From Methylomonas albis (GTDB taxonomy: Bacteria; Pseudomonadota; Gammaproteobacteria; Methylococcales; Methylomonadaceae), in the NCBI RefSeq assembly GCF_014850955.1, contig NZ_JACXSS010000001.1, positions 5,270,001 to 5,334,000 of the forward strand: DNA of 64,000 bases, read 5' to 3'. A program made the translations under genes and the position numbers. Positions 1 through 64,000 of the stretch are shown here, piece by piece. How positions within the stretch are numbered: the first letter of the stretch is position 1; each line of letters begins with the position of its first letter. Below the pieces are notes generated by a model, which saw only the letters and a list, made by a program, of their open reading frames with translations, was not told the DNA's origin and did not search any database.

Positions 1-2321
1 CTAATAATGGCGCTGACAATGGCTTTGTCTTCAACATCCGTGTTTATATCGCGCACAAAAGACTGATCTATTTTCAATTTGTAGCTTTTGAATTTTTTTA
101 GATAACTGAGTGATGAATAACCCGTACCAAAATCGTCAATTGACATGCGAACACCGCGCGCATGCAGATTGTTCATTATGGCTATGGCTCCCTGTGGATT
201 ATGCATTGCCACGCCTTCCGTCAATTCCAGTTCCAAGCATTCCGGGGGCAGGTTTTCCTCGGTAAGTATTCGCGAAACCAAGGCGGGTAAGTCATGATGG
301 CGAAACTGAACCGCAGATAAATTGACCGCCATGATCAGTGGGGCAAAGCCTTGCTTCATCCAATCTTTTGCCTGCCGCACCGCTTGTCTGATGACCCATT
401 CGCCAATTGATAGAATTAATCGGCTATCTTCCGCTATTGGAATAAATTCCGCAGGCGACACGGACCCTAACTCCGGATGCCACCAACGCAGTAAGGCCTC
501 GGCGCCAATAATTTGTCCATCCGCAATCGACACTTGCGGCTGATAATAGACTTGCAACTGGTTAAGCTGCTGTGCCTGACGGAGAGCATTGACTATTTGC
601 AGATTGCGCACCGAGCGCGATTGCATTTCCTGGGTGAAGAATTGATAACCTTGGCGTCCCTCCTGCTTTGCGCGATACATGGCAGTATCAGCGCTCTTTG
701 AGAGCGTTTCCAAATCAACACCGTCAGCTGGATAAATCGCGACGCCAATTGACGCTGTCAAAACCAAGTCGTAGTGCTCTATTTGAAAGGGTTCGGCAAT
801 GGTACTCAATAGTTTTTGTGCGACATGTACGGCTCCGTTTACATCAACCCCTGGCAACAACAAGATGAACTCATCCCCGCCCAAACGGGTAACGGTATCT
901 TCCTCTCGCAGCACTAAACGTAGTCGCTTGGCTAATTCGATTAAAATGGCGTCGCCAACACTATGCCCGAGCGTATCGTTAATATCTTTGAAGTGGTCAA
1001 GATCAAGAAACATCAAAGCCAAGTGGCCATTACTGCGCTTGGCCAGGCTAAGCGCATAACGCAGATGATCATCCAGTTGGCCGCGATTCGGCAATTCGGT
1101 CAGCGGATCAAAATTGGCCAAAAACTGAATGCGTTGCTCGGCACGTTGTCGCTCCGTGACATCGTATGCCAATACGATTTTGGCATGTCTGCCTTCATAT
1201 TCGATTTCATGCGAGCTGATTTCGACATCAATGAACGTACCGTCTTTCTTACGATGGTGCCAGAGACCGGAATGATGTTGGGCTTGACCATTAAGCTGTT
1301 GTAAATGGTCGATCAGGCGCGGCACATCTTTGGGCGGTCGAATCGCCGTTATCGTCATTGATAGGAATTCCTGCTCGCTATAGCCATAATGCGCAATAGC
1401 GGCGTCGTTCACAGCCAGAAATTGCAGGGTTTCCACGTCATAAAGCCACATGGGATGAGGATTTGCCTGAAACATTTGGCGATACCGAGCTTCACTTTCA
1501 CGCAACTCGTCTTCGACAGCCTTGCTGCGGGTAATATCAAGACAAATTCCGGTCATGCGTTTTGGTAAACCGTCAGTGTCATAACTTGTATTACCCAAGG
1601 CACGAATCCAGCGTATTGCGCAGTCAGGTGTAATGATCCGGTATTCGTTGGAAAGCGGTAAATGTTCGCGAATTGCTTGGTAAATGTTGTTCTCGGCTTG
1701 CTGTCTATCGTCGACATGAATAATCGATCGCCAAGTTTCAAAATTAGCTGTGGCTGTTTGCGGATCCAGGCCAAATAACTCGTAGAGTTCTTTGGACCAA
1801 TAGATGATATTGTCACCGACATCCCAATACCAGGCACCAGCCGCTGCGTCTCGCTGCGCTAAAGACCATCGTTCATTAGCCTCTATAAGTTCTAATTCAA
1901 TTTGTTTGCGCTCGGTAATGACGTCAAAAATCGCAACAAAATGCTCCGGCAGAGGGCTATAGATCGATATCCAAAACCACATGCCCAATGACTCGACAAA
2001 TGTTTCAAATCTCTCGGGTTTTCCTCCTGCAGCGACTCGGCTATATGTGTTGAGAAGCTGTGGATCAGTTTCCCTGATACCGGGAATGACTTCGGAAACA
2101 GGCTTGCCTACAACCTGTTTAAGCCCTGTCAGCTGTTCAAAGGCGGGATTGGTGTAAAGATAGATAAAATCATTGGGCTGGTCATCATGATAAAACATAC
2201 GGCAGTACGCGACACCGTTAAGCATATGCTCGACCAAGGCCTGATAGGTATCAATATTAAATTTATCAGCTAGCTCATTATCGAAAGCAGCAGCGATATC
2301 AGATTTGAAATCTTGCGACAT
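1..2321 (-). CDS. PAS-GGDEF-EAL cyclic-di-GMP signalling protein (C-terminus outside window)
   Basis: Reading the minus strand from the ATG at 2321 gives an uninterrupted frame of 773 codons that leaves the window at base 1. It starts MSQDFKSDIAAAF. Three PAS/PAC-like sensor units occupy about residues 20-390. A GGDEF domain follows with intact RLGGDEF near residue 478, then an EAL domain with AEALLRW near 607 and DDFGTGYSS near the window edge. Both signature motifs are intact, so it could make and/or hydrolyse cyclic-di-GMP, with PAS domains sensing an unknown signal. No transmembrane segment is visible, so a cytoplasmic location is inferred. Which activity dominates cannot be told. The missing part is the end of the EAL domain. 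Confidence 0.93.
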   Translation of the reverse strand, partial: MSQDFKSDIAAAFDNELADKFNIDTYQALVEHMLNGVAYCRMFYHDDQPNDFIYLYTNPAFEQLTGLKQVVGKPVSEVIPGIRETDPQLLNTYSRVAAGGKPERFETFVESLGMWFWISIYSPLPEHFVAIFDVITERKQIELELIEANERWSLAQRDAAAGAWYWDVGDNIIYWSKELYELFGLDPQTATANFETWRSIIHVDDRQQAENNIYQAIREHLPLSNEYRIITPDCAIRWIRALGNTSYDTDGLPKRMTGICLDITRSKAVEDELRESEARYRQMFQANPHPMWLYDVETLQFLAVNDAAIAHYGYSEQEFLSMTITAIRPPKDVPRLIDHLQQLNGQAQHHSGLWHHRKKDGTFIDVEISSHEIEYEGRHAKIVLAYDVTERQRAEQRIQFLANFDPLTELPNRGQLDDHLRYALSLAKRSNGHLALMFLDLDHFKDINDTLGHSVGDAILIELAKRLRLVLREEDTVTRLGGDEFILLLPGVDVNGAVHVAQKLLSTIAEPFQIEHYDLVLTASIGVAIYPADGVDLETLSKSADTAMYRAKQEGRQGYQFFTQEMQSRSVRNLQIVNALRQAQQLNQLQVYYQPQVSIADGQIIGAEALLRWWHPELGSVSPAEFIPIAEDSRLILSIGEWVIRQAVRQAKDWMKQGFAPLIMAVNLSAVQFRHHDLPALVSRILTEENLPPECLELELTEGVAMHNPQGAIAIMNNLHARGVRMSIDDFGTGYSSLSYLKKFKSYKLKIDQSFVRDINTDVEDKAIVSAII

Positions 2322-2594
2322 ATTATGAAGTTAGCAGCTTAAAACAAATTTAGCGTTGCCAGGATTCTGACAGCTAGCGTAAGAAATAGAAAGCATGTTT
2401 GCAGTGGCTACGCTTTGCTAGACATCCTTTTACAAGGGCTAAAGAAGACACCTGTCCGGACAAGCAGATAGTGTTGACGGCATGATGGCTTGGCGACTTT
2501 ATCCGACATGCAGAGTGCTGGCCCAGCCTGCAAATAGCCAAGCAACTGGAAAAGTATCGCAGCGTTTGTTCGCCTAAGCGTTGACACGAATCGA

Positions 2595-3488
2595 TCAGAT
2601 AGCAAAATATCCGTAACAGGCCACCACGACTATCCCTAGTCCGACAATTTTGATCTTGTCCACCAAACTTTGCTCGCCCCAATAATACAGACAACTGGCT
2701 TTTTTGCGGCAGCAGAATGCGATTAGGCTATTACCGGCTCGCCGACAGTTACGCGGAACAATATGCCAAAGGAAGTAAATGCCGATCAGGCCGACCGTAC
2801 ACAGAATATAAAAAACGATGACTTGGGTAGGGTAGGTGTCAGTATGGAATGTGTGCTCAATGACATGGTCGAGATTGTATTCGGCATACTCAAAAATCAA
2901 GTGTAGTACGTGTAAAACTACTTCGAAAATATAATGGACCAAGCCCATTAACAGCCCGAACGCGGCATCCGGCATCGCCAGAATTAAGGCTGCCAGGCTT
3001 AGCAATACGCCGTTCACAGCCCACTGTTGCTTTTTACTTCTGTCGATATGTTTACTTAAAAGAGCGGTATCTTCAGGCGTCAGATTGACAAATTGGGCGC
3101 CGATTAAATATGGATAACGGTCGTTTTCGTAAGGGTTGCCGGGTTTGCAATACACCACCTTACAGCAAGTCATGATTGCGGTCATGCTGGATAACAGCAG
3201 TATCCGCAGCATCAGATAATCGCCGGCTTGCAAAGGGTCTTTCGAGGTAAACGCAATACCGCTGGTGCTGATATTGACGTTGAGCGTGTCGTTTTCCCGG
3301 CTTTGCGAACCAGGCAGAGCATGAAGTGTCGCGGCATCTGACAGATCAACGTTACTCAGCAAAGCATCGAAGTTTTCCGGTGCTTGCGTTCGCCCATCCT
3401 GGTCAATCTGCCGATAGAAAAGATTGGCTTGCTCATAGATGCGAAATGCCACTCTGCGATTCAACGTCTTGCCGTTTTGCTTAGCCAT
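2595..3488 (-). CDS. PilZ domain protein with C-terminal membrane segments
   Basis: A 297-residue protein. The N-terminal third carries the PilZ signature: an RRVAFR arginine motif near residue 13 and NISTSGIAF near residue 73, the two elements that bind cyclic-di-GMP in this family. Hydrophobic stretches at about 162-190, 222-245 and 280-295 suggest a membrane-anchored C-terminus, which is unusual because many PilZ proteins are soluble. The ATG at 3488 is preferred over an in-frame TTG nine bases upstream. It lies on the same strand as the GGDEF-EAL gene, about 270 bp upstream of it, so a functional link through cyclic-di-GMP is plausible but unproven. Confidence 0.8.
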   Translation of the reverse strand: MAKQNGKTLNRRVAFRIYEQANLFYRQIDQDGRTQAPENFDALLSNVDLSDAATLHALPGSQSRENDTLNVNISTSGIAFTSKDPLQAGDYLMLRILLLSSMTAIMTCCKVVYCKPGNPYENDRYPYLIGAQFVNLTPEDTALLSKHIDRSKKQQWAVNGVLLSLAALILAMPDAAFGLLMGLVHYIFEVVLHVLHLIFEYAEYNLDHVIEHTFHTDTYPTQVIVFYILCTVGLIGIYFLWHIVPRNCRRAGNSLIAFCCRKKASCLYYWGEQSLVDKIKIVGLGIVVVACYGYFAI

Positions 3489-3596
3489 ATTTATCAAACC
3501 CTAAAAATCGCCTGTTACACACTGTCGAGGATAGTCCAAGACCGTAAACTCTCCATCCGAATAAAAAATAACTCAGACGCAAACTGCTGTGTTTGT

Positions 3597-4187
3597 TCAG
3601 GTTTCGTCTTTATTCACCCAATGTTTTACCGCAGGCGGCTGATAATGGGCATAGCGATTCAGCAACAAATTTGGGTCGGCTTCGACCATTAGCATCTCAC
3701 GGTGATGCGGTTTGACAAATTGCTCCGCCGCAACGTGGTCCAGAAAGTTAATCAAAGCGTCGTAATAACCCACCACATTTAGCAATCCGCAAGGTTTTTG
3801 GTGGAAGCCCAACTGCGCCCAGGTCCAAATCTCGAATAATTCCTCCAGCGTGCCGATGCCGCCGGGCAATGCGATAAAGCCGTCCGCCAGTTCGGCCATC
3901 AGCATTTTTCGTTCATGCATGGATTGGGTGACATGTAATTCGGTGAGATTGGGATGGGCGACCTCCTTGTGCGCCAAGGCTTTGGGAATAACGCCAATGG
4001 CCTGGCCGCCGAGCTTTAATACCTGATCCGCGACCGTACCCATGATGCCGATTCCAGCACCGCCATATACCAAGCGGATGTTACGGCTGACCAGGGCTTG
4101 GGCTAAGGTCTGCGCGGCCTCGCCATAAGCGTCAAGTCGGCCGGGACTGGAGCCGCAATAGATGCAAATGCTGTTTATGGTTGTCAT
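3597..4187 (-). CDS. LOG-family (TIGR00730) Rossmann-fold nucleotide phosphoribohydrolase
   Basis: A 196-residue protein with the family signature PGGIGTLEELFE in the centre and an N-terminal ICIYCGSSPG motif. The family includes cytokinin riboside 5'-monophosphate phosphoribohydrolases, which cleave the base from nucleoside monophosphates; the bacterial substrate is often unknown. The start at 4187 (MTTINSICIYCGSS) fits family length. An upstream in-frame ATG at 4247 would add 20 proline-rich residues that do not look like the family. The gene is divergent from ribF, with about 155 bp between them. Confidence 0.9.
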   Translation of the reverse strand: MTTINSICIYCGSSPGRLDAYGEAAQTLAQALVSRNIRLVYGGAGIGIMGTVADQVLKLGGQAIGVIPKALAHKEVAHPNLTELHVTQSMHERKMLMAELADGFIALPGGIGTLEELFEIWTWAQLGFHQKPCGLLNVVGYYDALINFLDHVAAEQFVKPHHREMLMVEADPNLLLNRYAHYQPPAVKHWVNKDET

Positions 4188-4344
4188 GTCGGGGTATGCC
4201 GGAGAATTAGGGTGGCTTATATTCGGTGGAAAACCATGACGCGGCAAGACGAATTTTACTGCCGCTCAATGCACGGGCAACTGCCGGCATGGTCGCTCAA
4301 GGGCTGTTACTGATAGAATTAGGCTTTTTAGCCAGACAGCCATC

Positions 4345-5289
4345 ATGCGCTTAATTAGGGGTTTGAATCATCTTGAGCCGTTACGCGACGGCTGCGTATT
4401 GACCATAGGCAACTTCGACGGACTACACCTCGGTCATCGGCTGGTGATCGAAAAGCTCGCCGAGCATGGTCGGCGCCTGAGTTTGCCGACCGTAGCAATG
4501 GTATTCGAACCCCAGCCTTTGGAGTACTTCCTCGGTGACCATGCTCCTTCCAGACTGACCCGTTTACGCGAGAAAGTTATCCAATTTGCAAAATTGCCGA
4601 TCGACGAATTGTTGGTGTTACCGTTCAACAGTAGCCTGGCTGATTATGATGCTGAACATTTCATCCGCGACATTCTGGTGAATCGCTTGCAGGTCAAGCA
4701 TTTGGTGGTTGGCGACGATTTTCATTTTGGCAAGGCAAGACGCGGCAATTTTGCGTTGTTACAGCATCGCGGTCAGGAATACGGTTTTGTGGTGGAAGAT
4801 AGTCATTCCTTCGAATTGGCGGGATTAAGAGTCAGCAGCACTTTAATACGCGATGCCTTGGGCGAAGGCCAACTGGATCAAGCCAAACTGATGTTGGGCC
4901 GAGATTATTCGGTATGCGGCCGGGTGGCGCACGGCGACAAGCGCGGCCGCGAGTTGGGCTTTCCGACCGCCAATGTGCGGATGTTTCGGAAGAACACGCC
5001 TATCGTCGGGGTATTTGCAGTAACGATGACCGGTGTGGCCGGTAACGAGTATCAAGGTGTAGCCAATGTTGGCACGCGGCCCACCTTCGACGGCGGCGCC
5101 AAAGTGGTGCTGGAAACGCATTTACTCAACTTCGATCAAGACATTTACGGGCATTATGTTGAAGTGCATTTTAAAAAGAAGCTGCGCGACGAAATCCGGT
5201 TTGCCTCGCTGAGCGAGTTGACGCTGCAAATCAGCCGGGATGTCGAACAGGCTCAGCAGTTTTTTAGTCAAACATTGGACATGAAATGA
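4345..5289 (+). CDS. ribF: Bifunctional riboflavin kinase / FAD synthetase
   Basis: A 314-residue protein of the usual RibF length. The N-terminal FMN adenylyltransferase half begins with the nucleotide-binding motif TIGNFDGLHLGH near residue 20. The C-terminal riboflavin kinase half has GRELGFPTANV near 210 and the GVANVGTRPTF and ETHLLNF motifs. It converts riboflavin to FMN and then to FAD in the cytoplasm. In many gammaproteobacteria ribF sits directly upstream of ileS-lspA; here those genes lie 37 kb away, so the usual cluster is split. It overlaps the next gene by four bases (ATGA), suggesting translational coupling. Confidence 0.97.
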   Translation: MRLIRGLNHLEPLRDGCVLTIGNFDGLHLGHRLVIEKLAEHGRRLSLPTVAMVFEPQPLEYFLGDHAPSRLTRLREKVIQFAKLPIDELLVLPFNSSLADYDAEHFIRDILVNRLQVKHLVVGDDFHFGKARRGNFALLQHRGQEYGFVVEDSHSFELAGLRVSSTLIRDALGEGQLDQAKLMLGRDYSVCGRVAHGDKRGRELGFPTANVRMFRKNTPIVGVFAVTMTGVAGNEYQGVANVGTRPTFDGGAKVVLETHLLNFDQDIYGHYVEVHFKKKLRDEIRFASLSELTLQISRDVEQAQQFFSQTLDMK

Positions 5290-5516
5290 TTAACTCCGCC
5301 AACCTCCCGGCATCGCCTTGTGTCCGTAACTGTTGTCTGAACGACGACGATATTTGCTTGGGCTGTTACCGCTCACTGGATGAAATCCGCATGTGGTCTA
5401 CAGCAGACACTCAGACGCGCGAACTGTTTTTGCAGCAGGCTGCCGAGCGGCGTACCAAGATTTTGCAAGCCACTCGGTTGAGGTCTAGTTATGTCGAACA
5501 ATTGCCGAAAGCTTAA
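5286..5516 (+). CDS. DUF1289 family small cysteine-motif protein
   Basis: A 76-residue protein with the DUF1289 core: SPCVRNC, then DDDICLGCYRSLDEI, giving four closely spaced cysteines that may bind a metal. Its molecular function is not known. It overlaps the end of ribF by four bases (ATGA), so it is very likely co-transcribed and coupled with ribF. It converges tail to tail with the flippase gene, overlapping it by four bases. Confidence 0.88.
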   Translation: MINSANLPASPCVRNCCLNDDDICLGCYRSLDEIRMWSTADTQTRELFLQQAAERRTKILQATRLRSSYVEQLPKA

Positions 5517-6994
5517 GCGCTACGCCGCCTTTGTAATATCGGCCTGACATCCAGCCAAGCAGCAATGCCTATATAAGTAGCCAAGCCCAGGCTACCGGCC
5601 AGCCAGACATTCACCTGATAAATATCCAACACGTAGCGATTGGCAAAATATAGCGCCAGACCCAAGCCGAAATAACCGGTGATCTTCATGAGCGGATAGC
5701 TCACCGGATAATAGTGCCGGCCCAAAGCCCAAGATAAAACCACCATAAACAGATAACAAGCCAGGGTCGCCCACGCCGAGCCGACATAACCCCACACCGG
5801 TATCCAGCAGATATTCAAAACAATCGTCAGGCCTGCCCCGGCCAGCGATACCCAGGCGGCAAGGCCGGTGCGGTCACTGAGCTTGTACCAGACCGATAGA
5901 TTCACATAAATCCCCAACAGCAAATTGGCTATCAGTAATATCGGCACAACGTCCAGGCCTACTCGATATTCCTCGCCGATAAAATACTTGAACAGATCGA
6001 TGAACAGCATCACGACTAAAAAGATAAACACCCCGGCGATCACAAAATACTGCATCACCAAGGCATAAGCGCGTTTGGCGTCGGCGCGCCCGGCGTAGGA
6101 AAAGAAAAACGGCTCGCCGGCGTACCGGAACGCCTGCACGAACAAACTCATTAAAATCGACAGCTTGTAGCACGCGCCATAAATCCCCAGCATCTTCAGG
6201 TTAGTGGGTAAATCGTAGGGCAACAAGACTTTCAAAATCGCCCGGTCCAGCATCTCGTTGACCATGCCGGCAAAGCCAATGATGACCATAGGCAGGGAAT
6301 AGCGCAGCATTGGCCCGAGCACGCGCGGGTCTAGCTGGAAACGCACCGCGCGAAATTGCGGCAGTAATAGCAGCAGCTTGCAAACACTGGCTGCCAGATT
6401 GGCTAAAAATATGTAACCCACGCCCAGTTTGGGGTCGTAATAAGCAGCCAGTTCGCTATCCGGCCAGAGGCTGTGCAGCTTGGGCCAGACCAACAAAAAC
6501 AGCAGATTCAAAGCGATGGCGAGGAAAATTTCGGTCATTTTGATGCCGGCGAAACGCCAGGCCCGGTTCTCGGCGCGCAGCCGGGCAAACGGCAGTGCCG
6601 ACAAGGCATCCAGCGCCAAAAGCCAGCCGAACCACAGCAGATATTCCGGATGCTGCGGATACTGCAGCCAGTTGGCCAATGGCTGTTGCCAATAGCAGAT
6701 TGCCGCGATGAAACCGAGATTGGCAATCAGTAAAAAACCCAAGGCACTGCGGTAAACCTCGTCGCCGCTAAATTCCGGCCGCTGCCGGAAGCGGAAATAA
6801 CCGGTCTCCAAACCCAGCACTAACAACACCGCAAAAAATCCGGCATAAGCGTAAAACTCGGAGACCACGCCGTATTCGCCGGCACTGAAGGTGTAGGTGT
6901 ACAGCGGCACCAGCAGATAATTCAAAAAGCGGCCGACAATACTGCTGAGACCGTAGATGGCGGTTTGGGAGACGAGTTGGCGTAGTGAGCTCAA
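5513..6994 (-). CDS. Polysaccharide biosynthesis flippase (Wzx/MATE-like, MOP superfamily)
   Basis: A 493-residue polytopic membrane protein with about 12-14 hydrophobic segments across its whole length. It starts MSSLRQLVSQTAIYGLSSIVGRFLNYLLVPLYT by the sequence, the typical N-terminus of oligosaccharide flippases of the MOP superfamily. It probably flips lipid-linked saccharide units across the inner membrane for exopolysaccharide or O-antigen. No glycosyltransferase genes adjoin it, so it appears as an orphan and its substrate cannot be inferred. A short hairpin without a T run (about 7019-7038) lies upstream. Confidence 0.87.
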   Translation of the reverse strand: MSSLRQLVSQTAIYGLSSIVGRFLNYLLVPLYTYTFSAGEYGVVSEFYAYAGFFAVLLVLGLETGYFRFRQRPEFSGDEVYRSALGFLLIANLGFIAAICYWQQPLANWLQYPQHPEYLLWFGWLLALDALSALPFARLRAENRAWRFAGIKMTEIFLAIALNLLFLLVWPKLHSLWPDSELAAYYDPKLGVGYIFLANLAASVCKLLLLLPQFRAVRFQLDPRVLGPMLRYSLPMVIIGFAGMVNEMLDRAILKVLLPYDLPTNLKMLGIYGACYKLSILMSLFVQAFRYAGEPFFFSYAGRADAKRAYALVMQYFVIAGVFIFLVVMLFIDLFKYFIGEEYRVGLDVVPILLIANLLLGIYVNLSVWYKLSDRTGLAAWVSLAGAGLTIVLNICWIPVWGYVGSAWATLACYLFMVVLSWALGRHYYPVSYPLMKITGYFGLGLALYFANRYVLDIYQVNVWLAGSLGLATYIGIAAWLDVRPILQRRRSA

Positions 6995-7109
6995 AAGCGG
7001 TTGGATCCAAATAATGATGAGACCTCTCGCTGAGGTCTAAGGTAGCGATATTGTAAGTCAGTTGCCGGCTCGCCGCGCAATACGGCACAGCCAGCCGCTT
7101 GGGTGTTGA

Positions 7110-7682
7110 TTAATCCGCGCAGGCTAAACTTTGCTCGATTAGGACTTTTGCCGCCTCTGCGGCAATGCGCATTGCCCCGGATTCTCGGCGTCTCTGTTCG
7201 CTAACGATGGCGCCGGAAATCAGCATTGCCAATTGCTGAGACAGTGCTTCCGGGTCGCGCGCGCCGGCTTGTCGGGCTAAATCTGTCAATACTTGTTGAA
7301 AGGTGTCGGAAAACTCTGCGGCGGCCAGTTGAACAGGATTGGCGGCCTCGGCAAATTCGGCAGCCGCATTGATAAACGGGCAGCCGCGAAACTCCGGGCT
7401 GGATGATAATTCATCGAATACCGCAAACACCGCCAGCAACTTTTGCTTGGGTTCGCTGGCGCGTTGTTCCATACCGATAAGTATACGATTCAGCATGGCT
7501 TCTCTGCTTTTACTTAGATGCGCCAATACCAGGTCGTCCTTTGATGGAAAGTATTTATACAGGCTCATCTTGGTGGTGCCGGCGGCTTTGACAATCGCGT
7601 CGACGCCGGTGGCCTTGATGCCTTGGCTGTAAAACAGCACAGAGGCGGTTTGCAAAATGTGATCTTGGAGATTACGAGCCAT
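7110..7682 (-). CDS. TetR-family transcriptional regulator
   Basis: A 190-residue protein with an N-terminal TetR helix-turn-helix: IKATGVDAIVKAAGTTKMSLYKYFPSKDDL by the translated frame, at residues 20-50. The C-terminal region is an all-helical ligand-binding domain. It is divergent from the glutathione S-transferase gene, and the intergenic region holds a perfect 10-base inverted repeat that is a likely operator for it. By family precedent it is probably a repressor of itself and the neighbouring gene, relieved by an electrophilic or aromatic ligand. The ligand is not known. Confidence 0.92.
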   Translation of the reverse strand: MARNLQDHILQTASVLFYSQGIKATGVDAIVKAAGTTKMSLYKYFPSKDDLVLAHLSKSREAMLNRILIGMEQRASEPKQKLLAVFAVFDELSSSPEFRGCPFINAAAEFAEAANPVQLAAAEFSDTFQQVLTDLARQAGARDPEALSQQLAMLISGAIVSEQRRRESGAMRIAAEAAKVLIEQSLACAD

Positions 7683-7715
7683 AATTAAGTGCCGGAAGAA
7701 ATAGGTTGCAACTAT

Positions 7716-7756
7716 ACAGACCGGTATGTATTATGTAAATAGACTGACCGGTCTGT
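7716..7756. promoter_or_regulatory. Likely TetR operator between tetR-type gene and GST gene
   Basis: The arms ACAGACCGGT (7716-7725) and ACCGGTCTGT (7747-7756) are perfect reverse complements with centres 31 bases apart. Each arm contains the self-complementary core ACCGGT. They lie between the divergent TetR regulator and GST genes, which is the expected place for a TetR operator. The assignment to this regulator is inferred from position and symmetry. Confidence 0.72.
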
Positions 7757-7794
7757 CCGCATCAGTCCTCAATTTACCCAACGGAGAATATGCA

Positions 7795-8445
7795 ATGATT
7801 ACTTTATACGGCGTGGCCATCAGCAACTATTACAACAAAATCAAATTTGCGTTGATGGAAAAGGATATAGCGTTCATCGAGGAGTTTACCGCACCCAGCC
7901 AGAGCGAAGATTTGTTACAACGTTCCCCGCTGGGAAAAATCCCTTTCATCAAAACCAGCGAAGGCTATCTATCCGAATCGCAAGCGATTCTGGAGTATCT
8001 GGATGATGCATTTCCGGAAAATCCGCTGTATCCATCTGACGCTTTCGAACGCGGTAAATGCCGGGAATTTATCCAGCATATCGAACTAAACGTCGAGCTG
8101 ATCGCCCGCCGCTTGTATGGAGAAGCCCTGTTCGGTAGCAATGTGTCGCAAGAAACCAAGGACGAAGTCAGAGCCAAACTGGATACAGGTTTAACGGGTT
8201 TAGCCAAACTGATGAAATTCTCTCCTTATGCGCTGGGAGATCACTTTAGTGCAGCGGATATCGTCGCTTGGCCGCATCTGCAGTTGGTAGGTTTTGCTAC
8301 CCAAAAAATTTATGGCGAGAACTTGGTGAATACGCATATTCCTGGCATTGAGGCTTATATACAAATGATCGAAAGTCGCCCGCACGCGCAAATAGTGGGT
8401 GCCGACCGGGCAAAGGCGTTAGAAGCGTTTTTTCGGAATAAATAA
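7795..8445 (+). CDS. Glutathione S-transferase family protein
   Basis: A 216-residue protein with an N-terminal thioredoxin-like fold: MITLYGVAISNYYNK, then SPLGKIPFI around residue 44 and SESQAILEYLD around 60, the glutathione-binding loop. The C-terminal helical domain follows. The ATG at 7795 is chosen because CGGAG lies just upstream and the next residues match family starts; an upstream in-frame ATG at 7726 falls inside the operator. It is probably controlled by the divergent TetR regulator. The substrate is unknown, and a detoxification role is inferred. Confidence 0.92.
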   Translation: MITLYGVAISNYYNKIKFALMEKDIAFIEEFTAPSQSEDLLQRSPLGKIPFIKTSEGYLSESQAILEYLDDAFPENPLYPSDAFERGKCREFIQHIELNVELIARRLYGEALFGSNVSQETKDEVRAKLDTGLTGLAKLMKFSPYALGDHFSAADIVAWPHLQLVGFATQKIYGENLVNTHIPGIEAYIQMIESRPHAQIVGADRAKALEAFFRNK

Positions 8446-8689
8446 TCCCCGCGCTGCTATTCCTTAGGTGATTTAGCACAATACCCTCTTATAACTTTCT
8501 TGCATTAAGCCGTCGGCGTAGTGATGCCGACGGCCATACCTTTAGATGTTTGCGTGTTCCGATCAAAGCCGCCACTGATTCCGACTTGAAGGCAGTAAGA
8601 CATTCCGAGCGCAAAACCACCAGCGATTCCGATACAAACTCAGCCAGAGTTTAAACGCCGGAGATCGGCCAAAAGCGGACTGTTGGGCT

Positions 8690-9249
8690 TCCTTTCTATA
8701 TGTCCAGTTCGGAGCCTATAGCCTGCGATCCCCGGAAATCGAAGACCGCCAGTTTACGGGGCATTGGGAAGGCGATCTCATCAAAGGCGCGGGCAATGCC
8801 AGCGCCATCGGCACTTTGGTGGAACGGACCAGTCGCTTACTGATGCTGATCAAACTTCCCCATCCGCAACCTGCCAGTGCCGCCAACGTCCGCAAGCCTT
8901 TAGCGATAAGCTCAACAGCATTGCCCAGCCGATGCGCTTAAGCATGACCTATGACCAAGGCCGCGAGATGGCTTTACACAAACAACTGACCGTCAACACC
9001 GGCATTGCTGTGTACTTCTGCGATCCTCATAGTCCCTGGCAGCGCGGTTCCAACGAAAACATGAACGGCTTGGTTCGTCAGTATTTACCCAAAGGCACCG
9101 ATCTGTCCGGCTATACCCAGCAACAACTGGATGCGCTTGCCGATCAAATTAACGCTCGCCCTCGAAAAGGTCTTGGGGTACGCTGCCCGCTCGCTGTTTA
9201 TCGCGAATTGCTCTTGAACAGCTCGCAACAATCAAATCTCATTCATTAA
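8690..9249 (+). pseudogene. IS30-family transposase remnant (5' truncated, frameshifted)
   Basis: Two reading frames carry successive pieces of an IS30 transposase. The first frame (about 8730-8890) encodes [17 protein letters not shown] and [11 protein letters not shown], the first part of the DDE core. The second, ending at the stop at 9249, encodes [28 protein letters not shown] and HSPWQRGSNENMNGLVRQ, the rest of the core and the catalytic glutamate region. The frames switch near 8893, which implies a single-base indel. The first half of the gene is missing. The element is therefore inactive. The bases just upstream (8530-8690) contain GATTCCGA-type repeats that may be the end of another insertion sequence. 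Confidence 0.82.
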
Positions 9250-9312
9250 TAAACTAGGTGTTGCCTTTCGGTTTTGAATCCGCCACCTTATAAAGAAGCC
9301 TGGGAAAAATAG

Positions 9313-9552
9313 AAATCAGCACCGGGTATCACCTTATTCAACGAATTTTCCACCAATAAATTAATTTCTCAGCTAATTGGAAAAAGCGCGGATGAGAAAT
9401 ATCTAAATTATTTTTTATTATGTGTGGCGACACCGGTAACTGATAAATATCCCATTACTGCGCTTACAGTTAAACGAAATAGTAACTTAAGCTATACCGT
9501 AATCAATATAATCGCGGAAACTCAGCGTGTAATGGCTGACGATAAAAAATAA
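9313..9552 (+). pseudogene. Unidentified 79-codon open frame without a start codon
   Basis: Between a TAG at 9310 and the TAA ending at 9552 there is an open frame translating to ITLFNEFSTNKLISQLIGKS and onward to an acidic, lysine-rich end. It has no usable start codon near its beginning. It has more AT than the flanking genes and looks like the 3' end of a gene whose 5' part was lost when the IS30 element arrived. I do not recognise the family. It could also be a chance open frame. Confidence 0.3.
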
Positions 9553-9634
9553 CTTTCATTTGAGGCTACAGGAATTGGGGCGCACTTCTCTCTGAGCCTC
9601 AGGAAACTTACGATAGTTTTAACTTTATTTAACC

Positions 9635-9772
9635 GGTAGGCTGGGTGGAGCAACGCGACACCCAGCAGACGCTTTGAAATAACCAAGTTTGCTTAGCATT
9701 AAAACTGATCTTTGGATTAGAAAATATTTCAGCTTCTAAGCTGGGTTTGATTGTCGTTCAACCCAGCCTACC
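9635..9772. repeat. Paired palindromic repeat (REP/BIME-like)
   Basis: GGTAGGCTGGGT at 9635-9646 and ACCCAGCCTACC at 9761-9772 are perfect reverse complements. Each is followed or preceded by its own local hairpin (CTGGGT...ACCCAG). This is the arrangement of a pair of REP-type palindromes in opposite orientation. No gene lies between them. Confidence 0.6.
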
Positions 9773-9787
9773 TGTGCTGTGGCTTTC

Positions 9788-11469
9788 GGCCCAGACTGTG
9801 TAAAAACGTTGAATAGATGAAATACCCAGCCCGTATCGACCAATTCTGTTGAAATCGCGCGGTCCTGAGCGGCTAACGTTTCTGAATGGCGTTAACTGGT
9901 TTATCGACTTGATTTGACCAAATTGATGCTGATAGCCATCGGTAATAGGCTAAAAAAGAGCAATAAATGGCCGTCAGGCCACCATTGCTTCCATCAATGC
10001 AGTGGTTCCCAGTAGATTCATCACCCTTTTAAGGTTGTAGGCCAGTACATGTAGGCTCATCTCGGTGCTGACGCGATCAAGTGTCTTGGTCAGAAAATGG
10101 GTTGCACCCATCCATGCCTTGAGGGTGCCGAAGGGATGCTCCACCGTCTGGCGCCGAATACGCATGCTGTCTGGTGCTTGGTCTAAACGCGTTTGCATGG
10201 CATCCAGAACATCTTCATGCTCCCAACGTGTAATCCGTCGCTGTTCGCCTGGGGTGCACTTGGCTTTGAGTTCACATTGTTGGCAGCATGAACTCCAATA
10301 ACGGTGTACTTTCATTTCTCGCTCAACAGTACTGTATCGCCAGATGAGGCGTTGGCCGGCCGGACATCGGTACTCGTTGTTCTCGGCGTCGTAAATAAAA
10401 TCTGCCTTATCAAATCTTCCAGCAGCTTTGGCTGAAGAGGTTTTGCATTTGGGGACGAGGGGTGTGATACCGGCTTCATGGCAGGCCAGAATTTCTTCAC
10501 TCTTGAAATAGCCGCGATCAGCAATGGCCGTTAGGTCTTGGACACCCATGGCTGTGCGGGCTTGCTTAGCCATTGAGGTCAGCTGGTCTCGGTCAATGCC
10601 GACATTGGTCACCTCATGGGTAACAATCAGGTGATGCTGGGTATCGACGGCCGTCTGAACATTGTAGCCAACGATGCCGGTGCCACGCGTCTTCATGGAA
10701 CGGGCATCCGGATCGGTCAGGGAAATCTGTTTGTCGGGTGTCTTATTGAGCTCGACTTCGATGTCCTTGAGCGCTTTCATCTGCGCTTTCAGGGCAGCAA
10801 TCTTATCTTGCAGGCGTTCGGACTTGGCCTTGGCAATGGCTGGCTCTTGCCGGTCGGCAGTGTCGAGTGCTGTCAGATAGCGATTGATGCTTGACTCGAT
10901 TTCTTCCATTCGCCTTTGCAACTTGGCGCTGGTGAAATTCCGATCCCGGTTATTGACCGCCTTGAATTTGCTACCATCGATGGCCACTAAAGCTTCCGAG
11001 AACAAACCCAGTTGCTGGCACAACACGATAAACTGACGGCAGACGCTTTGAATCGCTTTGCCGTTGTCTTTACGGAAATTGGCAATGGTCTTGAAGTCGG
11101 GCGTCAGTCGTCCAACCAGCCACATCAGTTCGACATTACGTTGTGTCTCTTTCTCAAGACGCCGACTGGATTGAATGCGATTGAGGTAACCGTAGATGTA
11201 AATCTTCAAGAGAATGGCGGGATGATAGGCCGGCCTACCGGTGATCGCCGGTTCAACGCCGTCAAATCCAAGCTTGCCCAGGTCCAGTTCGTCGACAAAA
11301 ACATCAACGACGCGCACTGGATTGGTATCGGTGATGTAGTCGTCGATACTTTCCGGCAATAACGTTGTTTGTGTTCGGCATTCACCTTCAATGAAACGTT
11401 TCATCGGCTGACCTCATCAATAACCTGAGCCTATTATATCAAGTTAGGCGTTTTGACACAGTCTGGGCC
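9788..11469 (-). mobile_element. IS1182-family insertion sequence, apparently complete
   Basis: The ends match as inverted repeats: GGCCCAGACTGTGT at 9788 and its complement ending GGCC at 11469, with 20 of 21 positions paired across the terminal 21 bases. The 1,682-bp interior holds one intact transposase gene. No clear target-site duplication is visible. Unlike the other mobile elements in this window, its transposase frame is not interrupted, so it may be the most recent arrival. Confidence 0.85.
9974..11404 (-). CDS. IS1182-family transposase
   Basis: A 476-residue protein with the IS1182 N-terminus (YITDTNPVRVVDVFVDEL, then ITGRPAYHPAILLKIYIYGY) and a central coiled-coil-like insertion at about residues 165-215. 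Further on come IADRGYFKSEEILACHEAG, which carries a catalytic aspartate, and RRQTVEHPFGTLKAWMG, which carries the catalytic glutamate of the DDE fold. It catalyses cut-and-paste or copy movement of the surrounding element. The length and all core motifs are normal, so it is probably functional. Confidence 0.92.
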   Translation of the reverse strand: MKRFIEGECRTQTTLLPESIDDYITDTNPVRVVDVFVDELDLGKLGFDGVEPAITGRPAYHPAILLKIYIYGYLNRIQSSRRLEKETQRNVELMWLVGRLTPDFKTIANFRKDNGKAIQSVCRQFIVLCQQLGLFSEALVAIDGSKFKAVNNRDRNFTSAKLQRRMEEIESSINRYLTALDTADRQEPAIAKAKSERLQDKIAALKAQMKALKDIEVELNKTPDKQISLTDPDARSMKTRGTGIVGYNVQTAVDTQHHLIVTHEVTNVGIDRDQLTSMAKQARTAMGVQDLTAIADRGYFKSEEILACHEAGITPLVPKCKTSSAKAAGRFDKADFIYDAENNEYRCPAGQRLIWRYSTVEREMKVHRYWSSCCQQCELKAKCTPGEQRRITRWEHEDVLDAMQTRLDQAPDSMRIRRQTVEHPFGTLKAWMGATHFLTKTLDRVSTEMSLHVLAYNLKRVMNLLGTTALMEAMVA

Positions 11470-11753
11470 AATTAGCGACATTCAAGAAGCGAGAAAACCA
11501 AGGCAACGAACGGCTGGTTTATGGTGGGAAGTTGACTTAGAAGCTGTGTTTTGTTCTTACTTGCTCCAAGGCTCTATACGCGGGGTGAATATTTGTTGCG
11601 TTTAGGGTTTACTATAGCAAATAGTGTTCGGTCATTGCTTCTCATACGACTGACCGTTTTCAGAGATTTCTTCATAGGGTGTCTGTGAAATTTGCGCAAC
11701 ATCATGATTTGGATGCTGATATATTCGTAGTGGATTCTTCTTGAGAAAATTAT
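11470..11753. other. Intergenic region upstream of the FG-GAP operon
   Basis: There is no gene here. It is AT-rich relative to its flanks and carries the presumed promoter of the FG-GAP/cytochrome operon. I see an imperfect palindrome around GTTCGGTCATTG and ACTGACCG (near 11625-11660), but nothing I can assign to a named regulator. Confidence 0.4.
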
Positions 11754-14700
11754 ATGCGCAGTCGTATTACGAATATATTTGGAATGTATTTTGCTCTTGC
11801 TGTTACCTTAATAATAGGTTTTATTATTTATTGTATGCCCATAGATGTCCCGGAAGGCTTTCCTTTTGCGGCAAAGACGCTTAGTTCAGAACAGATAGTT
11901 CAAAATAGCCATATCAATCAGGTTCTATTTACTGATAAGACTTTAGAAGCGAGGCTAAACTTTTTTCATCAACAAGGCGATGAGCATCTAGCAGGAATCG
12001 ATGAGTCTTTAGGATCTGGCGCTTGTTCCGCCGATTTCAATAGTGACGGGTGGGTAGATCTATTTTTGGTTAACGGATCCGGACAGACACGCTATTATGG
12101 AAAACAGTACTGGTGGCAAACCTCCCAAAGCAATACGTTGTTTATAAATGATGGCGGGCAGGGTTTCCGTGATGCAACACCTGCCAGCGGTTTAGATCAG
12201 AACATGTGGGGTATGGGGTGTTTAGCCAGTGATTTCGATAATGATGGCGATATTGATCTTTTAATTACAGGTAAGGATGGCAATCTTTTTTATAAAAACA
12301 ATGGAGATAGTACGTTCACCAATGTCAGCCAGGAAAGCGGAATTATCGGTGGATATTGGTCAACTTCTGCTTCCGCTATTGACTTTAATAGCGATGGATT
12401 GTTGGACATATACATAGGTAATTTTATTGATTTTGAAAAAGGTAAAAAAACCTTTGAGGCCAGTAGCCAGTTTACTGGAGAAAAAAAACATTCCTTCGAT
12501 GCTAGTTTATATCAAGCACAACCTAATCGGCTTTACCAAAATTTAGGCGGTTTAAAATTTCAAGATATTACAGCTGAATCCGGTGTAATGGATTCGGAGG
12601 GTAGAACGCTTGATGTGAGTTGGCAGGATATTAATCAAGATGGTTTGCCGGATTTAATTGCTAGCAATGATCGAGGTACTGGCTCGAATGCGTCCTTTTT
12701 GAACAAAGATGGTGAACATTTTGAACCGGGCGGTCAAGCACTTGGGCTTCGTTCGTCGTTAGGCAGTCGTGGCACAGCATCAGGTGATCTAGACAATGAT
12801 GGCGATATAGATCTTGTTATAGCCAGCAGTGCTGGAGAAAGCACGATCGCTCTCATTAATGAGAAATCATCTGACGGGAAATTCCGATATAAGGATCGGG
12901 CACGGGAAATCGGGATCGGCGCGGATCAATTTCTCAGTATCTCGGCTTGGTCCCCACTAGTTCAAGATTTTAATAACGACGGTTTTAATGACGTGTTTAT
13001 TGCTGCGGGGCAATTGGAGCCTGATCCGGATTCAGCCAAAATTAGCCAAGGACAGCCGAAACAACTTTTACTGAATAATGGCAAGGGATATTTTGTCGAT
13101 AGTACGATGTTATCAGGCGTTGCGCTTAGAGATAGGCAATCGGCTCGAGGGGCTGTTGCCGCTGACTTCGACAATGATGGCGATATCGATGTATACGTTA
13201 CGCATAACAATGACTTGGGCCAGTATTTGGTAAATGAGTCTCCTAAGCAGCAATGGCTGGGTTTGAAACTGATCGGGACAAAATCCAACCGGGATGCAGT
13301 GGGCGCGAAAGTCCAATTGGATACAGCCAATGGAAATCAGACTAAGTTCGTTGTGAGTGGTGAGGGATTTTTGTCGGATAGTGATAAAAGAATCGTTTTT
13401 GGTTTAGGTCAGGACAGCAAAATTGACCAACTTATCATCGACTGGCCCAGTGGTGATAAACAAACAATTCATGCGATTCAAGCCAATCATTACTGGCAGA
13501 TCACTGAAAGTAGCGATGATGCCTTGGAATTACCTGGTACAACGATTGTTGAAAAACCGGTTAAACATCTCCGGTTAAAATTGGGGGTCGACCAGGCCAG
13601 TATCCGAGTCGGTTACCTCAAAATGCTCAGCCAAGCGAAAGATACCAAAAATATTTGGTCGGAACTGTCTGTCGCCGCCAACGATAGTGATTCGTCAGTA
13701 CGCCGAGAGGCCATTGATTTTTCCTCCCGCACAAATTCCGTACAAGGTTTGAGTATTCTGGTACATGGTCTGGAGGACGCAGAACCCGCCAATGTAATTG
13801 CTGCCATAACAGGATTAAGGAACTATGAGGACGAGACATCAGTTAGATGGTTATTACGGGTATTCTCACATCAGGATGCTGCGGTCAAAATCGAGCTTGC
13901 GGATTGCTTCGCTCATTTTTTTCAAGAAGAAGAAGCCGTCGTCTATCGCAAATATCTCGCCGTCCCATACTTGATTCGATTGCTTGACGATCCCGATCCC
14001 AATGTCCGTATCGCCGCCGTTAGAGCTTTAGGTCAAGCCGAGCGTTTTCGAGGAGTGCATGCTTTACTAGATCATTTGAGTGATTCGGAGGCTTCAGTGC
14101 GAGCGGAGATCGTTCGTACCCTGGGGTTGATTCGACAAGCCAAAGCGCTTCCGAATCTGACTGAGCTGTTGTCGGATCGCACTCAGTCCACGCATGTAGT
14201 CGCCAATACGTTTATCGCACTGAAACGCCTGGGCGATGATGGCGCGTTAAAAAAGCTTGAGTCCTTTTTAATGGGAGAGGGTGGTTTCGAATCGGTGGAA
14301 CTAGAAAAGCGCTTGGCGGTGTTTGCGGATTTATTGGCGCAGGATGACGAGGCTACCGTATTCGATGCGCAGGAATTGAAGCGGGTGACCCATGTCGTTT
14401 TTCAAAAATTTCCTCCAGTGGTTAAATCCACCGGGTTAGCGCCGCACTGGATCGCGATTTGGCGGCATATAAGCGACCAAGCCGGTATCAGTTGGTTGGA
14501 TAAACAAACTAGCGCGGCACAACTAGATGTCAGGGCAGACGCCTATCGAGCGCTTTTTTATGAGCGGCAAGGACACACTGAGCGTAGCTCCATTTTACGA
14601 CGGGCTTGGTCCGATCAGGAATTGGGCATCAAAGCCTTGGCATTGAAAGAATTGTTACGCGAAAAAATGGCGTTAACGCAGCAGGATTACCGCACCATAC

Positions 14701-15236
14701 TGACCAATCCCGAGTTGCAAACAGTCGGTTTACAGTTTTGGTCGGAAAATGGCTTGACGGCAGCAGATTCAAATTTACTGATCAAGGCCATTCAATCAGT
14801 TTATTTGCCCGAATTTGCTGTCAACAATTCCGATGCCTTATTGGAAAAAATTTGCTTCAGTACCAACGCCAACCTGCAAAAAATTTGTTCAGTCGTCCTG
14901 TTTTCGAGCACTATCGCCGAGCATCGCGAAATTGCCGTGAAGATATTGCGCGACCCAGCTCAGCCCATTGCAATTCGCCAGTCCGTTTTAAACCATTACG
15001 GCGTCAATTTTGATTCGGACGCGATCAACGTCTTATATGGCTTATTACAAACGAAAAAAGACCCGCTGCACAATGACGTGGTCACTAAGCTACTTTCATT
15101 TGATTCCGACGCATTGATCGAGTTCGCTAGAAAAATTGCAATGAATGCCTCCGAGGATGCCGAGACTCGTCTTCAGGCTATTGGTTTTTTAGTGCGTCTG
15201 GGGCGGTCGGATGCACAGGAAATCCTGTATCGTTGA
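11754..15236 (+). CDS. FG-GAP/VCBS repeat protein with ASPIC/UnbV and HEAT repeats
   Basis: A 1,160-residue protein with an N-terminal membrane segment (about residues 7-27) that could be an uncleaved anchor. Seven or more FG-GAP blades with calcium-binding loops such as DFNSDGWVDL, DFDNDGDIDL and DLDNDGDIDL lie between residues 90 and 490. An ASPIC/UnbV domain (DSDKRIVFGLG, then IDWPSGDKQTI) follows at about 510-580. From about 610 onwards it is alpha-helical with HEAT repeats, for example DPDPNVRIAAVRALGQA and DSEASVRAEIVRTLGLI. A periplasmic or surface beta-propeller fused to a HEAT solenoid suggests a scaffold. It is 25 bp upstream of the cytochrome gene, so the two are probably one operon. 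Confidence 0.85.
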   Translation: MRSRITNIFGMYFALAVTLIIGFIIYCMPIDVPEGFPFAAKTLSSEQIVQNSHINQVLFTDKTLEARLNFFHQQGDEHLAGIDESLGSGACSADFNSDGWVDLFLVNGSGQTRYYGKQYWWQTSQSNTLFINDGGQGFRDATPASGLDQNMWGMGCLASDFDNDGDIDLLITGKDGNLFYKNNGDSTFTNVSQESGIIGGYWSTSASAIDFNSDGLLDIYIGNFIDFEKGKKTFEASSQFTGEKKHSFDASLYQAQPNRLYQNLGGLKFQDITAESGVMDSEGRTLDVSWQDINQDGLPDLIASNDRGTGSNASFLNKDGEHFEPGGQALGLRSSLGSRGTASGDLDNDGDIDLVIASSAGESTIALINEKSSDGKFRYKDRAREIGIGADQFLSISAWSPLVQDFNNDGFNDVFIAAGQLEPDPDSAKISQGQPKQLLLNNGKGYFVDSTMLSGVALRDRQSARGAVAADFDNDGDIDVYVTHNNDLGQYLVNESPKQQWLGLKLIGTKSNRDAVGAKVQLDTANGNQTKFVVSGEGFLSDSDKRIVFGLGQDSKIDQLIIDWPSGDKQTIHAIQANHYWQITESSDDALELPGTTIVEKPVKHLRLKLGVDQASIRVGYLKMLSQAKDTKNIWSELSVAANDSDSSVRREAIDFSSRTNSVQGLSILVHGLEDAEPANVIAAITGLRNYEDETSVRWLLRVFSHQDAAVKIELADCFAHFFQEEEAVVYRKYLAVPYLIRLLDDPDPNVRIAAVRALGQAERFRGVHALLDHLSDSEASVRAEIVRTLGLIRQAKALPNLTELLSDRTQSTHVVANTFIALKRLGDDGALKKLESFLMGEGGFESVELEKRLAVFADLLAQDDEATVFDAQELKRVTHVVFQKFPPVVKSTGLAPHWIAIWRHISDQAGISWLDKQTSAAQLDVRADAYRALFYERQGHTERSSILRRAWSDQELGIKALALKELLREKMALTQQDYRTILTNPELQTVGLQFWSENGLTAADSNLLIKAIQSVYLPEFAVNNSDALLEKICFSTNANLQKICSVVLFSSTIAEHREIAVKILRDPAQPIAIRQSVLNHYGVNFDSDAINVLYGLLQTKKDPLHNDVVTKLLSFDSDALIEFARKIAMNASEDAETRLQAIGFLVRLGRSDAQEILYR

Positions 15237-15261
15237 AGCTTAACAAAATAAAGGCAATGGT

Positions 15262-17283
15262 ATGACTGTACAGAACAGCGCAATGATAACCGAACGAAGA
15301 TTCGCGATACCTTTAGCTGCCCTAACACTTTTTTTGGTGGTAAGCGGCTATTTCAGTTGGTTCTGGCAAGATTTTTCGATAGTTGAGCAATGGGTCTATT
15401 TGGTTCACACGTTGTTAGGGGTAGTTATTAGTGCGTTATTGCTACCCTATGTTATTTCACATTTTCAAAGAACCATTGGCTTACGGCGGTCATGGATAGC
15501 ATTTTCCGGGATTCTGTTAGCCCTGGCGTTTCTAGGGCTGGCTGCAACCGGAATTGATGTCGTCATTGAAGGACAAACTGAAGCTCAGCATTGGGTTTTT
15601 CAGTCTCATATCTGGCTTGCCGCGATAGTACTAACTTTGTCAGCAATCCACGTGGTTTTTCATGTTATATCGCTGCCGGAGCGGCGGAAAAAAAACGAAC
15701 CCAGCCGTTTCCCTTCCTTGTCGAGTGGTCTGTTAAAGTCGACGACTCAAGTATTCCTCGGCGGCTTTCTATTGGTGCTAGTGGCAATAGCACTCTATCA
15801 GATAAGAGACAATCCCTATAAAGATGCGCCGGCTGTTGAGCCTTATATCTACGCTTATGGCGAGCATCCCTTCCGACCTAGTCAAACCGAGACCAGCAGT
15901 GGTGGATTTTTGGATGCTAAACGAGTGGGTAAGTCTGAGCGCTGTGCAACTTGCCATCAAGAAATTGCCGTGCAATGGAAGGCATCGATTCATGCTCAGG
16001 CGGCTTCCGACAAAACCTATCAGACCAATATCAAATTGTTGTCGGAAAAAAAGAGCATGGAAGCAACACGATACTGTGAGGGCTGTCATGCGCCGGCGGC
16101 GTTATTAAGTGGTCAACTGACTAAAGGCGGAAAGCTCGACACGCCTGGACATCTACAAGAAGGCGTAAGCTGCATGGCCTGTCACGGTATAGAGCGAGTC
16201 GAACATTTGAAAGGGGTCGCAAGTTATCGTTTCATGCCACCAAAACCCTATCTGTTTGACGGTTCGGAACAGGTATTGCCGACATTCATCCATAATCTGC
16301 TGATACGGATAAAGCCGGAACAGCACAAGGCAGACCTCGCGCGTAATGTCCTGTCAACCCCGGAAATGTGCGCGACTTGCCATGCGCAATTCATGGATAA
16401 AGACTTCAATAACTGGGGTTGGGTGAAAATGCAGGATGACTACATGGCCTGGCTTAATGGACCTTATTCGGGGCAAACGCGTCAGACCTTTGCCCATGCC
16501 GAGCAGCGGCGCTGTCAGGATTGTCATTTTCCGCTGCAGCCGGGTAAAGATCCATCCGCAAGTCAATCTGGGTTGATTAAAACGCACTTTAACGTTGGTG
16601 CCAATACGGCCATTCCCTGGGTGACTCAAAATCTTGCGCAATTGGAGCGCACCAGACAGTTTTTGGTGGCGGATCAAGTCCGCATCAGTATCGATAAGCC
16701 CAATCGTCCGGATGCGACTGAAAGTGCAAAGCATCTTGATCCAAAATTGATCGAATCGACGGAGTCCCCTGCTTATTACTATTTGGGGGAAAACGTGCCC
16801 CTTAAAGTTGCGGTTACCAATGCCCAGGTCGGGCATGCTTTTCCCGGAGGTACTACCGATATCAACGAGGCGTGGATTCATGTTTTGGTTACCGATGGGC
16901 AGGGACAAAAGATTTATGAATCCGGTTACCTGGATCAAAACAACAATGTCGAGGAAGGGGCTTATTTTTATCGCTCAGTTGCCATTGATAGGGCCGGAAA
17001 TGCAGTATGGCGGCACGATTTGTTCAATATGGTGGGGGATAGTTTTAAACGCACTATTCCGCCGGGTGGCAGTGACGTATCACTTTTCTCGTTTAAAGTG
17101 CCGGACGATGCGAAGGGGCCTTTAACGATAACCGCCGGGCTGAAATATAGGAAACTGAACAATCGGTATGCTAGATGGGCGCTAAAGGATGAAAAGATTG
17201 AGCTGCCTATCATTGAAATGGCATCGACTTCGTTGGTATTGCCGATCAAAATTAGGCCTGAAGTTGAAACGGGTGGGCTCTGA
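15262..17283 (+). CDS. Membrane-anchored pentahaem cytochrome c (cytochrome c-554-like)
   Basis: A 673-residue protein. The N-terminal 180 residues contain four or five membrane helices with histidines (LVHTLLGV, HVVFHVI), somewhat like a cytochrome b561 or DUF4405 fold. The periplasmic part has five CxxCH haem motifs: CATCH (near residue 228), CEGCH (272), CMACH (304), CATCH (370) and CQDCH (418). A beta-rich C-terminus follows, containing GHAFPGGTTDINEAW. It is likely an electron-transfer protein that passes electrons between the membrane and the periplasm; donor and acceptor are unknown. It is preceded by the FG-GAP/HEAT gene, with which it probably forms a complex or pathway. Confidence 0.85.
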   Translation: MTVQNSAMITERRFAIPLAALTLFLVVSGYFSWFWQDFSIVEQWVYLVHTLLGVVISALLLPYVISHFQRTIGLRRSWIAFSGILLALAFLGLAATGIDVVIEGQTEAQHWVFQSHIWLAAIVLTLSAIHVVFHVISLPERRKKNEPSRFPSLSSGLLKSTTQVFLGGFLLVLVAIALYQIRDNPYKDAPAVEPYIYAYGEHPFRPSQTETSSGGFLDAKRVGKSERCATCHQEIAVQWKASIHAQAASDKTYQTNIKLLSEKKSMEATRYCEGCHAPAALLSGQLTKGGKLDTPGHLQEGVSCMACHGIERVEHLKGVASYRFMPPKPYLFDGSEQVLPTFIHNLLIRIKPEQHKADLARNVLSTPEMCATCHAQFMDKDFNNWGWVKMQDDYMAWLNGPYSGQTRQTFAHAEQRRCQDCHFPLQPGKDPSASQSGLIKTHFNVGANTAIPWVTQNLAQLERTRQFLVADQVRISIDKPNRPDATESAKHLDPKLIESTESPAYYYLGENVPLKVAVTNAQVGHAFPGGTTDINEAWIHVLVTDGQGQKIYESGYLDQNNNVEEGAYFYRSVAIDRAGNAVWRHDLFNMVGDSFKRTIPPGGSDVSLFSFKVPDDAKGPLTITAGLKYRKLNNRYARWALKDEKIELPIIEMASTSLVLPIKIRPEVETGGL

Positions 17284-17467
17284 TGGTGGTTGCCTAACAA
17301 GTTAAAAAACTCCTTAGTGTCTGTCGGCTTTTTTTACACAGATGGCAATATCATTTATAAGACTAGGGGGGTTTTTTTTTAGGGTATTGTTATTAATGAG
17401 TAAATATCAAGATGGTCCATTTTTTGTTAATGGAACGGGAGGTCAACAAACTTTTAGGGATACTGTC

Positions 17468-18142
17468 GTGTTCAAAATAGCCATCTTGTTCTCAAGTCTT
17501 TTATTAGCATCTTGTACATTCTCAAATTCCGCGGGCGCGGCATCCATTGTTAACGGCACGTTCGATACTGATCTTAACGGCTGGTCCGCTTTAACCGGCA
17601 ATGGCTCTGTGGCCTGGAATGCCGGAGGTTCCGCCGAGTTGTCCACCGGAGCCGGCTCGGCACCGTACTCTGCGGTGTTAGTGCAAGGCGACGATGGATT
17701 GTTTAATTTTGCCAGTCCGGTGCTATTGGGCGTCGGTGACGATTTGCTCAAGTTTGACGCCCTGTTTAGCTCCTTAGGCAACGATACCTCGGAAACCGCG
17801 GCGGCATTGTTTAGCGATAATTTACAGCTTTGGATGTACGACGCCAACGGGTTGGGAGATGTTCTGTTGGCAACCATTGACGCATTGACCAGTTCTTCGA
17901 GTTTCTCGCTCGATCTTAGTTCTTATATTGGCCGCTCGGTCGCTTTTTCATTTGAGTTGAACGACGAGGACGACGGTTTGGACTCTAGGGTTCTGTTGGA
18001 TAACGTGCGCTTGGAACAGCAAACCAACCCACCGGTTACCGTACCGGAGCCTGGAACACTTAGCCTGTTGATCCTGGGTGCATTTGGCTATTCTAGGCGT
18101 GTGTCGCGTAACGATCGAAAAGTTCAAAATCAAATCCACTAA
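17468..18142 (+). CDS. PEP-CTERM sorted exported protein
   Basis: About 224 residues from a GTG start at 17468. That start gives a clean signal peptide (FKIAILFSSLLLASC, then AGAA) and has AGGGA seven bases upstream; in-frame ATGs at 17342 and 17396 would place residues in front of the signal. The mature part is a beta-sandwich resembling carbohydrate-binding or DUF642-type domains (GTFDTDLNGWSALTGNGSVA). It ends with VPEPGTLSLLILGAFGYSRR, the PEP motif, hydrophobic helix and basic tail recognised by exosortase/EpsH. Such proteins are usually sorted to the cell surface or exopolysaccharide. No exosortase gene is in the window. Confidence 0.82.
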   Translation: MFKIAILFSSLLLASCTFSNSAGAASIVNGTFDTDLNGWSALTGNGSVAWNAGGSAELSTGAGSAPYSAVLVQGDDGLFNFASPVLLGVGDDLLKFDALFSSLGNDTSETAAALFSDNLQLWMYDANGLGDVLLATIDALTSSSSFSLDLSSYIGRSVAFSFELNDEDDGLDSRVLLDNVRLEQQTNPPVTVPEPGTLSLLILGAFGYSRRVSRNDRKVQNQIH

Positions 18143-18280
18143 ATTAGTGTTGTTTCACAGAAAATAATTTGCTAGAGTTTGGCTCAGTGGCCTACGGACA
18201 ATTGCGGGTGTCAAGAAATTTTACAGCCATTTACGTTTGTGCCGTGTATTGGGAGGCCTTGAGCCTGAGCGTTTGAAATT

Positions 18281-18302
18281 GACGGTGCGTAGGCGCACCG
18301 TC
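18281..18302 (+). promoter_or_regulatory. Perfect hairpin in the 5' leader of the Ig-like protein gene
   Basis: GACGGTGCG (18281-18289), a four-base loop and CGCACCGTC (18294-18302) form a perfect nine-pair stem just upstream of the AAGGAG ribosome binding site of the gene starting at 18330. It has no T run, so it is not a terminator. It could be an mRNA-stabilising or regulatory hairpin. Confidence 0.5.
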
Positions 18303-18329
18303 GTGACAATAAGAAAAAAGGAGTAACGG

Positions 18330-21300
18330 ATGTCGGAAGTCCAGCGTTTGCAAGCTTTGTTCATGGTCGGAATTGTCGCGAAGCGGAAAGGATATCCCGC
18401 AGCACCGATCAAGCCGCTATTGTCGATAGCGGCTTTTTTTACGCTGTTATTTCTGTCGCTTTCGCTTTTGCCGTCGGCCGAAGCCGCCACCGCCAGTTGG
18501 GACACCGTATCCGCCAGCCAAGTCAGCGTCAAACTCGCCAACCCGGTACGCAACCGGCGCAGTAACGATGCCACAGTCGATGTCAGTTTAAAAAATACTA
18601 GCGGCGGCGAAATTAGCGGGCCGTTACGCCTGGTGATTACCGGATTGGCGCCCGCCGGCAAAGTCGCTATCGGCAACGCCACCGGTACCACCGATGCCGG
18701 TGAACCCTACTTCGATTTAACCGGCTACGTCGGCGGCAACTTTAGCGCCGGCGGTAGCGGCTTGGTCACGGTTATTGTCACCGGCGGCGGTCCCAATACC
18801 TTCAGTTTTTCAACCCGAGTCGAAAAATCCGCAGCGCAAGCGCTAAAGGTGCAGATCACCAGCCCGGCGACCTTGCTTACGGTGGGGCGCACCCCGCAAA
18901 CGGTTAAAGGCACCGTCAACGATCCCAAGGCGCAAATCACCCTCAACGGTGCACCGGTCACCAACAACAACGGCAGCTTCCAAGCCGATGTCGCCCTCGA
19001 GGAAGGCCACAATACCGTTAGCGCCCGTGCGGTCAATGCCAAGGGCGAAGACGTCAGCGACGCCATCTCGCTATCGTTGGATATGACCCCACCTTATCTG
19101 ACCGTCGAATCGCCGAAAAACGGCGACACGGTTCGCACCGATAAAATCGCAGTGTCCGGCCTGATTAACGACATCGTGCGCGGCACCGTCGCCGAAGGCC
19201 AGGCCAACGTCAAAGTCAACGGCGTGGCCGCCAGCATCTCCAACCGCAGCTATTTAGCCGAAAACGTAGCCTTGAATGTCGGCGAAAACACCCTGAAAAT
19301 TGACGCCGCCGACAACGTCGGCAACACCAGCAGCATCAGCATTAAAGTCACCTACCAGCCGCTGGCTCCGCAACACATTGAATTGCTAAGCGGCCAGGAC
19401 CAAAGCGCGAAAATTAATGCGGCGCTGGCGCAACCCTTGAAAGTCAAATTGCTGGACAGCGCCAACAAGCCGGTTGCCAACAAACCGGTGATTTACCGCG
19501 TCACCGAAGGCGACGGTGTGTTGAGTGTTGGCAACGGCGACCAAGGCCAGGGCGTACTGGTGCAAACCGATGCGCAAGGCGTAGCCTCAACTAGCTTCAA
19601 ACTCGGTAGTCGGGCCGGTACCGGTAACCAGCGGGTTAGAGCCGCATCGGTGGGTTTCGACGGCGAAGTACTATTTTATGCCACCGCCACGGTAGGTGCC
19701 GGTAACAAGGTCACCGTCAATTCCGGCAACAACCAGCGCGGCGCGGTCGGCCAGCCGTTGCCGTTGCCGTTTGTGGTGGCGGTGGTTGACGACGGTGCCA
19801 ACGTCGTACCCGGCGCGCCAATCGAATTCAAAGTCACCCAAGGCAGTGGTAAGTTCCAGAACGATAAAACCACTATTACCAGCACCACCGACAGCGACGG
19901 CCGCGCCACCGCTGAATTCACGCTAGGCAGCGAAGAAGGCTTGGACGTGCAGCGCGTGACCGCGACCTTGGTGGGCACCGAACTCTACGCCGGCTTCACC
20001 GCCTCCGCGCTGAAAACCGGCAACGCCGGCCAAACCAGCATCAGCGGCGTGGTGCTCGACAACCAGGAACACCCGCTGCCGAAAGTCACCGTGCGCGTCG
20101 ACGGCACCACCCGCGAAGCGCAGTCCGACGCCAACGGCCAGTTCAAAATCACCGAAGTCCCGGTTGGTTCGGTGCGGCTGATTGCCGACGGCTCAACTAC
20201 CACCGCCGAAGGCGAATATCCGACCTTGGCCTTCAATCTGGTGACCATCGCCGGCGCTGACAACCCGCTGTCCGCGCCGATCTATCTGGTCAAGCTGGAT
20301 ACCGCCAATGCGCAAACCGTGGGCGATAAAGATGTCACCTTAACCTTGCCCGACGTGCCCGGCTTTGCGCTGGAAGTCAAACAAGGCTCGGTGACCTTCC
20401 CGGACGGCAAAAAAACCGGCAAGTTATCGGTCACGCCGGTCAACGCCTCCAAAATCCCGATGGCGCCGCCCAACGGCATGCAACCGCAGTTTATCGTCAC
20501 GATACAACCGGTCGGCGCCAAGTTCGACCCGCCGGCCCGCTTGACCTTGCCGAATGTCGATGGCCATAAGCCGGGGGCGCAGGTGGAGATGTATTCCTAC
20601 GACCATGACTTGGAAGAGTTTGTGGCGATTGGCTTGGGGACGGTTGCTTCTGATGGTAGTGTGATTAAGTCTAATGAGGGTGTGGGGGTTATAAAGGCTG
20701 GGTGGCATTGTGGTAGTCAACCGGGGGGGAGTGGCTGCACGCATAACTGTGCGGAGTGTCAGAGTTGTGATGCGAGTTGTACTTGTTATTGGGATAACAG
20801 TAAGAAGCCGACTTCACTTACAGATAGCAAAGGAGATTGTAAGAAACCGGGGTGTAATAATGGGCCGAAACAGGTTCCAGACACAACTGATGCCCCTGAC
20901 CCTAACGCGGCAGCTGATAATGCCTGTAAAAAATGCGATGCAAGTGGGAATATTGTTGCTGATCCTGCCAAAGATGGTAATCAATGTGATTCAACCAGCA
21001 ATGTCATTAGTGCTTGTGTTAGCGGTAGTTGCAAACCGGTGACATTAAAATTAAAAGAAGTTTCTTTCTTAAAGGATTTTGATGTTGTTCGTGACCGGCA
21101 GTCTAAGATCGTACCCGTTACCGACCCGGTCTGGAAATCTACAAATGCGCCTGCAGATAATGGCGAGGTAGCCTACAAAAGAAATAACAAACTAAATGTT
21201 AGCGCTAAGTTTGATATTACCCCTACAATTACTAAGCCTATTGGTGGAGTGACAATCCAAGCGGACGTTGCGGGTGTCGGTATGATTCAAAATACGGGTC

Positions 21301-22220
21301 AGATACTTATCGGCTCAAGCTACGATTTTCCGGCAACTGATTCAAATAATAATTTGGATAATGCTACTAAAATCTATGAACCTTTGACATTGGACTGGAA
21401 GTTTGAGAAAGATGGAAGCGGGGCTTTTACAAGTGCTGGATCATCACAAAATAAGGTTTATCTAACGCTTGATACGCCGAGAGCCTATGCAGCAACAGCG
21501 GGTGGTTTACCTGTTACTTTGTTAAAAATGGCCATTCAAAACCAAGGTGCGACTGATGTTGCAAGTGCTTTGCAGAAAACCTGGCAAAGTTTTTCAGGTC
21601 CTGCAAACATCACTACTTGGGATAATAGGCAGCTGTATTATTACAAAGCGGGTGTTGGCTTTAATTCTTGTGCTTTGGATTACTTAGCACTTATTCAAAC
21701 AAACCCAGAAAGTGGTCAGTGCGGTTCATTTGCTAAGTTATTATTAGGTTCATTAGCGGTTAATGGTGTGCAGGCAAATTGGGTGGACATAGCTCCTACT
21801 GATGGTAGCTTAATGATAGTCAAGAAATGGACATTTAATGGAGGGAGCTTTCCTGCCGATCCCTTGTATAAATGGAGATTAGATATTAATGACGGCGATT
21901 ATATGGTCCCAGATTTACCTGGATCAATCTATGCTGATTTAACAAATATTAATGGATTGCCAGGGCAAAATTCACCACGACCCTCAGAAAAGATTTTTAA
22001 TTCGCATTTTATTGTCAAGGCTTTAAGTGGTTATTACGACCCTTCATATGGTGTTACTTATGCCGGGGAACAAGGTTTCGAGACATCTGCTTTGGAAGGT
22101 TATGCGGTAAATTTTCTTGATGGTAGTTATGTGAAGGGAGGTAACAATTATATTATTTTACGTGCAAGAAAAGTCAACAGCACAAAAAATATCACATTCA
22201 CCGATGGTTTCTCAAACTAA
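18330..22220 (+). CDS. Large exported Ig-like protein with transglutaminase-like C-terminal domain
   Basis: A 1,296-residue protein. The start at 18330 is supported by AAGGAG. A signal sequence spans about residues 29-52 (PLLSIAAFFTLLFLSLSLLP, then SAEA). Then come two Ig-like domains (about 170-345), two invasin-like Big_1 domains (350-560), a carboxypeptidase-regulatory-like domain (570-650), a further beta domain to about 785, and a cysteine-rich linker (CTHNCAECQSCDASCTC, about 800-905). The last 400 residues look transglutaminase-like: GQCGSFAKLLLGSLAVNGV with the likely catalytic Cys near 1131, and HFIVKALSGYYDPSYG supplying His near 1226 and Asp near 1237. The DNA from about 20,640 is visibly more AT-rich than the first 2.3 kb, so the C-terminus seems to have been exchanged. 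A polymorphic-toxin-style arrangement is possible. Confidence 0.78.
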   Translation: MSEVQRLQALFMVGIVAKRKGYPAAPIKPLLSIAAFFTLLFLSLSLLPSAEAATASWDTVSASQVSVKLANPVRNRRSNDATVDVSLKNTSGGEISGPLRLVITGLAPAGKVAIGNATGTTDAGEPYFDLTGYVGGNFSAGGSGLVTVIVTGGGPNTFSFSTRVEKSAAQALKVQITSPATLLTVGRTPQTVKGTVNDPKAQITLNGAPVTNNNGSFQADVALEEGHNTVSARAVNAKGEDVSDAISLSLDMTPPYLTVESPKNGDTVRTDKIAVSGLINDIVRGTVAEGQANVKVNGVAASISNRSYLAENVALNVGENTLKIDAADNVGNTSSISIKVTYQPLAPQHIELLSGQDQSAKINAALAQPLKVKLLDSANKPVANKPVIYRVTEGDGVLSVGNGDQGQGVLVQTDAQGVASTSFKLGSRAGTGNQRVRAASVGFDGEVLFYATATVGAGNKVTVNSGNNQRGAVGQPLPLPFVVAVVDDGANVVPGAPIEFKVTQGSGKFQNDKTTITSTTDSDGRATAEFTLGSEEGLDVQRVTATLVGTELYAGFTASALKTGNAGQTSISGVVLDNQEHPLPKVTVRVDGTTREAQSDANGQFKITEVPVGSVRLIADGSTTTAEGEYPTLAFNLVTIAGADNPLSAPIYLVKLDTANAQTVGDKDVTLTLPDVPGFALEVKQGSVTFPDGKKTGKLSVTPVNASKIPMAPPNGMQPQFIVTIQPVGAKFDPPARLTLPNVDGHKPGAQVEMYSYDHDLEEFVAIGLGTVASDGSVIKSNEGVGVIKAGWHCGSQPGGSGCTHNCAECQSCDASCTCYWDNSKKPTSLTDSKGDCKKPGCNNGPKQVPDTTDAPDPNAAADNACKKCDASGNIVADPAKDGNQCDSTSNVISACVSGSCKPVTLKLKEVSFLKDFDVVRDRQSKIVPVTDPVWKSTNAPADNGEVAYKRNNKLNVSAKFDITPTITKPIGGVTIQADVAGVGMIQNTGQILIGSSYDFPATDSNNNLDNATKIYEPLTLDWKFEKDGSGAFTSAGSSQNKVYLTLDTPRAYAATAGGLPVTLLKMAIQNQGATDVASALQKTWQSFSGPANITTWDNRQLYYYKAGVGFNSCALDYLALIQTNPESGQCGSFAKLLLGSLAVNGVQANWVDIAPTDGSLMIVKKWTFNGGSFPADPLYKWRLDINDGDYMVPDLPGSIYADLTNINGLPGQNSPRPSEKIFNSHFIVKALSGYYDPSYGVTYAGEQGFETSALEGYAVNFLDGSYVKGGNNYIILRARKVNSTKNITFTDGFSN
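18411..18440 (+). terminator. Intrinsic-terminator-shaped hairpin inside the signal-peptide coding region
   Basis: AAGCCGCTAT (18411-18420), loop TGTCG, ATAGCGGCTT (18426-18435), then T to 18440: a perfect ten-pair stem followed by a T run, about 80 bases inside the gene that starts at 18330. This is the textbook shape of a rho-independent terminator. Here it also encodes the start of the signal peptide (PLLSIAAFF). It may attenuate transcription when ribosomes do not follow closely. Confidence 0.65.
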
Positions 22221-22229
22221 GGATGCAGT

Positions 22230-22940
22230 ATGAAATTCTTTATTTTCTTGATTAAAGTATTTTCTGGTGCGTTATTTTTCGCCTCGTTAAGTACAGCAGG
22301 TGGGTTAGATGTTGCTAAACCATTAAAAACAATAAAGGTCAGCTCAAAGAAAAACACATTACAACGAATTGATTTTTTTGCAGTTCCAGTAGACGGTAAG
22401 AATGATCAAGCGGTATCGGAAGAGGGACGTCTATTGATTATTACAGCCCCCCAAAAAAAACTTTATTGGTGGCGCTATGAAATCGGAGGGTATCCTGAGC
22501 ATACCAGTTTTCCGGCTGATCAATTCATGCGCACTTGTAAACCCTTTGTTGATGAAAATGAGCTAATAATTTTCTGTACAACTGGAAATTTGCTTTTAGT
22601 TAGTCGTTCTAATCGTCTGTATAAAAGCACTTCGGAGATTGAATTATTGGTGAAATCTGATTTTGATAAGAATGGTTCAAATTATAATTCTGGGTTGGAT
22701 TACTTTGATAAAAAAATAAATCTAAAAGAGATTCTAGAGCCTAATTTTTTTAGTGAATTCGGTAATGCAATTGCAACTCAAATTCAGCTAGGTGATATCT
22801 CTAAAGCAAATGAACATTGGCAAATTAGCTTAATCGGCGCAAAACAAAATCCTAAAGATGTTTTGCCAATGAGGGTAAAATTAAAATTTACCCTGGATTT
22901 TGCCTTCGTAGGGAGTTCTAAGCAGAGCCCGGATGGATGA
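22230..22940 (+). CDS. Small exported protein downstream of the Ig-like gene
   Basis: A 236-residue protein starting MKFFIFLIKVFSGALFFASL, a likely signal peptide ending near residue 23-24 (STAGG). The rest is mixed beta-strand with two cysteines (MRTCKPFVDENELIIFCTTG) that could form a disulphide. I do not recognise a family. It follows the preceding gene by nine bases and shares the AT-rich composition of that gene's C-terminal region. If the preceding C-terminus is an effector domain, this would be in the position of an immunity or partner protein; that is inference only. Confidence 0.6.
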   Translation: MKFFIFLIKVFSGALFFASLSTAGGLDVAKPLKTIKVSSKKNTLQRIDFFAVPVDGKNDQAVSEEGRLLIITAPQKKLYWWRYEIGGYPEHTSFPADQFMRTCKPFVDENELIIFCTTGNLLLVSRSNRLYKSTSEIELLVKSDFDKNGSNYNSGLDYFDKKINLKEILEPNFFSEFGNAIATQIQLGDISKANEHWQISLIGAKQNPKDVLPMRVKLKFTLDFAFVGSSKQSPDG

Positions 22941-22950
22941 ATTGTAACCC

Positions 22951-22985
22951 GTAAGGCGGATACTCTATAGGGTATCCGCCGAATG
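22951..22985 (+). repeat. REP-type palindrome, copy 1 (upstream of RAYT copy 1)
   Basis: GTAAGGCGGATAC, a short loop, GTATCCGCC, then GAATG. The GTAAGG head plus a palindromic stem is the classical form of a REP sequence. The same unit occurs at 23722-23757 and, partly degenerate, at 60876-60903. Copies 1 and 2 each lie directly upstream of a RAYT gene. Confidence 0.75.
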
Positions 22986-23275
22986 TTGGCTTCAACTATT
23001 GTGGTTTGTTTCGGGGAAGTTGCTGGTTTTGATATGGCGGAACGTCTGACGACTTCCGCCCTACGTCAACGTCATGAGGAGATGGTTTAATCATGCCGGA
23101 TTTTCGACGTTATCGGGTGCCGGGTGGGACTTACTTTTTACGGTGAATTTACTGGAGAGGACGCGAGATTTATTGGTACAGCATATTGGCGATCTTAGCG
23201 AGGCTGTGCGGAAAACCAAGCAAGAGCGACCGTTTCATATAGCCGCTTGGGTGGTGTTACCCGATCACAAGCATT

Positions 23276-23323
23276 CGACTGCAGGGATGCAGGAGGTAGA
23301 ACAACGCCGGGAGCGGTTGTCGA
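23276..23323 (+). repeat. Short insertion family A (48 bp), copy 1
   Basis: Starts CGACTGCA, contains GGATGCAGGAGGTA and ends GTTGTCGA. Excising it rejoins CATT to GCGTTTGG, restoring His-Cys-Val-Trp after the catalytic histidines, as in RAYT copy 2 (His-Cys-Ile-Trp). Two small hairpins are possible: CTGCA/TGCAG, and a weaker CAAC/GTTG pair. The insertion is a multiple of three here, so this copy adds 16 codons without changing frame. Confidence 0.8.
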
Positions 23324-23573
23324 GCGTTTGGACTTTGCCAGCAGGGGATTGTGATTTTTCCAGCCGGTGGAAGGCCATTAAGATTCGCTTTGTAAAAATC
23401 GATTCCGGCAACTGAACGCCGCTCAAAGGTGCGTAGTGCAAGAGGTGAAAGAGGTATTTGGCAACGCCGCTTTTGGGAACGTGCGATTCGTGATGATCGC
23501 GACTATTCGTCTCATGTCGATTATTGTCACTGGAATCCTATCAAGCATGGATTGATGCGACGAGTCATTGATT

Positions 23574-23590
23574 TACCCAATAGGCATAAA
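23574..23590 (+). repeat. Short insertion family B (17 bp), copy 1
   Basis: TACCCAATAGGCATAAA sits inside RAYT copy 1. Removing it gives GATTGGCGTCACTCGTCC, which reads Asp-Trp-Arg-His-Ser-Ser, the conserved end of these transposases (compare Arg-Pro-Tyr-Ser-Ser-Phe-His in the 55-kb copy). It shares the pattern TAYCC, short spacer, RGG, then CAYAA with five other insertions in the window. Confidence 0.72.
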
Positions 23591-23721
23591 GGCGTCACTC
23601 GTCCTTTCATCGTTACGTGCAACAGGGCATTTTGAATCAGAATTGGTCGAGTTGTTTAGACTTGAATCTGGAATAACTTCGTAGCTTGAAATTTTTAAAC
23701 TTGAAAGATGAATTGAACCCG

Positions 23722-23757
23722 TAAGGCGGATACCCGATAGGGTGATCCGCCGAATGT
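23722..23757 (+). repeat. REP-type palindrome, copy 2 (upstream of RAYT copy 2)
   Basis: GTAAGGCGGATACCC, loop, then GGTGATCCGCC followed by GAATG. It is nearly the same as the unit at 22951-22985 and stands at the same distance from its RAYT start. The whole segment 22,941-23,676 is repeated at about 23,712-24,382, so this is a tandem duplication of REP plus transposase. Confidence 0.75.
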
Positions 23758-23863
23758 CGGCTTCAACTGTGGTGGTCTGTTTCGGGTAAGTTGCTGGTTT
23801 TGATATGGCGGAACGTCTGACGACTTCTGCCCTACGTCAACGTCATGAGGAGATGGTTTAATC

Positions 23864-24382
23864 ATGCCGGATTATCGACGTTATCGGGTGCCGGGTGGGA
23901 CTTACTTTTTTACGGTGAATTTACCGGAGAGGAAGCGAGATTTGCTGGTGCGGCATATTGGCGATCTTCGCGAGGCTGTACGGAAAACCAAGCAAGAGCG
24001 ATCGTTTCATATAGACGCTTGGGTGGTGTTGCCCGATCACATGCATTGTATCTGGACGTTGCCGCCGGGAGACAGCGATTTTTCCAACCGCTGGAAGGTG
24101 ATCAAGATTCGCTTTGTAAAATCGATTCCTGCAACCGAGCGCCGCTCAAAGGTGCGTAACGCAAGAGGCGAAAGAGGAATTTGGCAACGTCGCTTTTGGG
24201 AGCATGTGATCCGCGATGGGCGTGATTTTGCGGCTCATGTCGATTATTGCCATTGGAATCCGGTAAAACATGGCTTGGTGCAACGTGTGATCGATTGACC
24301 GCATTCATCCTTTCATCGTTATGTGCAACAGGGCATCTTGCATAAGGATTGGTCGAGTTGTTTAGATTTGAATTTGGATTAA
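23864..24382 (+). pseudogene. RAYT copy 2, interrupted by one in-frame TGA
   Basis: The first 144 codons are intact and give a Y1/IS200-like transposase: MPDYRRYRVPGGTYFFTVNL, VVLPDHMHCIW with the HxH motif, and YCHWNPVKHGLVQRVID. A TGA at 24296-24298 stands where the family has Trp, and the frame then continues for 27 more codons (PHSSFHRYVQQGILHKDWSS and on) to a TAA at 24382. Read through, the protein would be 172 residues. It is either a recent nonsense mutant or a slightly shortened protein; the catalytic tyrosine region could still be made. RAYTs mobilise REP palindromes, and one lies just upstream. Confidence 0.8.
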
Positions 24383-24441
24383 TTTGGCGAGCAGCCGATT
24401 AATTTGGCAATGACTATTAGGAACAATCGGAATAGTTAATT

Positions 24442-24735
24442 ATGACGACAATATTGCAAAGTTTGAACCAGCAAAAAGCCCGGATTACCGCGATAGCCGG
24501 TCAGTATCACGCCGTCAACATCCGCGTGTTTGGTTCTGTAGCGCGAGGAGATGAGCGTGACGATAGTGATGTTGATTTGCTAGTCGACTTTATGCCCGGT
24601 AGCACATTGTTGGATCAAGTGGGTTTGATCGACGCCTTGTCGTTGGAATTGGGGCGAAAGGTCGATGTGGTGAGTGGGCGTGCGCTAAACAAATTCTTAC
24701 GTGAAAAGGTCTTGCAAGAAGCAGTTCTGTTATGA
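24442..24735 (+). CDS. mntA: MntA-type minimal nucleotidyltransferase antitoxin
   Basis: A 97-residue protein with the MNT signature GSVARGDERDDSDVDLLVDF near residues 31-50, which fits the GSX10DXD pattern required for nucleotide transfer. In characterised MntA/HepT pairs this enzyme adds AMP units to a tyrosine of the HepT toxin and silences it. The next gene is a HepT homologue overlapping by four bases (ATGA), which is the standard arrangement. Motif and context make the call secure; activity of this pair is inferred. Confidence 0.9.
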   Translation: MTTILQSLNQQKARITAIAGQYHAVNIRVFGSVARGDERDDSDVDLLVDFMPGSTLLDQVGLIDALSLELGRKVDVVSGRALNKFLREKVLQEAVLL

Positions 24736-25082
24736 AAGACCGTTTGATTTTCATTTCGGCAGCTTTGGAAAGCATTGAGTTAATTCAGTCTTATACCGCT
24801 GGTTATGATTGGGTGAGTTTTTGGGGGGATAGGAAAACTCAGGATGCGGTGATTCGCAATCTGGAAATCATTGGACAAGCACTGAAAGATTTTGGTGTGG
24901 ATACGTTGTTGGAAACGGCGCCAAGTATGCCTTGGCGGGAAATTGCAGGCATGCGCAATGTATTGGCGCATGAATATTTGGGAGTGGATGTAGAAATGGT
25001 TTGGGACACTGTGCAATGCCATCTTGAGCCCTTGCAAGGGGCGCTCGAAACGCTAATGGAAGGGGCTGATGGTACTCAGTAA
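24732..25082 (+). CDS. hepT: HepT-like (DUF86) RNase toxin
   Basis: A 116-residue helical protein with RNVLAHEY at about residues 76-83, matching the RX4HXY active site of HEPN-family HepT ribonucleases. The final tyrosine is the residue that MntA modifies. The start overlaps the end of mntA by four bases. The 3' end overlaps the next gene (DsbA-like) by 14 bases, so all three may be translated from one message, although the third gene is not a usual partner. Confidence 0.9.
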   Translation: MKDRLIFISAALESIELIQSYTAGYDWVSFWGDRKTQDAVIRNLEIIGQALKDFGVDTLLETAPSMPWREIAGMRNVLAHEYLGVDVEMVWDTVQCHLEPLQGALETLMEGADGTQ

Positions 25083-25854
25083 GTCGTTTATTTTTTCAAA
25101 ATTAGTAAAGACCGTTATCGGCTGCAGATGGGCTGTGTGGTTACTTATTTATAGCGTGTCGACAAGCATTGCCTACGCCGAAGAAAAATGGGTTGCCGAC
25201 GAAATTTTTACGCAAATGTCTGAAATGCGTAAGGAAATCGGCCAATTGAAGGACCGGGTTGCCGGTTTGGAGCAGAAACTGGCGGAGGCGCAACCGAAAG
25301 CGGCGCCCATATCGTTAGTCGGTAGCGAGAACATGACATTGGGTAAGGCGGATGCCAAACTGGCGATCATCGAGTTTTCTGATTATGAATGCCCGTTTTG
25401 TGCCAAGCATTATAAAAACGTGTTGCCGAAACTGCGCGAGCGTTACATCGACAAGGGCGTGATCCAATATGTGATGAAGGATTTCCCGTTGGAGTTCCAT
25501 GCCCATGCCAGGAAAGCGTCGTTGGCAACGCGTTGCGCCGGCGAGCAAAAACAGTATTGGGCCATGCACGATGCGGTTTTCGAGGCGCACGGTCTGGTTA
25601 GCGACGAGTTGATAGGCAGCGTTGCCAAGCAGCATAAGCTGGATTTGGCGGCATTAACGCAATGCATGGATGATCCGGCTCAATTGCGCAAAGTAGAAAG
25701 CGACATGGCCTTGGGTTCTAAGCTGGGTGTCAACGGCACACCGGCGTTTTTGGTTGGGCGGATAAAAGACCGGCAATTGGTGGATTACAAGCGTTTCGAT
25801 GGCGTTCAGTCGCTCGAAACCTTTGCCGGCATGATAGAGAGTTTTAAAAAATAA
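25069..25854 (+). CDS. DsbA-family thiol-disulphide oxidoreductase (exported)
   Basis: A 261-residue protein. The N-terminus has a basic stretch and a hydrophobic segment ending near AYA (about residue 37), a likely signal peptide. A short coiled coil (SEMRKEIGQLKDRVAGLEQK) follows at about 50-70. The thioredoxin-like domain contains EFSDYECPFCAKHY with the CPFC active site near 107 and the cis-proline loop GVNGTPAFLVG near 224. It probably oxidises or isomerises disulphides in the periplasm. Its start overlaps hepT, but it also lies directly upstream of the giant surface-protein gene and could serve the folding of exported proteins. Confidence 0.88.
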   Translation: MVLSKSFIFSKLVKTVIGCRWAVWLLIYSVSTSIAYAEEKWVADEIFTQMSEMRKEIGQLKDRVAGLEQKLAEAQPKAAPISLVGSENMTLGKADAKLAIIEFSDYECPFCAKHYKNVLPKLRERYIDKGVIQYVMKDFPLEFHAHARKASLATRCAGEQKQYWAMHDAVFEAHGLVSDELIGSVAKQHKLDLAALTQCMDDPAQLRKVESDMALGSKLGVNGTPAFLVGRIKDRQLVDYKRFDGVQSLETFAGMIESFKK

Positions 25855-25895
25855 ACTTTACAGTAAAGCGTCTTAGGGATCGGGAGATAAAGACG

Positions 25896-28800
25896 ATGAA
25901 AACACAGTTCGTTAAAGCCTTTTATACATGGGTGTTGATGTTGGGTCTTGCCATGACCGGAGAGTCGGCATTGGCCAATGTGCTGGATGAAAACTGTATC
26001 GTCAATATTCTCAATCGAACCGTGCAGGTCAGCAAGGACGGCGGCTGGTCGATGCCGAACGTGCCCTCGCAAATGGGCCGGGTCAGGGCGCGGGCCACGT
26101 GTACCATTCTCGGAGATACATTTTCCGGGGAAAGCGACTACTTCAACGTCGTGCAAAACAGCGTGGTCAACGTCCCGGACATCAAATTCGATAACATTGA
26201 TCCGATTCCGGTAAGTTTGAAGGTCACCGAGCCTGCCGTCGAGACTTTATCCAGCCAAGGCGCGATTGCGCAGTTGAAAGTCGCCGCTACCTACCGCGAC
26301 GGTACAGTCAAGGACGTGACCGCGTCCGGCAACGGTACCAACTACACCTCCAGTAACCCGGCTATCGTTAGCGTCAATACCGATGGTTTAGTCACGGCAG
26401 TATCCAGTGGCAGCGTATTGATTACTGCGCGCAAGGATGAAGTGGTTGCTTTCAAGCGCATCAACGTCGTGACGACCGGCGATGCCGATAACGACGGTCT
26501 GCCCGACGATTTTGAAATAGCCAACGGCTTAAACCCGAACGACCCATTGGATGCATTGGAAGATCCGGATAACGATGGTCTGACCACCAAGCAGGAGTAT
26601 CAGGCTGGTACCAATTTTAAAGTGGCCGATAGCGACGGCGATGGTTTGATCGACGGCGTTGAAGTTTCCGGATCGAAGGGTTACGTTACCGATCCGTTGA
26701 AAGCCGACACAGACGGCGATGGCGTTAACGACAATGACGAAATCTTGGCCGGTTATAACCCCACCGATAAGTCCGACGGCGGCGGCCGCAGCTTCGTGGA
26801 GCTGGTTATTGCACCCGCTAACCCAACCATGACCTTCAATACGGTCTATAACGAGGCTAATCTGCAAGTCAAGGTTTCCGGTAAGCGTAGCGACGGCAGT
26901 TTGGTCGACCTTACTGCCAAATCGAGCGGTACTAGCTACAGCTCTAGTAATCTGAGTGTTGTCAGTTTTGGCGGCAAAGACGGCTTATTGTTTGCCGGCC
27001 AGTCCGGTACGGCGAATCTGACGGTGCGCAATAGCGGTTTGGAGAAAACCGTTACCGTCACCATCGGCACTTTCAATCCCACCGCGTTGGCGTCAATTAG
27101 TATCCCCGGCTATGCCAATAATGTTGACGTCGCCGGCGATTACGCCTACGTGGCGGCCGGCAGCAAGGGGCTGCAAATCGTCAACGTGTCCAATCGTTCC
27201 GCGCCCAGCATCGTCGGCAGTCTGGATACCGCCGGTACCGCAATCGACGTGCGTGTCGTCGGCAATGTGGTTTATTTAGCGGACGGCGATCACGGTTTGC
27301 AGGTCATCGACGTCACCGATCCGACCGCTCCGAGCCTTATTGCGTCTTACGAAACGGCCGGCATCGCCCAGGACGTCAAAATCGACAACCAGTTTGCCTA
27401 CATTGCGGATGGCAATAACGGCCTGGAAATTGTTGACGTTCGTAAACCAAACCAACCTTTATTCGCCGGAGCCTTAAACGGTCTAGGCGAGGCAAAAGGG
27501 GTGGACGTGCAGGGTAATAGCGTAGTTGTTGTCGCCGGCAGTTCATTGCACGTGATTGACATCACCGACAAGGCTAATCCGGTCAAAAAAGGAAGCCTTG
27601 GTATCGGGCCGGTACAGGACGTTACTTTAAAAGACGGCTACGCTTACGTTGCCGCCTATTCTTCGGGTTGGAAAGTGGTTGACATTCGTGATGCCACGAA
27701 TCCGGTTGCTGTAGCTGGCAACGCCAATTTCGTTCCCCGCGACATTGAATTGACTGACGGTTTCGCCTTTGCAGCGGAGCAGTTGTTTCCTAATGTGACC
27801 GCTTACGTCAACATTGAAGACCCCGAAAATGCGGTGTTCCAGGGTACCATCGACCTGTCGGGCCTCGGCGATTATGCCGGAACCGGTATTGCGTTGGATA
27901 GCAATTATGTTTATGTAACCGAGGAATCCTATGTAGTAAGTCAGGACTACGGCTCCAATGGTACGACGCGGTTGTTCATTGCTCAATACCGATTGACCGA
28001 AGACAAAGGTGGCGTTGCTCCCACCATAGAAATCACCGAACCGCCGCAAGATACTGTTGTCGTCGAGGGCAAGAAAGTGACGATAACTGCAAACGCCGAC
28101 GACGATATCGGTGTGAAATCGGTATCGTTCCTGGTCAACGGGCAAGTGGTTTATACCGATACCTCGCGGCCCTATCAGTATCCGGTCACCGTACCCTTCG
28201 GCACGGTCGGCAGTACGATTTCCATTACCGCCAGGGCGGCGGATTTTGGCGGAAACCAGGAAACCACGCCGGTTTTAACCTTGACCGTACAAGCCGATAC
28301 CGACCGTGACGGTTTGAGTGACGAACAGGAAGCTATTTTCGGATCGAACCCCGCGAATCCCGACACGGATGGCGATGGCATTAACGATGGCGACGAAGTC
28401 GATATGCATACGAGTCCGATCGATACCGACTCGGATGACGACGGCATCGTTGACGGTGTCGAGTTGCAGAAAGGTACTGACCCTCTGAATCCTGATGTTA
28501 CGCCGCCGACGGTGAGTTCAACATCTCCAGCCAACGAAACGACAGACATTCCGGAAAATAACCCGATTATTGTTTCCTTTGGCGAAGCCCTGCAGGCCAA
28601 ATCTATCAATACTGATTCGATTTCTGTTTATAAGGGCTTATTGGAAGGTGCAGCTAAAGTTGCCGGTCGAGTACGCTTGTCAAGTGACGGACTGCAATTG
28701 ATTTTTACGCCTAGCGATATCCTTGATGATTACACGGAATATAAAGTCGTCGTCGATGGTGTCAGGGATCGCGCCGGCAATCCTATCGCGACGGCTTATA

Positions 28801-31800
28801 CCTTTCATTACAAAACCGGCAACACGGTTGATACAACGCCGCCGACAGTTTTGGGGGTCGATCCGAATTCGAACAGCACCAATGTGCCGGTCAATGTCGT
28901 CATCGCAGTCCGCTTCAGCGAGCCGGTACATGCCGACTCGGTTAATGACCAATCCGTAACCGTTTACGACGATGTAACCGGTCAACCGGTGCTTGGCGTA
29001 GTAACCCTGAGCGGGGATGGGCAGAGTGCGACTTTCGTGCCGAACCGGGCTTTGGCGGTTGGGCGTCAACACCATATATACATGACCAACGTCATCAAGG
29101 ATTTGTTTGGTAATCCGTTGAGTTCGGGTTACTACTATTTCACGACGTCCTTCGATAAAGACGCTACCGGACCGAAAATCACCGGTTACAGTGTGGATGC
29201 GGTTCAAAGCGGTGTACCGACGAATGCGGTACTGCAAGTGCAATTCGACGAGCCGGTGAGCGGTTTGAGCTTGGGCGGCGTGGAACTGCGTAAGAGTGGC
29301 GAAACGATTGCGACGACCCGCGAACTGAGCGGCGACCGCAAAACCCTGTCTTTGAAACTGCAGCAACCGCTATTGGCCAACACCGCTTACAGCCTGCATG
29401 TCGAAGGCGTGGAAGACCTGAGCGGCAACGTGTTGGCGGCGCCGGGCGATCGTAGTTTTACGACGGGCGCGGGTGCGGACTTGCAGTCGACCAGTGTGTT
29501 GCAGTACAGCCCGGCCAATAACGCCACCGGTGTTGGCTTGAACGCCGGCATCGTGGTCTCGTTTGCCGAGCGGATCAACCCGCTGTCGATCAACGGCGAC
29601 AGCATCCGGCTGTACGATACCGTCACCGGCCAATACCCGGCGGTGACCAGCGCCATGAGCAGCGACGGCAAGACGCTGACGCTGACGCCGACGGCCGCCT
29701 TGGTGGCGAACCGCCAGTACTACGTCTACGTCTCGTACTATGACTATGTGTATGATCAGGGCGGTAACCGGATTAGCTATACCTCTTGGTATTTCAAAAC
29801 CGGTACGGCCACCGATTTGGAAGCCCCACTGGTCAGCGGCAGCAACCTTGTCGACGGCGCCACCGGCATTGCCGTCAACAGCAAACTGCGTTTCGTACTT
29901 GACGAAGCCGTCAGCCCTTACAGTGTGGCAGGCAGTGTGCACCTGCGAGTCAACGGTGTCGATGTGGCCGGCACGGCCGTACTGGGTAGCGACAACCGTA
30001 CCATTACCTTTACCCCAAGCAGCGCGTTGGCGGTTAATACCGAATACAGCGTAGTGCTGGACGGCCTCTATGATTACATCGGCAACAAATTGGCGCCGGT
30101 CACCAGTCACTTCACTACCGCCGCGACTGCTACCGCCGACACAGCGGGCGCCACGGTAACCATCACCCCGGCCAGCGGTGCGAGCGGTATCAGCGTTAAC
30201 ACGCCGATCAGCTTCACCTTTAGCGAAGCGATAGACCCGACTACCTTGGACAGTGGCATTACGGTCAATGCCAGCGGCTATAGCGGCGAGTTGGCGGGCA
30301 CTTTTGCCCGCAACGGCAATGTCGTGACCTTCAGTCCGCTGTCGCCATTACCCGGCAATACAACGATCTACGTTTACGTCAACGGCGTATTGGATCTAGC
30401 CGGCAACAGCAACAGCTACCGGTCTCAATCCTTTACGACCGGTGTTGGCGGGGATACCACCGCGCCGCAACTGTTATCCATCACCCCGAACGACGGTGCG
30501 TTGGACGTCTATGGCAACAACCCGATCGTGTTGAGTTTCTCCGAGTCGCTGAACCAAAGCACGGTCAACAGCAACAGCGTGGGCCTGTTCGTCAACGGCA
30601 GCATTGTTCGGCCGTCGATCAGCTTCTCCGGCGATAGCCGTACCGTGACGCTGAACTACAACCTGCCGGCCTCTAGTGTGGTGACGGTCTTGTTGACCAA
30701 CGACATCAAAGACCTGAGTGGCAACCGCTTGGCCGATACCGCGAAAGTTTTTGCGACAACAGCGACCAGCGATACCACGCGGCCCAGCATCGCCACGGCC
30801 TTGCCGGGCAATGGCGCCTACAACGTGCTGTCGAAAAACAAAGTCGTGCTGTACAGCAACGAACCGCTGAAAGGCAGCAGCCTGCAAAGTGCCTTGCACG
30901 TCTCGCAAAACGGCGTGTTGGTCAACGGCACGGTGCAACTGATCGGCGATGGCCGTACCCTGGTCTACACCCCGGCGCAACCTTGGGTGAAAGAAGCCTA
31001 TATCGAAGTATTCCTGGACAGCACGGCGCAAGACCAGTCCGGCAATGCCTTGAACAGCTTCCATAGCCAATTCCGGATCGAGGAAGACCCGGCGCAGAAA
31101 GCACCGTATGTGGTGAACCTCAACTTCAATTACTACTACTATTACAACAATTACAATCCTAACCTGCCGTTGAACCCGGTCATCGACCTGCAGTTTAACG
31201 AAGCGCTGGATCCGAGTACCGTTAACAGTTCGACCTTGGTGCTGCGTGATGGTTACTATGGTAATGAAGTGCCGGTAACGGTCAGCTTGTTGAAAGGCAG
31301 TCGCGTGGTCCGTTTACAGCCGACAGACCCATTGACGGCCAACCAGTACTATTATGTTGGTATTCGTAGCGGTTTGAAGGATGCCGGCGGCACGACGACC
31401 GAGCAAGCCTCCGACTATAACTGGAGCTTTAGGACCGGTGATGCTGAAGACGGCATTGCACCGAAGGTCACGGCCTTGAGTCCGGCCGATGCAGCGACCA
31501 ATGTTGGCATCAACAACCGGATCTCGATCCGCTTCGATGAAGCGGTCAGCCCGATCAGCTTCCTGGGCGATGATGTCGATCTGCCGTTGGCACAAGTACC
31601 TAATAGTGATGCCCGTTACTACTCGTTGAGCTTTAGTGACAACAACCGGCAAGTGACGTATGTACCGCATGAACCCTGGCCGGCGGATAGCGATGTCACG
31701 GTCACGGTGGATCAAGCAGAAGACTATGCCGGCCACTTGGTGACGCCATTGAGCCACACCTTCCATACTGCTAACGGTCCGGATACCACCGCACCGACCA

Positions 31801-34800
31801 TAGAGGAATGGAGTTTTGTCTCTGGTGCCACCAATGTACCGGTCAATGCCATCTTCGAGGTGCGCTTGAGCGAACAGGTCGATCCGGTGTCGGTCAACGA
31901 CAGTAGTTTCTACCTCTACGACAACGTTAAGGGCCAAAAGGTGGCAGCCAGTCATAGCGTGGGCGCCGATGGCCGAACTCTGACGCTGGTGCCGGATCAG
32001 GCCTTGGCGGTGGGACGTAGTTATTACCTTTATGTTTACCCTGTTCAGGACATGAACGGTAATAACGTTTATGGCTATCGCAACTTCACCACGGCGCTGG
32101 CGGTCGACAATGCTGCGCCGCAAGTGAGTGGTTACAGTATCGATGCCGATCAAATGGGTGTGCCGACCAACGTGCAGTTGCAAGTGCAATTCGACGAGCC
32201 GGTGAGCGGTTTGAGCTTGGGCGGCGTGGAACTGCGTAAGAGTGGCGAAACGATTGCGACGACCCGCGAACTGAGCGGCGACCGCAAAACCCTGTCTTTG
32301 AAACTGCAGCAACCGCTATTGGCCAACACCGCTTACAGCCTGCATGTCGAAGGCGTGGAAGACCTGAGCGGCAACGTGTTGGCGGCGCCGGGCGATCGTA
32401 GTTTTACGACGGGCGCGGGTGCGGACTTGCAGTCGACCAGTGTGTTGCAGTACAGCCCGGCCAATAACGCCACCGGTGTTGGCTTGAACGCCGGCATCGT
32501 GGTCTCGTTTGCCGAGCGGATCAACCCGCTGTCGATCAACGGCGACAGCATCCGGCTGTACGATACCGTCACCGGCCAATACCCGGCGGTGACCAGCGCC
32601 ATGAGCAGCGACGGCAAGACGCTGACGCTGACGCCGACGGCCGCCTTGGTGGCGAACCGCCAGTACTACGTCTACGTCTCGTACTATGACTATGTGTATG
32701 ATCAGGGCGGTAACCGGATTAGCTATACCTCTTGGTATTTCAAAACCGGTACGGCCACCGATTTGGAAGCCCCACTGGTCAGCGGCAGCAACCTTGTCGA
32801 CGGCGCCACCGGCATTGCCGTCAACAGCAAACTGCGTTTCGTACTTGACGAAGCCGTCAGCCCTTACAGTGTGGCAGGCAGTGTGCACCTGCGAGTCAAC
32901 GGTGTCGATGTGGCCGGCACGGCCGTACTGGGTAGCGACAACCGTACCATTACCTTTACCCCAAGCAGCGCGTTGGCGGTTAATACCGAATACAGCGTAG
33001 TGCTGGACGGCCTCTATGATTACATCGGCAACAAATTGGCGCCGGTCACCAGTCACTTCACTACCGCCGCGACTGCTACCGCCGACACAGCGGGCGCCAC
33101 GGTAACCATCACCCCGGCCAGCGGTGCGAGCGGTATCAGCGTTAACACGCCGATCAGCTTCACCTTTAGCGAAGCGATAGACCCGACTACCTTGGACAGT
33201 GGCATTACGGTCAATGCCAGCGGCTATAGCGGCGAGTTGGCGGGCACTTTTGCCCGCAACGGCAATGTCGTGACCTTCAGTCCGCTGTCGCCATTACCCG
33301 GCAATACAACGATCTACGTTTACGTCAACGGCGTATTGGATCTAGCCGGCAACAGCAACAGCTACCGGTCTCAATCCTTTACGACCGGTGTTGGCGGGGA
33401 TACCACCGCGCCGCAACTGTTATCCATCACCCCGAACGACGGTGCGTTGGACGTCTATGGCAACAACCCGATCGTGTTGAGTTTCTCCGAGTCGCTGAAC
33501 CAAAGCACGGTCAACAGCAACAGCGTGGGCCTGTTCGTCAACGGCAGCATTGTTCGGCCGTCGATCAGCTTCTCCGGCGATAGCCGTACCGTGACGCTGA
33601 ACTACAACCTGCCGGCCTCTAGTGTGGTGACGGTCTTGTTGACCAACGACATCAAAGACCTGAGTGGCAACCGCTTGGCCGATACCGCGAAAGTTTTTGC
33701 GACAACAGCGACCAGCGATACCACGCGGCCCAGCATCGCCACGGCCTTGCCGGGCAATGGCGCCTACAACGTGCTGTCGAAAAACAAAGTCGTGCTGTAC
33801 AGCAACGAACCGCTGAAAGGCAGCAGCCTGCAAAGTGCCTTGCACGTCTCGCAAAACGGCGTGTTGGTCAACGGCACGGTGCAACTGATCGGCGATGGCC
33901 GTACCCTGGTCTACACCCCGGCGCAACCTTGGGTGAAAGAAGCCTATATCGAAGTATTCCTGGACAGCACGGCGCAAGACCAGTCCGGCAATGCCTTGAA
34001 CAGCTTCCATAGCCAATTCCGGATCGAGGAAGACCCGGCGCAGAAAGCACCGTATGTGGTGAACCTCAACTTCAATTACTACTACTATTACAACAATTAC
34101 AATCCTAACCTGCCGTTGAACCCGGTCATCGACCTGCAGTTTAACGAAGCGCTGGATCCGAGTACCGTTAACAGTTCGACCTTGGTGCTGCGTGATGGTT
34201 ACTATGGTAATGAAGTGCCGGTAACGGTCAGCTTGTTGAAAGGCAGTCGCGTGGTCCGTTTACAGCCGACAGACCCATTGACGGCCAACCAGTACTATTA
34301 TGTTGGTATTCGTAGCGGTTTGAAGGATGCCGGCGGCACGACGACCGAGCAAGCCTCCGACTATAACTGGAGCTTTAGGACCGGTGATGCTGAAGACGGC
34401 ATTGCACCGAAGGTCACGGCCTTGAGTCCGGCCGATGCAGCGACCAATGTTGGCATCAACAACCGGATCTCGATCCGCTTCGATGAAGCGGTCAGCCCGA
34501 TCAGCTTCCTGGGCGATGATGTCGATCTGCCGTTGGCACAAGTACCTAATAGTGATGCCCGTTACTACTCGTTGAGCTTTAGTGACAACAACCGGCAAGT
34601 GACGTATGTACCGCATGAACCCTGGCCGGCGGATAGCGATGTCACGGTCACGGTGGATCAAGCAGAAGACTATGCCGGCCACTTGGTGACGCCATTGAGC
34701 CACACCTTCCATACTGCTAACGGTCCGGATACCACCGCACCGACCATAGAGGAATGGAGTTTTGTCTCTGGTGCCACCAATGTACCGGTCAATGCCATCT

Positions 34801-35705
34801 TCAAGGTGCGCTTGAGCGAACAGGTCGATCCGGTGTCGGTCAACGACAGTAGTTTCTACCTCTACGACAACGTTACGGGTCAACATGTAGCAGCCAGTCG
34901 CAGCGTGGGCGCTGATGGTCGAACCTTGACGCTGGTGCCGGATCAAGCCTTGGCGGTGGGACGTAGTTATTACCTTTATGTTTACCCTGTTCAGGACATG
35001 AACGGTAATAACGTTTATGGCTATCGCAACTTCACCACGGCGCTGGCGGTCGACAATGCTGCGCCGCAAGTGAGTGGTTACAGTATCGATGCCGATCAAA
35101 CGGGTGTGCCGACCAACGTGCAGTTGCAAGTGCAATTCGACGAGCCGGTGAGCGGTTTGAGCTTGGGCGGCGTGGAACTGCGTAAGAGTGGCGAAACGAT
35201 TGCGACGACCCGCGAACTGAGCGGCGACCGCAAAACCCTGTCTTTGAAACTGCAGCAACCGCTATTGGCCAACACCGCTTACAGCCTGCATGTCGAAGGC
35301 GTGGAAGACCTGAGCGGCAACGTGTTGGCGGCGCCGGGCGATCGTAGTTTTACGACGGGCGCGGGTGCGGACTTGCAGGGCAGCAGCCTGCAATCCTACA
35401 GTCCGGCGAATGGCGCGAGCGGTGTGGGCTTGAACGCCAGCATGGTCTTAACGTTCGGGGACCGTCTCAATCCGCTGGCGGTGAACAACGATACGATTGC
35501 GTTATATGACACGGCGACGGGCCAGCGGCCGAGCGTGAGCTACAGCATCAGCGCGGACGGTAAAACCGTGACGCTGACGCCGAACGCGTTGCTGACGGCC
35601 AACCGGCAATATTACGTGTACATCTCGAACTGGGCAACCTTAACCGACCAGGCGGGGAACTCGATTAACTATACCAATTGGTACTTTACCGCCGGTGCTC
35701 AATAG
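25896..35705 (+). CDS. Giant surface protein with LVIVD repeats and about 22 SbsA-type Ig-like domains
   Basis: A 3,269-residue protein with a signal peptide ending near GESALA (residue 27). In order it has: a Big_2-like Ig domain (about 110-190); calcium-binding type-3 repeats (DADNDGLPDDFE, DSDGDGLIDGVE; 195-295); a second Big_2-like domain; six LVIVD beta-propeller repeats (395-690); an Ig-like domain (705-800); more type-3 repeats (805-870); and then about 22 SbsA-type Ig-like (Big_5) domains to the end. Residues 1113-2094 and 2095-3076 are almost identical copies of a 982-residue block, with a third partial copy to about 3161. The C-terminus (YFTAGAQ) shows no LPXTG, PEP-CTERM or autotransporter signal. 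A role in adhesion or matrix is inferred from architecture. The DsbA-like gene is 41 bp upstream. Confidence 0.85.
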   Translation: MKTQFVKAFYTWVLMLGLAMTGESALANVLDENCIVNILNRTVQVSKDGGWSMPNVPSQMGRVRARATCTILGDTFSGESDYFNVVQNSVVNVPDIKFDNIDPIPVSLKVTEPAVETLSSQGAIAQLKVAATYRDGTVKDVTASGNGTNYTSSNPAIVSVNTDGLVTAVSSGSVLITARKDEVVAFKRINVVTTGDADNDGLPDDFEIANGLNPNDPLDALEDPDNDGLTTKQEYQAGTNFKVADSDGDGLIDGVEVSGSKGYVTDPLKADTDGDGVNDNDEILAGYNPTDKSDGGGRSFVELVIAPANPTMTFNTVYNEANLQVKVSGKRSDGSLVDLTAKSSGTSYSSSNLSVVSFGGKDGLLFAGQSGTANLTVRNSGLEKTVTVTIGTFNPTALASISIPGYANNVDVAGDYAYVAAGSKGLQIVNVSNRSAPSIVGSLDTAGTAIDVRVVGNVVYLADGDHGLQVIDVTDPTAPSLIASYETAGIAQDVKIDNQFAYIADGNNGLEIVDVRKPNQPLFAGALNGLGEAKGVDVQGNSVVVVAGSSLHVIDITDKANPVKKGSLGIGPVQDVTLKDGYAYVAAYSSGWKVVDIRDATNPVAVAGNANFVPRDIELTDGFAFAAEQLFPNVTAYVNIEDPENAVFQGTIDLSGLGDYAGTGIALDSNYVYVTEESYVVSQDYGSNGTTRLFIAQYRLTEDKGGVAPTIEITEPPQDTVVVEGKKVTITANADDDIGVKSVSFLVNGQVVYTDTSRPYQYPVTVPFGTVGSTISITARAADFGGNQETTPVLTLTVQADTDRDGLSDEQEAIFGSNPANPDTDGDGINDGDEVDMHTSPIDTDSDDDGIVDGVELQKGTDPLNPDVTPPTVSSTSPANETTDIPENNPIIVSFGEALQAKSINTDSISVYKGLLEGAAKVAGRVRLSSDGLQLIFTPSDILDDYTEYKVVVDGVRDRAGNPIATAYTFHYKTGNTVDTTPPTVLGVDPNSNSTNVPVNVVIAVRFSEPVHADSVNDQSVTVYDDVTGQPVLGVVTLSGDGQSATFVPNRALAVGRQHHIYMTNVIKDLFGNPLSSGYYYFTTSFDKDATGPKITGYSVDAVQSGVPTNAVLQVQFDEPVSGLSLGGVELRKSGETIATTRELSGDRKTLSLKLQQPLLANTAYSLHVEGVEDLSGNVLAAPGDRSFTTGAGADLQSTSVLQYSPANNATGVGLNAGIVVSFAERINPLSINGDSIRLYDTVTGQYPAVTSAMSSDGKTLTLTPTAALVANRQYYVYVSYYDYVYDQGGNRISYTSWYFKTGTATDLEAPLVSGSNLVDGATGIAVNSKLRFVLDEAVSPYSVAGSVHLRVNGVDVAGTAVLGSDNRTITFTPSSALAVNTEYSVVLDGLYDYIGNKLAPVTSHFTTAATATADTAGATVTITPASGASGISVNTPISFTFSEAIDPTTLDSGITVNASGYSGELAGTFARNGNVVTFSPLSPLPGNTTIYVYVNGVLDLAGNSNSYRSQSFTTGVGGDTTAPQLLSITPNDGALDVYGNNPIVLSFSESLNQSTVNSNSVGLFVNGSIVRPSISFSGDSRTVTLNYNLPASSVVTVLLTNDIKDLSGNRLADTAKVFATTATSDTTRPSIATALPGNGAYNVLSKNKVVLYSNEPLKGSSLQSALHVSQNGVLVNGTVQLIGDGRTLVYTPAQPWVKEAYIEVFLDSTAQDQSGNALNSFHSQFRIEEDPAQKAPYVVNLNFNYYYYYNNYNPNLPLNPVIDLQFNEALDPSTVNSSTLVLRDGYYGNEVPVTVSLLKGSRVVRLQPTDPLTANQYYYVGIRSGLKDAGGTTTEQASDYNWSFRTGDAEDGIAPKVTALSPADAATNVGINNRISIRFDEAVSPISFLGDDVDLPLAQVPNSDARYYSLSFSDNNRQVTYVPHEPWPADSDVTVTVDQAEDYAGHLVTPLSHTFHTANGPDTTAPTIEEWSFVSGATNVPVNAIFEVRLSEQVDPVSVNDSSFYLYDNVKGQKVAASHSVGADGRTLTLVPDQALAVGRSYYLYVYPVQDMNGNNVYGYRNFTTALAVDNAAPQVSGYSIDADQMGVPTNVQLQVQFDEPVSGLSLGGVELRKSGETIATTRELSGDRKTLSLKLQQPLLANTAYSLHVEGVEDLSGNVLAAPGDRSFTTGAGADLQSTSVLQYSPANNATGVGLNAGIVVSFAERINPLSINGDSIRLYDTVTGQYPAVTSAMSSDGKTLTLTPTAALVANRQYYVYVSYYDYVYDQGGNRISYTSWYFKTGTATDLEAPLVSGSNLVDGATGIAVNSKLRFVLDEAVSPYSVAGSVHLRVNGVDVAGTAVLGSDNRTITFTPSSALAVNTEYSVVLDGLYDYIGNKLAPVTSHFTTAATATADTAGATVTITPASGASGISVNTPISFTFSEAIDPTTLDSGITVNASGYSGELAGTFARNGNVVTFSPLSPLPGNTTIYVYVNGVLDLAGNSNSYRSQSFTTGVGGDTTAPQLLSITPNDGALDVYGNNPIVLSFSESLNQSTVNSNSVGLFVNGSIVRPSISFSGDSRTVTLNYNLPASSVVTVLLTNDIKDLSGNRLADTAKVFATTATSDTTRPSIATALPGNGAYNVLSKNKVVLYSNEPLKGSSLQSALHVSQNGVLVNGTVQLIGDGRTLVYTPAQPWVKEAYIEVFLDSTAQDQSGNALNSFHSQFRIEEDPAQKAPYVVNLNFNYYYYYNNYNPNLPLNPVIDLQFNEALDPSTVNSSTLVLRDGYYGNEVPVTVSLLKGSRVVRLQPTDPLTANQYYYVGIRSGLKDAGGTTTEQASDYNWSFRTGDAEDGIAPKVTALSPADAATNVGINNRISIRFDEAVSPISFLGDDVDLPLAQVPNSDARYYSLSFSDNNRQVTYVPHEPWPADSDVTVTVDQAEDYAGHLVTPLSHTFHTANGPDTTAPTIEEWSFVSGATNVPVNAIFKVRLSEQVDPVSVNDSSFYLYDNVTGQHVAASRSVGADGRTLTLVPDQALAVGRSYYLYVYPVQDMNGNNVYGYRNFTTALAVDNAAPQVSGYSIDADQTGVPTNVQLQVQFDEPVSGLSLGGVELRKSGETIATTRELSGDRKTLSLKLQQPLLANTAYSLHVEGVEDLSGNVLAAPGDRSFTTGAGADLQGSSLQSYSPANGASGVGLNASMVLTFGDRLNPLAVNNDTIALYDTATGQRPSVSYSISADGKTVTLTPNALLTANRQYYVYISNWATLTDQAGNSINYTNWYFTAGAQ
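29232..32177 (+). repeat. 2,946-bp repeat unit, copy 1, inside the giant surface-protein gene
   Basis: The same segment recurs exactly 2,946 bases later (982 codons), so the frame is kept. It encodes nine SbsA-type Ig-like domains, including an odd Tyr/Asn-rich segment (NLNFNYYYYYNNYNPNLP) in the middle. By eye the two copies are identical over roughly the first 2.6 kb; the differences cluster near the end of the unit (around 31,858-31,990 and 34,804-34,935). Confidence 0.9.
32178..35123 (+). repeat. 2,946-bp repeat unit, copy 2
   Basis: Second tandem copy. Differences from copy 1 near its end change FEVRL to FKVRL and VKGQKVAASH to VTGQHVAASR. A third partial copy follows at 35,124-35,379 and then the sequence diverges into the final domain of the protein. 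The pattern fits a recent unequal crossover in an older array. Confidence 0.9.
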
Positions 35706-35754
35706 TATTCTTAATGTTTTTGATCGTCATGCAATATCAATTGGAGAAAATGAA

Positions 35755-36159
35755 GTGATTACTTCCAGGTTTCTTGCTCTCTTCCTTGGATTCGCGGTGC
35801 TGCAGCTTCAGGGGTGTTCTTCGGAAGAAAGTCAATCGAAAATTAGCAGAAAGGATGCAGTCAGCAAACAAATTGTAAATTCCCCTAAAGATCCTTTGAA
35901 TTCGGACACCGATACTTTACCCTCATCCGGCACAGTTCATCCAGATGCCGAACCACCATCCAGGAGCGAACTAAGGGTAATGTCGGAAGAGACTAAAGCT
36001 ACCGAAGAGCAGGCCAAAAGAGTGATCGAGCGGTTCGATGAGAACTTGAATAATCGTGAACAGCGAAAAGTTGCAGAAACTGAATTTAAAAATATGCTGC
36101 CAGAATATAAAGCGAAAATGCTGCAACTTGGCAAGGCTCAGCTACAACACGAAAAATGA
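35755..36159 (+). CDS. Small lipoprotein downstream of the giant surface protein
   Basis: About 134 residues from a GTG start at 35755, chosen because GGAG lies eight bases upstream and the resulting N-terminus is a lipoprotein signal (FLALFLGFAVLQLQGC, lipobox LQGC). The mature part is hydrophilic, with a charged, probably helical C-terminal half (ETKATEEQAKRVIERFDENL). An upstream in-frame ATG at 35695 would overlap the previous gene. I do not recognise the family. It may help export or anchor the giant protein, judged only from its position. Confidence 0.7.
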   Translation: MITSRFLALFLGFAVLQLQGCSSEESQSKISRKDAVSKQIVNSPKDPLNSDTDTLPSSGTVHPDAEPPSRSELRVMSEETKATEEQAKRVIERFDENLNNREQRKVAETEFKNMLPEYKAKMLQLGKAQLQHEK

Positions 36160-36241
36160 TCTGAATCTGATATGAACAAGTTTTTGTTTATAAAGCCATG
36201 TGGCTATGTTGGTAATACGGGTTTTGGAGTTTGCTCGTTCA

Positions 36242-36285
36242 TCACTGAGTAACAGGGATTTTTACAGCCGATGAGCCGTTTAATT
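36242..36285 (+). repeat. Direct repeat flanking the first IS3-family element, left copy
   Basis: TCACTGAGTAACAGGG and the following bases to CCGTTTAATT recur at 38021-38065 with one extra T. The two copies lie 15 bp outside each end of the insertion sequence at 36301-38005. They are too long for a target-site duplication and suggest that the IS landed between, or brought with it, an older duplicated sequence. Confidence 0.75.
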
Positions 36286-36574
36286 CGGAAAATTTCAAGC
36301 TAGTTGTCGCCTCAATATAAAATTTTATGCGGCTATTTTGTTGGGATTCACGACCTCCTGGGGCGAGTTGTTTTGGGTTTCGGCATGATCCGGATTTAAG
36401 TGCACGGTATGGACTCTGTTCCAGTTCCGGGTGTTTTGGCTCCAGCGCCGAGGGTTTTGGCGGCGGGCGTCTTCATAAAGCGCTTTGCGTTGATTCAACA
36501 GCGCCTCGTCCAATCCAGTATGGCGTTGGGCCGGGGTCACGAAACCAATAGCACTATGTCGATGCTCGTGGTTA

Positions 36575-36592
36575 TATCCTGAAGGTCATAAA
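36575..36592 (+). repeat. Short insertion family B (18 bp), copy 2
   Basis: TATCCTGAAGGTCATAAA on the plus strand, opposite in orientation to the other two copies in the same IS. Removing it joins the orfB codons for His-Trp-Tyr and Asn-His-Glu, the expected family sequence. It is the most divergent member but keeps the TAYCC, RGG and CATAAA elements seen at 23574-23590. Confidence 0.68.
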
Positions 36593-36788
36593 TACCAATG
36601 CACTAAATCGGCCACCCATTCACGAGCGACGCTCAGATCGGCCAACGGTTTCAACGGGTATGGCGGCCGATATTTCAAGGTTTTGAACAGCGATTCCGAA
36701 AACGGATTGTCGTTACTCACTGCCGGATGACTCAGCGAGGGCATGACGCCGAGCTGTTGCAGTGTGGCCAGTATGGTGGCACCTTTCA

Positions 36789-36805
36789 CTTGTGCCCTGT
36801 GGGTA
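36789..36805 (-). repeat. Short insertion family B (17 bp), copy 3
   Basis: On the minus strand it reads TACCCACAGGGCACAAG, identical to the copy at 61932-61948. It splits orfB two codons after the catalytic aspartate (HSDNGS). Removing it restores the frame to MKGATILATL. Confidence 0.8.
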
Positions 36806-37438
36806 TGTGGCTACCGTTATCGGAATGCAGGATGACTTGCCCAGGTTGTAGACCTTCGCGCCCAACAATATCCCGCAACAGCTCGCTGGCGTAGTGGCTG
36901 CTTTCTTCTGCAAACACCTGCCTGCCGACGATCTGGCGACTGAAAATATCGAGGAACAGGTAGAGATAGTAGAACTGGCCTTTGATGGCGGTCGGCAGAT
37001 AGGTAATGTCCCAACTGTAAAGTTGTTTCGGTGCCGTCGCACTTAAGGCTTTGGGCTTGGTGCGAGGCTGGCTAGGGCGTTCACTGCGGCGGTGTTTCAG
37101 TTGCCGGGCGACTTTTAGAATGCGATAGATCATCGATTCAGAGCCCAGATAAATGCCCTGATCTGCCAGGCGCGGAACAATCTGGCTGGGTGGGCAATCC
37201 GCAAATTCAACGGAATTGACCACGGTCAAAATGTGGGTGCGCTCGGCCTCGGTCAACGCCTGCGGTGGCGTGTATTGCCGCAGCGGTCGCCGGTCTTCGC
37301 CCAGGGCTTTACCGGCTTGCCAGCGCTGCAAGGTGCGCGAACTTAAGCCCAACACCGCACAGGCTTGGTCTTGGCGGGCACCGGCCATGGTCGCTTCGGC
37401 GACGGATTCAATCAGGTGTTGGCGCGGCTGAAGGGATG

Positions 37439-37958
37439 TCATTCGACCTCGCCCGCCAACAGCGCCCGGACCTTTTCTAGTGCCCCGTGTGGGTATTTGC
37501 AGGATCAGCAAGGCAGCGGCTTCAGCCAGGGCCTTGTCCTTACGGTTGAGTTCGCGTTCCAGGCGTTGATTCTCGGCTTTCAGGCTGCGCAAGGTCAGGC
37601 TGTCATCACGTCCTGAAGCAGTGCGGGTAACGGTGCAGAAATCACTTTTCCACTGGATAAGTTGATGGGCAAATACGCCACGCTCCCGACACCAGGCATT
37701 CAGCACTTCACCGATCAAACCATGACTTTCCTGAAGGGCCAGCAAGCGTTCTTCGGGGCGTCAATCTTGGGGACGTTTGGCCGGATTGGGTTTTGGAATA
37801 TCGGTCGGTGCTGTTTGGCTCATCCAGGTTTTTAAGGTATGTATGCTGAGGTTAGATTCGTCGGCAATGTCTTGAATGGTTCGTGTTCCACGATTGTAGA
37901 CTTTCGCCAGGGCTTGCTCTCTGAACTCGTCAGAATACTGCTTTTTCGGGGTAATCAT
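37439..37958 (-). pseudogene. IS3-family orfA with a nonsense codon and a short insertion
   Basis: Starts MITPKKQYSDEFREQALAKV with a helix-turn-helix (TIQDIADESNLSIHTLKTWM) and continues, past a TGA at 37761-37763 where the frame otherwise stays open, through a leucine-zipper region (LKAENQRLERELNRKDKAL). A 19-bp insertion (37477-37495) lies after ALLILQ. Removing it from the 520-bp span leaves 501 bp, exactly 167 codons, and the end reads LQKKVRALLAGEVE followed by a TGA that overlaps the orfB ATG. The TGA at 37761 probably replaced TGG. Confidence 0.82.
37477..37495 (-). repeat. Short insertion family B (19 bp), copy 4
   Basis: On the minus strand TACCCACACGGGGCACTAG. It interrupts a run of A in orfA; excision leaves CTGCAAAAAAAGGTCC (Leu-Gln-Lys-Lys-Val). 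It differs from the 17-bp form only in the spacer (two extra bases) and one base in the tail. Confidence 0.8.
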
Positions 37959-38226
37959 TTTTTATCTCAAATTTAAAAGGTTATAAAAATTTGAGGCGAC
38001 AACTATTCTGACGCAGGGGGTCACTGAGTAACAGGGATTTTTTACAGCCGATGAGCCGTTTAATTTGAAAGAGGATGAATAATTTGCAATGCGGAATGTC
38101 GGCTATTTGAAGTACTGCAGACATAGCAGACTGAATAAGGTGACTGGCGGCAAAGGGTCGATTGTGATGTGACTACACTAAACCGGACACACTTTTAAAA
38201 TAACCTGAAAAACGTGTGAAGCCAAA

Positions 38227-39332
38227 ATGAGCAAAGAAAAACCCAGCACCTATTCAGCCGAATTCAGAGCGTCAGCCGTCAAGTTGGCGAATGAATCCGA
38301 TAAATCGATCAGTCAGGTAGCCCAGGATCTTGGTATTAACGTTAATACCCTGCATACCTGGATAGGCAAATTCAGTCAGCCCAAAGACAGCAATAAAACG
38401 GTCCGTACCAACGAACATCTGCACGATGAGCTCAAGCGCTTTAAGAAAGAAATGGCCCGATTGACCGAGGAGCTCGAGTTATTAAAAAAGGCAGCGGCGT
38501 ACTTTGCCAAGGCACAACGGTCGACTGCAAGGATGCAGGAGGTAGGGCAACTCAGGAGCGGTTGCCGAGAAGTACGCCTGGATAAAACAGCATTCAGAGG
38601 AATTTACGGTGGATGTCATGTGCCGGCTTATGAATGTATCCCGAAGCGCCTATTACGAACGGCTGAAGCGCTGCCCTACGGTACGCGCAGCCTCAAGGCC
38701 GCCTTGTCCGCTCCGAACCGAACCGTCAGTCGTCGCTTGCTGCGCGAGGCAGCGTTAGTCAGTAAAACCAAGCGCAAATTCAAAGCCACGACGAGTTCGA
38801 AGCATCATCAACCGATTGCAGACAATTTGCTGGACCGGCAATTCGCCGTGGAAAGCCCAATCAGGTCTATGCCGGCGACATCACCTATACCGCAACACAT
38901 GAAGGCTGGCTGTATCTGTCCGTGGTCATAAACCTTTATTCCCGGCAAGTCGTGGGGTGGTCGATGGCTGAACACATGCGGACCAAACTGGTTAACGACG
39001 CGCTACTGATGGTGGTTTGGAAGCGCAAGCCCGAGAAAGGCTTGCTATGGCATACTGTCGCTGCAGCAGATAGCCACCGAGCCTTATTGAAGCAACACGG
39101 CATCCGGCAAAGCATTAGCCGTAAGGGCAATTGCTGGGATAACGTCGTGTCGGAAAGCTTCTTTCACACCCTGAAAACCGAACTGATTCATCACCAGACT
39201 TATCGAACTCGAGTCGAGGCCGGACAAGCCGTGTTCGAATATATCGAAGTGTTTTATAACCGCGAGCGACTTCATTCCGCAATTGGCTACCTGTCGCCCG
39301 TTGACTACGAATTGCAGCTCAAAGCTGCTTAG
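38227..39332 (+). pseudogene. IS3-family transposase (orfA-orfB), degraded
   Basis: orfA (MSKEKPSTYSAEFRASAVKL, then LKKAAAYFAKAQR) is intact up to residue 98, where a 47-bp family-A insertion (38522-38568) replaces its stop. Excision would leave CGGTGAAGTACGCC, the expected end of orfA and start of orfB. orfB has lost a segment after LKRCP, another inside SAPNRTVSRR, a single base near 38,858, and the DRGSQYA region carrying the second catalytic aspartate (replaced by a few bases at about 39,057-39,068). The C-terminus with the catalytic glutamate (NCWDNVVSESFFHTLKTELI) is present. It cannot be active. Confidence 0.85.
38522..38568 (+). repeat. Short insertion family A (47 bp), copy 2
   Basis: Starts CGACTGCA, contains GGATGCAGGAGGTA and ends GTTGCCGA, as in the other two copies. 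It lies between CGGT and GAAGTACG of the IS3 orfA/orfB junction. As in the two RAYT genes, the host bases either side are T on the left and G on the right. Confidence 0.8.
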
Positions 39333-39593
39333 CTGTGTGTCTGGAAAAGTGTTGACACATCAATTGCGACAATTCATCACTTCCAAAATCTGCCATTCAA
39401 TGGCTGGCGTAAACGTATAGGAATCGGTTGCATAGTTTGCATCGGAATACGTGGCTGAGTGGGTAAAGAATGTGCGGATGTTTACGGCTTTTAATCTCCG
39501 CTTAGCGCCAATCTTGCATTGAAAAGCCCGCGAGAGGAAGATAGCGCCCACGTGCGTTTACCAATATCAAAACCAACAATAAGGAAACAGAGC

Positions 39594-40388
39594 ATGAGTG
39601 CGACCCCAAAGACCCGTAAACAGAATCCCTGGGAAAAGTTTTTAACTTTTTTCGGTGACATTAAGATTTATCCGCACCCGATGTTCATCGTTTACGATCC
39701 TGGCTCTTACCGCATTAAGGGTTCAGACTTGCGTGAGATTCTCGACATACTGCAACCCGGCGATATCTTGCTGCGTGGTTACGACAATTATCTGGACGGA
39801 AAATTTATCGGCGGCACCTTTAGCCATGCCGGATTTTATTACGGCGAAGCTACGGACGCCTTGGATAAGCCGCTGGCGCGGGTTGGTCAGCAGGAGGACG
39901 GTAAAGACTGGTTTACGCCCGGCAAACAAATGGTGGTGCATTCCATGGCGGAAGGGGTATTCATGGAAGATATTTTGACTTTTACCCGTTGCGACAAGAT
40001 CGCCATCCTGCGTTTACCGGAACGGGTGGGTAAACAAACCGAGCAGAAAGTACAGGTTGTCAGCACAGAGACGCCTGATTTCAGCCCGGAGGAAGAGCGC
40101 ATTTATCAAGCTTTAAAAGGCGGCGATACGGTGGCCAATGCAGACGCAATCGCTCAGGCCAAAAGACTGGCGCTAGCGCATTTAGGCTATGCCTACGATT
40201 TTGGGTTTGATTTTGAAACCCACAAAAGTTTTAGCTGCACGGAGTTTATCTACTTTATTTACCGTTGCGTTTGCCCGTTTGTGGACGTCAAACTGGTCGA
40301 ACAAAGCATCCTGTTTTTCAGCAAGAAAGTACTGCGTCCGGACGATTTCTTACGCACGAATTTACAACAGGTTTTGGTAAAAAAATGA
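39594..40388 (+). CDS. YiiX/YaeF-type permuted NlpC/P60 papain-like protein
   Basis: About 264 residues. The ATG at 39594 is chosen because AAGGAA stands just upstream. The pattern LQPGDILLRGYDNYLDGKFIGGTFSHAGFYYG near residue 55 has the conserved histidine (SHAGFY), and KSFSCTEFIYFIYR near 215 has the cysteine expected of circularly permuted NlpC/P60 (YaeF/YiiX) enzymes. Substrates in this family include lipids and cell-wall peptides; the substrate here is unknown. No clear signal peptide is visible. A strong terminator follows. Confidence 0.8.
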   Translation: MSATPKTRKQNPWEKFLTFFGDIKIYPHPMFIVYDPGSYRIKGSDLREILDILQPGDILLRGYDNYLDGKFIGGTFSHAGFYYGEATDALDKPLARVGQQEDGKDWFTPGKQMVVHSMAEGVFMEDILTFTRCDKIAILRLPERVGKQTEQKVQVVSTETPDFSPEEERIYQALKGGDTVANADAIAQAKRLALAHLGYAYDFGFDFETHKSFSCTEFIYFIYRCVCPFVDVKLVEQSILFFSKKVLRPDDFLRTNLQQVLVKK

Positions 40389-40463
40389 TCCAGGCAAGAC
40401 CGGGCGAATGGATGTTTTAGCGGAAAAGCGCGCTGTGCCGGCTGAACTGCGGCAACAGTGAGC

Positions 40464-40504
40464 GGCGCGGACGGGCCTGTGAGGACGCCGGCCCGCGCCT
40501 TTTT
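40464..40504. terminator. Terminator between convergent yiiX-type gene and sodB
   Basis: GGCG, CGGGCC, a loop, then GGCCCG and CGCC followed by TTTTT: a long GC-rich stem with a T run on the plus strand. It lies between the end of the papain-like gene and the end of sodB and fits a rho-independent terminator for the former. Confidence 0.75.
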
Positions 40505-40509
40505 AATGC

Positions 40510-41091
40510 TTAAGCTTCGTAATTGGCGCTGGCGAATTCCCAGTTAACCAATGCCCAGAACGCTTCCAGATATTTAGGACGCAGATTGCGAAAATCAATG
40601 TAATAAGCGTGTTCCCAAACGTCGCAAGTCAATAAAGGCGTTTGACCGGCAGTTAAAGGGCAACCGGCATTGCTGGTGCTAACCAGTTCCAAACCGCCTT
40701 TATCATTTTTAACCAACCACGCCCAGCCGGAACCAAAAGTGGTAACAGCGGTTTTGGTGAATTCTTCTTTGAATTTCTCGAAAGAACCGAAAGTTCTCTC
40801 AATGGCGTTCGCCAAACCACCGGTAGGTTCGCCGCCGCCGTTTGGAGACAGGCTGTTCCAATAAAAGGTGTGGTTCCAGATTTGTGCTGCGTTGTTGAAT
40901 ACGCCGCCAGAAGATTTTTTCACGATTTCTTCCAGAGACAAGCCTTCAAACTCGGTGCCAGGAACCAGATTGTTCAGGTTGGTGACATAAGTTTGGTGAT
41001 GTTTGCCGTAGTGGAATTCGATCGTTTCTGCGGAAATGTGCGGCGCCAAAGCGTCTTTTGCGTACGGTAATGCAGGTAATTCAAAAGCCAT
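40510..41091 (-). CDS. sodB: Iron superoxide dismutase
   Basis: A 193-residue protein of normal FeSOD length. The metal ligands are visible: His in [15 protein letters not shown] (residue 27 region), His in [15 protein letters not shown] (near 74), and the [13 protein letters not shown] motif (Asp and His near 157-161). The sequence [10 protein letters not shown] and the GGGEPTG following it favour the iron form over manganese. It dismutates superoxide in the cytoplasm. It is monocistronic, with about 280 bp of upstream sequence in which I cannot assign an operator. Confidence 0.96.
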
Positions 41092-41375
41092 CTTTATTCT
41101 CCAGATTGATTGAACAGCAGCAGTGATTAGGTCTGGGCTAACAGCCCAAACCTAATTACCCAGCATTATAATAAAGAATTCCCCTCCACAATAGACTCCG
41201 CAGCATCGGCGGCGTCTACACAAGATAAATCAATGCGTTAGAAAGGAAAATAAGTTGGTCTATTGTCAACAGCGCGCTATATGCACGCTCAAGTTGTTTA
41301 GCATACTTTAGAAAATACGTCCGATAAATTTCCGAGGAAGAAGGGAGGAAACCCGCTTCATCAGAAAGCTAGGGA

Positions 41376-41855
41376 CTATTCCAAAGCGTCAACCGCTTTG
41401 CGCCCTACCCCAAAACTCTCCAACAACATCAGCCCCACGCCAATGCAAATCGCCGAGTCGGCAATATTGAACGCCGGCCAGTGCCAGTCCTCGTAGTAGA
41501 CATCCAGAAAGTCTATGACATAGCCGTAAGCAACGCGGTCGATCAGATTGCCGATGGCGCCGCCCAAAACCAAGGATAAAGCCACGGCCATCAAGGTTTC
41601 GTGCTTTTGTAAGCGATGCAGCCAAACCGCAATGATGCTGCTCATCACTACTGCTAAACCGGCGAACAGCCAGCGCTGCCAGCCGCCGGCCTGGGCCAGG
41701 AAGCTGAAGGCCGCGCCGGTGTTGTGCACGTAGGTCAGATTAAAGTAGGGAATCAACGGGATCGACTCGAACAATTGCATGGAGCCGTCCACCGCCAGTT
41801 TGCTGGCTTGATCCAGCACCAGTGTCACAGCGGAAATCCACAACCACTTAAGCAT
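41376..41855 (-). CDS. lspA: Lipoprotein signal peptidase (signal peptidase II)
   Basis: About 159 residues with four membrane helices and the two catalytic aspartate regions: [11 protein letters not shown] (near 110) and [12 protein letters not shown] (near 138). It cleaves the signal peptide of prolipoproteins at the inner membrane. The ATG at 41855 overlaps the ileS stop by eight bases (ATGCTTAA) and gives the usual start MLKWLW; an upstream in-frame ATG at 41873 would add six residues. Together with ileS it forms the standard ileS-lspA operon. Confidence 0.95.
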
Positions 41856-44679
41856 AACGACGGGTCTCGCCATTGCCGGCGACGTTTTCGACGCAACGGC
41901 CGCACAGTTCCGGATGCTCCGGGTGTTCGCCGATGTCGTAGCGTTGGTGCCAGCAGCGCACGCATTTTGGATGCTCGGATACCGTGACTTTCAATTTCAC
42001 GCCATCCAGTTCAGTCGTCACCGCATCGTCCGGGCAGAATTGCATGTCGGCGACGCCGGCGTTGGAGGTGATGAAAACAAAATGCAGCTCGCTGGCCAGT
42101 TTATTCAGCTCGGCGGCGTAAGCGTCGTCACAATACAATTCCACTTCCGCATTCAAGGATGCGCCAATCGCGCTCTTGCCGCGCAGTTGCTCCAGTTCTT
42201 TGGCGACTACCGTGCGCACGGCTATCACTTTGTCCCAAGTATCGCGGCTGATCGTGGCATTGGTGTCCAGTGGGAACAGGCCTTCGTACCAGGTTTCCAG
42301 AAATACCGATTCCCCGCGTTGACCGGGAATGAATTGCCATAATTCATCGGCAGTGTAGCTGGTGATAGGCGCCAACCAGCGGGTCAGCGCTTCGATAACA
42401 TGGTACATCGCGGTTTGCGCAGAACGCCGGGCTAGGCAATCTTCCTTGGCGGTGTATTGTCTGTCCTTGATGATGTCCAGATAAAAGCCGCCCAAGTCGA
42501 TGCTGCAGAAAGTCAGCACTTTTTGGTAAATGCTTTGGAACTGATAGGTGTGGTACGCGGCTTTGATTTCTTCCTGCAACTGCCAGGCTTTATCCACTGC
42601 CCAGCGGTCCAGCGCCAGCAAATCGTCTTTGGCTACCAGATGTTGCGCCGGGTCAAAGCCGTCCAGATTGGATAACAGGAAGCGGGCGGTGTTACGCAGG
42701 CGGCGGTAGCCGTCGGAGGTGCGTTTCAGAATCTCGTCGGACACCGACATTTCGCCGCGATAATCGGTACCGGCTACCCACAAGCGCAGTACGTCGGCAC
42801 CCAGCGATTTCATCACGGTTTGCGGCAACACCACGTTGCCTTTGGATTTGGACATTTTCTTGCCCTCGGCATCGACGGTAAAGCCGTGGGTCAATACTTG
42901 TTTGTACGGCGCGACATCGTTCATCGCTACCGACGCCAAAAGGGATGACTGGAACCAGCCGCGATGTTGATCCGAGCCTTCCAAATACAGGTCAGCCGGG
43001 AAGCGCAATTGCTCACGGCGTTCCAAAACTGCCGCGTGGGTCACGCCGGAGTCGAACCAGACATCCAGCGTGTCGGTCATTTTTTGGTAATGCTCGGCAT
43101 CGGCACCAATCAAGTCCGCCGCGTCCAGTTCAAACCAGGCGTCTATGCCTTGTTGTTCGATACGTTTGGCCACTTGCTCGATCAATTCGCCGGTACGCGG
43201 ATGCAAATCGCCCGTTTCTTTATGCACAAAAAAAGCGATGGGCACGCCCCAGGTGCGCTGGCGAGAGATACACCAGTCCGGACGGTTATTCAGCATCGCT
43301 TCGATGCGCGCTTGGCCCCAATCGGGGATCCAGTCCACCCGCTTCACTTCATTCAGGGCGGTGTCGCGCAGGCCGTTTTTTTCCATAGAAATAAACCACT
43401 GCGGGGTCGCGCGGAAAATAATCGGGGTTTTGTGGCGCCAGCAATGCGGATAGCTATGCAGCAAGGCGTGGTGATGCAGCAATTTGCCGCGTTCGCGCAA
43501 GACTTCCAACACTTTGTCGTTGGCGGTAAACACATGCAGACCGGCGAATAATTCGGTGCTAGGCAAAAACACGCCGTTGCTACCGACCGGGTTGTCCACC
43601 GGCAAGCCGTATTTCATGCCCACCACATAGTCTTCCTGACCGTGGCCGGGAGCGGTATGTACCGCGCCGGTACCGGCATCGGTGGTGACGTGGTCGCCGA
43701 GGATGATAGGCACTTGCCGGTCATAAAACGGATGTTGTAGCAATTGATGTTCTAGTGCCGCGCCTTTGCAATAGCCGACGATGTGGTGTTCGCCGATGCC
43801 GTAACGGAGTACCGCATCTTTCAACAAGGCTTCGGCGATCACCAAGCGCTCGGTTTGGCCGTCGATATCGCATTGCACGACGGCGTATTCCAGATCGGGG
43901 TTCAAGGCCACGCCTTGGTTGGCTGGCAGCGTCCACGGCGTAGTGGTCCAGATCACCACCGACAGCGGGCCTTTGCCTTCGCGGTCGCCGGCATGATGGC
44001 ACTTTGCCATGAAAGCATGTTCGTCCACCACTTGAAAGCGTACATCGATAGCCGGCGAATGTTTGTCTTCGTATTCCACTTCCGCTTCGGCGAGCGCCGA
44101 ACCGCAATCGGTACACCAATGCACCGGCTTGGCGCCCTTGCTGAGATGGCCTTTGGCGGCGATTTTACCCAGCGCGCGGACGATGTCGGCTTCAAAGGCA
44201 AAATCCATCGTCAAATACGGATTGTCCCAATCACCTAACACCCCCAAGCGGATGAATTCTTCTTTCTGGATGTTGACTTGTTTCTTGGCGTAAGCGCGAC
44301 ATTCTTTACGAAACTCGGCAGGCGTGACTTTGACACCGGCCTTACCGACCGACTTTTCCACCATCAACTCGATAGGCAAGCCGTGGCAATCCCAGCCTGG
44401 CACGTAAGGCGCATCAAAGCCAGATAGGGTTTTGGATTTGACGATGATGTCTTTCAGGACCTTATTCACCGCGTGGCCGATGTGAATCGCGCCGTTGGCG
44501 TAGGGAGGGCCGTCGTGCAACACAAATTTAGGCCGGCCGGCGCACACCTCGCGAATTTTTTGATACAGCTGGTTTTCGTTCCATTTTTTCAGCATCTCCG
44601 GTTCGCGTTGCGCCAGATTGGCTTTCATCGCAAACTCGGTCTTGGGGAGGTTCAGGGTTTGTTTGTAATCCATGGTCAT
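41848..44679 (-). CDS. ileS: Isoleucyl-tRNA synthetase
   Basis: About 943 residues, the usual size. The class I signature [11 protein letters not shown] lies near residue 58, the editing domain in the middle ([11 protein letters not shown]), [13 protein letters not shown] near 600, and the C-terminal zinc-binding motif [14 protein letters not shown] with a second pair CGRC near the end. It charges tRNA-Ile and edits mischarged valine. The start [16 protein letters not shown] at 44679 matches family N-termini; an in-frame ATG at 44697 is possible. It is followed by an overlapping lspA. Confidence 0.97.
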
Positions 44680-44934
44680 GTGTTGTCTGCGTTGCATTCC
44701 AGCGGCTGGGTTGCCGACTTAGGCCGCTGAAAATAACGGTTGCGCCGATTAGCCGGATGAATCTAAGGATGATAGTAAACGCGCGATTTTAACACCAACT
44801 GCCAAGCGCTATAAAGCACGCCGGATGTATGGCGGCAAATTTGGACTTGATTGTTTTAGCCCTGTACCATTATGGGCTATTCCCAGTGGCCAGGCTGATT
44901 TACCATCGCAGGCTAGTTGTTCGACCGTCCTCAA

Positions 44935-46107
44935 ATGTTGATAACCATGCTTAGCCAAACCTCTGTTCGCATCGCCCAATCAACTGCACCGGACTTGGAG
45001 CTGGCAGTTCATGAGTTACACGCCGGGCTGGTGCAACCCGCCATGGCCTTGGTAGTGATTTTTTGTGCCAGTGTTTATGATCGCCCGCGGTTGGCGGCGG
45101 CAATTACGCAGCTATTTGGCGACACCCAGGTGGTAGGTTGTACGACGGCCGGTGAAATCGGGCCGACCGGGATACAGAATAACAGCTTGGTCGGCGTCAG
45201 TTTTTCTGCGGACGCATTCCATGCAGTCGCTGGCTTGATCACCGATTTACAGCATTTTGAAACGCAGGATGTGCGTAAATTCGCGCAGAAATTGTTACAA
45301 GATTTGGAAGCCCAAGCACCGCAGGCCAATAGCCAAAACAGTTTCGGGTTTTTATTGATCGATGGCCTGTCTGTGCGGGAAGAGCCGGTGATCCAAGCCC
45401 TGCAAACACAACTTAGCATAATTCCCCTGGTTGGCGGTTCGGCGGGAGATAGTTTGCACCTTAAAAGCACTCATGTTTTTCTAAACGGCAGGTTTTATCA
45501 GGACAGTGCCATATTGCTGCTGATCAATACCTCGCTACCCTTCAAAATCTTTAAAACGCAACATTTCATGCCCACCGAGCAAAGAATGGTGGTGACTGCC
45601 GCCGATGTCAGCCGCCGCGCTGTCATGGAATTGAATGGCCTGCCCGCAGCCTATGAATATGCCCGCTTATTGGGTGTGGAAGTAAACGATCTTAACGCCA
45701 GGCATTTTGCCGCCTCGCCCGTGGTGGTGACTATTGCCGGCAATCATTACGTACGTTCCATCCAACGCGCCAACCCCGATCAAAGTTTGACTTTTTATTG
45801 CGCCATAGAAGAAGGCTTGGTACTGCGGATGGCGCATGGCGTCGATTTGCTCGAGAATTTACGGCAAACGTTTGCCTTGGTCCGCTCCGAAATCGGCCAG
45901 CCGCAGCTTACTTTGGCCTTCGATTGCGTGTTGCGTCGCTTGGAGTTGGATCAGCAAGGGTTGACCGCGCTGGCTGGCGAATTGCTCCGCGAAAACCAGG
46001 CCGTGGGGTTTAACACCTATGGCGAACAGTATTGCGGCGTACACGTTAATCAGACATTCGCCGCTATCGCAATTGGCAACGTGAGCCACGAGAGCGAATA
46101 TGTCTAA
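44935..46107 (+). CDS. FIST domain sensory protein
   Basis: About 390 residues. The FIST N-terminal part has VGCTTAGEIGPTG near 65 and VGGSAGD near 165; the FIST_C part has FDCVLRRLEL and GFNTYGEQYCGVHVNQTF near the end. FIST domains are thought to bind small ligands such as amino acids and typically feed signal-transduction proteins. The gene overlaps the next one (a GGDEF protein) by eight bases, so the two are likely a sensor-output pair: FIST protein sensing, diguanylate cyclase responding. ATG at 44935 is chosen; TTG at 44917 and ATG at 44947 are alternatives. Confidence 0.88.
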   Translation: MLITMLSQTSVRIAQSTAPDLELAVHELHAGLVQPAMALVVIFCASVYDRPRLAAAITQLFGDTQVVGCTTAGEIGPTGIQNNSLVGVSFSADAFHAVAGLITDLQHFETQDVRKFAQKLLQDLEAQAPQANSQNSFGFLLIDGLSVREEPVIQALQTQLSIIPLVGGSAGDSLHLKSTHVFLNGRFYQDSAILLLINTSLPFKIFKTQHFMPTEQRMVVTAADVSRRAVMELNGLPAAYEYARLLGVEVNDLNARHFAASPVVVTIAGNHYVRSIQRANPDQSLTFYCAIEEGLVLRMAHGVDLLENLRQTFALVRSEIGQPQLTLAFDCVLRRLELDQQGLTALAGELLRENQAVGFNTYGEQYCGVHVNQTFAAIAIGNVSHESEYV

Positions 46108-47269
46108 CTCTGAAGCGTCGTTAAGTGCATTAGACGAACAAGGCTTGCGGGCGGAGATCGTCCGTTTAAACAAAGTCATTCAGGCCTTGATGGACCGTGC
46201 CGAACGCGCTGGCGGTTCAAATGGCTCGGATTTTGACCGGTTTCAAACCACGGTTATTTGGGAAGAGTTAGTCGAGCGGCGCACCCAGGAGCTCGCCAAA
46301 GCGTTGCGTGAGAACGAAAAGATCAACCGGGCCTTACGCGAGGCCGAACAAAAATTCCACAGTGTCCTGGATCAATCCCTGGTGGGCATCACCATGATGG
46401 TTGAAGACAGCTTCCATTACGTCAACCTAAAGTTTGCCGGCATTATCGGTTACAGCGTTGATGAGATTTTAAGGATGCGGCCAACCGATATTGCCGACGG
46501 CTGTGACGAATCCTTCGTCCGTGAAACCACGCGGCTGCTGGCTGGCGAGACGGAACAAATCAGTTTTGTGACGGATGCCAAGCGCAAGGACGGCCAAGTC
46601 ATTACGGTGGAAGTCTCCGGCAACTCATCGGTTTCTATCGCCGGCAAGCGGGTGCTGATTGCGGTTTGGGTAGATATTACCGAACGACTGCGCAACGAGC
46701 GCGCCGTTCAGCTATTGCAGGAACAACTCCGCGAACAAGCAACTCGGGACCCGCTGACCGGGCTTTACAATCGGCTATTTCTCAACGAAAACTTGGCGCG
46801 GGAACTACTTCAGGCCAAACGATTGGGGCAGTCGATTAGCGTCGTGATGGCCGATCTGGATCATTTCAAAGCTATCAACGATAGGCATGGGCATTTGGCT
46901 GGCGACGAAGCGTTGAAGCATTTTGCCGCCATCATGAAACGCTACTCGCGAGGTAGCGATATTAGTTGTCGTTATGGGGGCGAAGAGTTCTTTTGGGTGT
47001 TACCCAATACCACCGAAGCAACCGCCTACGAGAGAGCAAATGAATTGCGCATGGCAATTGCCGCCGAATCGGTGTTTTTCAATTGTGCCTCGATTACGAT
47101 CACCGCTTCTTTCGGAGTAGCGGCTTATCCAGCCGGTGGTATGACATGCCGCGAGCTGATAGCGAGTGCCGATGCGGCTTTATATATGGCTAAGTATGCC
47201 GGACGTAATCAAGTTAGATGCATTTCCGAGTGCTTTACAACAGAAACTGGCGCTGATACAAGTATTTAA
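46100..47269 (+). CDS. PAS-GGDEF diguanylate cyclase
   Basis: A 389-residue protein: an N-terminal coiled region (about 10-85), a PAS domain (90-210), and a GGDEF domain with TRDPLTGLYNRLFLNENL at its start and CRYGGEEFFWVLPN as the active site. An RxxD inhibitory site (RGSD) stands five residues before GGEEF, so product inhibition by cyclic-di-GMP is expected. Its start lies within the end of the FIST gene (eight-base overlap), which argues for a functional partnership. Confidence 0.93.
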   Translation: MSNSEASLSALDEQGLRAEIVRLNKVIQALMDRAERAGGSNGSDFDRFQTTVIWEELVERRTQELAKALRENEKINRALREAEQKFHSVLDQSLVGITMMVEDSFHYVNLKFAGIIGYSVDEILRMRPTDIADGCDESFVRETTRLLAGETEQISFVTDAKRKDGQVITVEVSGNSSVSIAGKRVLIAVWVDITERLRNERAVQLLQEQLREQATRDPLTGLYNRLFLNENLARELLQAKRLGQSISVVMADLDHFKAINDRHGHLAGDEALKHFAAIMKRYSRGSDISCRYGGEEFFWVLPNTTEATAYERANELRMAIAAESVFFNCASITITASFGVAAYPAGGMTCRELIASADAALYMAKYAGRNQVRCISECFTTETGADTSI

Positions 47270-47326
47270 AATATGCGATCGGCTAGACGGCTATAGAAGA
47301 GGTTTAACCATTTAGGAGATAGACCC

Positions 47327-47929
47327 ATGCAACAAAAAACCGCCAATACCCAGGTAAATATTCACGAGCTTATCGCTAAGCGTTGGAGCCCTAGAGCATT
47401 CGATCCCGATAAAATGGTCAGCCCAACCGATATAACAGCAGTGTTGGAGGCGGCACGTTGGGCGCCCTCTTGCTTTAACGACCAACCTTGGCGCTATGTG
47501 GTTTGCGATAAAGCCCACGATGCTGCGGCTTGGCAAAATGCGTTGGCGGTAATTGCCGAGAAAAATCAGTTATGGGCCAAAAATGCGCCCGTGCTGATCC
47601 TGGCGGTGGCTATGGAAAACTTCAATCACAATGGTAAACCTAACCGCTGGGCGGCTTACGATACCGGCGCGGCCTCCCTTAGTTTGTGCCTGCAGGCCAC
47701 CGCATTGGGTTTAATTGTTCATCAAATGGGTGGTTTCGATGCCGATAAAGCCCGGCAAGCGCTGAGTTTACCCGACGACTGCACGCCGATGGCGATGCTG
47801 GCACTGGGTTATCAAGCCGAGGTTGACACCTTGGCGGAAGACTTTCAAGCCGCCGAGCAGGCCGAACGCAGCCGCGTAGCGCTGGAGCAGCGATTTTATC
47901 TGGGGCAGTGGGGCGAGGCGTATCAATAA
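47327..47929 (+). CDS. Nitroreductase family protein
   Basis: A 200-residue protein of the FMN-dependent nitroreductase fold: IAKRWSPRAFDPDKMVS near the start, AARWAPSCFNDQPWRYVV near 40, and DTGAASLSLCLQATALGL, HQMGGFD near 120-145. It probably reduces nitro groups or quinones with NAD(P)H; the substrate is unknown. It is an isolated gene between two GGDEF genes, with a GGAG ribosome binding site ahead of the ATG. Confidence 0.92.
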   Translation: MQQKTANTQVNIHELIAKRWSPRAFDPDKMVSPTDITAVLEAARWAPSCFNDQPWRYVVCDKAHDAAAWQNALAVIAEKNQLWAKNAPVLILAVAMENFNHNGKPNRWAAYDTGAASLSLCLQATALGLIVHQMGGFDADKARQALSLPDDCTPMAMLALGYQAEVDTLAEDFQAAEQAERSRVALEQRFYLGQWGEAYQ

Positions 47930-47974
47930 GCGCGGCTGTTACTCGTGAACCCTTTTTGCAATTGAGCTGCGCGA

Positions 47975-49363
47975 ATGAAGAGCGTTAAAACGTCTTATGC
48001 GCGCAGCCTGATCGAGGCTAGTCTCGATCCGCTGGTCACCATCAGCGCCGATGGCAAGATCATGGATGTAAATAGCGCGACCGAAAAAGTCACCGGGGTC
48101 GCGCGGCAACAGCTGATCGGCAGCGATTTTTCCAATTACTTTACCGATCCGCAAAAAGCCCGCGACGGTTATCGCTTGGCGTTTTCGCAAGGTAAAGTCA
48201 CGGATTATCCGCTGGCTATCTGCCATGTCTCCGGCAAGATTACCGAGGTGATGTACAACGCCTCGGTTTATCGCAACGATGAAGGCGACGTTGCCGGCAT
48301 TTTTGCCGCGGCCAGGGATGTCACCGCTTTAAAAAAAGCCCAGAACGAATTGGAAGCCGCGATTTTGCATATGCAATTAATCCGCGAGATGACCGATTTG
48401 TTGCAAAGTTGCCAAAAAATGGACGAGGCCTATCCGATTATAAAAGCGGCATTGGTACGCTTGTTTGCCGGTTCCGCTGGTGGGCTTTACATGTTGGATG
48501 CTGCCGGTAACTCGCTGGTGTTGGTCGATGCCTGGGGCAGCGGCGAAAGCGAGCTGGAGACAGTGTTTACCCCGGACGAATGCTGGGGCATACGTCGTGG
48601 TTGTATTCATATTGCCCGCATCGGCCAAAGCATCAACCCGGTCTGTAGCCATGTCAAACCGGGGAGTAGTCCTTATCTCTGCATACCCTTATTGGCGCAT
48701 TCGCGAGTCTTGGGTTTGATGTATATCGAATGTCAATTCAGCAGTCAAAATCAGGAAGATATCCAAAGAGAGTTGTCGATAGCCGAAGCGGCGGGTGATA
48801 GTGCCCGTCTGGCTTTGGCTAATTTGGCACTACGCGAGGAGTTGCACGAGTTGTCGATCCGCGATCCGCTGACCGGTTTGTTCAATCGGCGCTTTCTGGA
48901 AGAAGTACTGGACCGGGAATTGTTGCGGATGAGCCGCAGCGGCAAAATGCTGGCCGTGGCGATGATCGACATCGATCATTTTAAAAAATTTAACGATAAC
49001 TACGGCCACGATGCCGGCGATGAAGTCTTGAAGAAAACCGCACAATTGATGAGCGGCTTTCGGGAAGGTAGTGACATGGTTTGTCGTTTTGGCGGCGAAG
49101 AATTCGTGGTGGTCACTACCGAAATCCAGCCGGATAAAATCTTGCGCCGCTTGGAAGCATTGCGTTCCGCTATCGAAACTTTATCGTTGAAATTCGGCAG
49201 TCATCAGCTGCCGCAGGTGACGGTATCGATAGGCGTCGCCTTTTATCCCACCCAAGGGAGCAATCGCCTCGATTTGTTAAACCGCGCCGATCAAGCTCTC
49301 TATGTCGCCAAAGAGGCCGGCCGTAATCGGCTAATTGTTGCCGATGACGGCGCCGAGGATTAG
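47975..49363 (+). CDS. PAS-GAF-GGDEF diguanylate cyclase
   Basis: A 462-residue protein: a PAS domain with PAC tail (about 8-120), a GAF-like domain with several cysteines (DECWGIRRGCIHIAR, NPVCSHVKPG; about 140-280), and a GGDEF domain beginning IRDPLTGLFNRRFLEE with FGGEEFVVV as the active site. The RxxD inhibitory site is absent (EGSD in that position), so it may escape feedback. The cysteine/histidine-rich GAF region could bind a metal or haem, but this is a guess. It converges with the TIGR03790 gene, overlapping by four bases. Confidence 0.93.
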   Translation: MKSVKTSYARSLIEASLDPLVTISADGKIMDVNSATEKVTGVARQQLIGSDFSNYFTDPQKARDGYRLAFSQGKVTDYPLAICHVSGKITEVMYNASVYRNDEGDVAGIFAAARDVTALKKAQNELEAAILHMQLIREMTDLLQSCQKMDEAYPIIKAALVRLFAGSAGGLYMLDAAGNSLVLVDAWGSGESELETVFTPDECWGIRRGCIHIARIGQSINPVCSHVKPGSSPYLCIPLLAHSRVLGLMYIECQFSSQNQEDIQRELSIAEAAGDSARLALANLALREELHELSIRDPLTGLFNRRFLEEVLDRELLRMSRSGKMLAVAMIDIDHFKKFNDNYGHDAGDEVLKKTAQLMSGFREGSDMVCRFGGEEFVVVTTEIQPDKILRRLEALRSAIETLSLKFGSHQLPQVTVSIGVAFYPTQGSNRLDLLNRADQALYVAKEAGRNRLIVADDGAED

Positions 49364-50433
49364 TGAGTTGGTGTTTGGTGCGGCTGATAGGCAAACGGTT
49401 TAGCCAGCGGTTCGCCGACAAAAATGCCCTGGCCGGGTTGGGCCACACTTTTCCAATACGCTTCGATCAAGCTGCTGCCGCGCAGGTAAAAGTACATTAA
49501 TACCCCGGGATTTGGAAATTTGGCCGGGAAATTACAGGGTTCCACCACCGCGCCATAACTGGCGGTGGCACCGGCGCGCAGCCATTCGGTGATATTCATC
49601 TGGTCGCTGCCCGACATCACGCCGCCCGTGGACGTGAGATGGTCGGCAACAGCGCCCGGCAAATAGCGGTTATCCGCCAGATGCGGCACCTTGGTCAGGC
49701 CGGTGAAATAAAACATCACGTCCTGGCGTCCTTCAATGTAGTCTTGCTCCAGATAATTCACCGGCCAAAAACTGGTGAGCGATTCGGCCACTCTCGGAAA
49801 CAGTACTGCTCTGGAGCTCCGCGCTTTGTCCGAGGTTTTCAACAGATATGCCGAGCCTTGCGGGTGCGAATAATCAGCGGCAACGCCGGTATCGATCAGC
49901 TTTTTCGCCTCCGCGAAGGTCTTGCCGGCCACGGCCATGGTCGGCCGCCAGCCATGAGTTTTAAACGGTTTATCGGTTTCGGAAGTGAAATAAGGGCTAT
50001 TGTGGGTTTCCACGCAGCCTTTTGCGCAAAACGATTCGCTAAAGCCCGCCGCGAAGGCCGTGGTGATGGACATGCAATCGACCCGAAACGGTTGCAGCCA
50101 GGTGAGTGCGAAGGCCTGCACATGCTCCGGGGTTTTTTGATCGACTTCCTTCTTGACCTGCTCGAATTGTTGTTTGGACAAAACCGCCTGATTCGGCGCG
50201 AAGCGGACATGTATCATCTGCTCGGCCGGTATTTGTCGCTGTTGTTGATAGTAAGCGGCGATCTGTACGCTTAAGGGGTCGGCGTCGTTGACAATGATCG
50301 CCAGATCATGGCCGGTCAGCGCCGAAGAAGGTCGGTACATGGGCGAGACGGGGGCGGCCAAGCTCGGCGTAAATAGGAATGGGCTCAGGATAAGCCCTGT
50401 CAGGGCGAAGATGCATGATTTAACGGGAAACAC
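49360..50433 (-). CDS. TIGR03790 family exported protein
   Basis: A 357-residue protein with a signal peptide (CIFALTGLILSPFLFTPSLA, cleavage near residue 26). The first part of the mature protein (LAIIVNDADPLSVQIAAYYQ and IPAEQMIHVRF) and the later GGVMSGSDQMNITEWLRAGAT match the TIGR03790 family, whose function is unknown and which is common in environmental proteobacteria. It is probably periplasmic. It stands alone, converging with the PAS-GAF-GGDEF gene. Confidence 0.85.
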   Translation of the reverse strand: MFPVKSCIFALTGLILSPFLFTPSLAAPVSPMYRPSSALTGHDLAIIVNDADPLSVQIAAYYQQQRQIPAEQMIHVRFAPNQAVLSKQQFEQVKKEVDQKTPEHVQAFALTWLQPFRVDCMSITTAFAAGFSESFCAKGCVETHNSPYFTSETDKPFKTHGWRPTMAVAGKTFAEAKKLIDTGVAADYSHPQGSAYLLKTSDKARSSRAVLFPRVAESLTSFWPVNYLEQDYIEGRQDVMFYFTGLTKVPHLADNRYLPGAVADHLTSTGGVMSGSDQMNITEWLRAGATASYGAVVEPCNFPAKFPNPGVLMYFYLRGSSLIEAYWKSVAQPGQGIFVGEPLAKPFAYQPHQTPTH

Positions 50434-50603
50434 GCGGTACTCCGTGAGTTGGCGGTTGGATTAATGGCATCGGTCAATGTAACCGGATGCTGTTTAAATG
50501 CAACACGCATGTTTAAATTATTCGATAAGCGACAAATTCGCCGTTTTGCATGTCCCAGCGGATAAGGTAATTTTGTAAATTCTTAACTTTGTAGATCATT
50601 ATT

Positions 50604-51035
50604 ATGGATGTCATAGCCAATATACCAACCGTTGCTCATGTGATTCAGCAGGCGGTCGCTCCGGTTTTTCTGCTTACCGGTGTGGCCGGTATTTTAGGCG
50701 TATTGACCAATCGCTTGGGACGAACCGTAGACCGGTTTCGCTTATTACGCGAATTAAATGGCGCCGAAGCCGAAGCCCAGCATATCGAGATGCGAACGCT
50801 TGCACGGCGGGCGCATTGGATCCATTGGGCTATTAGCTTGTGTACCACTTGCGCGTTGCTGGTTTGCATGTCCATCGTTGCCATGTTCGTGGGCGTGGAG
50901 TTTGCCATCGATTTGTCCGATGCGGTGTCGTTATTATTTATCGCGGCGATGTTGGCCTTGATTGGCGGTTTGCTGTGTTTTCTAAGGGAAATCTCGCTGG
51001 CCACCGGTATTATTGCTTGGCGCGAGCGTCCTTAA
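50604..51035 (+). CDS. DUF2721 family membrane protein
   Basis: A 143-residue protein with three membrane segments (about 15-35, 72-98, 108-130). The motifs QAVAPVFLLTGVAGILGVLTNRLGRTVDR near the start are characteristic of DUF2721. Its function is unknown. The ATG at 50604 fits the family start. Confidence 0.88.
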   Translation: MDVIANIPTVAHVIQQAVAPVFLLTGVAGILGVLTNRLGRTVDRFRLLRELNGAEAEAQHIEMRTLARRAHWIHWAISLCTTCALLVCMSIVAMFVGVEFAIDLSDAVSLLFIAAMLALIGGLLCFLREISLATGIIAWRERP

Positions 51036-51081
51036 GCTATCGAGAAAATCCGATTTTTTGTCTGCAAAACGGCACTTAAGC

Positions 51082-51468
51082 CTACCCGAATGCCGCATGA
51101 GCGGCGTAGCCGAAATTGGCAATGGCCAGGCCGATCAAGGTAAAAATAGTCATTTGCATGCCCAGCACGCGTTGGTCCAGATTCGCGTGCAACAAGCCCC
51201 TCGCGTGCACCACACGGCCAAGGATGATTGCTAAACCGCCGGTGTGCAGCAACGCAACGTGTCCGCCGCTTAATTCCAACACAAGCAATAGAATCAGCAA
51301 TATCGGGATGTATTCCGTGGCGTTGCCTTGGGCGCGAATGGCGATTTGCAAATCGGTTTCGCCGCCATCGCCGAAAATCACTTTTTTCGCCCGCCGCAGC
51401 TTGATAACTCTTAGAGATAACCATGCTATCAATAAGGCCGCCAACGCGGCATACACAGCACTGATCAT
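51082..51468 (-). CDS. MAPEG family membrane protein
   Basis: About 128 residues with four membrane helices and the MAPEG signature: LRVIKLRRAKKVIFGDGG, then IRAQGNATEYIPI and GRVVHARGL. MAPEG proteins include membrane glutathione transferases and related enzymes. The start at 51468 is chosen because GGAGGAAAC stands directly before this ATG; a GTG 12 bases upstream overlaps that ribosome binding site. It is monocistronic. Confidence 0.9.
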   Translation of the reverse strand: MISAVYAALAALLIAWLSLRVIKLRRAKKVIFGDGGETDLQIAIRAQGNATEYIPILLILLLVLELSGGHVALLHTGGLAIILGRVVHARGLLHANLDQRVLGMQMTIFTLIGLAIANFGYAAHAAFG

Positions 51469-51691
51469 GTTTCCTCCCACTGATTTTAGGTTGGTATTTT
51501 CGGCGGTTTAAATCCTGGAAAGTTCCTGTCGGCTGGAAATAGCACCGCGCCGCTTAATACTGTAGCTATTCCTCATATGTTGTTCGCTGAGCGGAGCCGA
51601 AGCGAACGGTTGACTTCGGCTTCGCTCAGCACAAGTCAGCTCAGTCAACGGAAAATTGCTTGCTTTGGGTACATTTATTGCCATAAATCGC

Positions 51692-52306
51692 CTAAGTAGA
51701 CGCGCGCGATAAACGCGCGGCAAACACCAACAGCCAGAGGGAGAGGACGCCGGTTGCCAAGTGCTCAAACAGGCCGGGAGTCTGTATCGGGTTAGTATCC
51801 CAAGTCATAAGCAGCAGAAAAATCGCCGCCAGAATGCCACTGCCAATCGAGTAGACGCTAAGAATGCCTAACCAGGCATGGCCGCGGAACACAATACCGC
51901 AAGCAATTGCCGCCAGAATAGCCGAAGAAAAGCCGGTGGTAGCGAACAGCCTATGTAATTCCTGGCTCGACGACAAGCCATCGCAGCCCGGATCGCAGGC
52001 GAATACACCCGCCCCGACGCGCCCCAATCCATCCAGGCCGATAAATACGGCAACCAGTGCTGAACGCCAACCTTCTCGCAGGCTTGCCGGGAGCGCAGTG
52101 GCAAAACACACATACAAAACGCCCGCGAATTCGAAGCCGATATAGCGCATCGGTATTTCCGTGCTACTGCCGCGTTCGCCAAGCTCGCTGATGTACTGAT
52201 AGCTGTGGCTAAACTCCGGGCGCATTGCGCCGGCCAGACTAATCAGCGACAGCCATATTAGCGGGGCCGCGATGCCGCAGTAGATGCCAAATCGGCGCAG
52301 ATTCAT
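51692..52306 (-). CDS. DUF998 family membrane protein
   Basis: A 204-residue protein with about six membrane helices. The N-terminal FGIYCGIAAPLIWLSLI, the following SYQYISELGERGS, and GVFACDPGCDG in the centre match DUF998. Its function is unknown. Upstream of it, on the other strand, lies the broken SDR gene. Confidence 0.88.
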   Translation of the reverse strand: MNLRRFGIYCGIAAPLIWLSLISLAGAMRPEFSHSYQYISELGERGSSTEIPMRYIGFEFAGVLYVCFATALPASLREGWRSALVAVFIGLDGLGRVGAGVFACDPGCDGLSSSQELHRLFATTGFSSAILAAIACGIVFRGHAWLGILSVYSIGSGILAAIFLLLMTWDTNPIQTPGLFEHLATGVLSLWLLVFAARLSRAST

Positions 52307-52520
52307 GTATCAGTCCCGCAAACGAAAATAGCATTCTATCCCGCCCAGCCGGGCTGTGCGCATCGGATTGACTAACCGAATCCGCAGGGTAGCCTTCTAG
52401 CTCGGGGGGCTAGTGGTGCAAAAACTCGGTCTATTAAGATGCATAGAAGAAGAAATCATTAGCACCCCCACCGCAAGAGATGGCTTTTCTGCGGGCTTAT
52501 TGGCTAACAGAGGGGGCCGA

Positions 52521-53481
52521 ATGCGTAATATTTTGATCATAGGGGCCAGCAGCGGTATCGGTGCAGCGCTAGCCGGTTTGTAGCTAACACAGTGTCAAGT
52601 GCATTCCTTAAGCCGTTCTGCTGTAGTGCCGAATGTCTTCAGGCATCATAGCTGCGATATTCTAAGCGACGTATTACCCGCCATCGACGAACCGTTGCAG
52701 GGTTTGGTTTACTGCCCGGGCAGTATCAACTTAAAACCGTTTGCCAGGATTAAAGCCGAGGAGTTCAGAGCGGATTTGGAGTTGAATTTGGTCGGTGCCG
52801 TACGCTGTTTGCAACACTACCAACGAAATTTGCAAGCGGCAGAGTCCGCTTCGGTCGTGTTGTTTAGCAGCGTGGCGGTGCAAACCGGGTTTCCTTTCCA
52901 CGCCATGGTATCGGCGTCAAAGGGGGCGTTAGAGGGCTTGACCCGCGCCTTGGCGGCGGAATGGGCGCCGAAAATCCGGGTAAATGCGATAGCACCGTCA
53001 TTGACCAACACGCCATTAGCGGAAAATTTGCTGCGCGAAGACAGCAAAAAACAGGCCGCCGCCGCGAAGCATCCGCTGAAACGCTTGGGCGAAGCAGACG
53101 ATATTGCACACAAGAGCGCCAGCATTTTTCGGTAAAGCTGAAATGGGTCCCATCCGATTTCAGCGCGAAAAATTTGCTGGCAGTTTATGCCTTCGGCGGC
53201 CCCGATTCGTCCGCGTCACCTCATTTCGACCCAACAGGGGGTCGAAACTTAGGCTCTCGCATGACTTGACGCCGTGTCGCGATGCCTTGCAGGTTTTCTC
53301 CGCTTCGCTGCGAAAACCCGCCCAGCGCTACGGCTATCGGGGACTAAAAATCTTCACTTCGCTATCGCTCCGTTTCCAAGATTTTCAGCGGATGGCGTTA
53401 TTTTTACTATCGGACAAATCCAGCTGGATTACCGGTCAAATTCTGAAAGTTGATGGCGGCATGTCGGCCATTAAAATGTAG
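52521..53481 (+). pseudogene. Short-chain dehydrogenase/reductase gene broken by a stop and a 280-bp insertion
   Basis: ATG at 52521 gives RNILIIGASSGIGAALAGL (the Rossmann nucleotide-binding motif) and then a TAG at 52581-52583. The same frame continues with the SDR core: AVVLFSSVAV-type strand (SVVLFSSVAVQTGFP), the catalytic region MVSASKGALEGLTRALAAEW, and RVNAIAPSLTNTPLAE. After LKRLGEADDIA (to 53108) the homology stops and resumes at 53389 with RMALFLLSDKSSWITGQILKV in another frame. Residues DIA and RMA are contiguous in the family, so 53109-53388 is an insertion. The gene is dead, or is a remnant of what was an FabG-like oxidoreductase. Confidence 0.82.
53109..53388. repeat. 280-bp insertion within the SDR gene, unidentified
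   Basis: The stretch starts CACAAGAGCGCC and ends AAGATTTTCAG. It contains several inverted repeats: TTCGACCC/GGGTCGAA (53,226-53,248), GGTTTTC/GAAAACC (around 53,292-53,317) and AAAATCTT/AAGATTTT (53,347-53,387). It has no open reading frame of interest and no matching terminal repeats. It resembles a non-autonomous mobile repeat, but no second copy is in this window. Confidence 0.55.
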
Positions 53482-53777
53482 ATCTCTGAAAAAACGCCAA
53501 AACTACCAGGGCGTCCGCTGTCGACTTCGGTCCAGCGGGCCCTCAAACGGCTCGATGATGCCGCACTGATTTATGTTGGGACATTCGCCTGACTGAGCTA
53601 GCGTTTACGATGGGTTTACTGGAGCACGCTCGGCAGACTAGAAAAATTGAGCGTCGAGCAGGCGTGAGCGTAAGGCGGGGCGTGCGCTTTATCGACCAGC
53701 GGCGCGATGCCGTTTGGCAATCGCACCTTAAGGCCTTCTGTCCCTCCGATCAACTGCCGAAGGGACAAGCGCGGGTG

Positions 53778-54233
53778 TTACGCAAAATACAATTTGCGCA
53801 ATTCCAACATCGAGCTAGCGCTTAGCGCCGTGCCATCGCTGGCGCGGGTGACGTGGTACAAGGTATCGAGCAGGGTGATTTCCTCACCGGCGCTGGCATA
53901 GCCGACCACATAATGCGCGACATCCAAATGCCGGCGGTGCAATCCACCGTTTTGACTGTTGAATTCGGCAATGATGCCGGCGTGCGGCGGATTCATCACC
54001 GCGCTCCACCAAGGCATTTGGGCGACATCATAGGCCCAGGTGTTGCCTATCGATTCGGGCGGCAGGCAGCGTTCGACCAGATGGTCGCCGATCACTGCAT
54101 ATTGTTTGCGACTGATTTTCGCAGGCTCTTCGCCCACGGTATCCCGGCATTCCAGAACTTCGCTACTGATGAAGCTGTCGGTTGCCGGAATTGCTTTGTT
54201 CCATTGGCCATCTAAGTTTTTATGTTCAAACAT
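53778..54233 (-). CDS. Hypothetical protein
   Basis: A 151-residue protein starting MFEHKNLDGQWNKAIPATDS with a good AGAGAGG ribosome binding site. It is soluble, with a tryptophan-rich centre (NTWAYDVAQMPWWSAVMNPPHAG) and a histidine-rich segment (GGLHRRHLDVAHYVV). I do not recognise the family. It is probably a real gene because composition and start signal are normal. The 53,482-53,777 stretch behind it, after the SDR remnant, holds nothing I can assign. Confidence 0.6.
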   Translation of the reverse strand: MFEHKNLDGQWNKAIPATDSFISSEVLECRDTVGEEPAKISRKQYAVIGDHLVERCLPPESIGNTWAYDVAQMPWWSAVMNPPHAGIIAEFNSQNGGLHRRHLDVAHYVVGYASAGEEITLLDTLYHVTRASDGTALSASSMLELRKLYFA

Positions 54234-54574
54234 ACTGCCTCTCTCTAAGTTTAACGGAATGAAGAGCTGGCCTGGCTCCCGCCGCTGTCTTTCGCCTACG
54301 GTGGTAAGAAAACCAACAATTGCGGAGCGCCAGGCGTCCTTAGGACAAAGTAAGCAAAATCACGGCCAGCTTTGTCCGAATGGTCAGCAGGTTTTTTATG
54401 CTTGCAAGATACTGAATTTGAAGTTTATTTTATTTTCAACCGCTTGAAATATACGGTTATTACTAACGGTATTGAGGCCTGTCTAGCGATGCGAGGTAGA
54501 CGCTGGCTACTACAAATTGATGGGTTTGCGACACCAATAATGTAACCTGACCCGAATGGCACGGGAGTGAGCCT
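54234..54574. other. Intergenic region without an identified gene
   Basis: AT-rich in its second half. I see no gene, no clear promoter and no terminator that I can assign. It ends where the REP element at 54575-54630 begins. Confidence 0.4.
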
Positions 54575-54630
54575 AACTCGATAAGGTGCGCCGATAGGAT
54601 GCCGACGCAAGGAGGCGCATCGGTCGAGTT
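54575..54630 (+). repeat. REP-type palindrome downstream of the third RAYT
   Basis: AACTCGATAAGGTGCGCC at one end and GGCGCATCGGTCGAGTT at the other pair as an imperfect inverted repeat around GACGCAAGG. A related element in the opposite orientation stands on the other side of the transposase (55236-55291), so the RAYT is bracketed by two inverted REPs. The first 27 bases also occur exactly at 56496-56522 and 56772-56798 in the integron cassettes. Confidence 0.75.
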
Positions 54631-54838
54631 ACTCAATGCCGTAAATATCTGCGTTTTCATTATTTCCCCAATTTTCCGTATAAATACCTTGCTCAACATA
54701 ATGATGGAAACTCGAATAAGGCCGATCACAAACTTTATTGACCCACCCCTGTTTTACCGGATTCCAATGGATATAATCGGCATGACGGTTGTAATCGTCT
54801 TGGTCTTCGATTAAATGAGCCCAAAATCGGCGCTGCCA

Positions 54839-54854
54839 CTTGTGCCCTTGGGTA
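54839..54854 (-). repeat. Short insertion family B (16 bp), copy 5
   Basis: On the minus strand TACCCAAGGGCACAAG. Removing it joins GGAATC to TGGCAGCGC (Gly-Ile-Trp-Gln-Arg), the sequence found at the same place in RAYT copies 1 and 2 (GIWQRRFW). Confidence 0.82.
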
Positions 54855-54988
54855 GATTCCATGCTCTCGTCGTTTTTGACGGCTTTTTGAGATTCTTTCA
54901 CTGTGGTCGATTGTCCTGGAAAATCGCCCTTTCAATATATTCCATCTGACAGAGAAATTACCGTCGTCGGGGGGCAATGTCCAAATGC

Positions 54989-55036
54989 TCGGCAACTGCT
55001 CCATGCGTTGCTATACCTCCTGCATCCATGCAGTCG
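54989..55036 (-). repeat. Short insertion family A (48 bp), copy 3
   Basis: On the minus strand starts CGACTGCA, contains GGATGCAGGAGGTA and ends GTTGCCGA. It interrupts the RAYT at exactly the same point as copy 1 at 23276-23323, after CATT and before GC. Removing it restores His-Cys-Ile-Trp. Internal hairpins CTGCA-TGGA-TGCAG and GCAAC/GTTGC are perfect here. Confidence 0.82.
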
Positions 55037-55235
55037 AATGCAAATGATCCGGCATGATGATGTTGGCATCAACATGAAGAGGTTCGTGTTGTTTTACAGA
55101 TCGAAAGGCATCGCGTAATTCATCAATCTTGTCAGTCAATAAATGATTATTTTTGCGTTCGGCAAGATTGACGGTAAAAAACCACATGGCTTTCGGTATG
55201 TAAAAGCGACCATATTCGGTCATGGTGTGTTTGAT

Positions 55236-55291
55236 ACTCGAACGATGCGCCCCCTTGCGTCGGCACATCCAATTTAGCGCATCTTATCGCG
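55236..55291 (-). repeat. REP-type palindrome upstream of the third RAYT
   Basis: On the minus strand it reads GCGATAAGATGCGC, a spacer, then GACGCAAGGGGGCGCATCG: the same design as 54575-54630 and in the opposite orientation. It overlaps the region directly upstream of the transposase start. Confidence 0.72.
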
Positions 55292-55293
55292 TT

Positions 55294-56154
55294 CTATTTG
55301 AATTGCAGCTGGCCGCCGGTGCCGGCGCCTCCTTTTACTTCCTGGGCTTTGTAATTCCGTAAAGATTGCACCAGGTTGTTGTAGGCATCAAAAAACGCGG
55401 CGGCGGTGGATAAGCCTTCCGGGGTTCGCGTAAAGCTGGCCAAACCAAAGCCGCCGGCGACGTTCTCGCCTAAGAATCCGCCCCATCCCGATACCTGTAG
55501 GGCATTAGCGGTGGAACTGCCCTGGGAAATACCGATTTGCACTGTCGAGCGAATATCGATCAAGGTCAATGCTACGTCCGTGGTGCGTTTATCGGCGGCG
55601 CTCGCCGCGGCACCCGCCAAGGCATCTACAAAAATCCCGCCCAACGAGATTTGTCCCGGTGGAGCGTAATGCTGATGCATGCCGCCGCCGTAAAGTCCGG
55701 CTCTGTTGCCCTGGGTGGCTTCGTTAAGGACGATGACCTGCGGCTCCAGCAGATAATCTGCCGCGACCCGCTGGCCTTTTTGCTGTTTGGAGCCGGCCCG
55801 ATACTCACCGGATTCACGTTGCTGTGACGTAATAGCGTTGAGTAGTGCCAAGGTGGCCTGGTTGCCGATGCCGGTGATCACAAAACAGTTGGATTGCTGT
55901 ACCGCCAAACGAATCAACGGATCTACCGTGGTGACGGCGCTGGCTCCCGTGATACGACCGTCGCTGACCGCCAGGGTACCCAATGGATTGTCACAATGTT
56001 CCAGCACTTTATTGGCGTTGACGCTAGTGGACCCTCCCGCCGAACCGCTAAGTAGGTTGGCGCTACCGCCGGTTTGCACACCTGGTTTTGTGCAAGCGCT
56101 TAACGACACCAGCACCGCTAACCAGCATAGTTCTTTGATTTTTCTAACGATCAT
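55294..56154 (-). CDS. CsgG-like outer-membrane assembly lipoprotein
   Basis: About 286 residues from ATG at 56154, with a lipoprotein signal (CWLAVLVSLSAC, lipobox LSAC). The body has CsgG-like traits: DPLIRLAVQQSNCFVITG near 75, ADYLLEPQVIVLNEATQ near 128, a glycine/alanine-rich segment, then TTDVALTLIDIRSTVQIGISQG near 190. CsgG-type proteins form outer-membrane channels or peptidoglycan-linked assembly factors. An in-frame ATG at 56268 would put 38 residues in front of the lipoprotein signal and is rejected. No curli genes adjoin it. Confidence 0.75.
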   Translation of the reverse strand: MIVRKIKELCWLAVLVSLSACTKPGVQTGGSANLLSGSAGGSTSVNANKVLEHCDNPLGTLAVSDGRITGASAVTTVDPLIRLAVQQSNCFVITGIGNQATLALLNAITSQQRESGEYRAGSKQQKGQRVAADYLLEPQVIVLNEATQGNRAGLYGGGMHQHYAPPGQISLGGIFVDALAGAAASAADKRTTDVALTLIDIRSTVQIGISQGSSTANALQVSGWGGFLGENVAGGFGLASFTRTPEGLSTAAAFFDAYNNLVQSLRNYKAQEVKGGAGTGGQLQFK

Positions 56155-56448
56155 ACCGACACACCCCTGTCGAAAGTATCTGGCTAAGTTAACAACGGAT
56201 TCAGCGCACGCAGAAAATGTTAGAGTAAAACCATAGCTGAATGCAAAACAAATCGCGGTCTCTGTCAAATGAAGGCAATCATATGCTACACAGAGACATC
56301 TCCCTCTACTGGTGAGGCTTGCGGGGGGTGTACTTTAAGGTGCAAAACCTGGGGACTTCTCCTACCTAAAACAAACTGAATAACGATTTAAGTGTCACGC
56401 GAAACGCCCTGAACGGCTTTTTTATCTGAAATGTCTCGCATCGCCGGC

Positions 56449-56679
56449 TCAACTGGCTAAAATGCCGAATGCGTTAATAACGCCGTAAAAAGAAGAACTC
56501 GATAAGGTGCGCCGATAGGATGATGACATGGACTCCTCCCCACCCCTAGCGGTGTCATCTGCCGCAGCGACAAGTTGTTGGCCCAAAGCTCGCATCGAGG
56601 AGGGAGAACCGACTACCATTAGTCCGTTCTCTTTGCCGGAATATGCGTGGAGCCAAAGTGGGTCGGGCTTTTTGTCCAT
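56449..56679 (-). CDS. Integron cassette protein, copy distal to intI
   Basis: A 76-residue protein starting MDKKPDPLWLHAYSGKENGL, with MVVGSPSSMRALGQQL following. It is the same as the neighbouring cassette protein through residue 70 and then ends differently (FGILAS), because the second copy of the 276-bp unit is cut off here. The function is unknown; the short alpha/beta look resembles small immunity-type proteins, but this is weak. It is the last cassette of the array and lacks its own attC. Confidence 0.5.
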   Translation of the reverse strand: MDKKPDPLWLHAYSGKENGLMVVGSPSSMRALGQQLVAAADDTARGGEESMSSSYRRTLSSSSFYGVINAFGILAS

Positions 56680-56744
56680 AGAGATCTAACGACAAGCTCA
56701 CCAGACCAAAAACCGCATCGCGGTTTTTGGTCTGGTGAAGCGCC
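56469..56744. repeat. 276-bp direct repeat (cassette duplication), copy 1
   Basis: Identical, by direct comparison, to 56745-57020. It spans nearly one whole gene cassette plus its attC-type hairpin. Perfect identity implies a very recent duplication, as expected if one cassette was captured twice or duplicated by recombination. Confidence 0.88.
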
Positions 56745-56755
56745 ATGCGTTAATA
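56684..56755 (-). other. attC site between the two duplicated cassettes
   Basis: ATCTAAC at 56684-56690 matches the RYYYAAC core, followed by a long palindrome (CTCACCAGACCAAAAACCGC and its complement) and AAGCGCC, with a degenerate distal core (GTTAATA) at 56749. On the minus strand the core is GTTAGAT, fitting GTTRRRY. The strong palindrome is what the integron integrase needs to fold the bottom strand. Confidence 0.72.
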
Positions 56756-56955
56756 ACGCCGTAAAAAGAAGAACTCGATAAGGTGCGCCGATAGGATGAT
56801 GACATGGACTCCTCCCCACCCCTAGCGGTGTCATCTGCCGCAGCGACAAGTTGTTGGCCCAAAGCTCGCATCGAGGAGGGAGAACCGACTACCATTAGTC
56901 CGTTCTCTTTGCCGGAATATGCGTGGAGCCAAAGTGGGTCGGGCTTTTTGTCCAT
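56698..56955 (-). CDS. Integron cassette protein, copy proximal to intI
   Basis: An 85-residue protein with the same first 70 residues as the distal copy. Its ending (WRFTRPKTAMRFLVW) is encoded by the attC hairpin, as often happens in cassettes. The segment SSYRRTLSSS is encoded by a 27-base match to the REP sequence beside the third RAYT (56772-56798), so a REP half seems to have become part of the coding sequence. The start ATG lies seven bases after the cassette recombination core. The function is unknown. Confidence 0.55.
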   Translation of the reverse strand: MDKKPDPLWLHAYSGKENGLMVVGSPSSMRALGQQLVAAADDTARGGEESMSSSYRRTLSSSSFYGVINAWRFTRPKTAMRFLVW

Positions 56956-57020
56956 AGAGATCTAACGACAAGCTCACCAGACCAAAAACCGCATCGCGGT
57001 TTTTGGTCTGGTGAAGCGCC
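56745..57020. repeat. 276-bp direct repeat (cassette duplication), copy 2
   Basis: Second, identical copy, directly abutting the first. It ends GAAGCGCC, after which the attC continues into TTGTTAGGGG of the neighbouring cassette. Confidence 0.88.
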
Positions 57021-57029
57021 TTGTTAGGG
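56960..57029 (-). other. attC site of the P-loop cassette
   Basis: On the minus strand the site runs from CCCTAAC (57029 side) through a perfect long palindrome to GTTAGAT (56966-56960). The stop codon TAA of the P-loop gene is part of the first core, a common feature of gene cassettes. The seventy-base length and the core sequences fit an attC. Confidence 0.8.
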
Positions 57030-57293
57030 GCGTAACACATGGTGGCCTAGCATACCAGCTACGGACAAACCGTATACAAGTGGCAGGCCGAACTCAAAAA
57101 GCATTCGAATAAACGCCACCGGTTTGGATGCGCTATAGATCCACGCAATGGCCTTTGGAATGTCAGGAACGAACATTTGTTGCATCCACTCGTCGATAGA
57201 AAAACGCGTGGCGTGTTCAGCTTGTGCGAGGCGTCTTGCGTAGGTCGACTTGCCTGAGCCTTGTGGCCCCAATATCAGATGAATTTTCCCCAT
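57024..57293 (-). CDS. Integron cassette: small P-loop kinase-like protein
   Basis: An 89-residue protein with a Walker A motif LILGPQGSGKSTYARRLAQ near residue 5 and FSIDEWMQQMFVPD after it, like the N-terminus of AAA_33-type kinases (zeta-toxin/chloramphenicol phosphotransferase-like). It is much shorter than those enzymes (about 150-200 residues), and its C-terminal half (MLFEFGLPLVYGLSVAGMLG) is hydrophobic, so it is likely a truncated or fused derivative. It reads away from intI, as cassette genes do. Confidence 0.65.
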   Translation of the reverse strand: MGKIHLILGPQGSGKSTYARRLAQAEHATRFSIDEWMQQMFVPDIPKAIAWIYSASKPVAFIRMLFEFGLPLVYGLSVAGMLGHHVLRP

Positions 57294-57319
57294 TACTTAC
57301 TTTCTCGTGTTCAGAAGAG

Positions 57320-57375
57320 GCCTAACGTTCGACGTAAGGGGCGGCCCGCTTGCGGGACGTCCCCTTGACGGAGGG
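57320..57375 (-). other. Left part of an attC split by a group IIC intron
   Basis: GCCTAAC at 57320-57326, then a hairpin (AAGGGG, CCCGC/GCGGG, CCCCTT). The other core is found only after the intron, at 59211-59217. Joining 57375 to 59211 would recreate GTTAGGC, which fits GTTRRRY exactly. This is the attC of the cassette next to attI. Confidence 0.65.
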
Positions 57376-59210
57376 GTGTACGCCCAGCATGGGCATGAAC
57401 TTATGGGGTGCAAGTCCCCTGTCGGAGAATTCAACGTTAATCATGTTAGCGATCATAACGACTAGCCGAAGGCAAAGGCAAGCCCGCGAGGGATTGTCTG
57501 AAGGAAGCCTAAGTGCAAAACGACGAGCCGACGAACAGAAATCGGATATAAGGCTGAGCAGCAGGGTCGAGTTGGCACAGGACAACGAAGGCCATGAATT
57601 CGCGCTGTACAGTAAATCCGGCGGTTGTGTCGTGACAGTTCATGTTCTTATCTGGGGAGATCTGAGACGCCAGCGGCTCTTGAAGAGCAGCGCGCATCGT
57701 AGCCATGCGGTGTGTGACGTTTCAGAAGTCAGCAGCGGTCATAGTAGCTTTGGCGGCGGGATTGCCGGCGGCGCGAAGGACCAAAGAAACAGGACAGGGC
57801 AGCGCCTTGTCAGACTCGGTATTGACGGAGCCTGCGACCCGCGGGAAGTGAGTGCTGGCGTATGACAACCGTGCACGCCTTGGAACAATCTTTACTGGAG
57901 ACCATCGTCGCCCGCGACAACCTGCAACGCGCCTGGAAGCGCGTGAAGGCGAACAAGGGCGCGGCCGGAGTTGATGCAATAGCCGTGGCGGATTTTCCGG
58001 CTTGGGCGCAACAACATTGGCCGACCATCAAGGCCCAATTGATGAGCGGCGACTACCAACCGGAAGCGGTCCGGCGGGTGTGGATACCCAAACCCAACGG
58101 CGATAAACGGCCGTTGGGCATCCCCACAATCGCCGACCGCGTCATCCAGCAAGCCATCGCGCAACAGCTCGCGCCGCACTTCGAGCGCGAGTTCAGCCAC
58201 AACAGCTACGGTTTCCGTCCCGGACGTAACGCTCACCAAGCCATCCGGCAAGTGCGCGACTATATTCGAGCGAAATACCGGATGGTGGTGGACATCGATT
58301 TGGCTGCCTTCTTCGACAACGTCAATCACGATGTGTTGATGCGGCTGCTCAGCCAACGCATCCGCGACAAGCGGGTGTTGCAACTGATCGGTCGTTATTT
58401 GCGCACCGGCGTCATCGAAAACGAGCAATGGCAAGCGACCCCGAAGGGTGTTCCCCAAGGTGGTCCGCTATCGCCGTTGCTGGCTAACGTCGTATTGCAC
58501 GAATTGGACGTCTACCTGCATCAATGCGGCCACCGTTTTGCCCGTTACGCCGATGACTTCGTTATCTGCGTGCGCAGCCTGCGGGCGGCGCAACGGGTGC
58601 AGGCCAACGTCACACGGTTTCTGGAACAGCGGTTGAAACTGCACGTCAATCTCAACAAAAGTCGTATCTGTACCAGCAACGAACTGGAGTTTCTCGGGTT
58701 CTGCTTCCGAGGCAACAAAATCGTCTGGAGCGACAAAGCGTTACACCGCTTTAAACATCGGATCAAACAACTCACGGGGCGCTCGTGGGGCGTCAGCCTG
58801 GCTTACCGCTACCGCGAATTGCGACGCTATATCGTGGGTTGGATGAACTGCTTTGCGTTATCGGAATATTACCGGCCAGTTCCCGAGCTGGACGAATGGC
58901 TACGGCGGCGCATGCGCTGTTGCTACTGGAAACAGTGGCGGTGGCCGCGCACCAAGATCAGCCATCTGGTCAGTTTGGGCGTCAGCCTGAAGGAAGCGAT
59001 TAAAACCGGCGTGAGCTCGAAAGGGCCTTACGCCATGTCGCGGACACCGATTACGCAGATGGCGATGAACAACGAGTGGTTAAAAGCGCAGGGCTTGGTG
59101 TCGATCAAAGACCAGTGGGTACGTTTTCATTACCCTGTTTCAACCGCCTAGTGCGGACCCGCATGCTAGGTGGTGTGGGGAGGGCGAGAGAGAAACTCGC
59201 CCTTACCCGA
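57376..59210 (+). mobile_element. Group IIC-attC intron (bounds approximate)
   Basis: The 5' end starts GTGTACGCCCAGCATGGGC, as group IIC introns do, followed by a long structured region and the reverse transcriptase gene. Downstream of the gene lies the domain V-like AGTGCGGACCCGCATGC and a domain VI-like hairpin (AGGGCGAG/CTCGCCCT) ending ACCCGA. The intron lies in an attC and is oriented opposite to the cassette genes, the known habit of the IIC-attC class, which recognises the bottom strand of attC. The ends may be off by one or two bases. Confidence 0.8.
57862..59151 (+). CDS. ltrA: Group II intron reverse transcriptase/maturase
   Basis: A 429-residue protein: RT0 and RT1 regions (RVWIPKPNGDKRPLGIPTIADR near 75), a VVDIDLAAFFDNVNHD box, GVPQGGPLSPLLANVVLHEL near 200, and the catalytic FARYADDFVICV near 230. 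A maturase (X) region with group IIC-like length and sequence ends the protein; no HNH endonuclease domain is present, typical of group IIC. All catalytic residues are intact, so the intron may be mobile. It assists intron splicing and retrohoming. Confidence 0.95.
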   Translation: MTTVHALEQSLLETIVARDNLQRAWKRVKANKGAAGVDAIAVADFPAWAQQHWPTIKAQLMSGDYQPEAVRRVWIPKPNGDKRPLGIPTIADRVIQQAIAQQLAPHFEREFSHNSYGFRPGRNAHQAIRQVRDYIRAKYRMVVDIDLAAFFDNVNHDVLMRLLSQRIRDKRVLQLIGRYLRTGVIENEQWQATPKGVPQGGPLSPLLANVVLHELDVYLHQCGHRFARYADDFVICVRSLRAAQRVQANVTRFLEQRLKLHVNLNKSRICTSNELEFLGFCFRGNKIVWSDKALHRFKHRIKQLTGRSWGVSLAYRYRELRRYIVGWMNCFALSEYYRPVPELDEWLRRRMRCCYWKQWRWPRTKISHLVSLGVSLKEAIKTGVSSKGPYAMSRTPITQMAMNNEWLKAQGLVSIKDQWVRFHYPVSTA

Positions 59211-59229
59211 TTAGGCGGCGAAACGCGCT

Positions 59230-59691
59230 TCATTGCGGCCTCTCCGTCGCCAATGTGCGAAGCCTTTCGAGAAATCTCTTCGGTTCGGTGGCGTGGAGAT
59301 TTGTAAATGCCTGCGAGCCGTCAGGCCACCAGATGAAGTCGTGTCCCTCTTGAATGAAGAAGACATAATCAACCCCAGCCACGAGGAGCACCGCGCAGTT
59401 TCCAGGACTAGGAACGAGCGTTGTCACCTTTCCATTAGAGGGAGGTACTCCCTTTAGCACTTCGATAACTCGAAACTCGCCTTCGACAACAGGGAAAAGC
59501 TTCTCGCTGCTGTCGATAGATCGTGATCCCTCGGTCGTTCGGTACACGTGGGCAACAAAAACGGCCTTAGCCTTTTGAACGAGTTCGCCTTCAGTGGGCT
59601 GCGCTTCACCCGGAGGTCGTGAGCACGCCCACAGGGGAGGTGCAACAAACTGAAGCAAAACAAGAATCAAAAGATTGCGCCAGTAGCTCAT
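59230..59691 (-). CDS. Integron first-cassette protein: exported NTR/TIMP-like protein
   Basis: A 153-residue protein with a signal peptide (LLILVLLQFVAPPLWA) followed by CSRPPGE, then KAVFVAHVYRTTEG, a variable loop, and FRVIEVLKGVPPSNGKV, LLVAGVDYVFFIQEG. This is the layout of small bacterial netrin/TIMP-like OB-fold proteins (a Cys near the start, VFVG-like strand, V..V.KG motif). The function is unknown. It is the first cassette after attI, so it is likely to be the best expressed one. The attC after it is split by the intron. Confidence 0.65.
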   Translation of the reverse strand: MSYWRNLLILVLLQFVAPPLWACSRPPGEAQPTEGELVQKAKAVFVAHVYRTTEGSRSIDSSEKLFPVVEGEFRVIEVLKGVPPSNGKVTTLVPSPGNCAVLLVAGVDYVFFIQEGHDFIWWPDGSQAFTNLHATEPKRFLERLRTLATERPQ

Positions 59692-59699
59692 TTTTCGCC

Positions 59700-59884
59700 G
59701 CCTAACTATTGATTATCAGGCAAATCTGCCCATATAAGCTGCTATTACCCGCCTTTTCAGGCACATTTGCTTGCGTATTTGGAAAACTAGGCATATTTGC
59801 CTTGATAACTTGATATTAGTCGTCAAATCAGGCAATCTTGCCTGCATATTAAATTCGCCACTGACTTTATCAGGTAGGTGTTTT
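59700..59884. promoter_or_regulatory. Putative attI region with four AGGCA-TGCC palindromes
   Basis: GCCTAAC at 59700-59706 (GTTAGGC on the minus strand) is the recombination core at the junction with the first cassette. Between it and intI are four palindromic boxes of the type AGGCA, four bases, TGCCT: 59718-59730, 59759-59770 (half-degenerate), 59789-59802 and 59830-59843. Spacings between starts are 41, 30 and 41 bases. They may be integrase-binding or regulator-binding repeats and also overlay the promoters of intI and of the cassettes. Confidence 0.68.
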
Positions 59885-60871
59885 ATGTCAAGTGAAAAAC
59901 GGCCCAGTTTGCTGGAAGATGTGCGCCGCGTGATGCGACTGAAACATTATTCCTTGCATACCGAACGCAGTTACTGCGACTGGATCAAGCAATTCGTCAA
60001 ATTTCACAAGATGACGGAACGGCAGGCCTTGTTCGATGACGGCGAGGCCAAGATCGAAGCGTTCCTGTCTTACTTGGCGACCCAGCGCAATGTGGCGGCG
60101 GCGACTCAGAATCAAGCCATGAATGCGCTGGTGTTTTTGTACAAGCAAGTCCTGGATAAGCCTTTGACTAAGCGCATAGACGCCATTCGCTCCAAAACGC
60201 ACCGCCATATTCCGGTGGTGCTGTCGGTGAACGAAGTGAAGCAAGTGCTGGCGCGATTGGAGGGCGTACCGCAACTGGTGGTCAAACTGTTGTACGGCAG
60301 AGGCTTGCGGATCAGCGAAGCCGTCCGCCTCAGGGTGCAGGACATCGATTTTGCCTACAAACAGATTACCGTGCGTTCCGGCAAGGGCGATAAGGATAGG
60401 GTGACGACTTTTGCCGCCACGCTGGCGCCTTTGTTGTTAAATTATCTCGATAAGGTCAAGGCGGTTCACAATAAGGATTTGGCCGAGGGTTACGGCGCGG
60501 TCTATTTGCCTTATGCGTTAGCGAAAAAATATCCCAATGCCGAGCGCGAATGGAGCTGGCAATATGTGTTTCCGGCGCGTTCGTTGTCGGCCGATCCGCA
60601 GTCGGGCGTGACTCGGCGCCATCATGTCGACCAGTCGCAGATCAACAAGGCTATACGGACGGCGGTTCGGCTGGCCGGCATCGCCAAGCAGGTTTCTGCG
60701 CATACTTTCCGCCACAGTTTCGCCACGCATTTGCTGCAGCGCGGCACCGATATTCGCACCATTCAGGCTTTATTGGGGCATAGCGAGCTGGAGACCACGA
60801 TGATTTATACCCATGTGTTGAATCAGGGCGGTCAAGGTGTCGTCAGCCCGTTGGACGATTTAGGGATGTGA
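59885..60871 (+). CDS. intI: Integron integrase
   Basis: About 328 residues from ATG at 59885 ([15 protein letters not shown]) with AGGTAGG just upstream. A tyrosine recombinase: catalytic Arg in [15 protein letters not shown], then [15 protein letters not shown] (His and Arg), [15 protein letters not shown] (His and the nucleophilic Tyr). It has the insertion peculiar to IntI, with [18 protein letters not shown], absent from other tyrosine recombinases. An ATG at 59771 would extend it through the palindromes and is rejected. It is divergent from the cassettes, as in all integrons. The frame is intact. Confidence 0.95.
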
Positions 60872-60875
60872 ACCC

Positions 60876-60903
60876 GTAAGGCGGATGCCATTGGGTGGAT
60901 CGT
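60876..60903 (+). repeat. REP-type palindrome, degenerate copy after intI
   Basis: GTAAGGCGGATGCC, then GGGTGGATCGTC. The head and half of the stem match the REP units at 22951 and 23722. It begins five bases after the intI stop and runs into the inverted-repeat element at 60908. Confidence 0.6.
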
Positions 60904-60907
60904 CTAA

Positions 60908-61072
60908 TTCTACTTTGTCAGATTACGAAAAAGGTTCCTCATACCCGCCGGGAAGTGGGTACCCAGTGCCATGGAGGGTAAGCTTCGATCCGTCGATGGA
61001 GTCTGGATTGCGGCAATCCCTGCCGAAAAGACGGACTTAGAGAGGTAGTTCGAGTAATCTGACAAAGTAGAA
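60908..61072. mobile_element. 165-bp MITE-like element with perfect 19-bp terminal inverted repeats
   Basis: TTCTACTTTGTCAGATTAC at 60908-60926 and its perfect complement at 61054-61072. The interior has no gene. It contains GGGTACCCAGTGCCATGG and GATTGCGGCAATCCCTGCC, both found again, in reverse, in the related element at about 61,791-61,985. No target-site duplication is clear. This is the form of a non-autonomous inverted-repeat transposon. Confidence 0.75.
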
Positions 61073-61091
61073 CTAACGGTATCCTCCCTAG

Positions 61092-61424
61092 TTACCCAAG
61101 CAACCTGCGGCTCAGCAATGCCTGTATATCTCTTCTACCGTCTGTAATGAGGACAATGTAAACCTTTTGACCTATTACACGGTAAATGATCCGGTATGGT
61201 TTGAAAAATGCTTGCCGGAAATCTTGAATACCTAATCCCAGTAATTCTTTTGGATAGGTCCCCCGGTCAGGGAAGTTGACCAAACTCTCAACAATCTCCA
61301 GCAAAGCGTCCAATACATAGTTGGCATTGGCTACGGAGTCGAACTCAGCGATGTAGTCGTAGATGGTTTCCAAATCCTGTTCGGCACCCTTAGTGAGCAA
61401 GGCTTCGTATTGTTGTTCCGACAT
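61092..61424 (-). CDS. ParE/RelE-family toxin
   Basis: A 110-residue protein with the ParE fold: EALLTKGAEQDLETIYDYIAE near the start, NFPDRGTYPKELLGLGIQDFRQ in the middle, and FKPYRIIYRVIGQKVYIVLI, DGRRDIQALL at the end. ParE toxins poison gyrase and RelE toxins cleave mRNA; the lack of a clear RelE catalytic set favours ParE. It overlaps the antitoxin gene by one base. No ParD is nearby; the partner is a Phd/YefM-type antitoxin. Confidence 0.9.
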   Translation of the reverse strand: MSEQQYEALLTKGAEQDLETIYDYIAEFDSVANANYVLDALLEIVESLVNFPDRGTYPKELLGLGIQDFRQAFFKPYRIIYRVIGQKVYIVLITDGRRDIQALLSRRLLG

Positions 61425-61699
61425 TACTTGCCGGATGGTTTTGCGCGTAGCCGAGCAACCACGTCGCCAACAGGCGTGACCTTGCCTTGTTCAATATCTT
61501 TATTACCAAGCGCCAGGAGTTTCAAGAGCGCCAACGTCTCCTGGGTTTCCTCGTAGGATGCAACATCCTGAAGCACTGCTTTGGCCTCGCCGTTTTGGGT
61601 GATAACCATCGGCTCACGCCGCTCGGTCAGTTGCAATAACACTTCGGCAGCGTTGGCCTTCAAATAGCTTATGGGTTTTACTTGTGTTGAATAGCGCAT
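61424..61699 (-). CDS. Phd/YefM-family antitoxin
   Basis: A 91-residue protein starting MRYSTQVKPISYLKANAAEV with MVITQNGEAKAVLQDVASYEE in the middle: the Phd/YefM DNA-binding and dimer region, followed by a charged C-terminal tail that should wrap the toxin. It comes first in the operon, as usual, and probably represses it. The pair may stabilise the neighbouring integron region. Confidence 0.92.
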   Translation of the reverse strand: MRYSTQVKPISYLKANAAEVLLQLTERREPMVITQNGEAKAVLQDVASYEETQETLALLKLLALGNKDIEQGKVTPVGDVVARLRAKPSGK

Positions 61700-62190
61700 A
61701 CAAATCTCGGCGAATCAATGTGTGGACTTAATGTAGTCTTTTAATGGTCGCCAAACAAGTTCAAAATGGTCACGATTTTGGCTTCTCGTTTAATTTTACT
61801 TTGTAGATTACGTGACAACCTTGTTCGAGAGCGTCATTCCGGCATGGATTGCCGGACCCGTTAGAGCGTGGAGCGAATCCGGACTCCAGGGATGGGGCTG
61901 AACTTACCATCCATGGCACTGGATACCCGCGCTTGTGCCCTGTGGGTATCCCGGCGAGCCTGTCGAACTATGAGCGGACTTAATCGTCCACCTTTCAACT
62001 TTGCTCGGGGCGAACGGTTAAGCCTTTTATGTGTCCCGTCCTAAACGGAAAGCCATGATTTTCACGGCCCCTATTTTAGTTTGGGATAGCTCCTTGAAGC
62101 CGCTGCTCCAGACCCCTCTCCCAAATACAAGCAGCACAGAAATCGTCAGCTTGAGATAATAAGCTTTCTGTTATTCATCTCGTCGTTTTC
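61700..62190. other. Intergenic region with a second, degenerate MITE-like repeat
   Basis: There is no gene. From about 61,791 to 61,985 it is related in reverse to the element at 60908-61072: it starts with a degenerate TACTTTGTAGATTAC and shares GATTGCCGGA-type, CCATCCATGGCACTGG and CCGGCG segments. It also carries the 17-bp family-B insertion. The final 200 bases before rep hold its presumed promoter; I cannot place the boxes with confidence. Confidence 0.55.
61932..61948 (-). repeat. Short insertion family B (17 bp), copy 6
   Basis: On the minus strand TACCCACAGGGCACAAG, identical to the copy in the IS3-family orfB at 36789-36805. Removing it leaves GCCGGGACGCGGGTATCCAG, which aligns without a gap to GCCGGGAAGTGGGTACCCAG in the related element at 60908-61072. 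This is direct evidence that it is an insertion. Confidence 0.85.
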
Positions 62191-64000
62191 GTGTCTCCCA
62201 AACTCAACCCCCAACAACTCGCCGCCGTCAAAATCATCGATCACCCGTTACTGGTGCTGGCTGGCGCCGGCAGCGGCAAGACGCGGGTGATTACCGAGAA
62301 GATCGCTTATCTGGTGCAGCAAGGCACGCCGGCGCGGCATATTGCGGCAGTGACGTTTACCAATAAGGCGGCGCGGGAAATGAAGAGCCGGGTTGGCCGT
62401 TTGCTGGATGACAAACAGGGCCGCGGCCTCAGAGTTTCGACTTTTCATTCTTTAGGTCTGGACATATTGCGCGCAGAACACAAAGCCCTGGGCTATAAGG
62501 CGGCGATTACCTTGTTCGACGAACAGGACCGGCTGACTTTGCTGCGCAATCTGGTCAGTCACGGGGTCGGCGGCTGCGATATTGATAATGTGGAGCAGTA
62601 CAACGGGCAAATCGGCCAGTGGAAAAATGCCTTTATCACGCCTATCCAGGCTTTGAGCCAAGCCGATGCCAACAGCTTGCCGGCGGCGCTGCTTTACGAA
62701 GCTTTTACCCGTAGCCTTAAGGCTTATAACGCCACCGATTTCGACGATCTGATCTTGTTACCGGTGCTGTTGTTTCAACAACATCCGGACATACTGGAAA
62801 AGTGGCAGAACAAGATTCGCTATTTGCTGGTCGACGAATACCAGGATACCAATATCACCCAGTATCAATTGGTCAAGCTGTTGGCGGGTAATCTGGGCCG
62901 CTTTACCGTGGTCGGCGACGACGACCAGTCCATCTACGCCTGGCGCGGCGCACAACCCGAGAATCTTATGCAGCTGCAAAAAGATTACGGCCGCTTACAG
63001 GTCATCAAACTGGAACAGAATTACCGTTCCGCCGGGCGGATCTTGAAAGTGGCCAACCAGTTGATTGCCAACAACCCGCATGCCTTCGAGAAAAAACTCT
63101 GGAGCGATTTGGGTTTCGGCGACCCGCTGCGGGTGTTAAGCCACAAAAACGACATTGCCGAAGCCAAGCAAGTGACCGCCGAGATTATTCATCAGCGTTT
63201 CAAAACCGGCGGTTCTTACGGCGACTATGCGATTTTGTATCGCGGCAACCACCAGTCGCGCTTGTTCGAGAAAGAATTGCGCGAGAACAACGTGCCTTAC
63301 TTTATCAGCGGCAGCGCTTCGTTTTTTTCCTATGCCGAGATTAAGGACGTACTGGCCTATTTGCGCTTACTGGTTAATCGCGATGACGACGCGGCGTTTT
63401 TGCGGGTGATCAACACGCCGCGCCGCGAGATTGGCCCGACTACATTGGAAAAACTGGGTGCCTACGCCAACGAGCGGCATATCAGCTTGTTCGCGGCCTG
63501 CAACGAGTTGGGTTTGCAACAGCGCCTGCCGGAAAAATCGGTGCAACGCCTGAATATGTTTTGCGATTGGCTGAAGGAGACGGCCATAAAGACCGAGCGA
63601 GAAGATACTTTTGTGGTGATCAACAAGATGATCGACGACATTAATTATGCGGCTTGGCTGCAGGAGAATAGCAAAACCCCGGCGTCGGCCGAGCGGAAAT
63701 TGAAAAACGTGTACGAGCTGGTCGAATGGCTGCAACGCATCGCCACCAAAGAGCAAGGCGTCGAGCAATCGTTGGCGGATGTGATTGCTAAAGTGATGCT
63801 GCTGGATATTCTGGATCGCAATCAGGAAGACGAAGCCGGCGATCAGGTGAGCTTGATGACCTTGCATGCCGCCAAGGGCTTGGAGTTTCCGCATGTATTT
63901 TTGATCGGCATGGAGGAAAACTTGCTGCCGCATCAAAACAGCATCGAGACCGATAATATCGAGGAAGAGCGGCGCTTGGCTTATGTCGGGATTACCCGTG
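62191..64000 (+). CDS. rep: ATP-dependent DNA helicase Rep (C-terminus outside window)
   Basis: The frame starts GTG at 62191 (KLNPQQLAAVKIIDHPLL near the start) and runs 603 codons to the window end. UvrD/Rep superfamily I motifs are in order: LAGAGSGKTRVI (Walker A), AVTFTNKAAREM (Ia), YLLVDEYQDTN (Walker B), VVGDDDQSIYAWRGA (III), LEQNYRS (IV) and VSLMTLHAAKGLEF (V). The N-terminus and the absence of an added nuclease domain favour Rep over UvrD or PcrA. It unwinds DNA 3' to 5' and helps forks pass bound proteins. Confidence 0.93.
   Translation, partial: MSPKLNPQQLAAVKIIDHPLLVLAGAGSGKTRVITEKIAYLVQQGTPARHIAAVTFTNKAAREMKSRVGRLLDDKQGRGLRVSTFHSLGLDILRAEHKALGYKAAITLFDEQDRLTLLRNLVSHGVGGCDIDNVEQYNGQIGQWKNAFITPIQALSQADANSLPAALLYEAFTRSLKAYNATDFDDLILLPVLLFQQHPDILEKWQNKIRYLLVDEYQDTNITQYQLVKLLAGNLGRFTVVGDDDQSIYAWRGAQPENLMQLQKDYGRLQVIKLEQNYRSAGRILKVANQLIANNPHAFEKKLWSDLGFGDPLRVLSHKNDIAEAKQVTAEIIHQRFKTGGSYGDYAILYRGNHQSRLFEKELRENNVPYFISGSASFFSYAEIKDVLAYLRLLVNRDDDAAFLRVINTPRREIGPTTLEKLGAYANERHISLFAACNELGLQQRLPEKSVQRLNMFCDWLKETAIKTEREDTFVVINKMIDDINYAAWLQENSKTPASAERKLKNVYELVEWLQRIATKEQGVEQSLADVIAKVMLLDILDRNQEDEAGDQVSLMTLHAAKGLEFPHVFLIGMEENLLPHQNSIETDNIEEERRLAYVGITR

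What the first reader, a model, noticed from the sequence alone, without database searches (positions are those of the whole stretch)
23574..61948. Family B: a 16-19 bp insertion found six times, always inside a mobile element
Copies: 23574-23590, 36575-36592, 36789-36805, 37477-37495, 54839-54854 and 61932-61948. All share TAYCC, a short spacer, RGG and then CAYAA-type endings. Two are identical (TACCCACAGGGCACAAG) although one is in an IS3 orfB and the other in a MITE-like repeat 25 kb away. Excision is supported by arithmetic: orfA 520-19=501, orfB 1118-17-18=1083, RAYT copy 3 595-48-16=531, RAYT copy 1 584-48-17=519, all multiples of three with sensible protein at each joint. Boundaries are sharp and no target duplication is seen. 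A 17-bp sequence cannot encode anything; something must place it. I know of no described element that fits. It may be a targeted mark or scar that silences transposons, or an ultra-small mobile repeat.
Basis: seen in the sequence. Interest (0 to 1): 0.88.

Follow-up and report, generated by a model that had tools for sequence, protein, structure and literature searches.

The report
A 17-letter jumping DNA repeat
A DNA repeat only 16-19 letters long has been inserted cleanly, many times, into transposons, other repeats and apparently a few ordinary genes of methane-eating bacteria and some distant relatives, which would make it one of the smallest mobile DNAs known, with no enzyme yet known to move it.

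Summary
Three of the six sites match a sharp consensus, TACCC-N2..5-GGGCAYAAR; three are degenerate. Homologues show insertion, directly at four sites and through a relative at 54839 and 61932. An intact IS3 copy in the same genome has all three IS3 sites empty. The genome, a Methylomonas by its named relatives, holds about 30 copies. The motif occurs in 31 of 101 genomes searched (own included) and at 41-60 copies in five distant genomes, one a Spirochaetota MAG, with reversed controls near zero. Insertion is clean, without target duplication, mostly A|T, often in a palindrome loop (37 of 139 versus 9% nearby). Several genomes amplify their own loop variant.

"Always inside mobile elements" is wrong: copies also sit in trpB, purH, trpF and iscU, all 18 bp, in frame, near protein ends (recognised by motif, not by an empty site). 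The bias looks like selection, not a silencing mark, and argues against translational bypass. Four candidate mobilisers (Y1, reverse transcriptase, IS110, Y2) are each missing from at least one high-copy carrier. Best reading: an ultra-small non-autonomous mobile repeat, like the Nostoc SDRs but smaller and in several phyla. How it moves is not shown.

The parts
23574..23590 (+). degenerate 17-bp copy TACCCAATAGGCATAAA inside RAYT copy 1
   Evidence: Tandem paralogue is uninterrupted there (repeat spacing 723 before, 706 after; alignment)
24295..24301 (+). corresponding empty site in RAYT copy 2 (approximate joint)
36575..36592 (+). 18-bp degenerate copy TATCCTGAAGGTCATAAA, antisense inside IS3 orfB
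   Evidence: Absent in L178, L073, L125; present in L001, L003, L006, L156, L157
36789..36805 (-). 17-bp copy TACCCACAGGGCACAAG, sense inside IS3 orfB, followed by TGA
   Evidence: Absent in L178, L156, L157; one of 9 exact 17-mers in the genome
37477..37495 (-). 19-bp degenerate copy TACCCACACGGGGCACTAG near the end of IS3 orfA; the reading frame stays open across it into orfB
   Evidence: 17-bp form at the same site in L073, L100, L156, L157; absent in L178
36400..38150 (-). IS3-family element carrying three copies
   Evidence: BLAST of held loci; relative L125 has integrase-core domains; intact copy at G000:C1:4079528
54839..54854 (-). 16-bp copy TACCCAAGGGCACAAG inside a RAYT-like gene
   Evidence: Same insertion site as L011 and L024; via L011 the window paralogue at 24161-24204 is uninterrupted
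61932..61948 (-). 17-bp copy TACCCACAGGGCACAAG inside a palindromic repeat
   Evidence: Same repeat family with the insert in L111, L151, L170
60905..61009 (+). uninterrupted relative of that palindromic repeat
   Evidence: BLAST to joined flanks of L170; sequence read

Best explanation
It is an ultra-small, non-autonomous mobile repeat of 16-19 bp, TA-CCC-(2-5 free bases)-GGG-CAYAAR. Copies enter new sites as exact units, without target duplication, mostly between A and T and more often than expected in the loop of palindromes. Shown by comparison: precise insertion, dispersal, site preference, loop variants shared by many copies within a genome, head-to-tail arrays. Inferred: movement is by copying of a short single-stranded (DNA or RNA) unit that is joined into exposed hairpin loops by an enzyme acting in trans. 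That enzyme is unidentified, and no one of the Y1/RAYT, reverse transcriptase, IS110 or Y2/IS91 families was found in all carriers tested. Transposases and MITEs are hit most because they are dispensable; broken IS copies can still spread with transposase from intact copies such as L178.
For: Uninterrupted homologues for 78 of 210 copies, a redundant list with some poor matches. Distance between homologous flanks is 0 (within 2) in 30 pairs and 15-19 in 234, mostly self matches, with 3 at 21-24 and 8 larger. Sister IS with three empty sites. 31 of 101 genomes carry the CACAAG form; reversed control 1 hit in all. 57, 51, 44, 60 and 41 copies in five distant genomes, controls 0-1. A at -1 in 95 of 139 and T at +1 in 70 of 139, background 0.24 each. 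Joint in a hairpin loop folding at -5 kcal/mol or better in 37 of 139, versus 9.1% of nearby positions. Recurrent loop variants. Tandem arrays at 17-bp pitch. Pfam-supported host-gene copies 18 bp and in frame.
Against: No movement has been observed and no enzyme is known. The 3-bp stem is weak (-1.2 kcal/mol as DNA, z -1.5) and the 36575 form does not fold; only one lineage shows an alternative paired stem, so primary sequence may be what is recognised. Against mispaired flanks the general loop preference is modest (0.52 versus 0.43). Of 161 distinct inserts found by flank homology only 22 had flanks differing from the query, and 16 of the 22 fit the strict pattern. For the host genes no empty site was aligned: solved-structure matches begin after the TrpB copy, end at the IscU copy, and stop just past the TrpF copy without a clean gap. 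Several carriers are draft MAGs.
Confidence: 0.72

Rival explanations
1. Excision footprint: each 17-mer is the scar left by a larger transposon with ends TACCC and GGGCAYAAR.
For: Two conserved boxes with a free spacer look like two joined ends; boundaries are sharp.
Against: Homologous sites held 0 or 15-19 bp, three held 21-24, and the eight larger gaps read as neighbouring repeats. Spacers beyond 7 are tandem copies or combinations that I read as chance; the loci were fetched by short spacers, so this is a partial test. The same loop variants recur at many sites of a genome, which footprints would not produce.
Confidence: 0.08
2. Translational bypass element (byp-like): ribosomes skip the 17-mer, so it does no harm.
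For: Frame-disrupting copies lie in IS transposase genes that are otherwise largely open and multicopy.
Against: The four Pfam-supported copies inside host genes (trpB, purH, trpF, iscU) are 18 bp and in frame, and an intact IS copy could supply transposase. Bypass would permit 17-bp copies inside essential genes; none was recognised among the 30 of 73 spanning frames scanned.
Confidence: 0.04
3. A targeted mark that silences mobile elements.
For: By my reading 19 of 34 wide-pattern hits in the genome lie in transposase or RAYT-like genes.
Against: Others lie in host genes, intergenic palindromes and self-arrays. RUP repeats of pneumococcus also hit IS genes (passage of PMC2229807).
Confidence: 0.05
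4. A RAYT/REP-type element moved by a Y1 transposase.
For: RAYTs lie in the window and all 31 carriers have a Y1-domain match; hairpin potential; no target duplication.
Against: No Y1 match in the Spirochaetota MAG with 57 copies, a draft of unknown completeness. 59 of the 70 non-carriers also have Y1. No fixed tetranucleotide target.
Confidence: 0.1
5. Chance motif or ordinary coding sequence.
For: By my estimate about 30 chance hits of the exact 17-mer are expected in the 257-Gb collection; the L045 (by eye) and L192 hits are native gene sequence; the widest pattern has 10 control hits against 34.
Against: Empty homologues and near-zero controls for the narrower patterns (26 against 1 in the own genome).
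Confidence: 0.01

Closest known systems
Small dispersed repeats (SDR) of Nostoc (Elhai et al. 2008, Genome Res 18:1484; features recalled, paper not held)
   Same: Very short dispersed sequences without genes, found inside minitransposons and other repeats; no known enzyme; hairpin potential
   Different: SDRs are 21-27 nt and confined to a cyanobacterial subgroup; this is 16-19 bp, in gamma- and betaproteobacteria and a Spirochaetota MAG, with an A|T and palindrome-loop preference; structural covariation is not shown here
REP/REPIN with RAYT (partly recalled; passages of PMC3116915)
   Same: Short palindromic repeats in genomes that also have RAYTs
   Different: No GTAG/CGTC tag, shorter, inserted inside genes, and one carrier MAG without a Y1 match
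RUP and other MITEs (passages of PMC2229807)
   Same: Non-autonomous, inserted into IS transposase genes
   Different: Most are longer, with terminal inverted repeats and target duplications; no duplication is seen here
Rickettsia palindromic elements (recalled)
   Same: In-frame insertion in host genes, adding a peptide
   Different: Much longer
Yeast mitochondrial GC clusters and byp elements (recalled)
   Same: Tiny hairpin-like mobile insertions
   Different: Mitochondrial; byps are skipped in translation, which the evidence here argues against

Membership tests
SDR-type very small mobile repeat | length 21-27 nt (recalled) | tested here: not met
   16-19 bp
SDR-type very small mobile repeat | dispersed copies, often embedded in other repeats or minitransposons | tested here: met
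SDR-type very small mobile repeat | conserved secondary structure with compensatory changes | tested here: inconclusive
   CCC/GGG almost invariant; one ACCT/AGGT lineage; weak fold
SDR-type very small mobile repeat | confined to one cyanobacterial subgroup (recalled) | tested here: not met
   found in other phyla; cyanobacteria were not searched separately
REP/RAYT | GTAG or CGTC tag at one end | tested here: not met
   consensus
REP/RAYT | Y1 transposase in every carrier | tested here: not met
   0 in the Spirochaetota MAG, a draft of unknown completeness
IS200/IS605 | fixed tetranucleotide target at the left flank (recalled) | tested here: not met
   only A at -1 is strong, 67%
IS91/Helitron-like | Y2 transposase in the genome | tested here: not met
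   0 in the own genome and in carriers G023, G006, G053, G049, G152, G101, G105, G112
IS110 | IS110-family transposase in every carrier | tested here: not met
   0 in carriers G298, G240, G105, G112
MITE | target-site duplication | tested here: not met
byp translational bypass element | frame-breaking copies tolerated in essential genes | tested here: not met
   the four Pfam-supported host-gene copies are 18 bp, in frame; a small sample
any mobile element | movement observed | not testable with these tools
   only comparative evidence

The most novel reading that the evidence does not exclude
A 17-bp sequence propagates as a selfish unit in different phyla without any dedicated transposase: host enzymes paste a short single-stranded copy into exposed hairpin loops. 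It would be the smallest mobile DNA and a categorically new mode of movement.
Probability: 0.25. Interest if true: 0.93.

Novelty: new variant of a known kind. Interest (0 to 1): 0.78.

Why it matters
A 17-bp sequence that inserts precisely, is nearly invariant outside its loop in unrelated bacteria, and multiplies genome by genome sets a lower limit on the size of mobile DNA and asks what enzyme can move something too small to carry ordinary transposon ends. It appears to add peptides to host enzymes and it breaks or fuses transposase genes, so it matters for annotating short frameshifts in IS elements. High-copy carriers make the mechanism testable.

Tried and rejected
Chance: rejected by reversed-pattern controls and shuffles. 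Phage carriage: only 4 stretches with the exact 17-mer in viral contigs; no expected number was computed. Candidate mobilisers in carriers and non-carriers: Y1, reverse transcriptase (0 in G101, G105, G110, G116, present in all four non-carriers tested), IS110, Y2; none tracks the element. Orientation against replication: 18 of 33 copies, no bias; this assumes that the contig starts at the origin and counts IS copies separately. Larger parent element at the same sites or with a longer spacer: not found, but the fetched loci were chosen by short spacers.

Dropped or doubtful rows. L045 (by eye) and L192 (aligns as ordinary decarboxylase sequence) are native sequence. Of 30 Pfam-scanned pieces (of 73 spanning frames) 12 had a transposase domain, one (L120) only helix-turn-helix or terminase-like domains, 10 none, and 7 a non-transposase family: L013, L050, L194, L226 (kept, all 18 bp), L192 (18 bp, dropped), and L021 and L161 (17 bp), whose copies appear to lie upstream of the true start; that last point is my reading, not tested. 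18-bp copies also occur in IS3 genes (window 36575; L100). Firmicutes repeats (Alkalibacillus, Kroppenstedtia) contain the exact 17-mer inside larger repeats, unresolved; they and single background hits, 36 locus ids, were dropped, and reused one search's set. The 78 of 210 include overlapping loci that show one site several times and poor matches (L066, L149, L153). The binomial figures for 18-bp copies assumed five host genes including a Rhs-like one known by eye only, so I do not use them.

Literature searches: (listings). None of the 20 papers listed holds the exact 17-mer; 634 hold one of the terms and only 300 were ranked. Passages only were seen of PMC3116915, PMC4390886 and PMC2229807.
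Full report
What was checked. Three match TACCC-N2..5-GGGCAYAAR exactly and three are degenerate. The window lies at 5.27-5.334 Mb of a 5.4-Mb genome. Its genus is Methylomonas by inference: same-genus genome G023 has the contig length of M. fluvii.

Empty sites. The tandem RAYT pair shows the 17-bp difference at 23574 directly. The IS3 element at 36400-38150 carries three copies. One of five matches to its orfB in the same genome, L178, 98% identical over 666 of 671 query bases but more divergent upstream, lacks all three. Copies in M. fluvii and Methylomonas WSC-6 carry some and lack others. Among held loci 78 of 210 copies (redundant, some poor matches) have an uninterrupted homologue. When left and right flanks were searched separately the space between them was 0 (within 2) in 30 pairs and 15-19 in 234, with three at 21-24 and eight larger gaps that I read as neighbouring repeats. 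Most of the 234 are the query copies themselves: of 161 distinct inserts only 22 had flanks differing from the query, and 16 of those 22 fit the strict pattern. No target duplication is seen; the first base is often ambiguous because T stands on both sides.

Sequence. Across 182 deduplicated copies, Firmicutes included, length is 17 bp in 167, 18 in 9, 16 in 4, 19 in 2. These were fetched largely by the exact ACA-loop 17-mer, so the frequencies are biased. Differences concentrate in the loop and in the linked endings CACAAG/CATAAA. Spacers are almost all 2-5 long. The predicted hairpin is weak.

Where it goes. A stands at -1 in 95 of 139 and T at +1 in 70 of 139 distinct flank pairs, background 0.24 each. 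The joint falls in a hairpin loop folding at -5 kcal/mol or better in 37 of 139, against 9.1% of nearby positions; for any hairpin loop the figures are 0.52, 0.35 nearby and 0.43 with mispaired flanks. Perfect flanking palindromes of 6 bp or more: 9 of 182, against 0.96 for shuffled pairings. In the own genome a narrow pattern gives 26 hits against 1 in the control and a wide one 34 against 10. By my reading the 34 are 19 in transposase or RAYT-like genes, 5 in palindromic or other repeats, 4 in or at the end of host genes (trpB, purH, a Rhs-like gene, the 3' end of a gene that looks like pyrG), 3 unassigned and 3 probably chance; the control suggests that more could be chance. Pfam supports TrpB and PurH here, and TrpF and IscU/NifU in loci of other genomes; all four copies are 18 bp and in frame. 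Solved-structure matches start after the TrpB copy, end at the IscU copy and stop just past the TrpF copy; so the copies lie at or near protein ends, but an empty homologue was not aligned for them, and PurH was not compared. 17- and 19-bp forms, and some 18-bp ones, sit in IS3, IS21, IS66 and IS110 genes. The pattern fits random insertion filtered by selection, and argues against bypass or silencing.

Spread. 31 of 101 genomes and 10 of 38 genera, own included, match the CACAAG form; the reversed control has one hit in all. In an even draw of 185 genomes of the class 33 match the wider form, but only six, the own genome among them, have seven or more copies; the reversed control never exceeds two. 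Reached through loci: a Spirochaetota MAG 57, a Chromatiaceae MAG 51, a Sulfuricellaceae MAG 44, an Endozoicomonas 60 and a gammaproteobacterial MAG 41 copies, controls 0-1. All 30 genomes of that call match by construction, and many have only background numbers. In the genomes whose matches were listed one or a few loop variants recur (for example TCC, CTA, AT, GCA), as copying from local masters predicts; the matches of G101, G104 and G112 were not listed. Head-to-tail arrays of up to seven copies occur.

Mobiliser. Y1 has no match in the Spirochaetota MAG, reverse transcriptase in four carriers, IS110 in four carriers, Y2 in the own genome and eight other carriers. Several of these are draft MAGs, so absence is not final.

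Verdict. A real, very small mobile repeat, closest in kind to the Nostoc SDRs (features recalled; the paper is cited in PMC3116915 and PMC4390886). Insertion is shown by comparison; the mechanism is inferred.

Noticed in passing
window 23276-23328 and about 38521-38568: Family A: a 48-bp insertion in RAYT copy 1, absent from copy 2, with a related copy near 38521.
   Followed up: no
window 57480-59211: Group II intron by Rfam (RF02001, RF01998, RF00029), with an open frame at 57862-59151.
   Followed up: no
L077, L099, L113, L143: In Gallionella/Nitrosomonadales loci the 17-mer is directly followed by a second small hairpin, AACCTCTTCGAGGTAAA, perhaps another element of the same kind.
   Followed up: no
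Alkalibacillus, Piscibacillus and Kroppenstedtia loci (e.g. L052, L053, L119): The exact 17-mer sits inside a longer repeat with conserved downstream sequence; chance or shared origin not resolved.
   Followed up: partly
L073 and window IS3: The insertion near the end of orfA leaves orfA and orfB in one open frame, which could make a fused transposase without programmed frameshifting.
   Followed up: partly
window 25896-35705: A 3269-aa open frame with repeats spaced 2946 bp, three copies.
   Followed up: no
window 56469-57020: Perfect 276-bp tandem duplication.
   Followed up: no
window 1592, 19675, 32037, 34983, 55492, 57379: Six other stretches within 2 mismatches of the consensus, a number expected by chance.
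   Followed up: no
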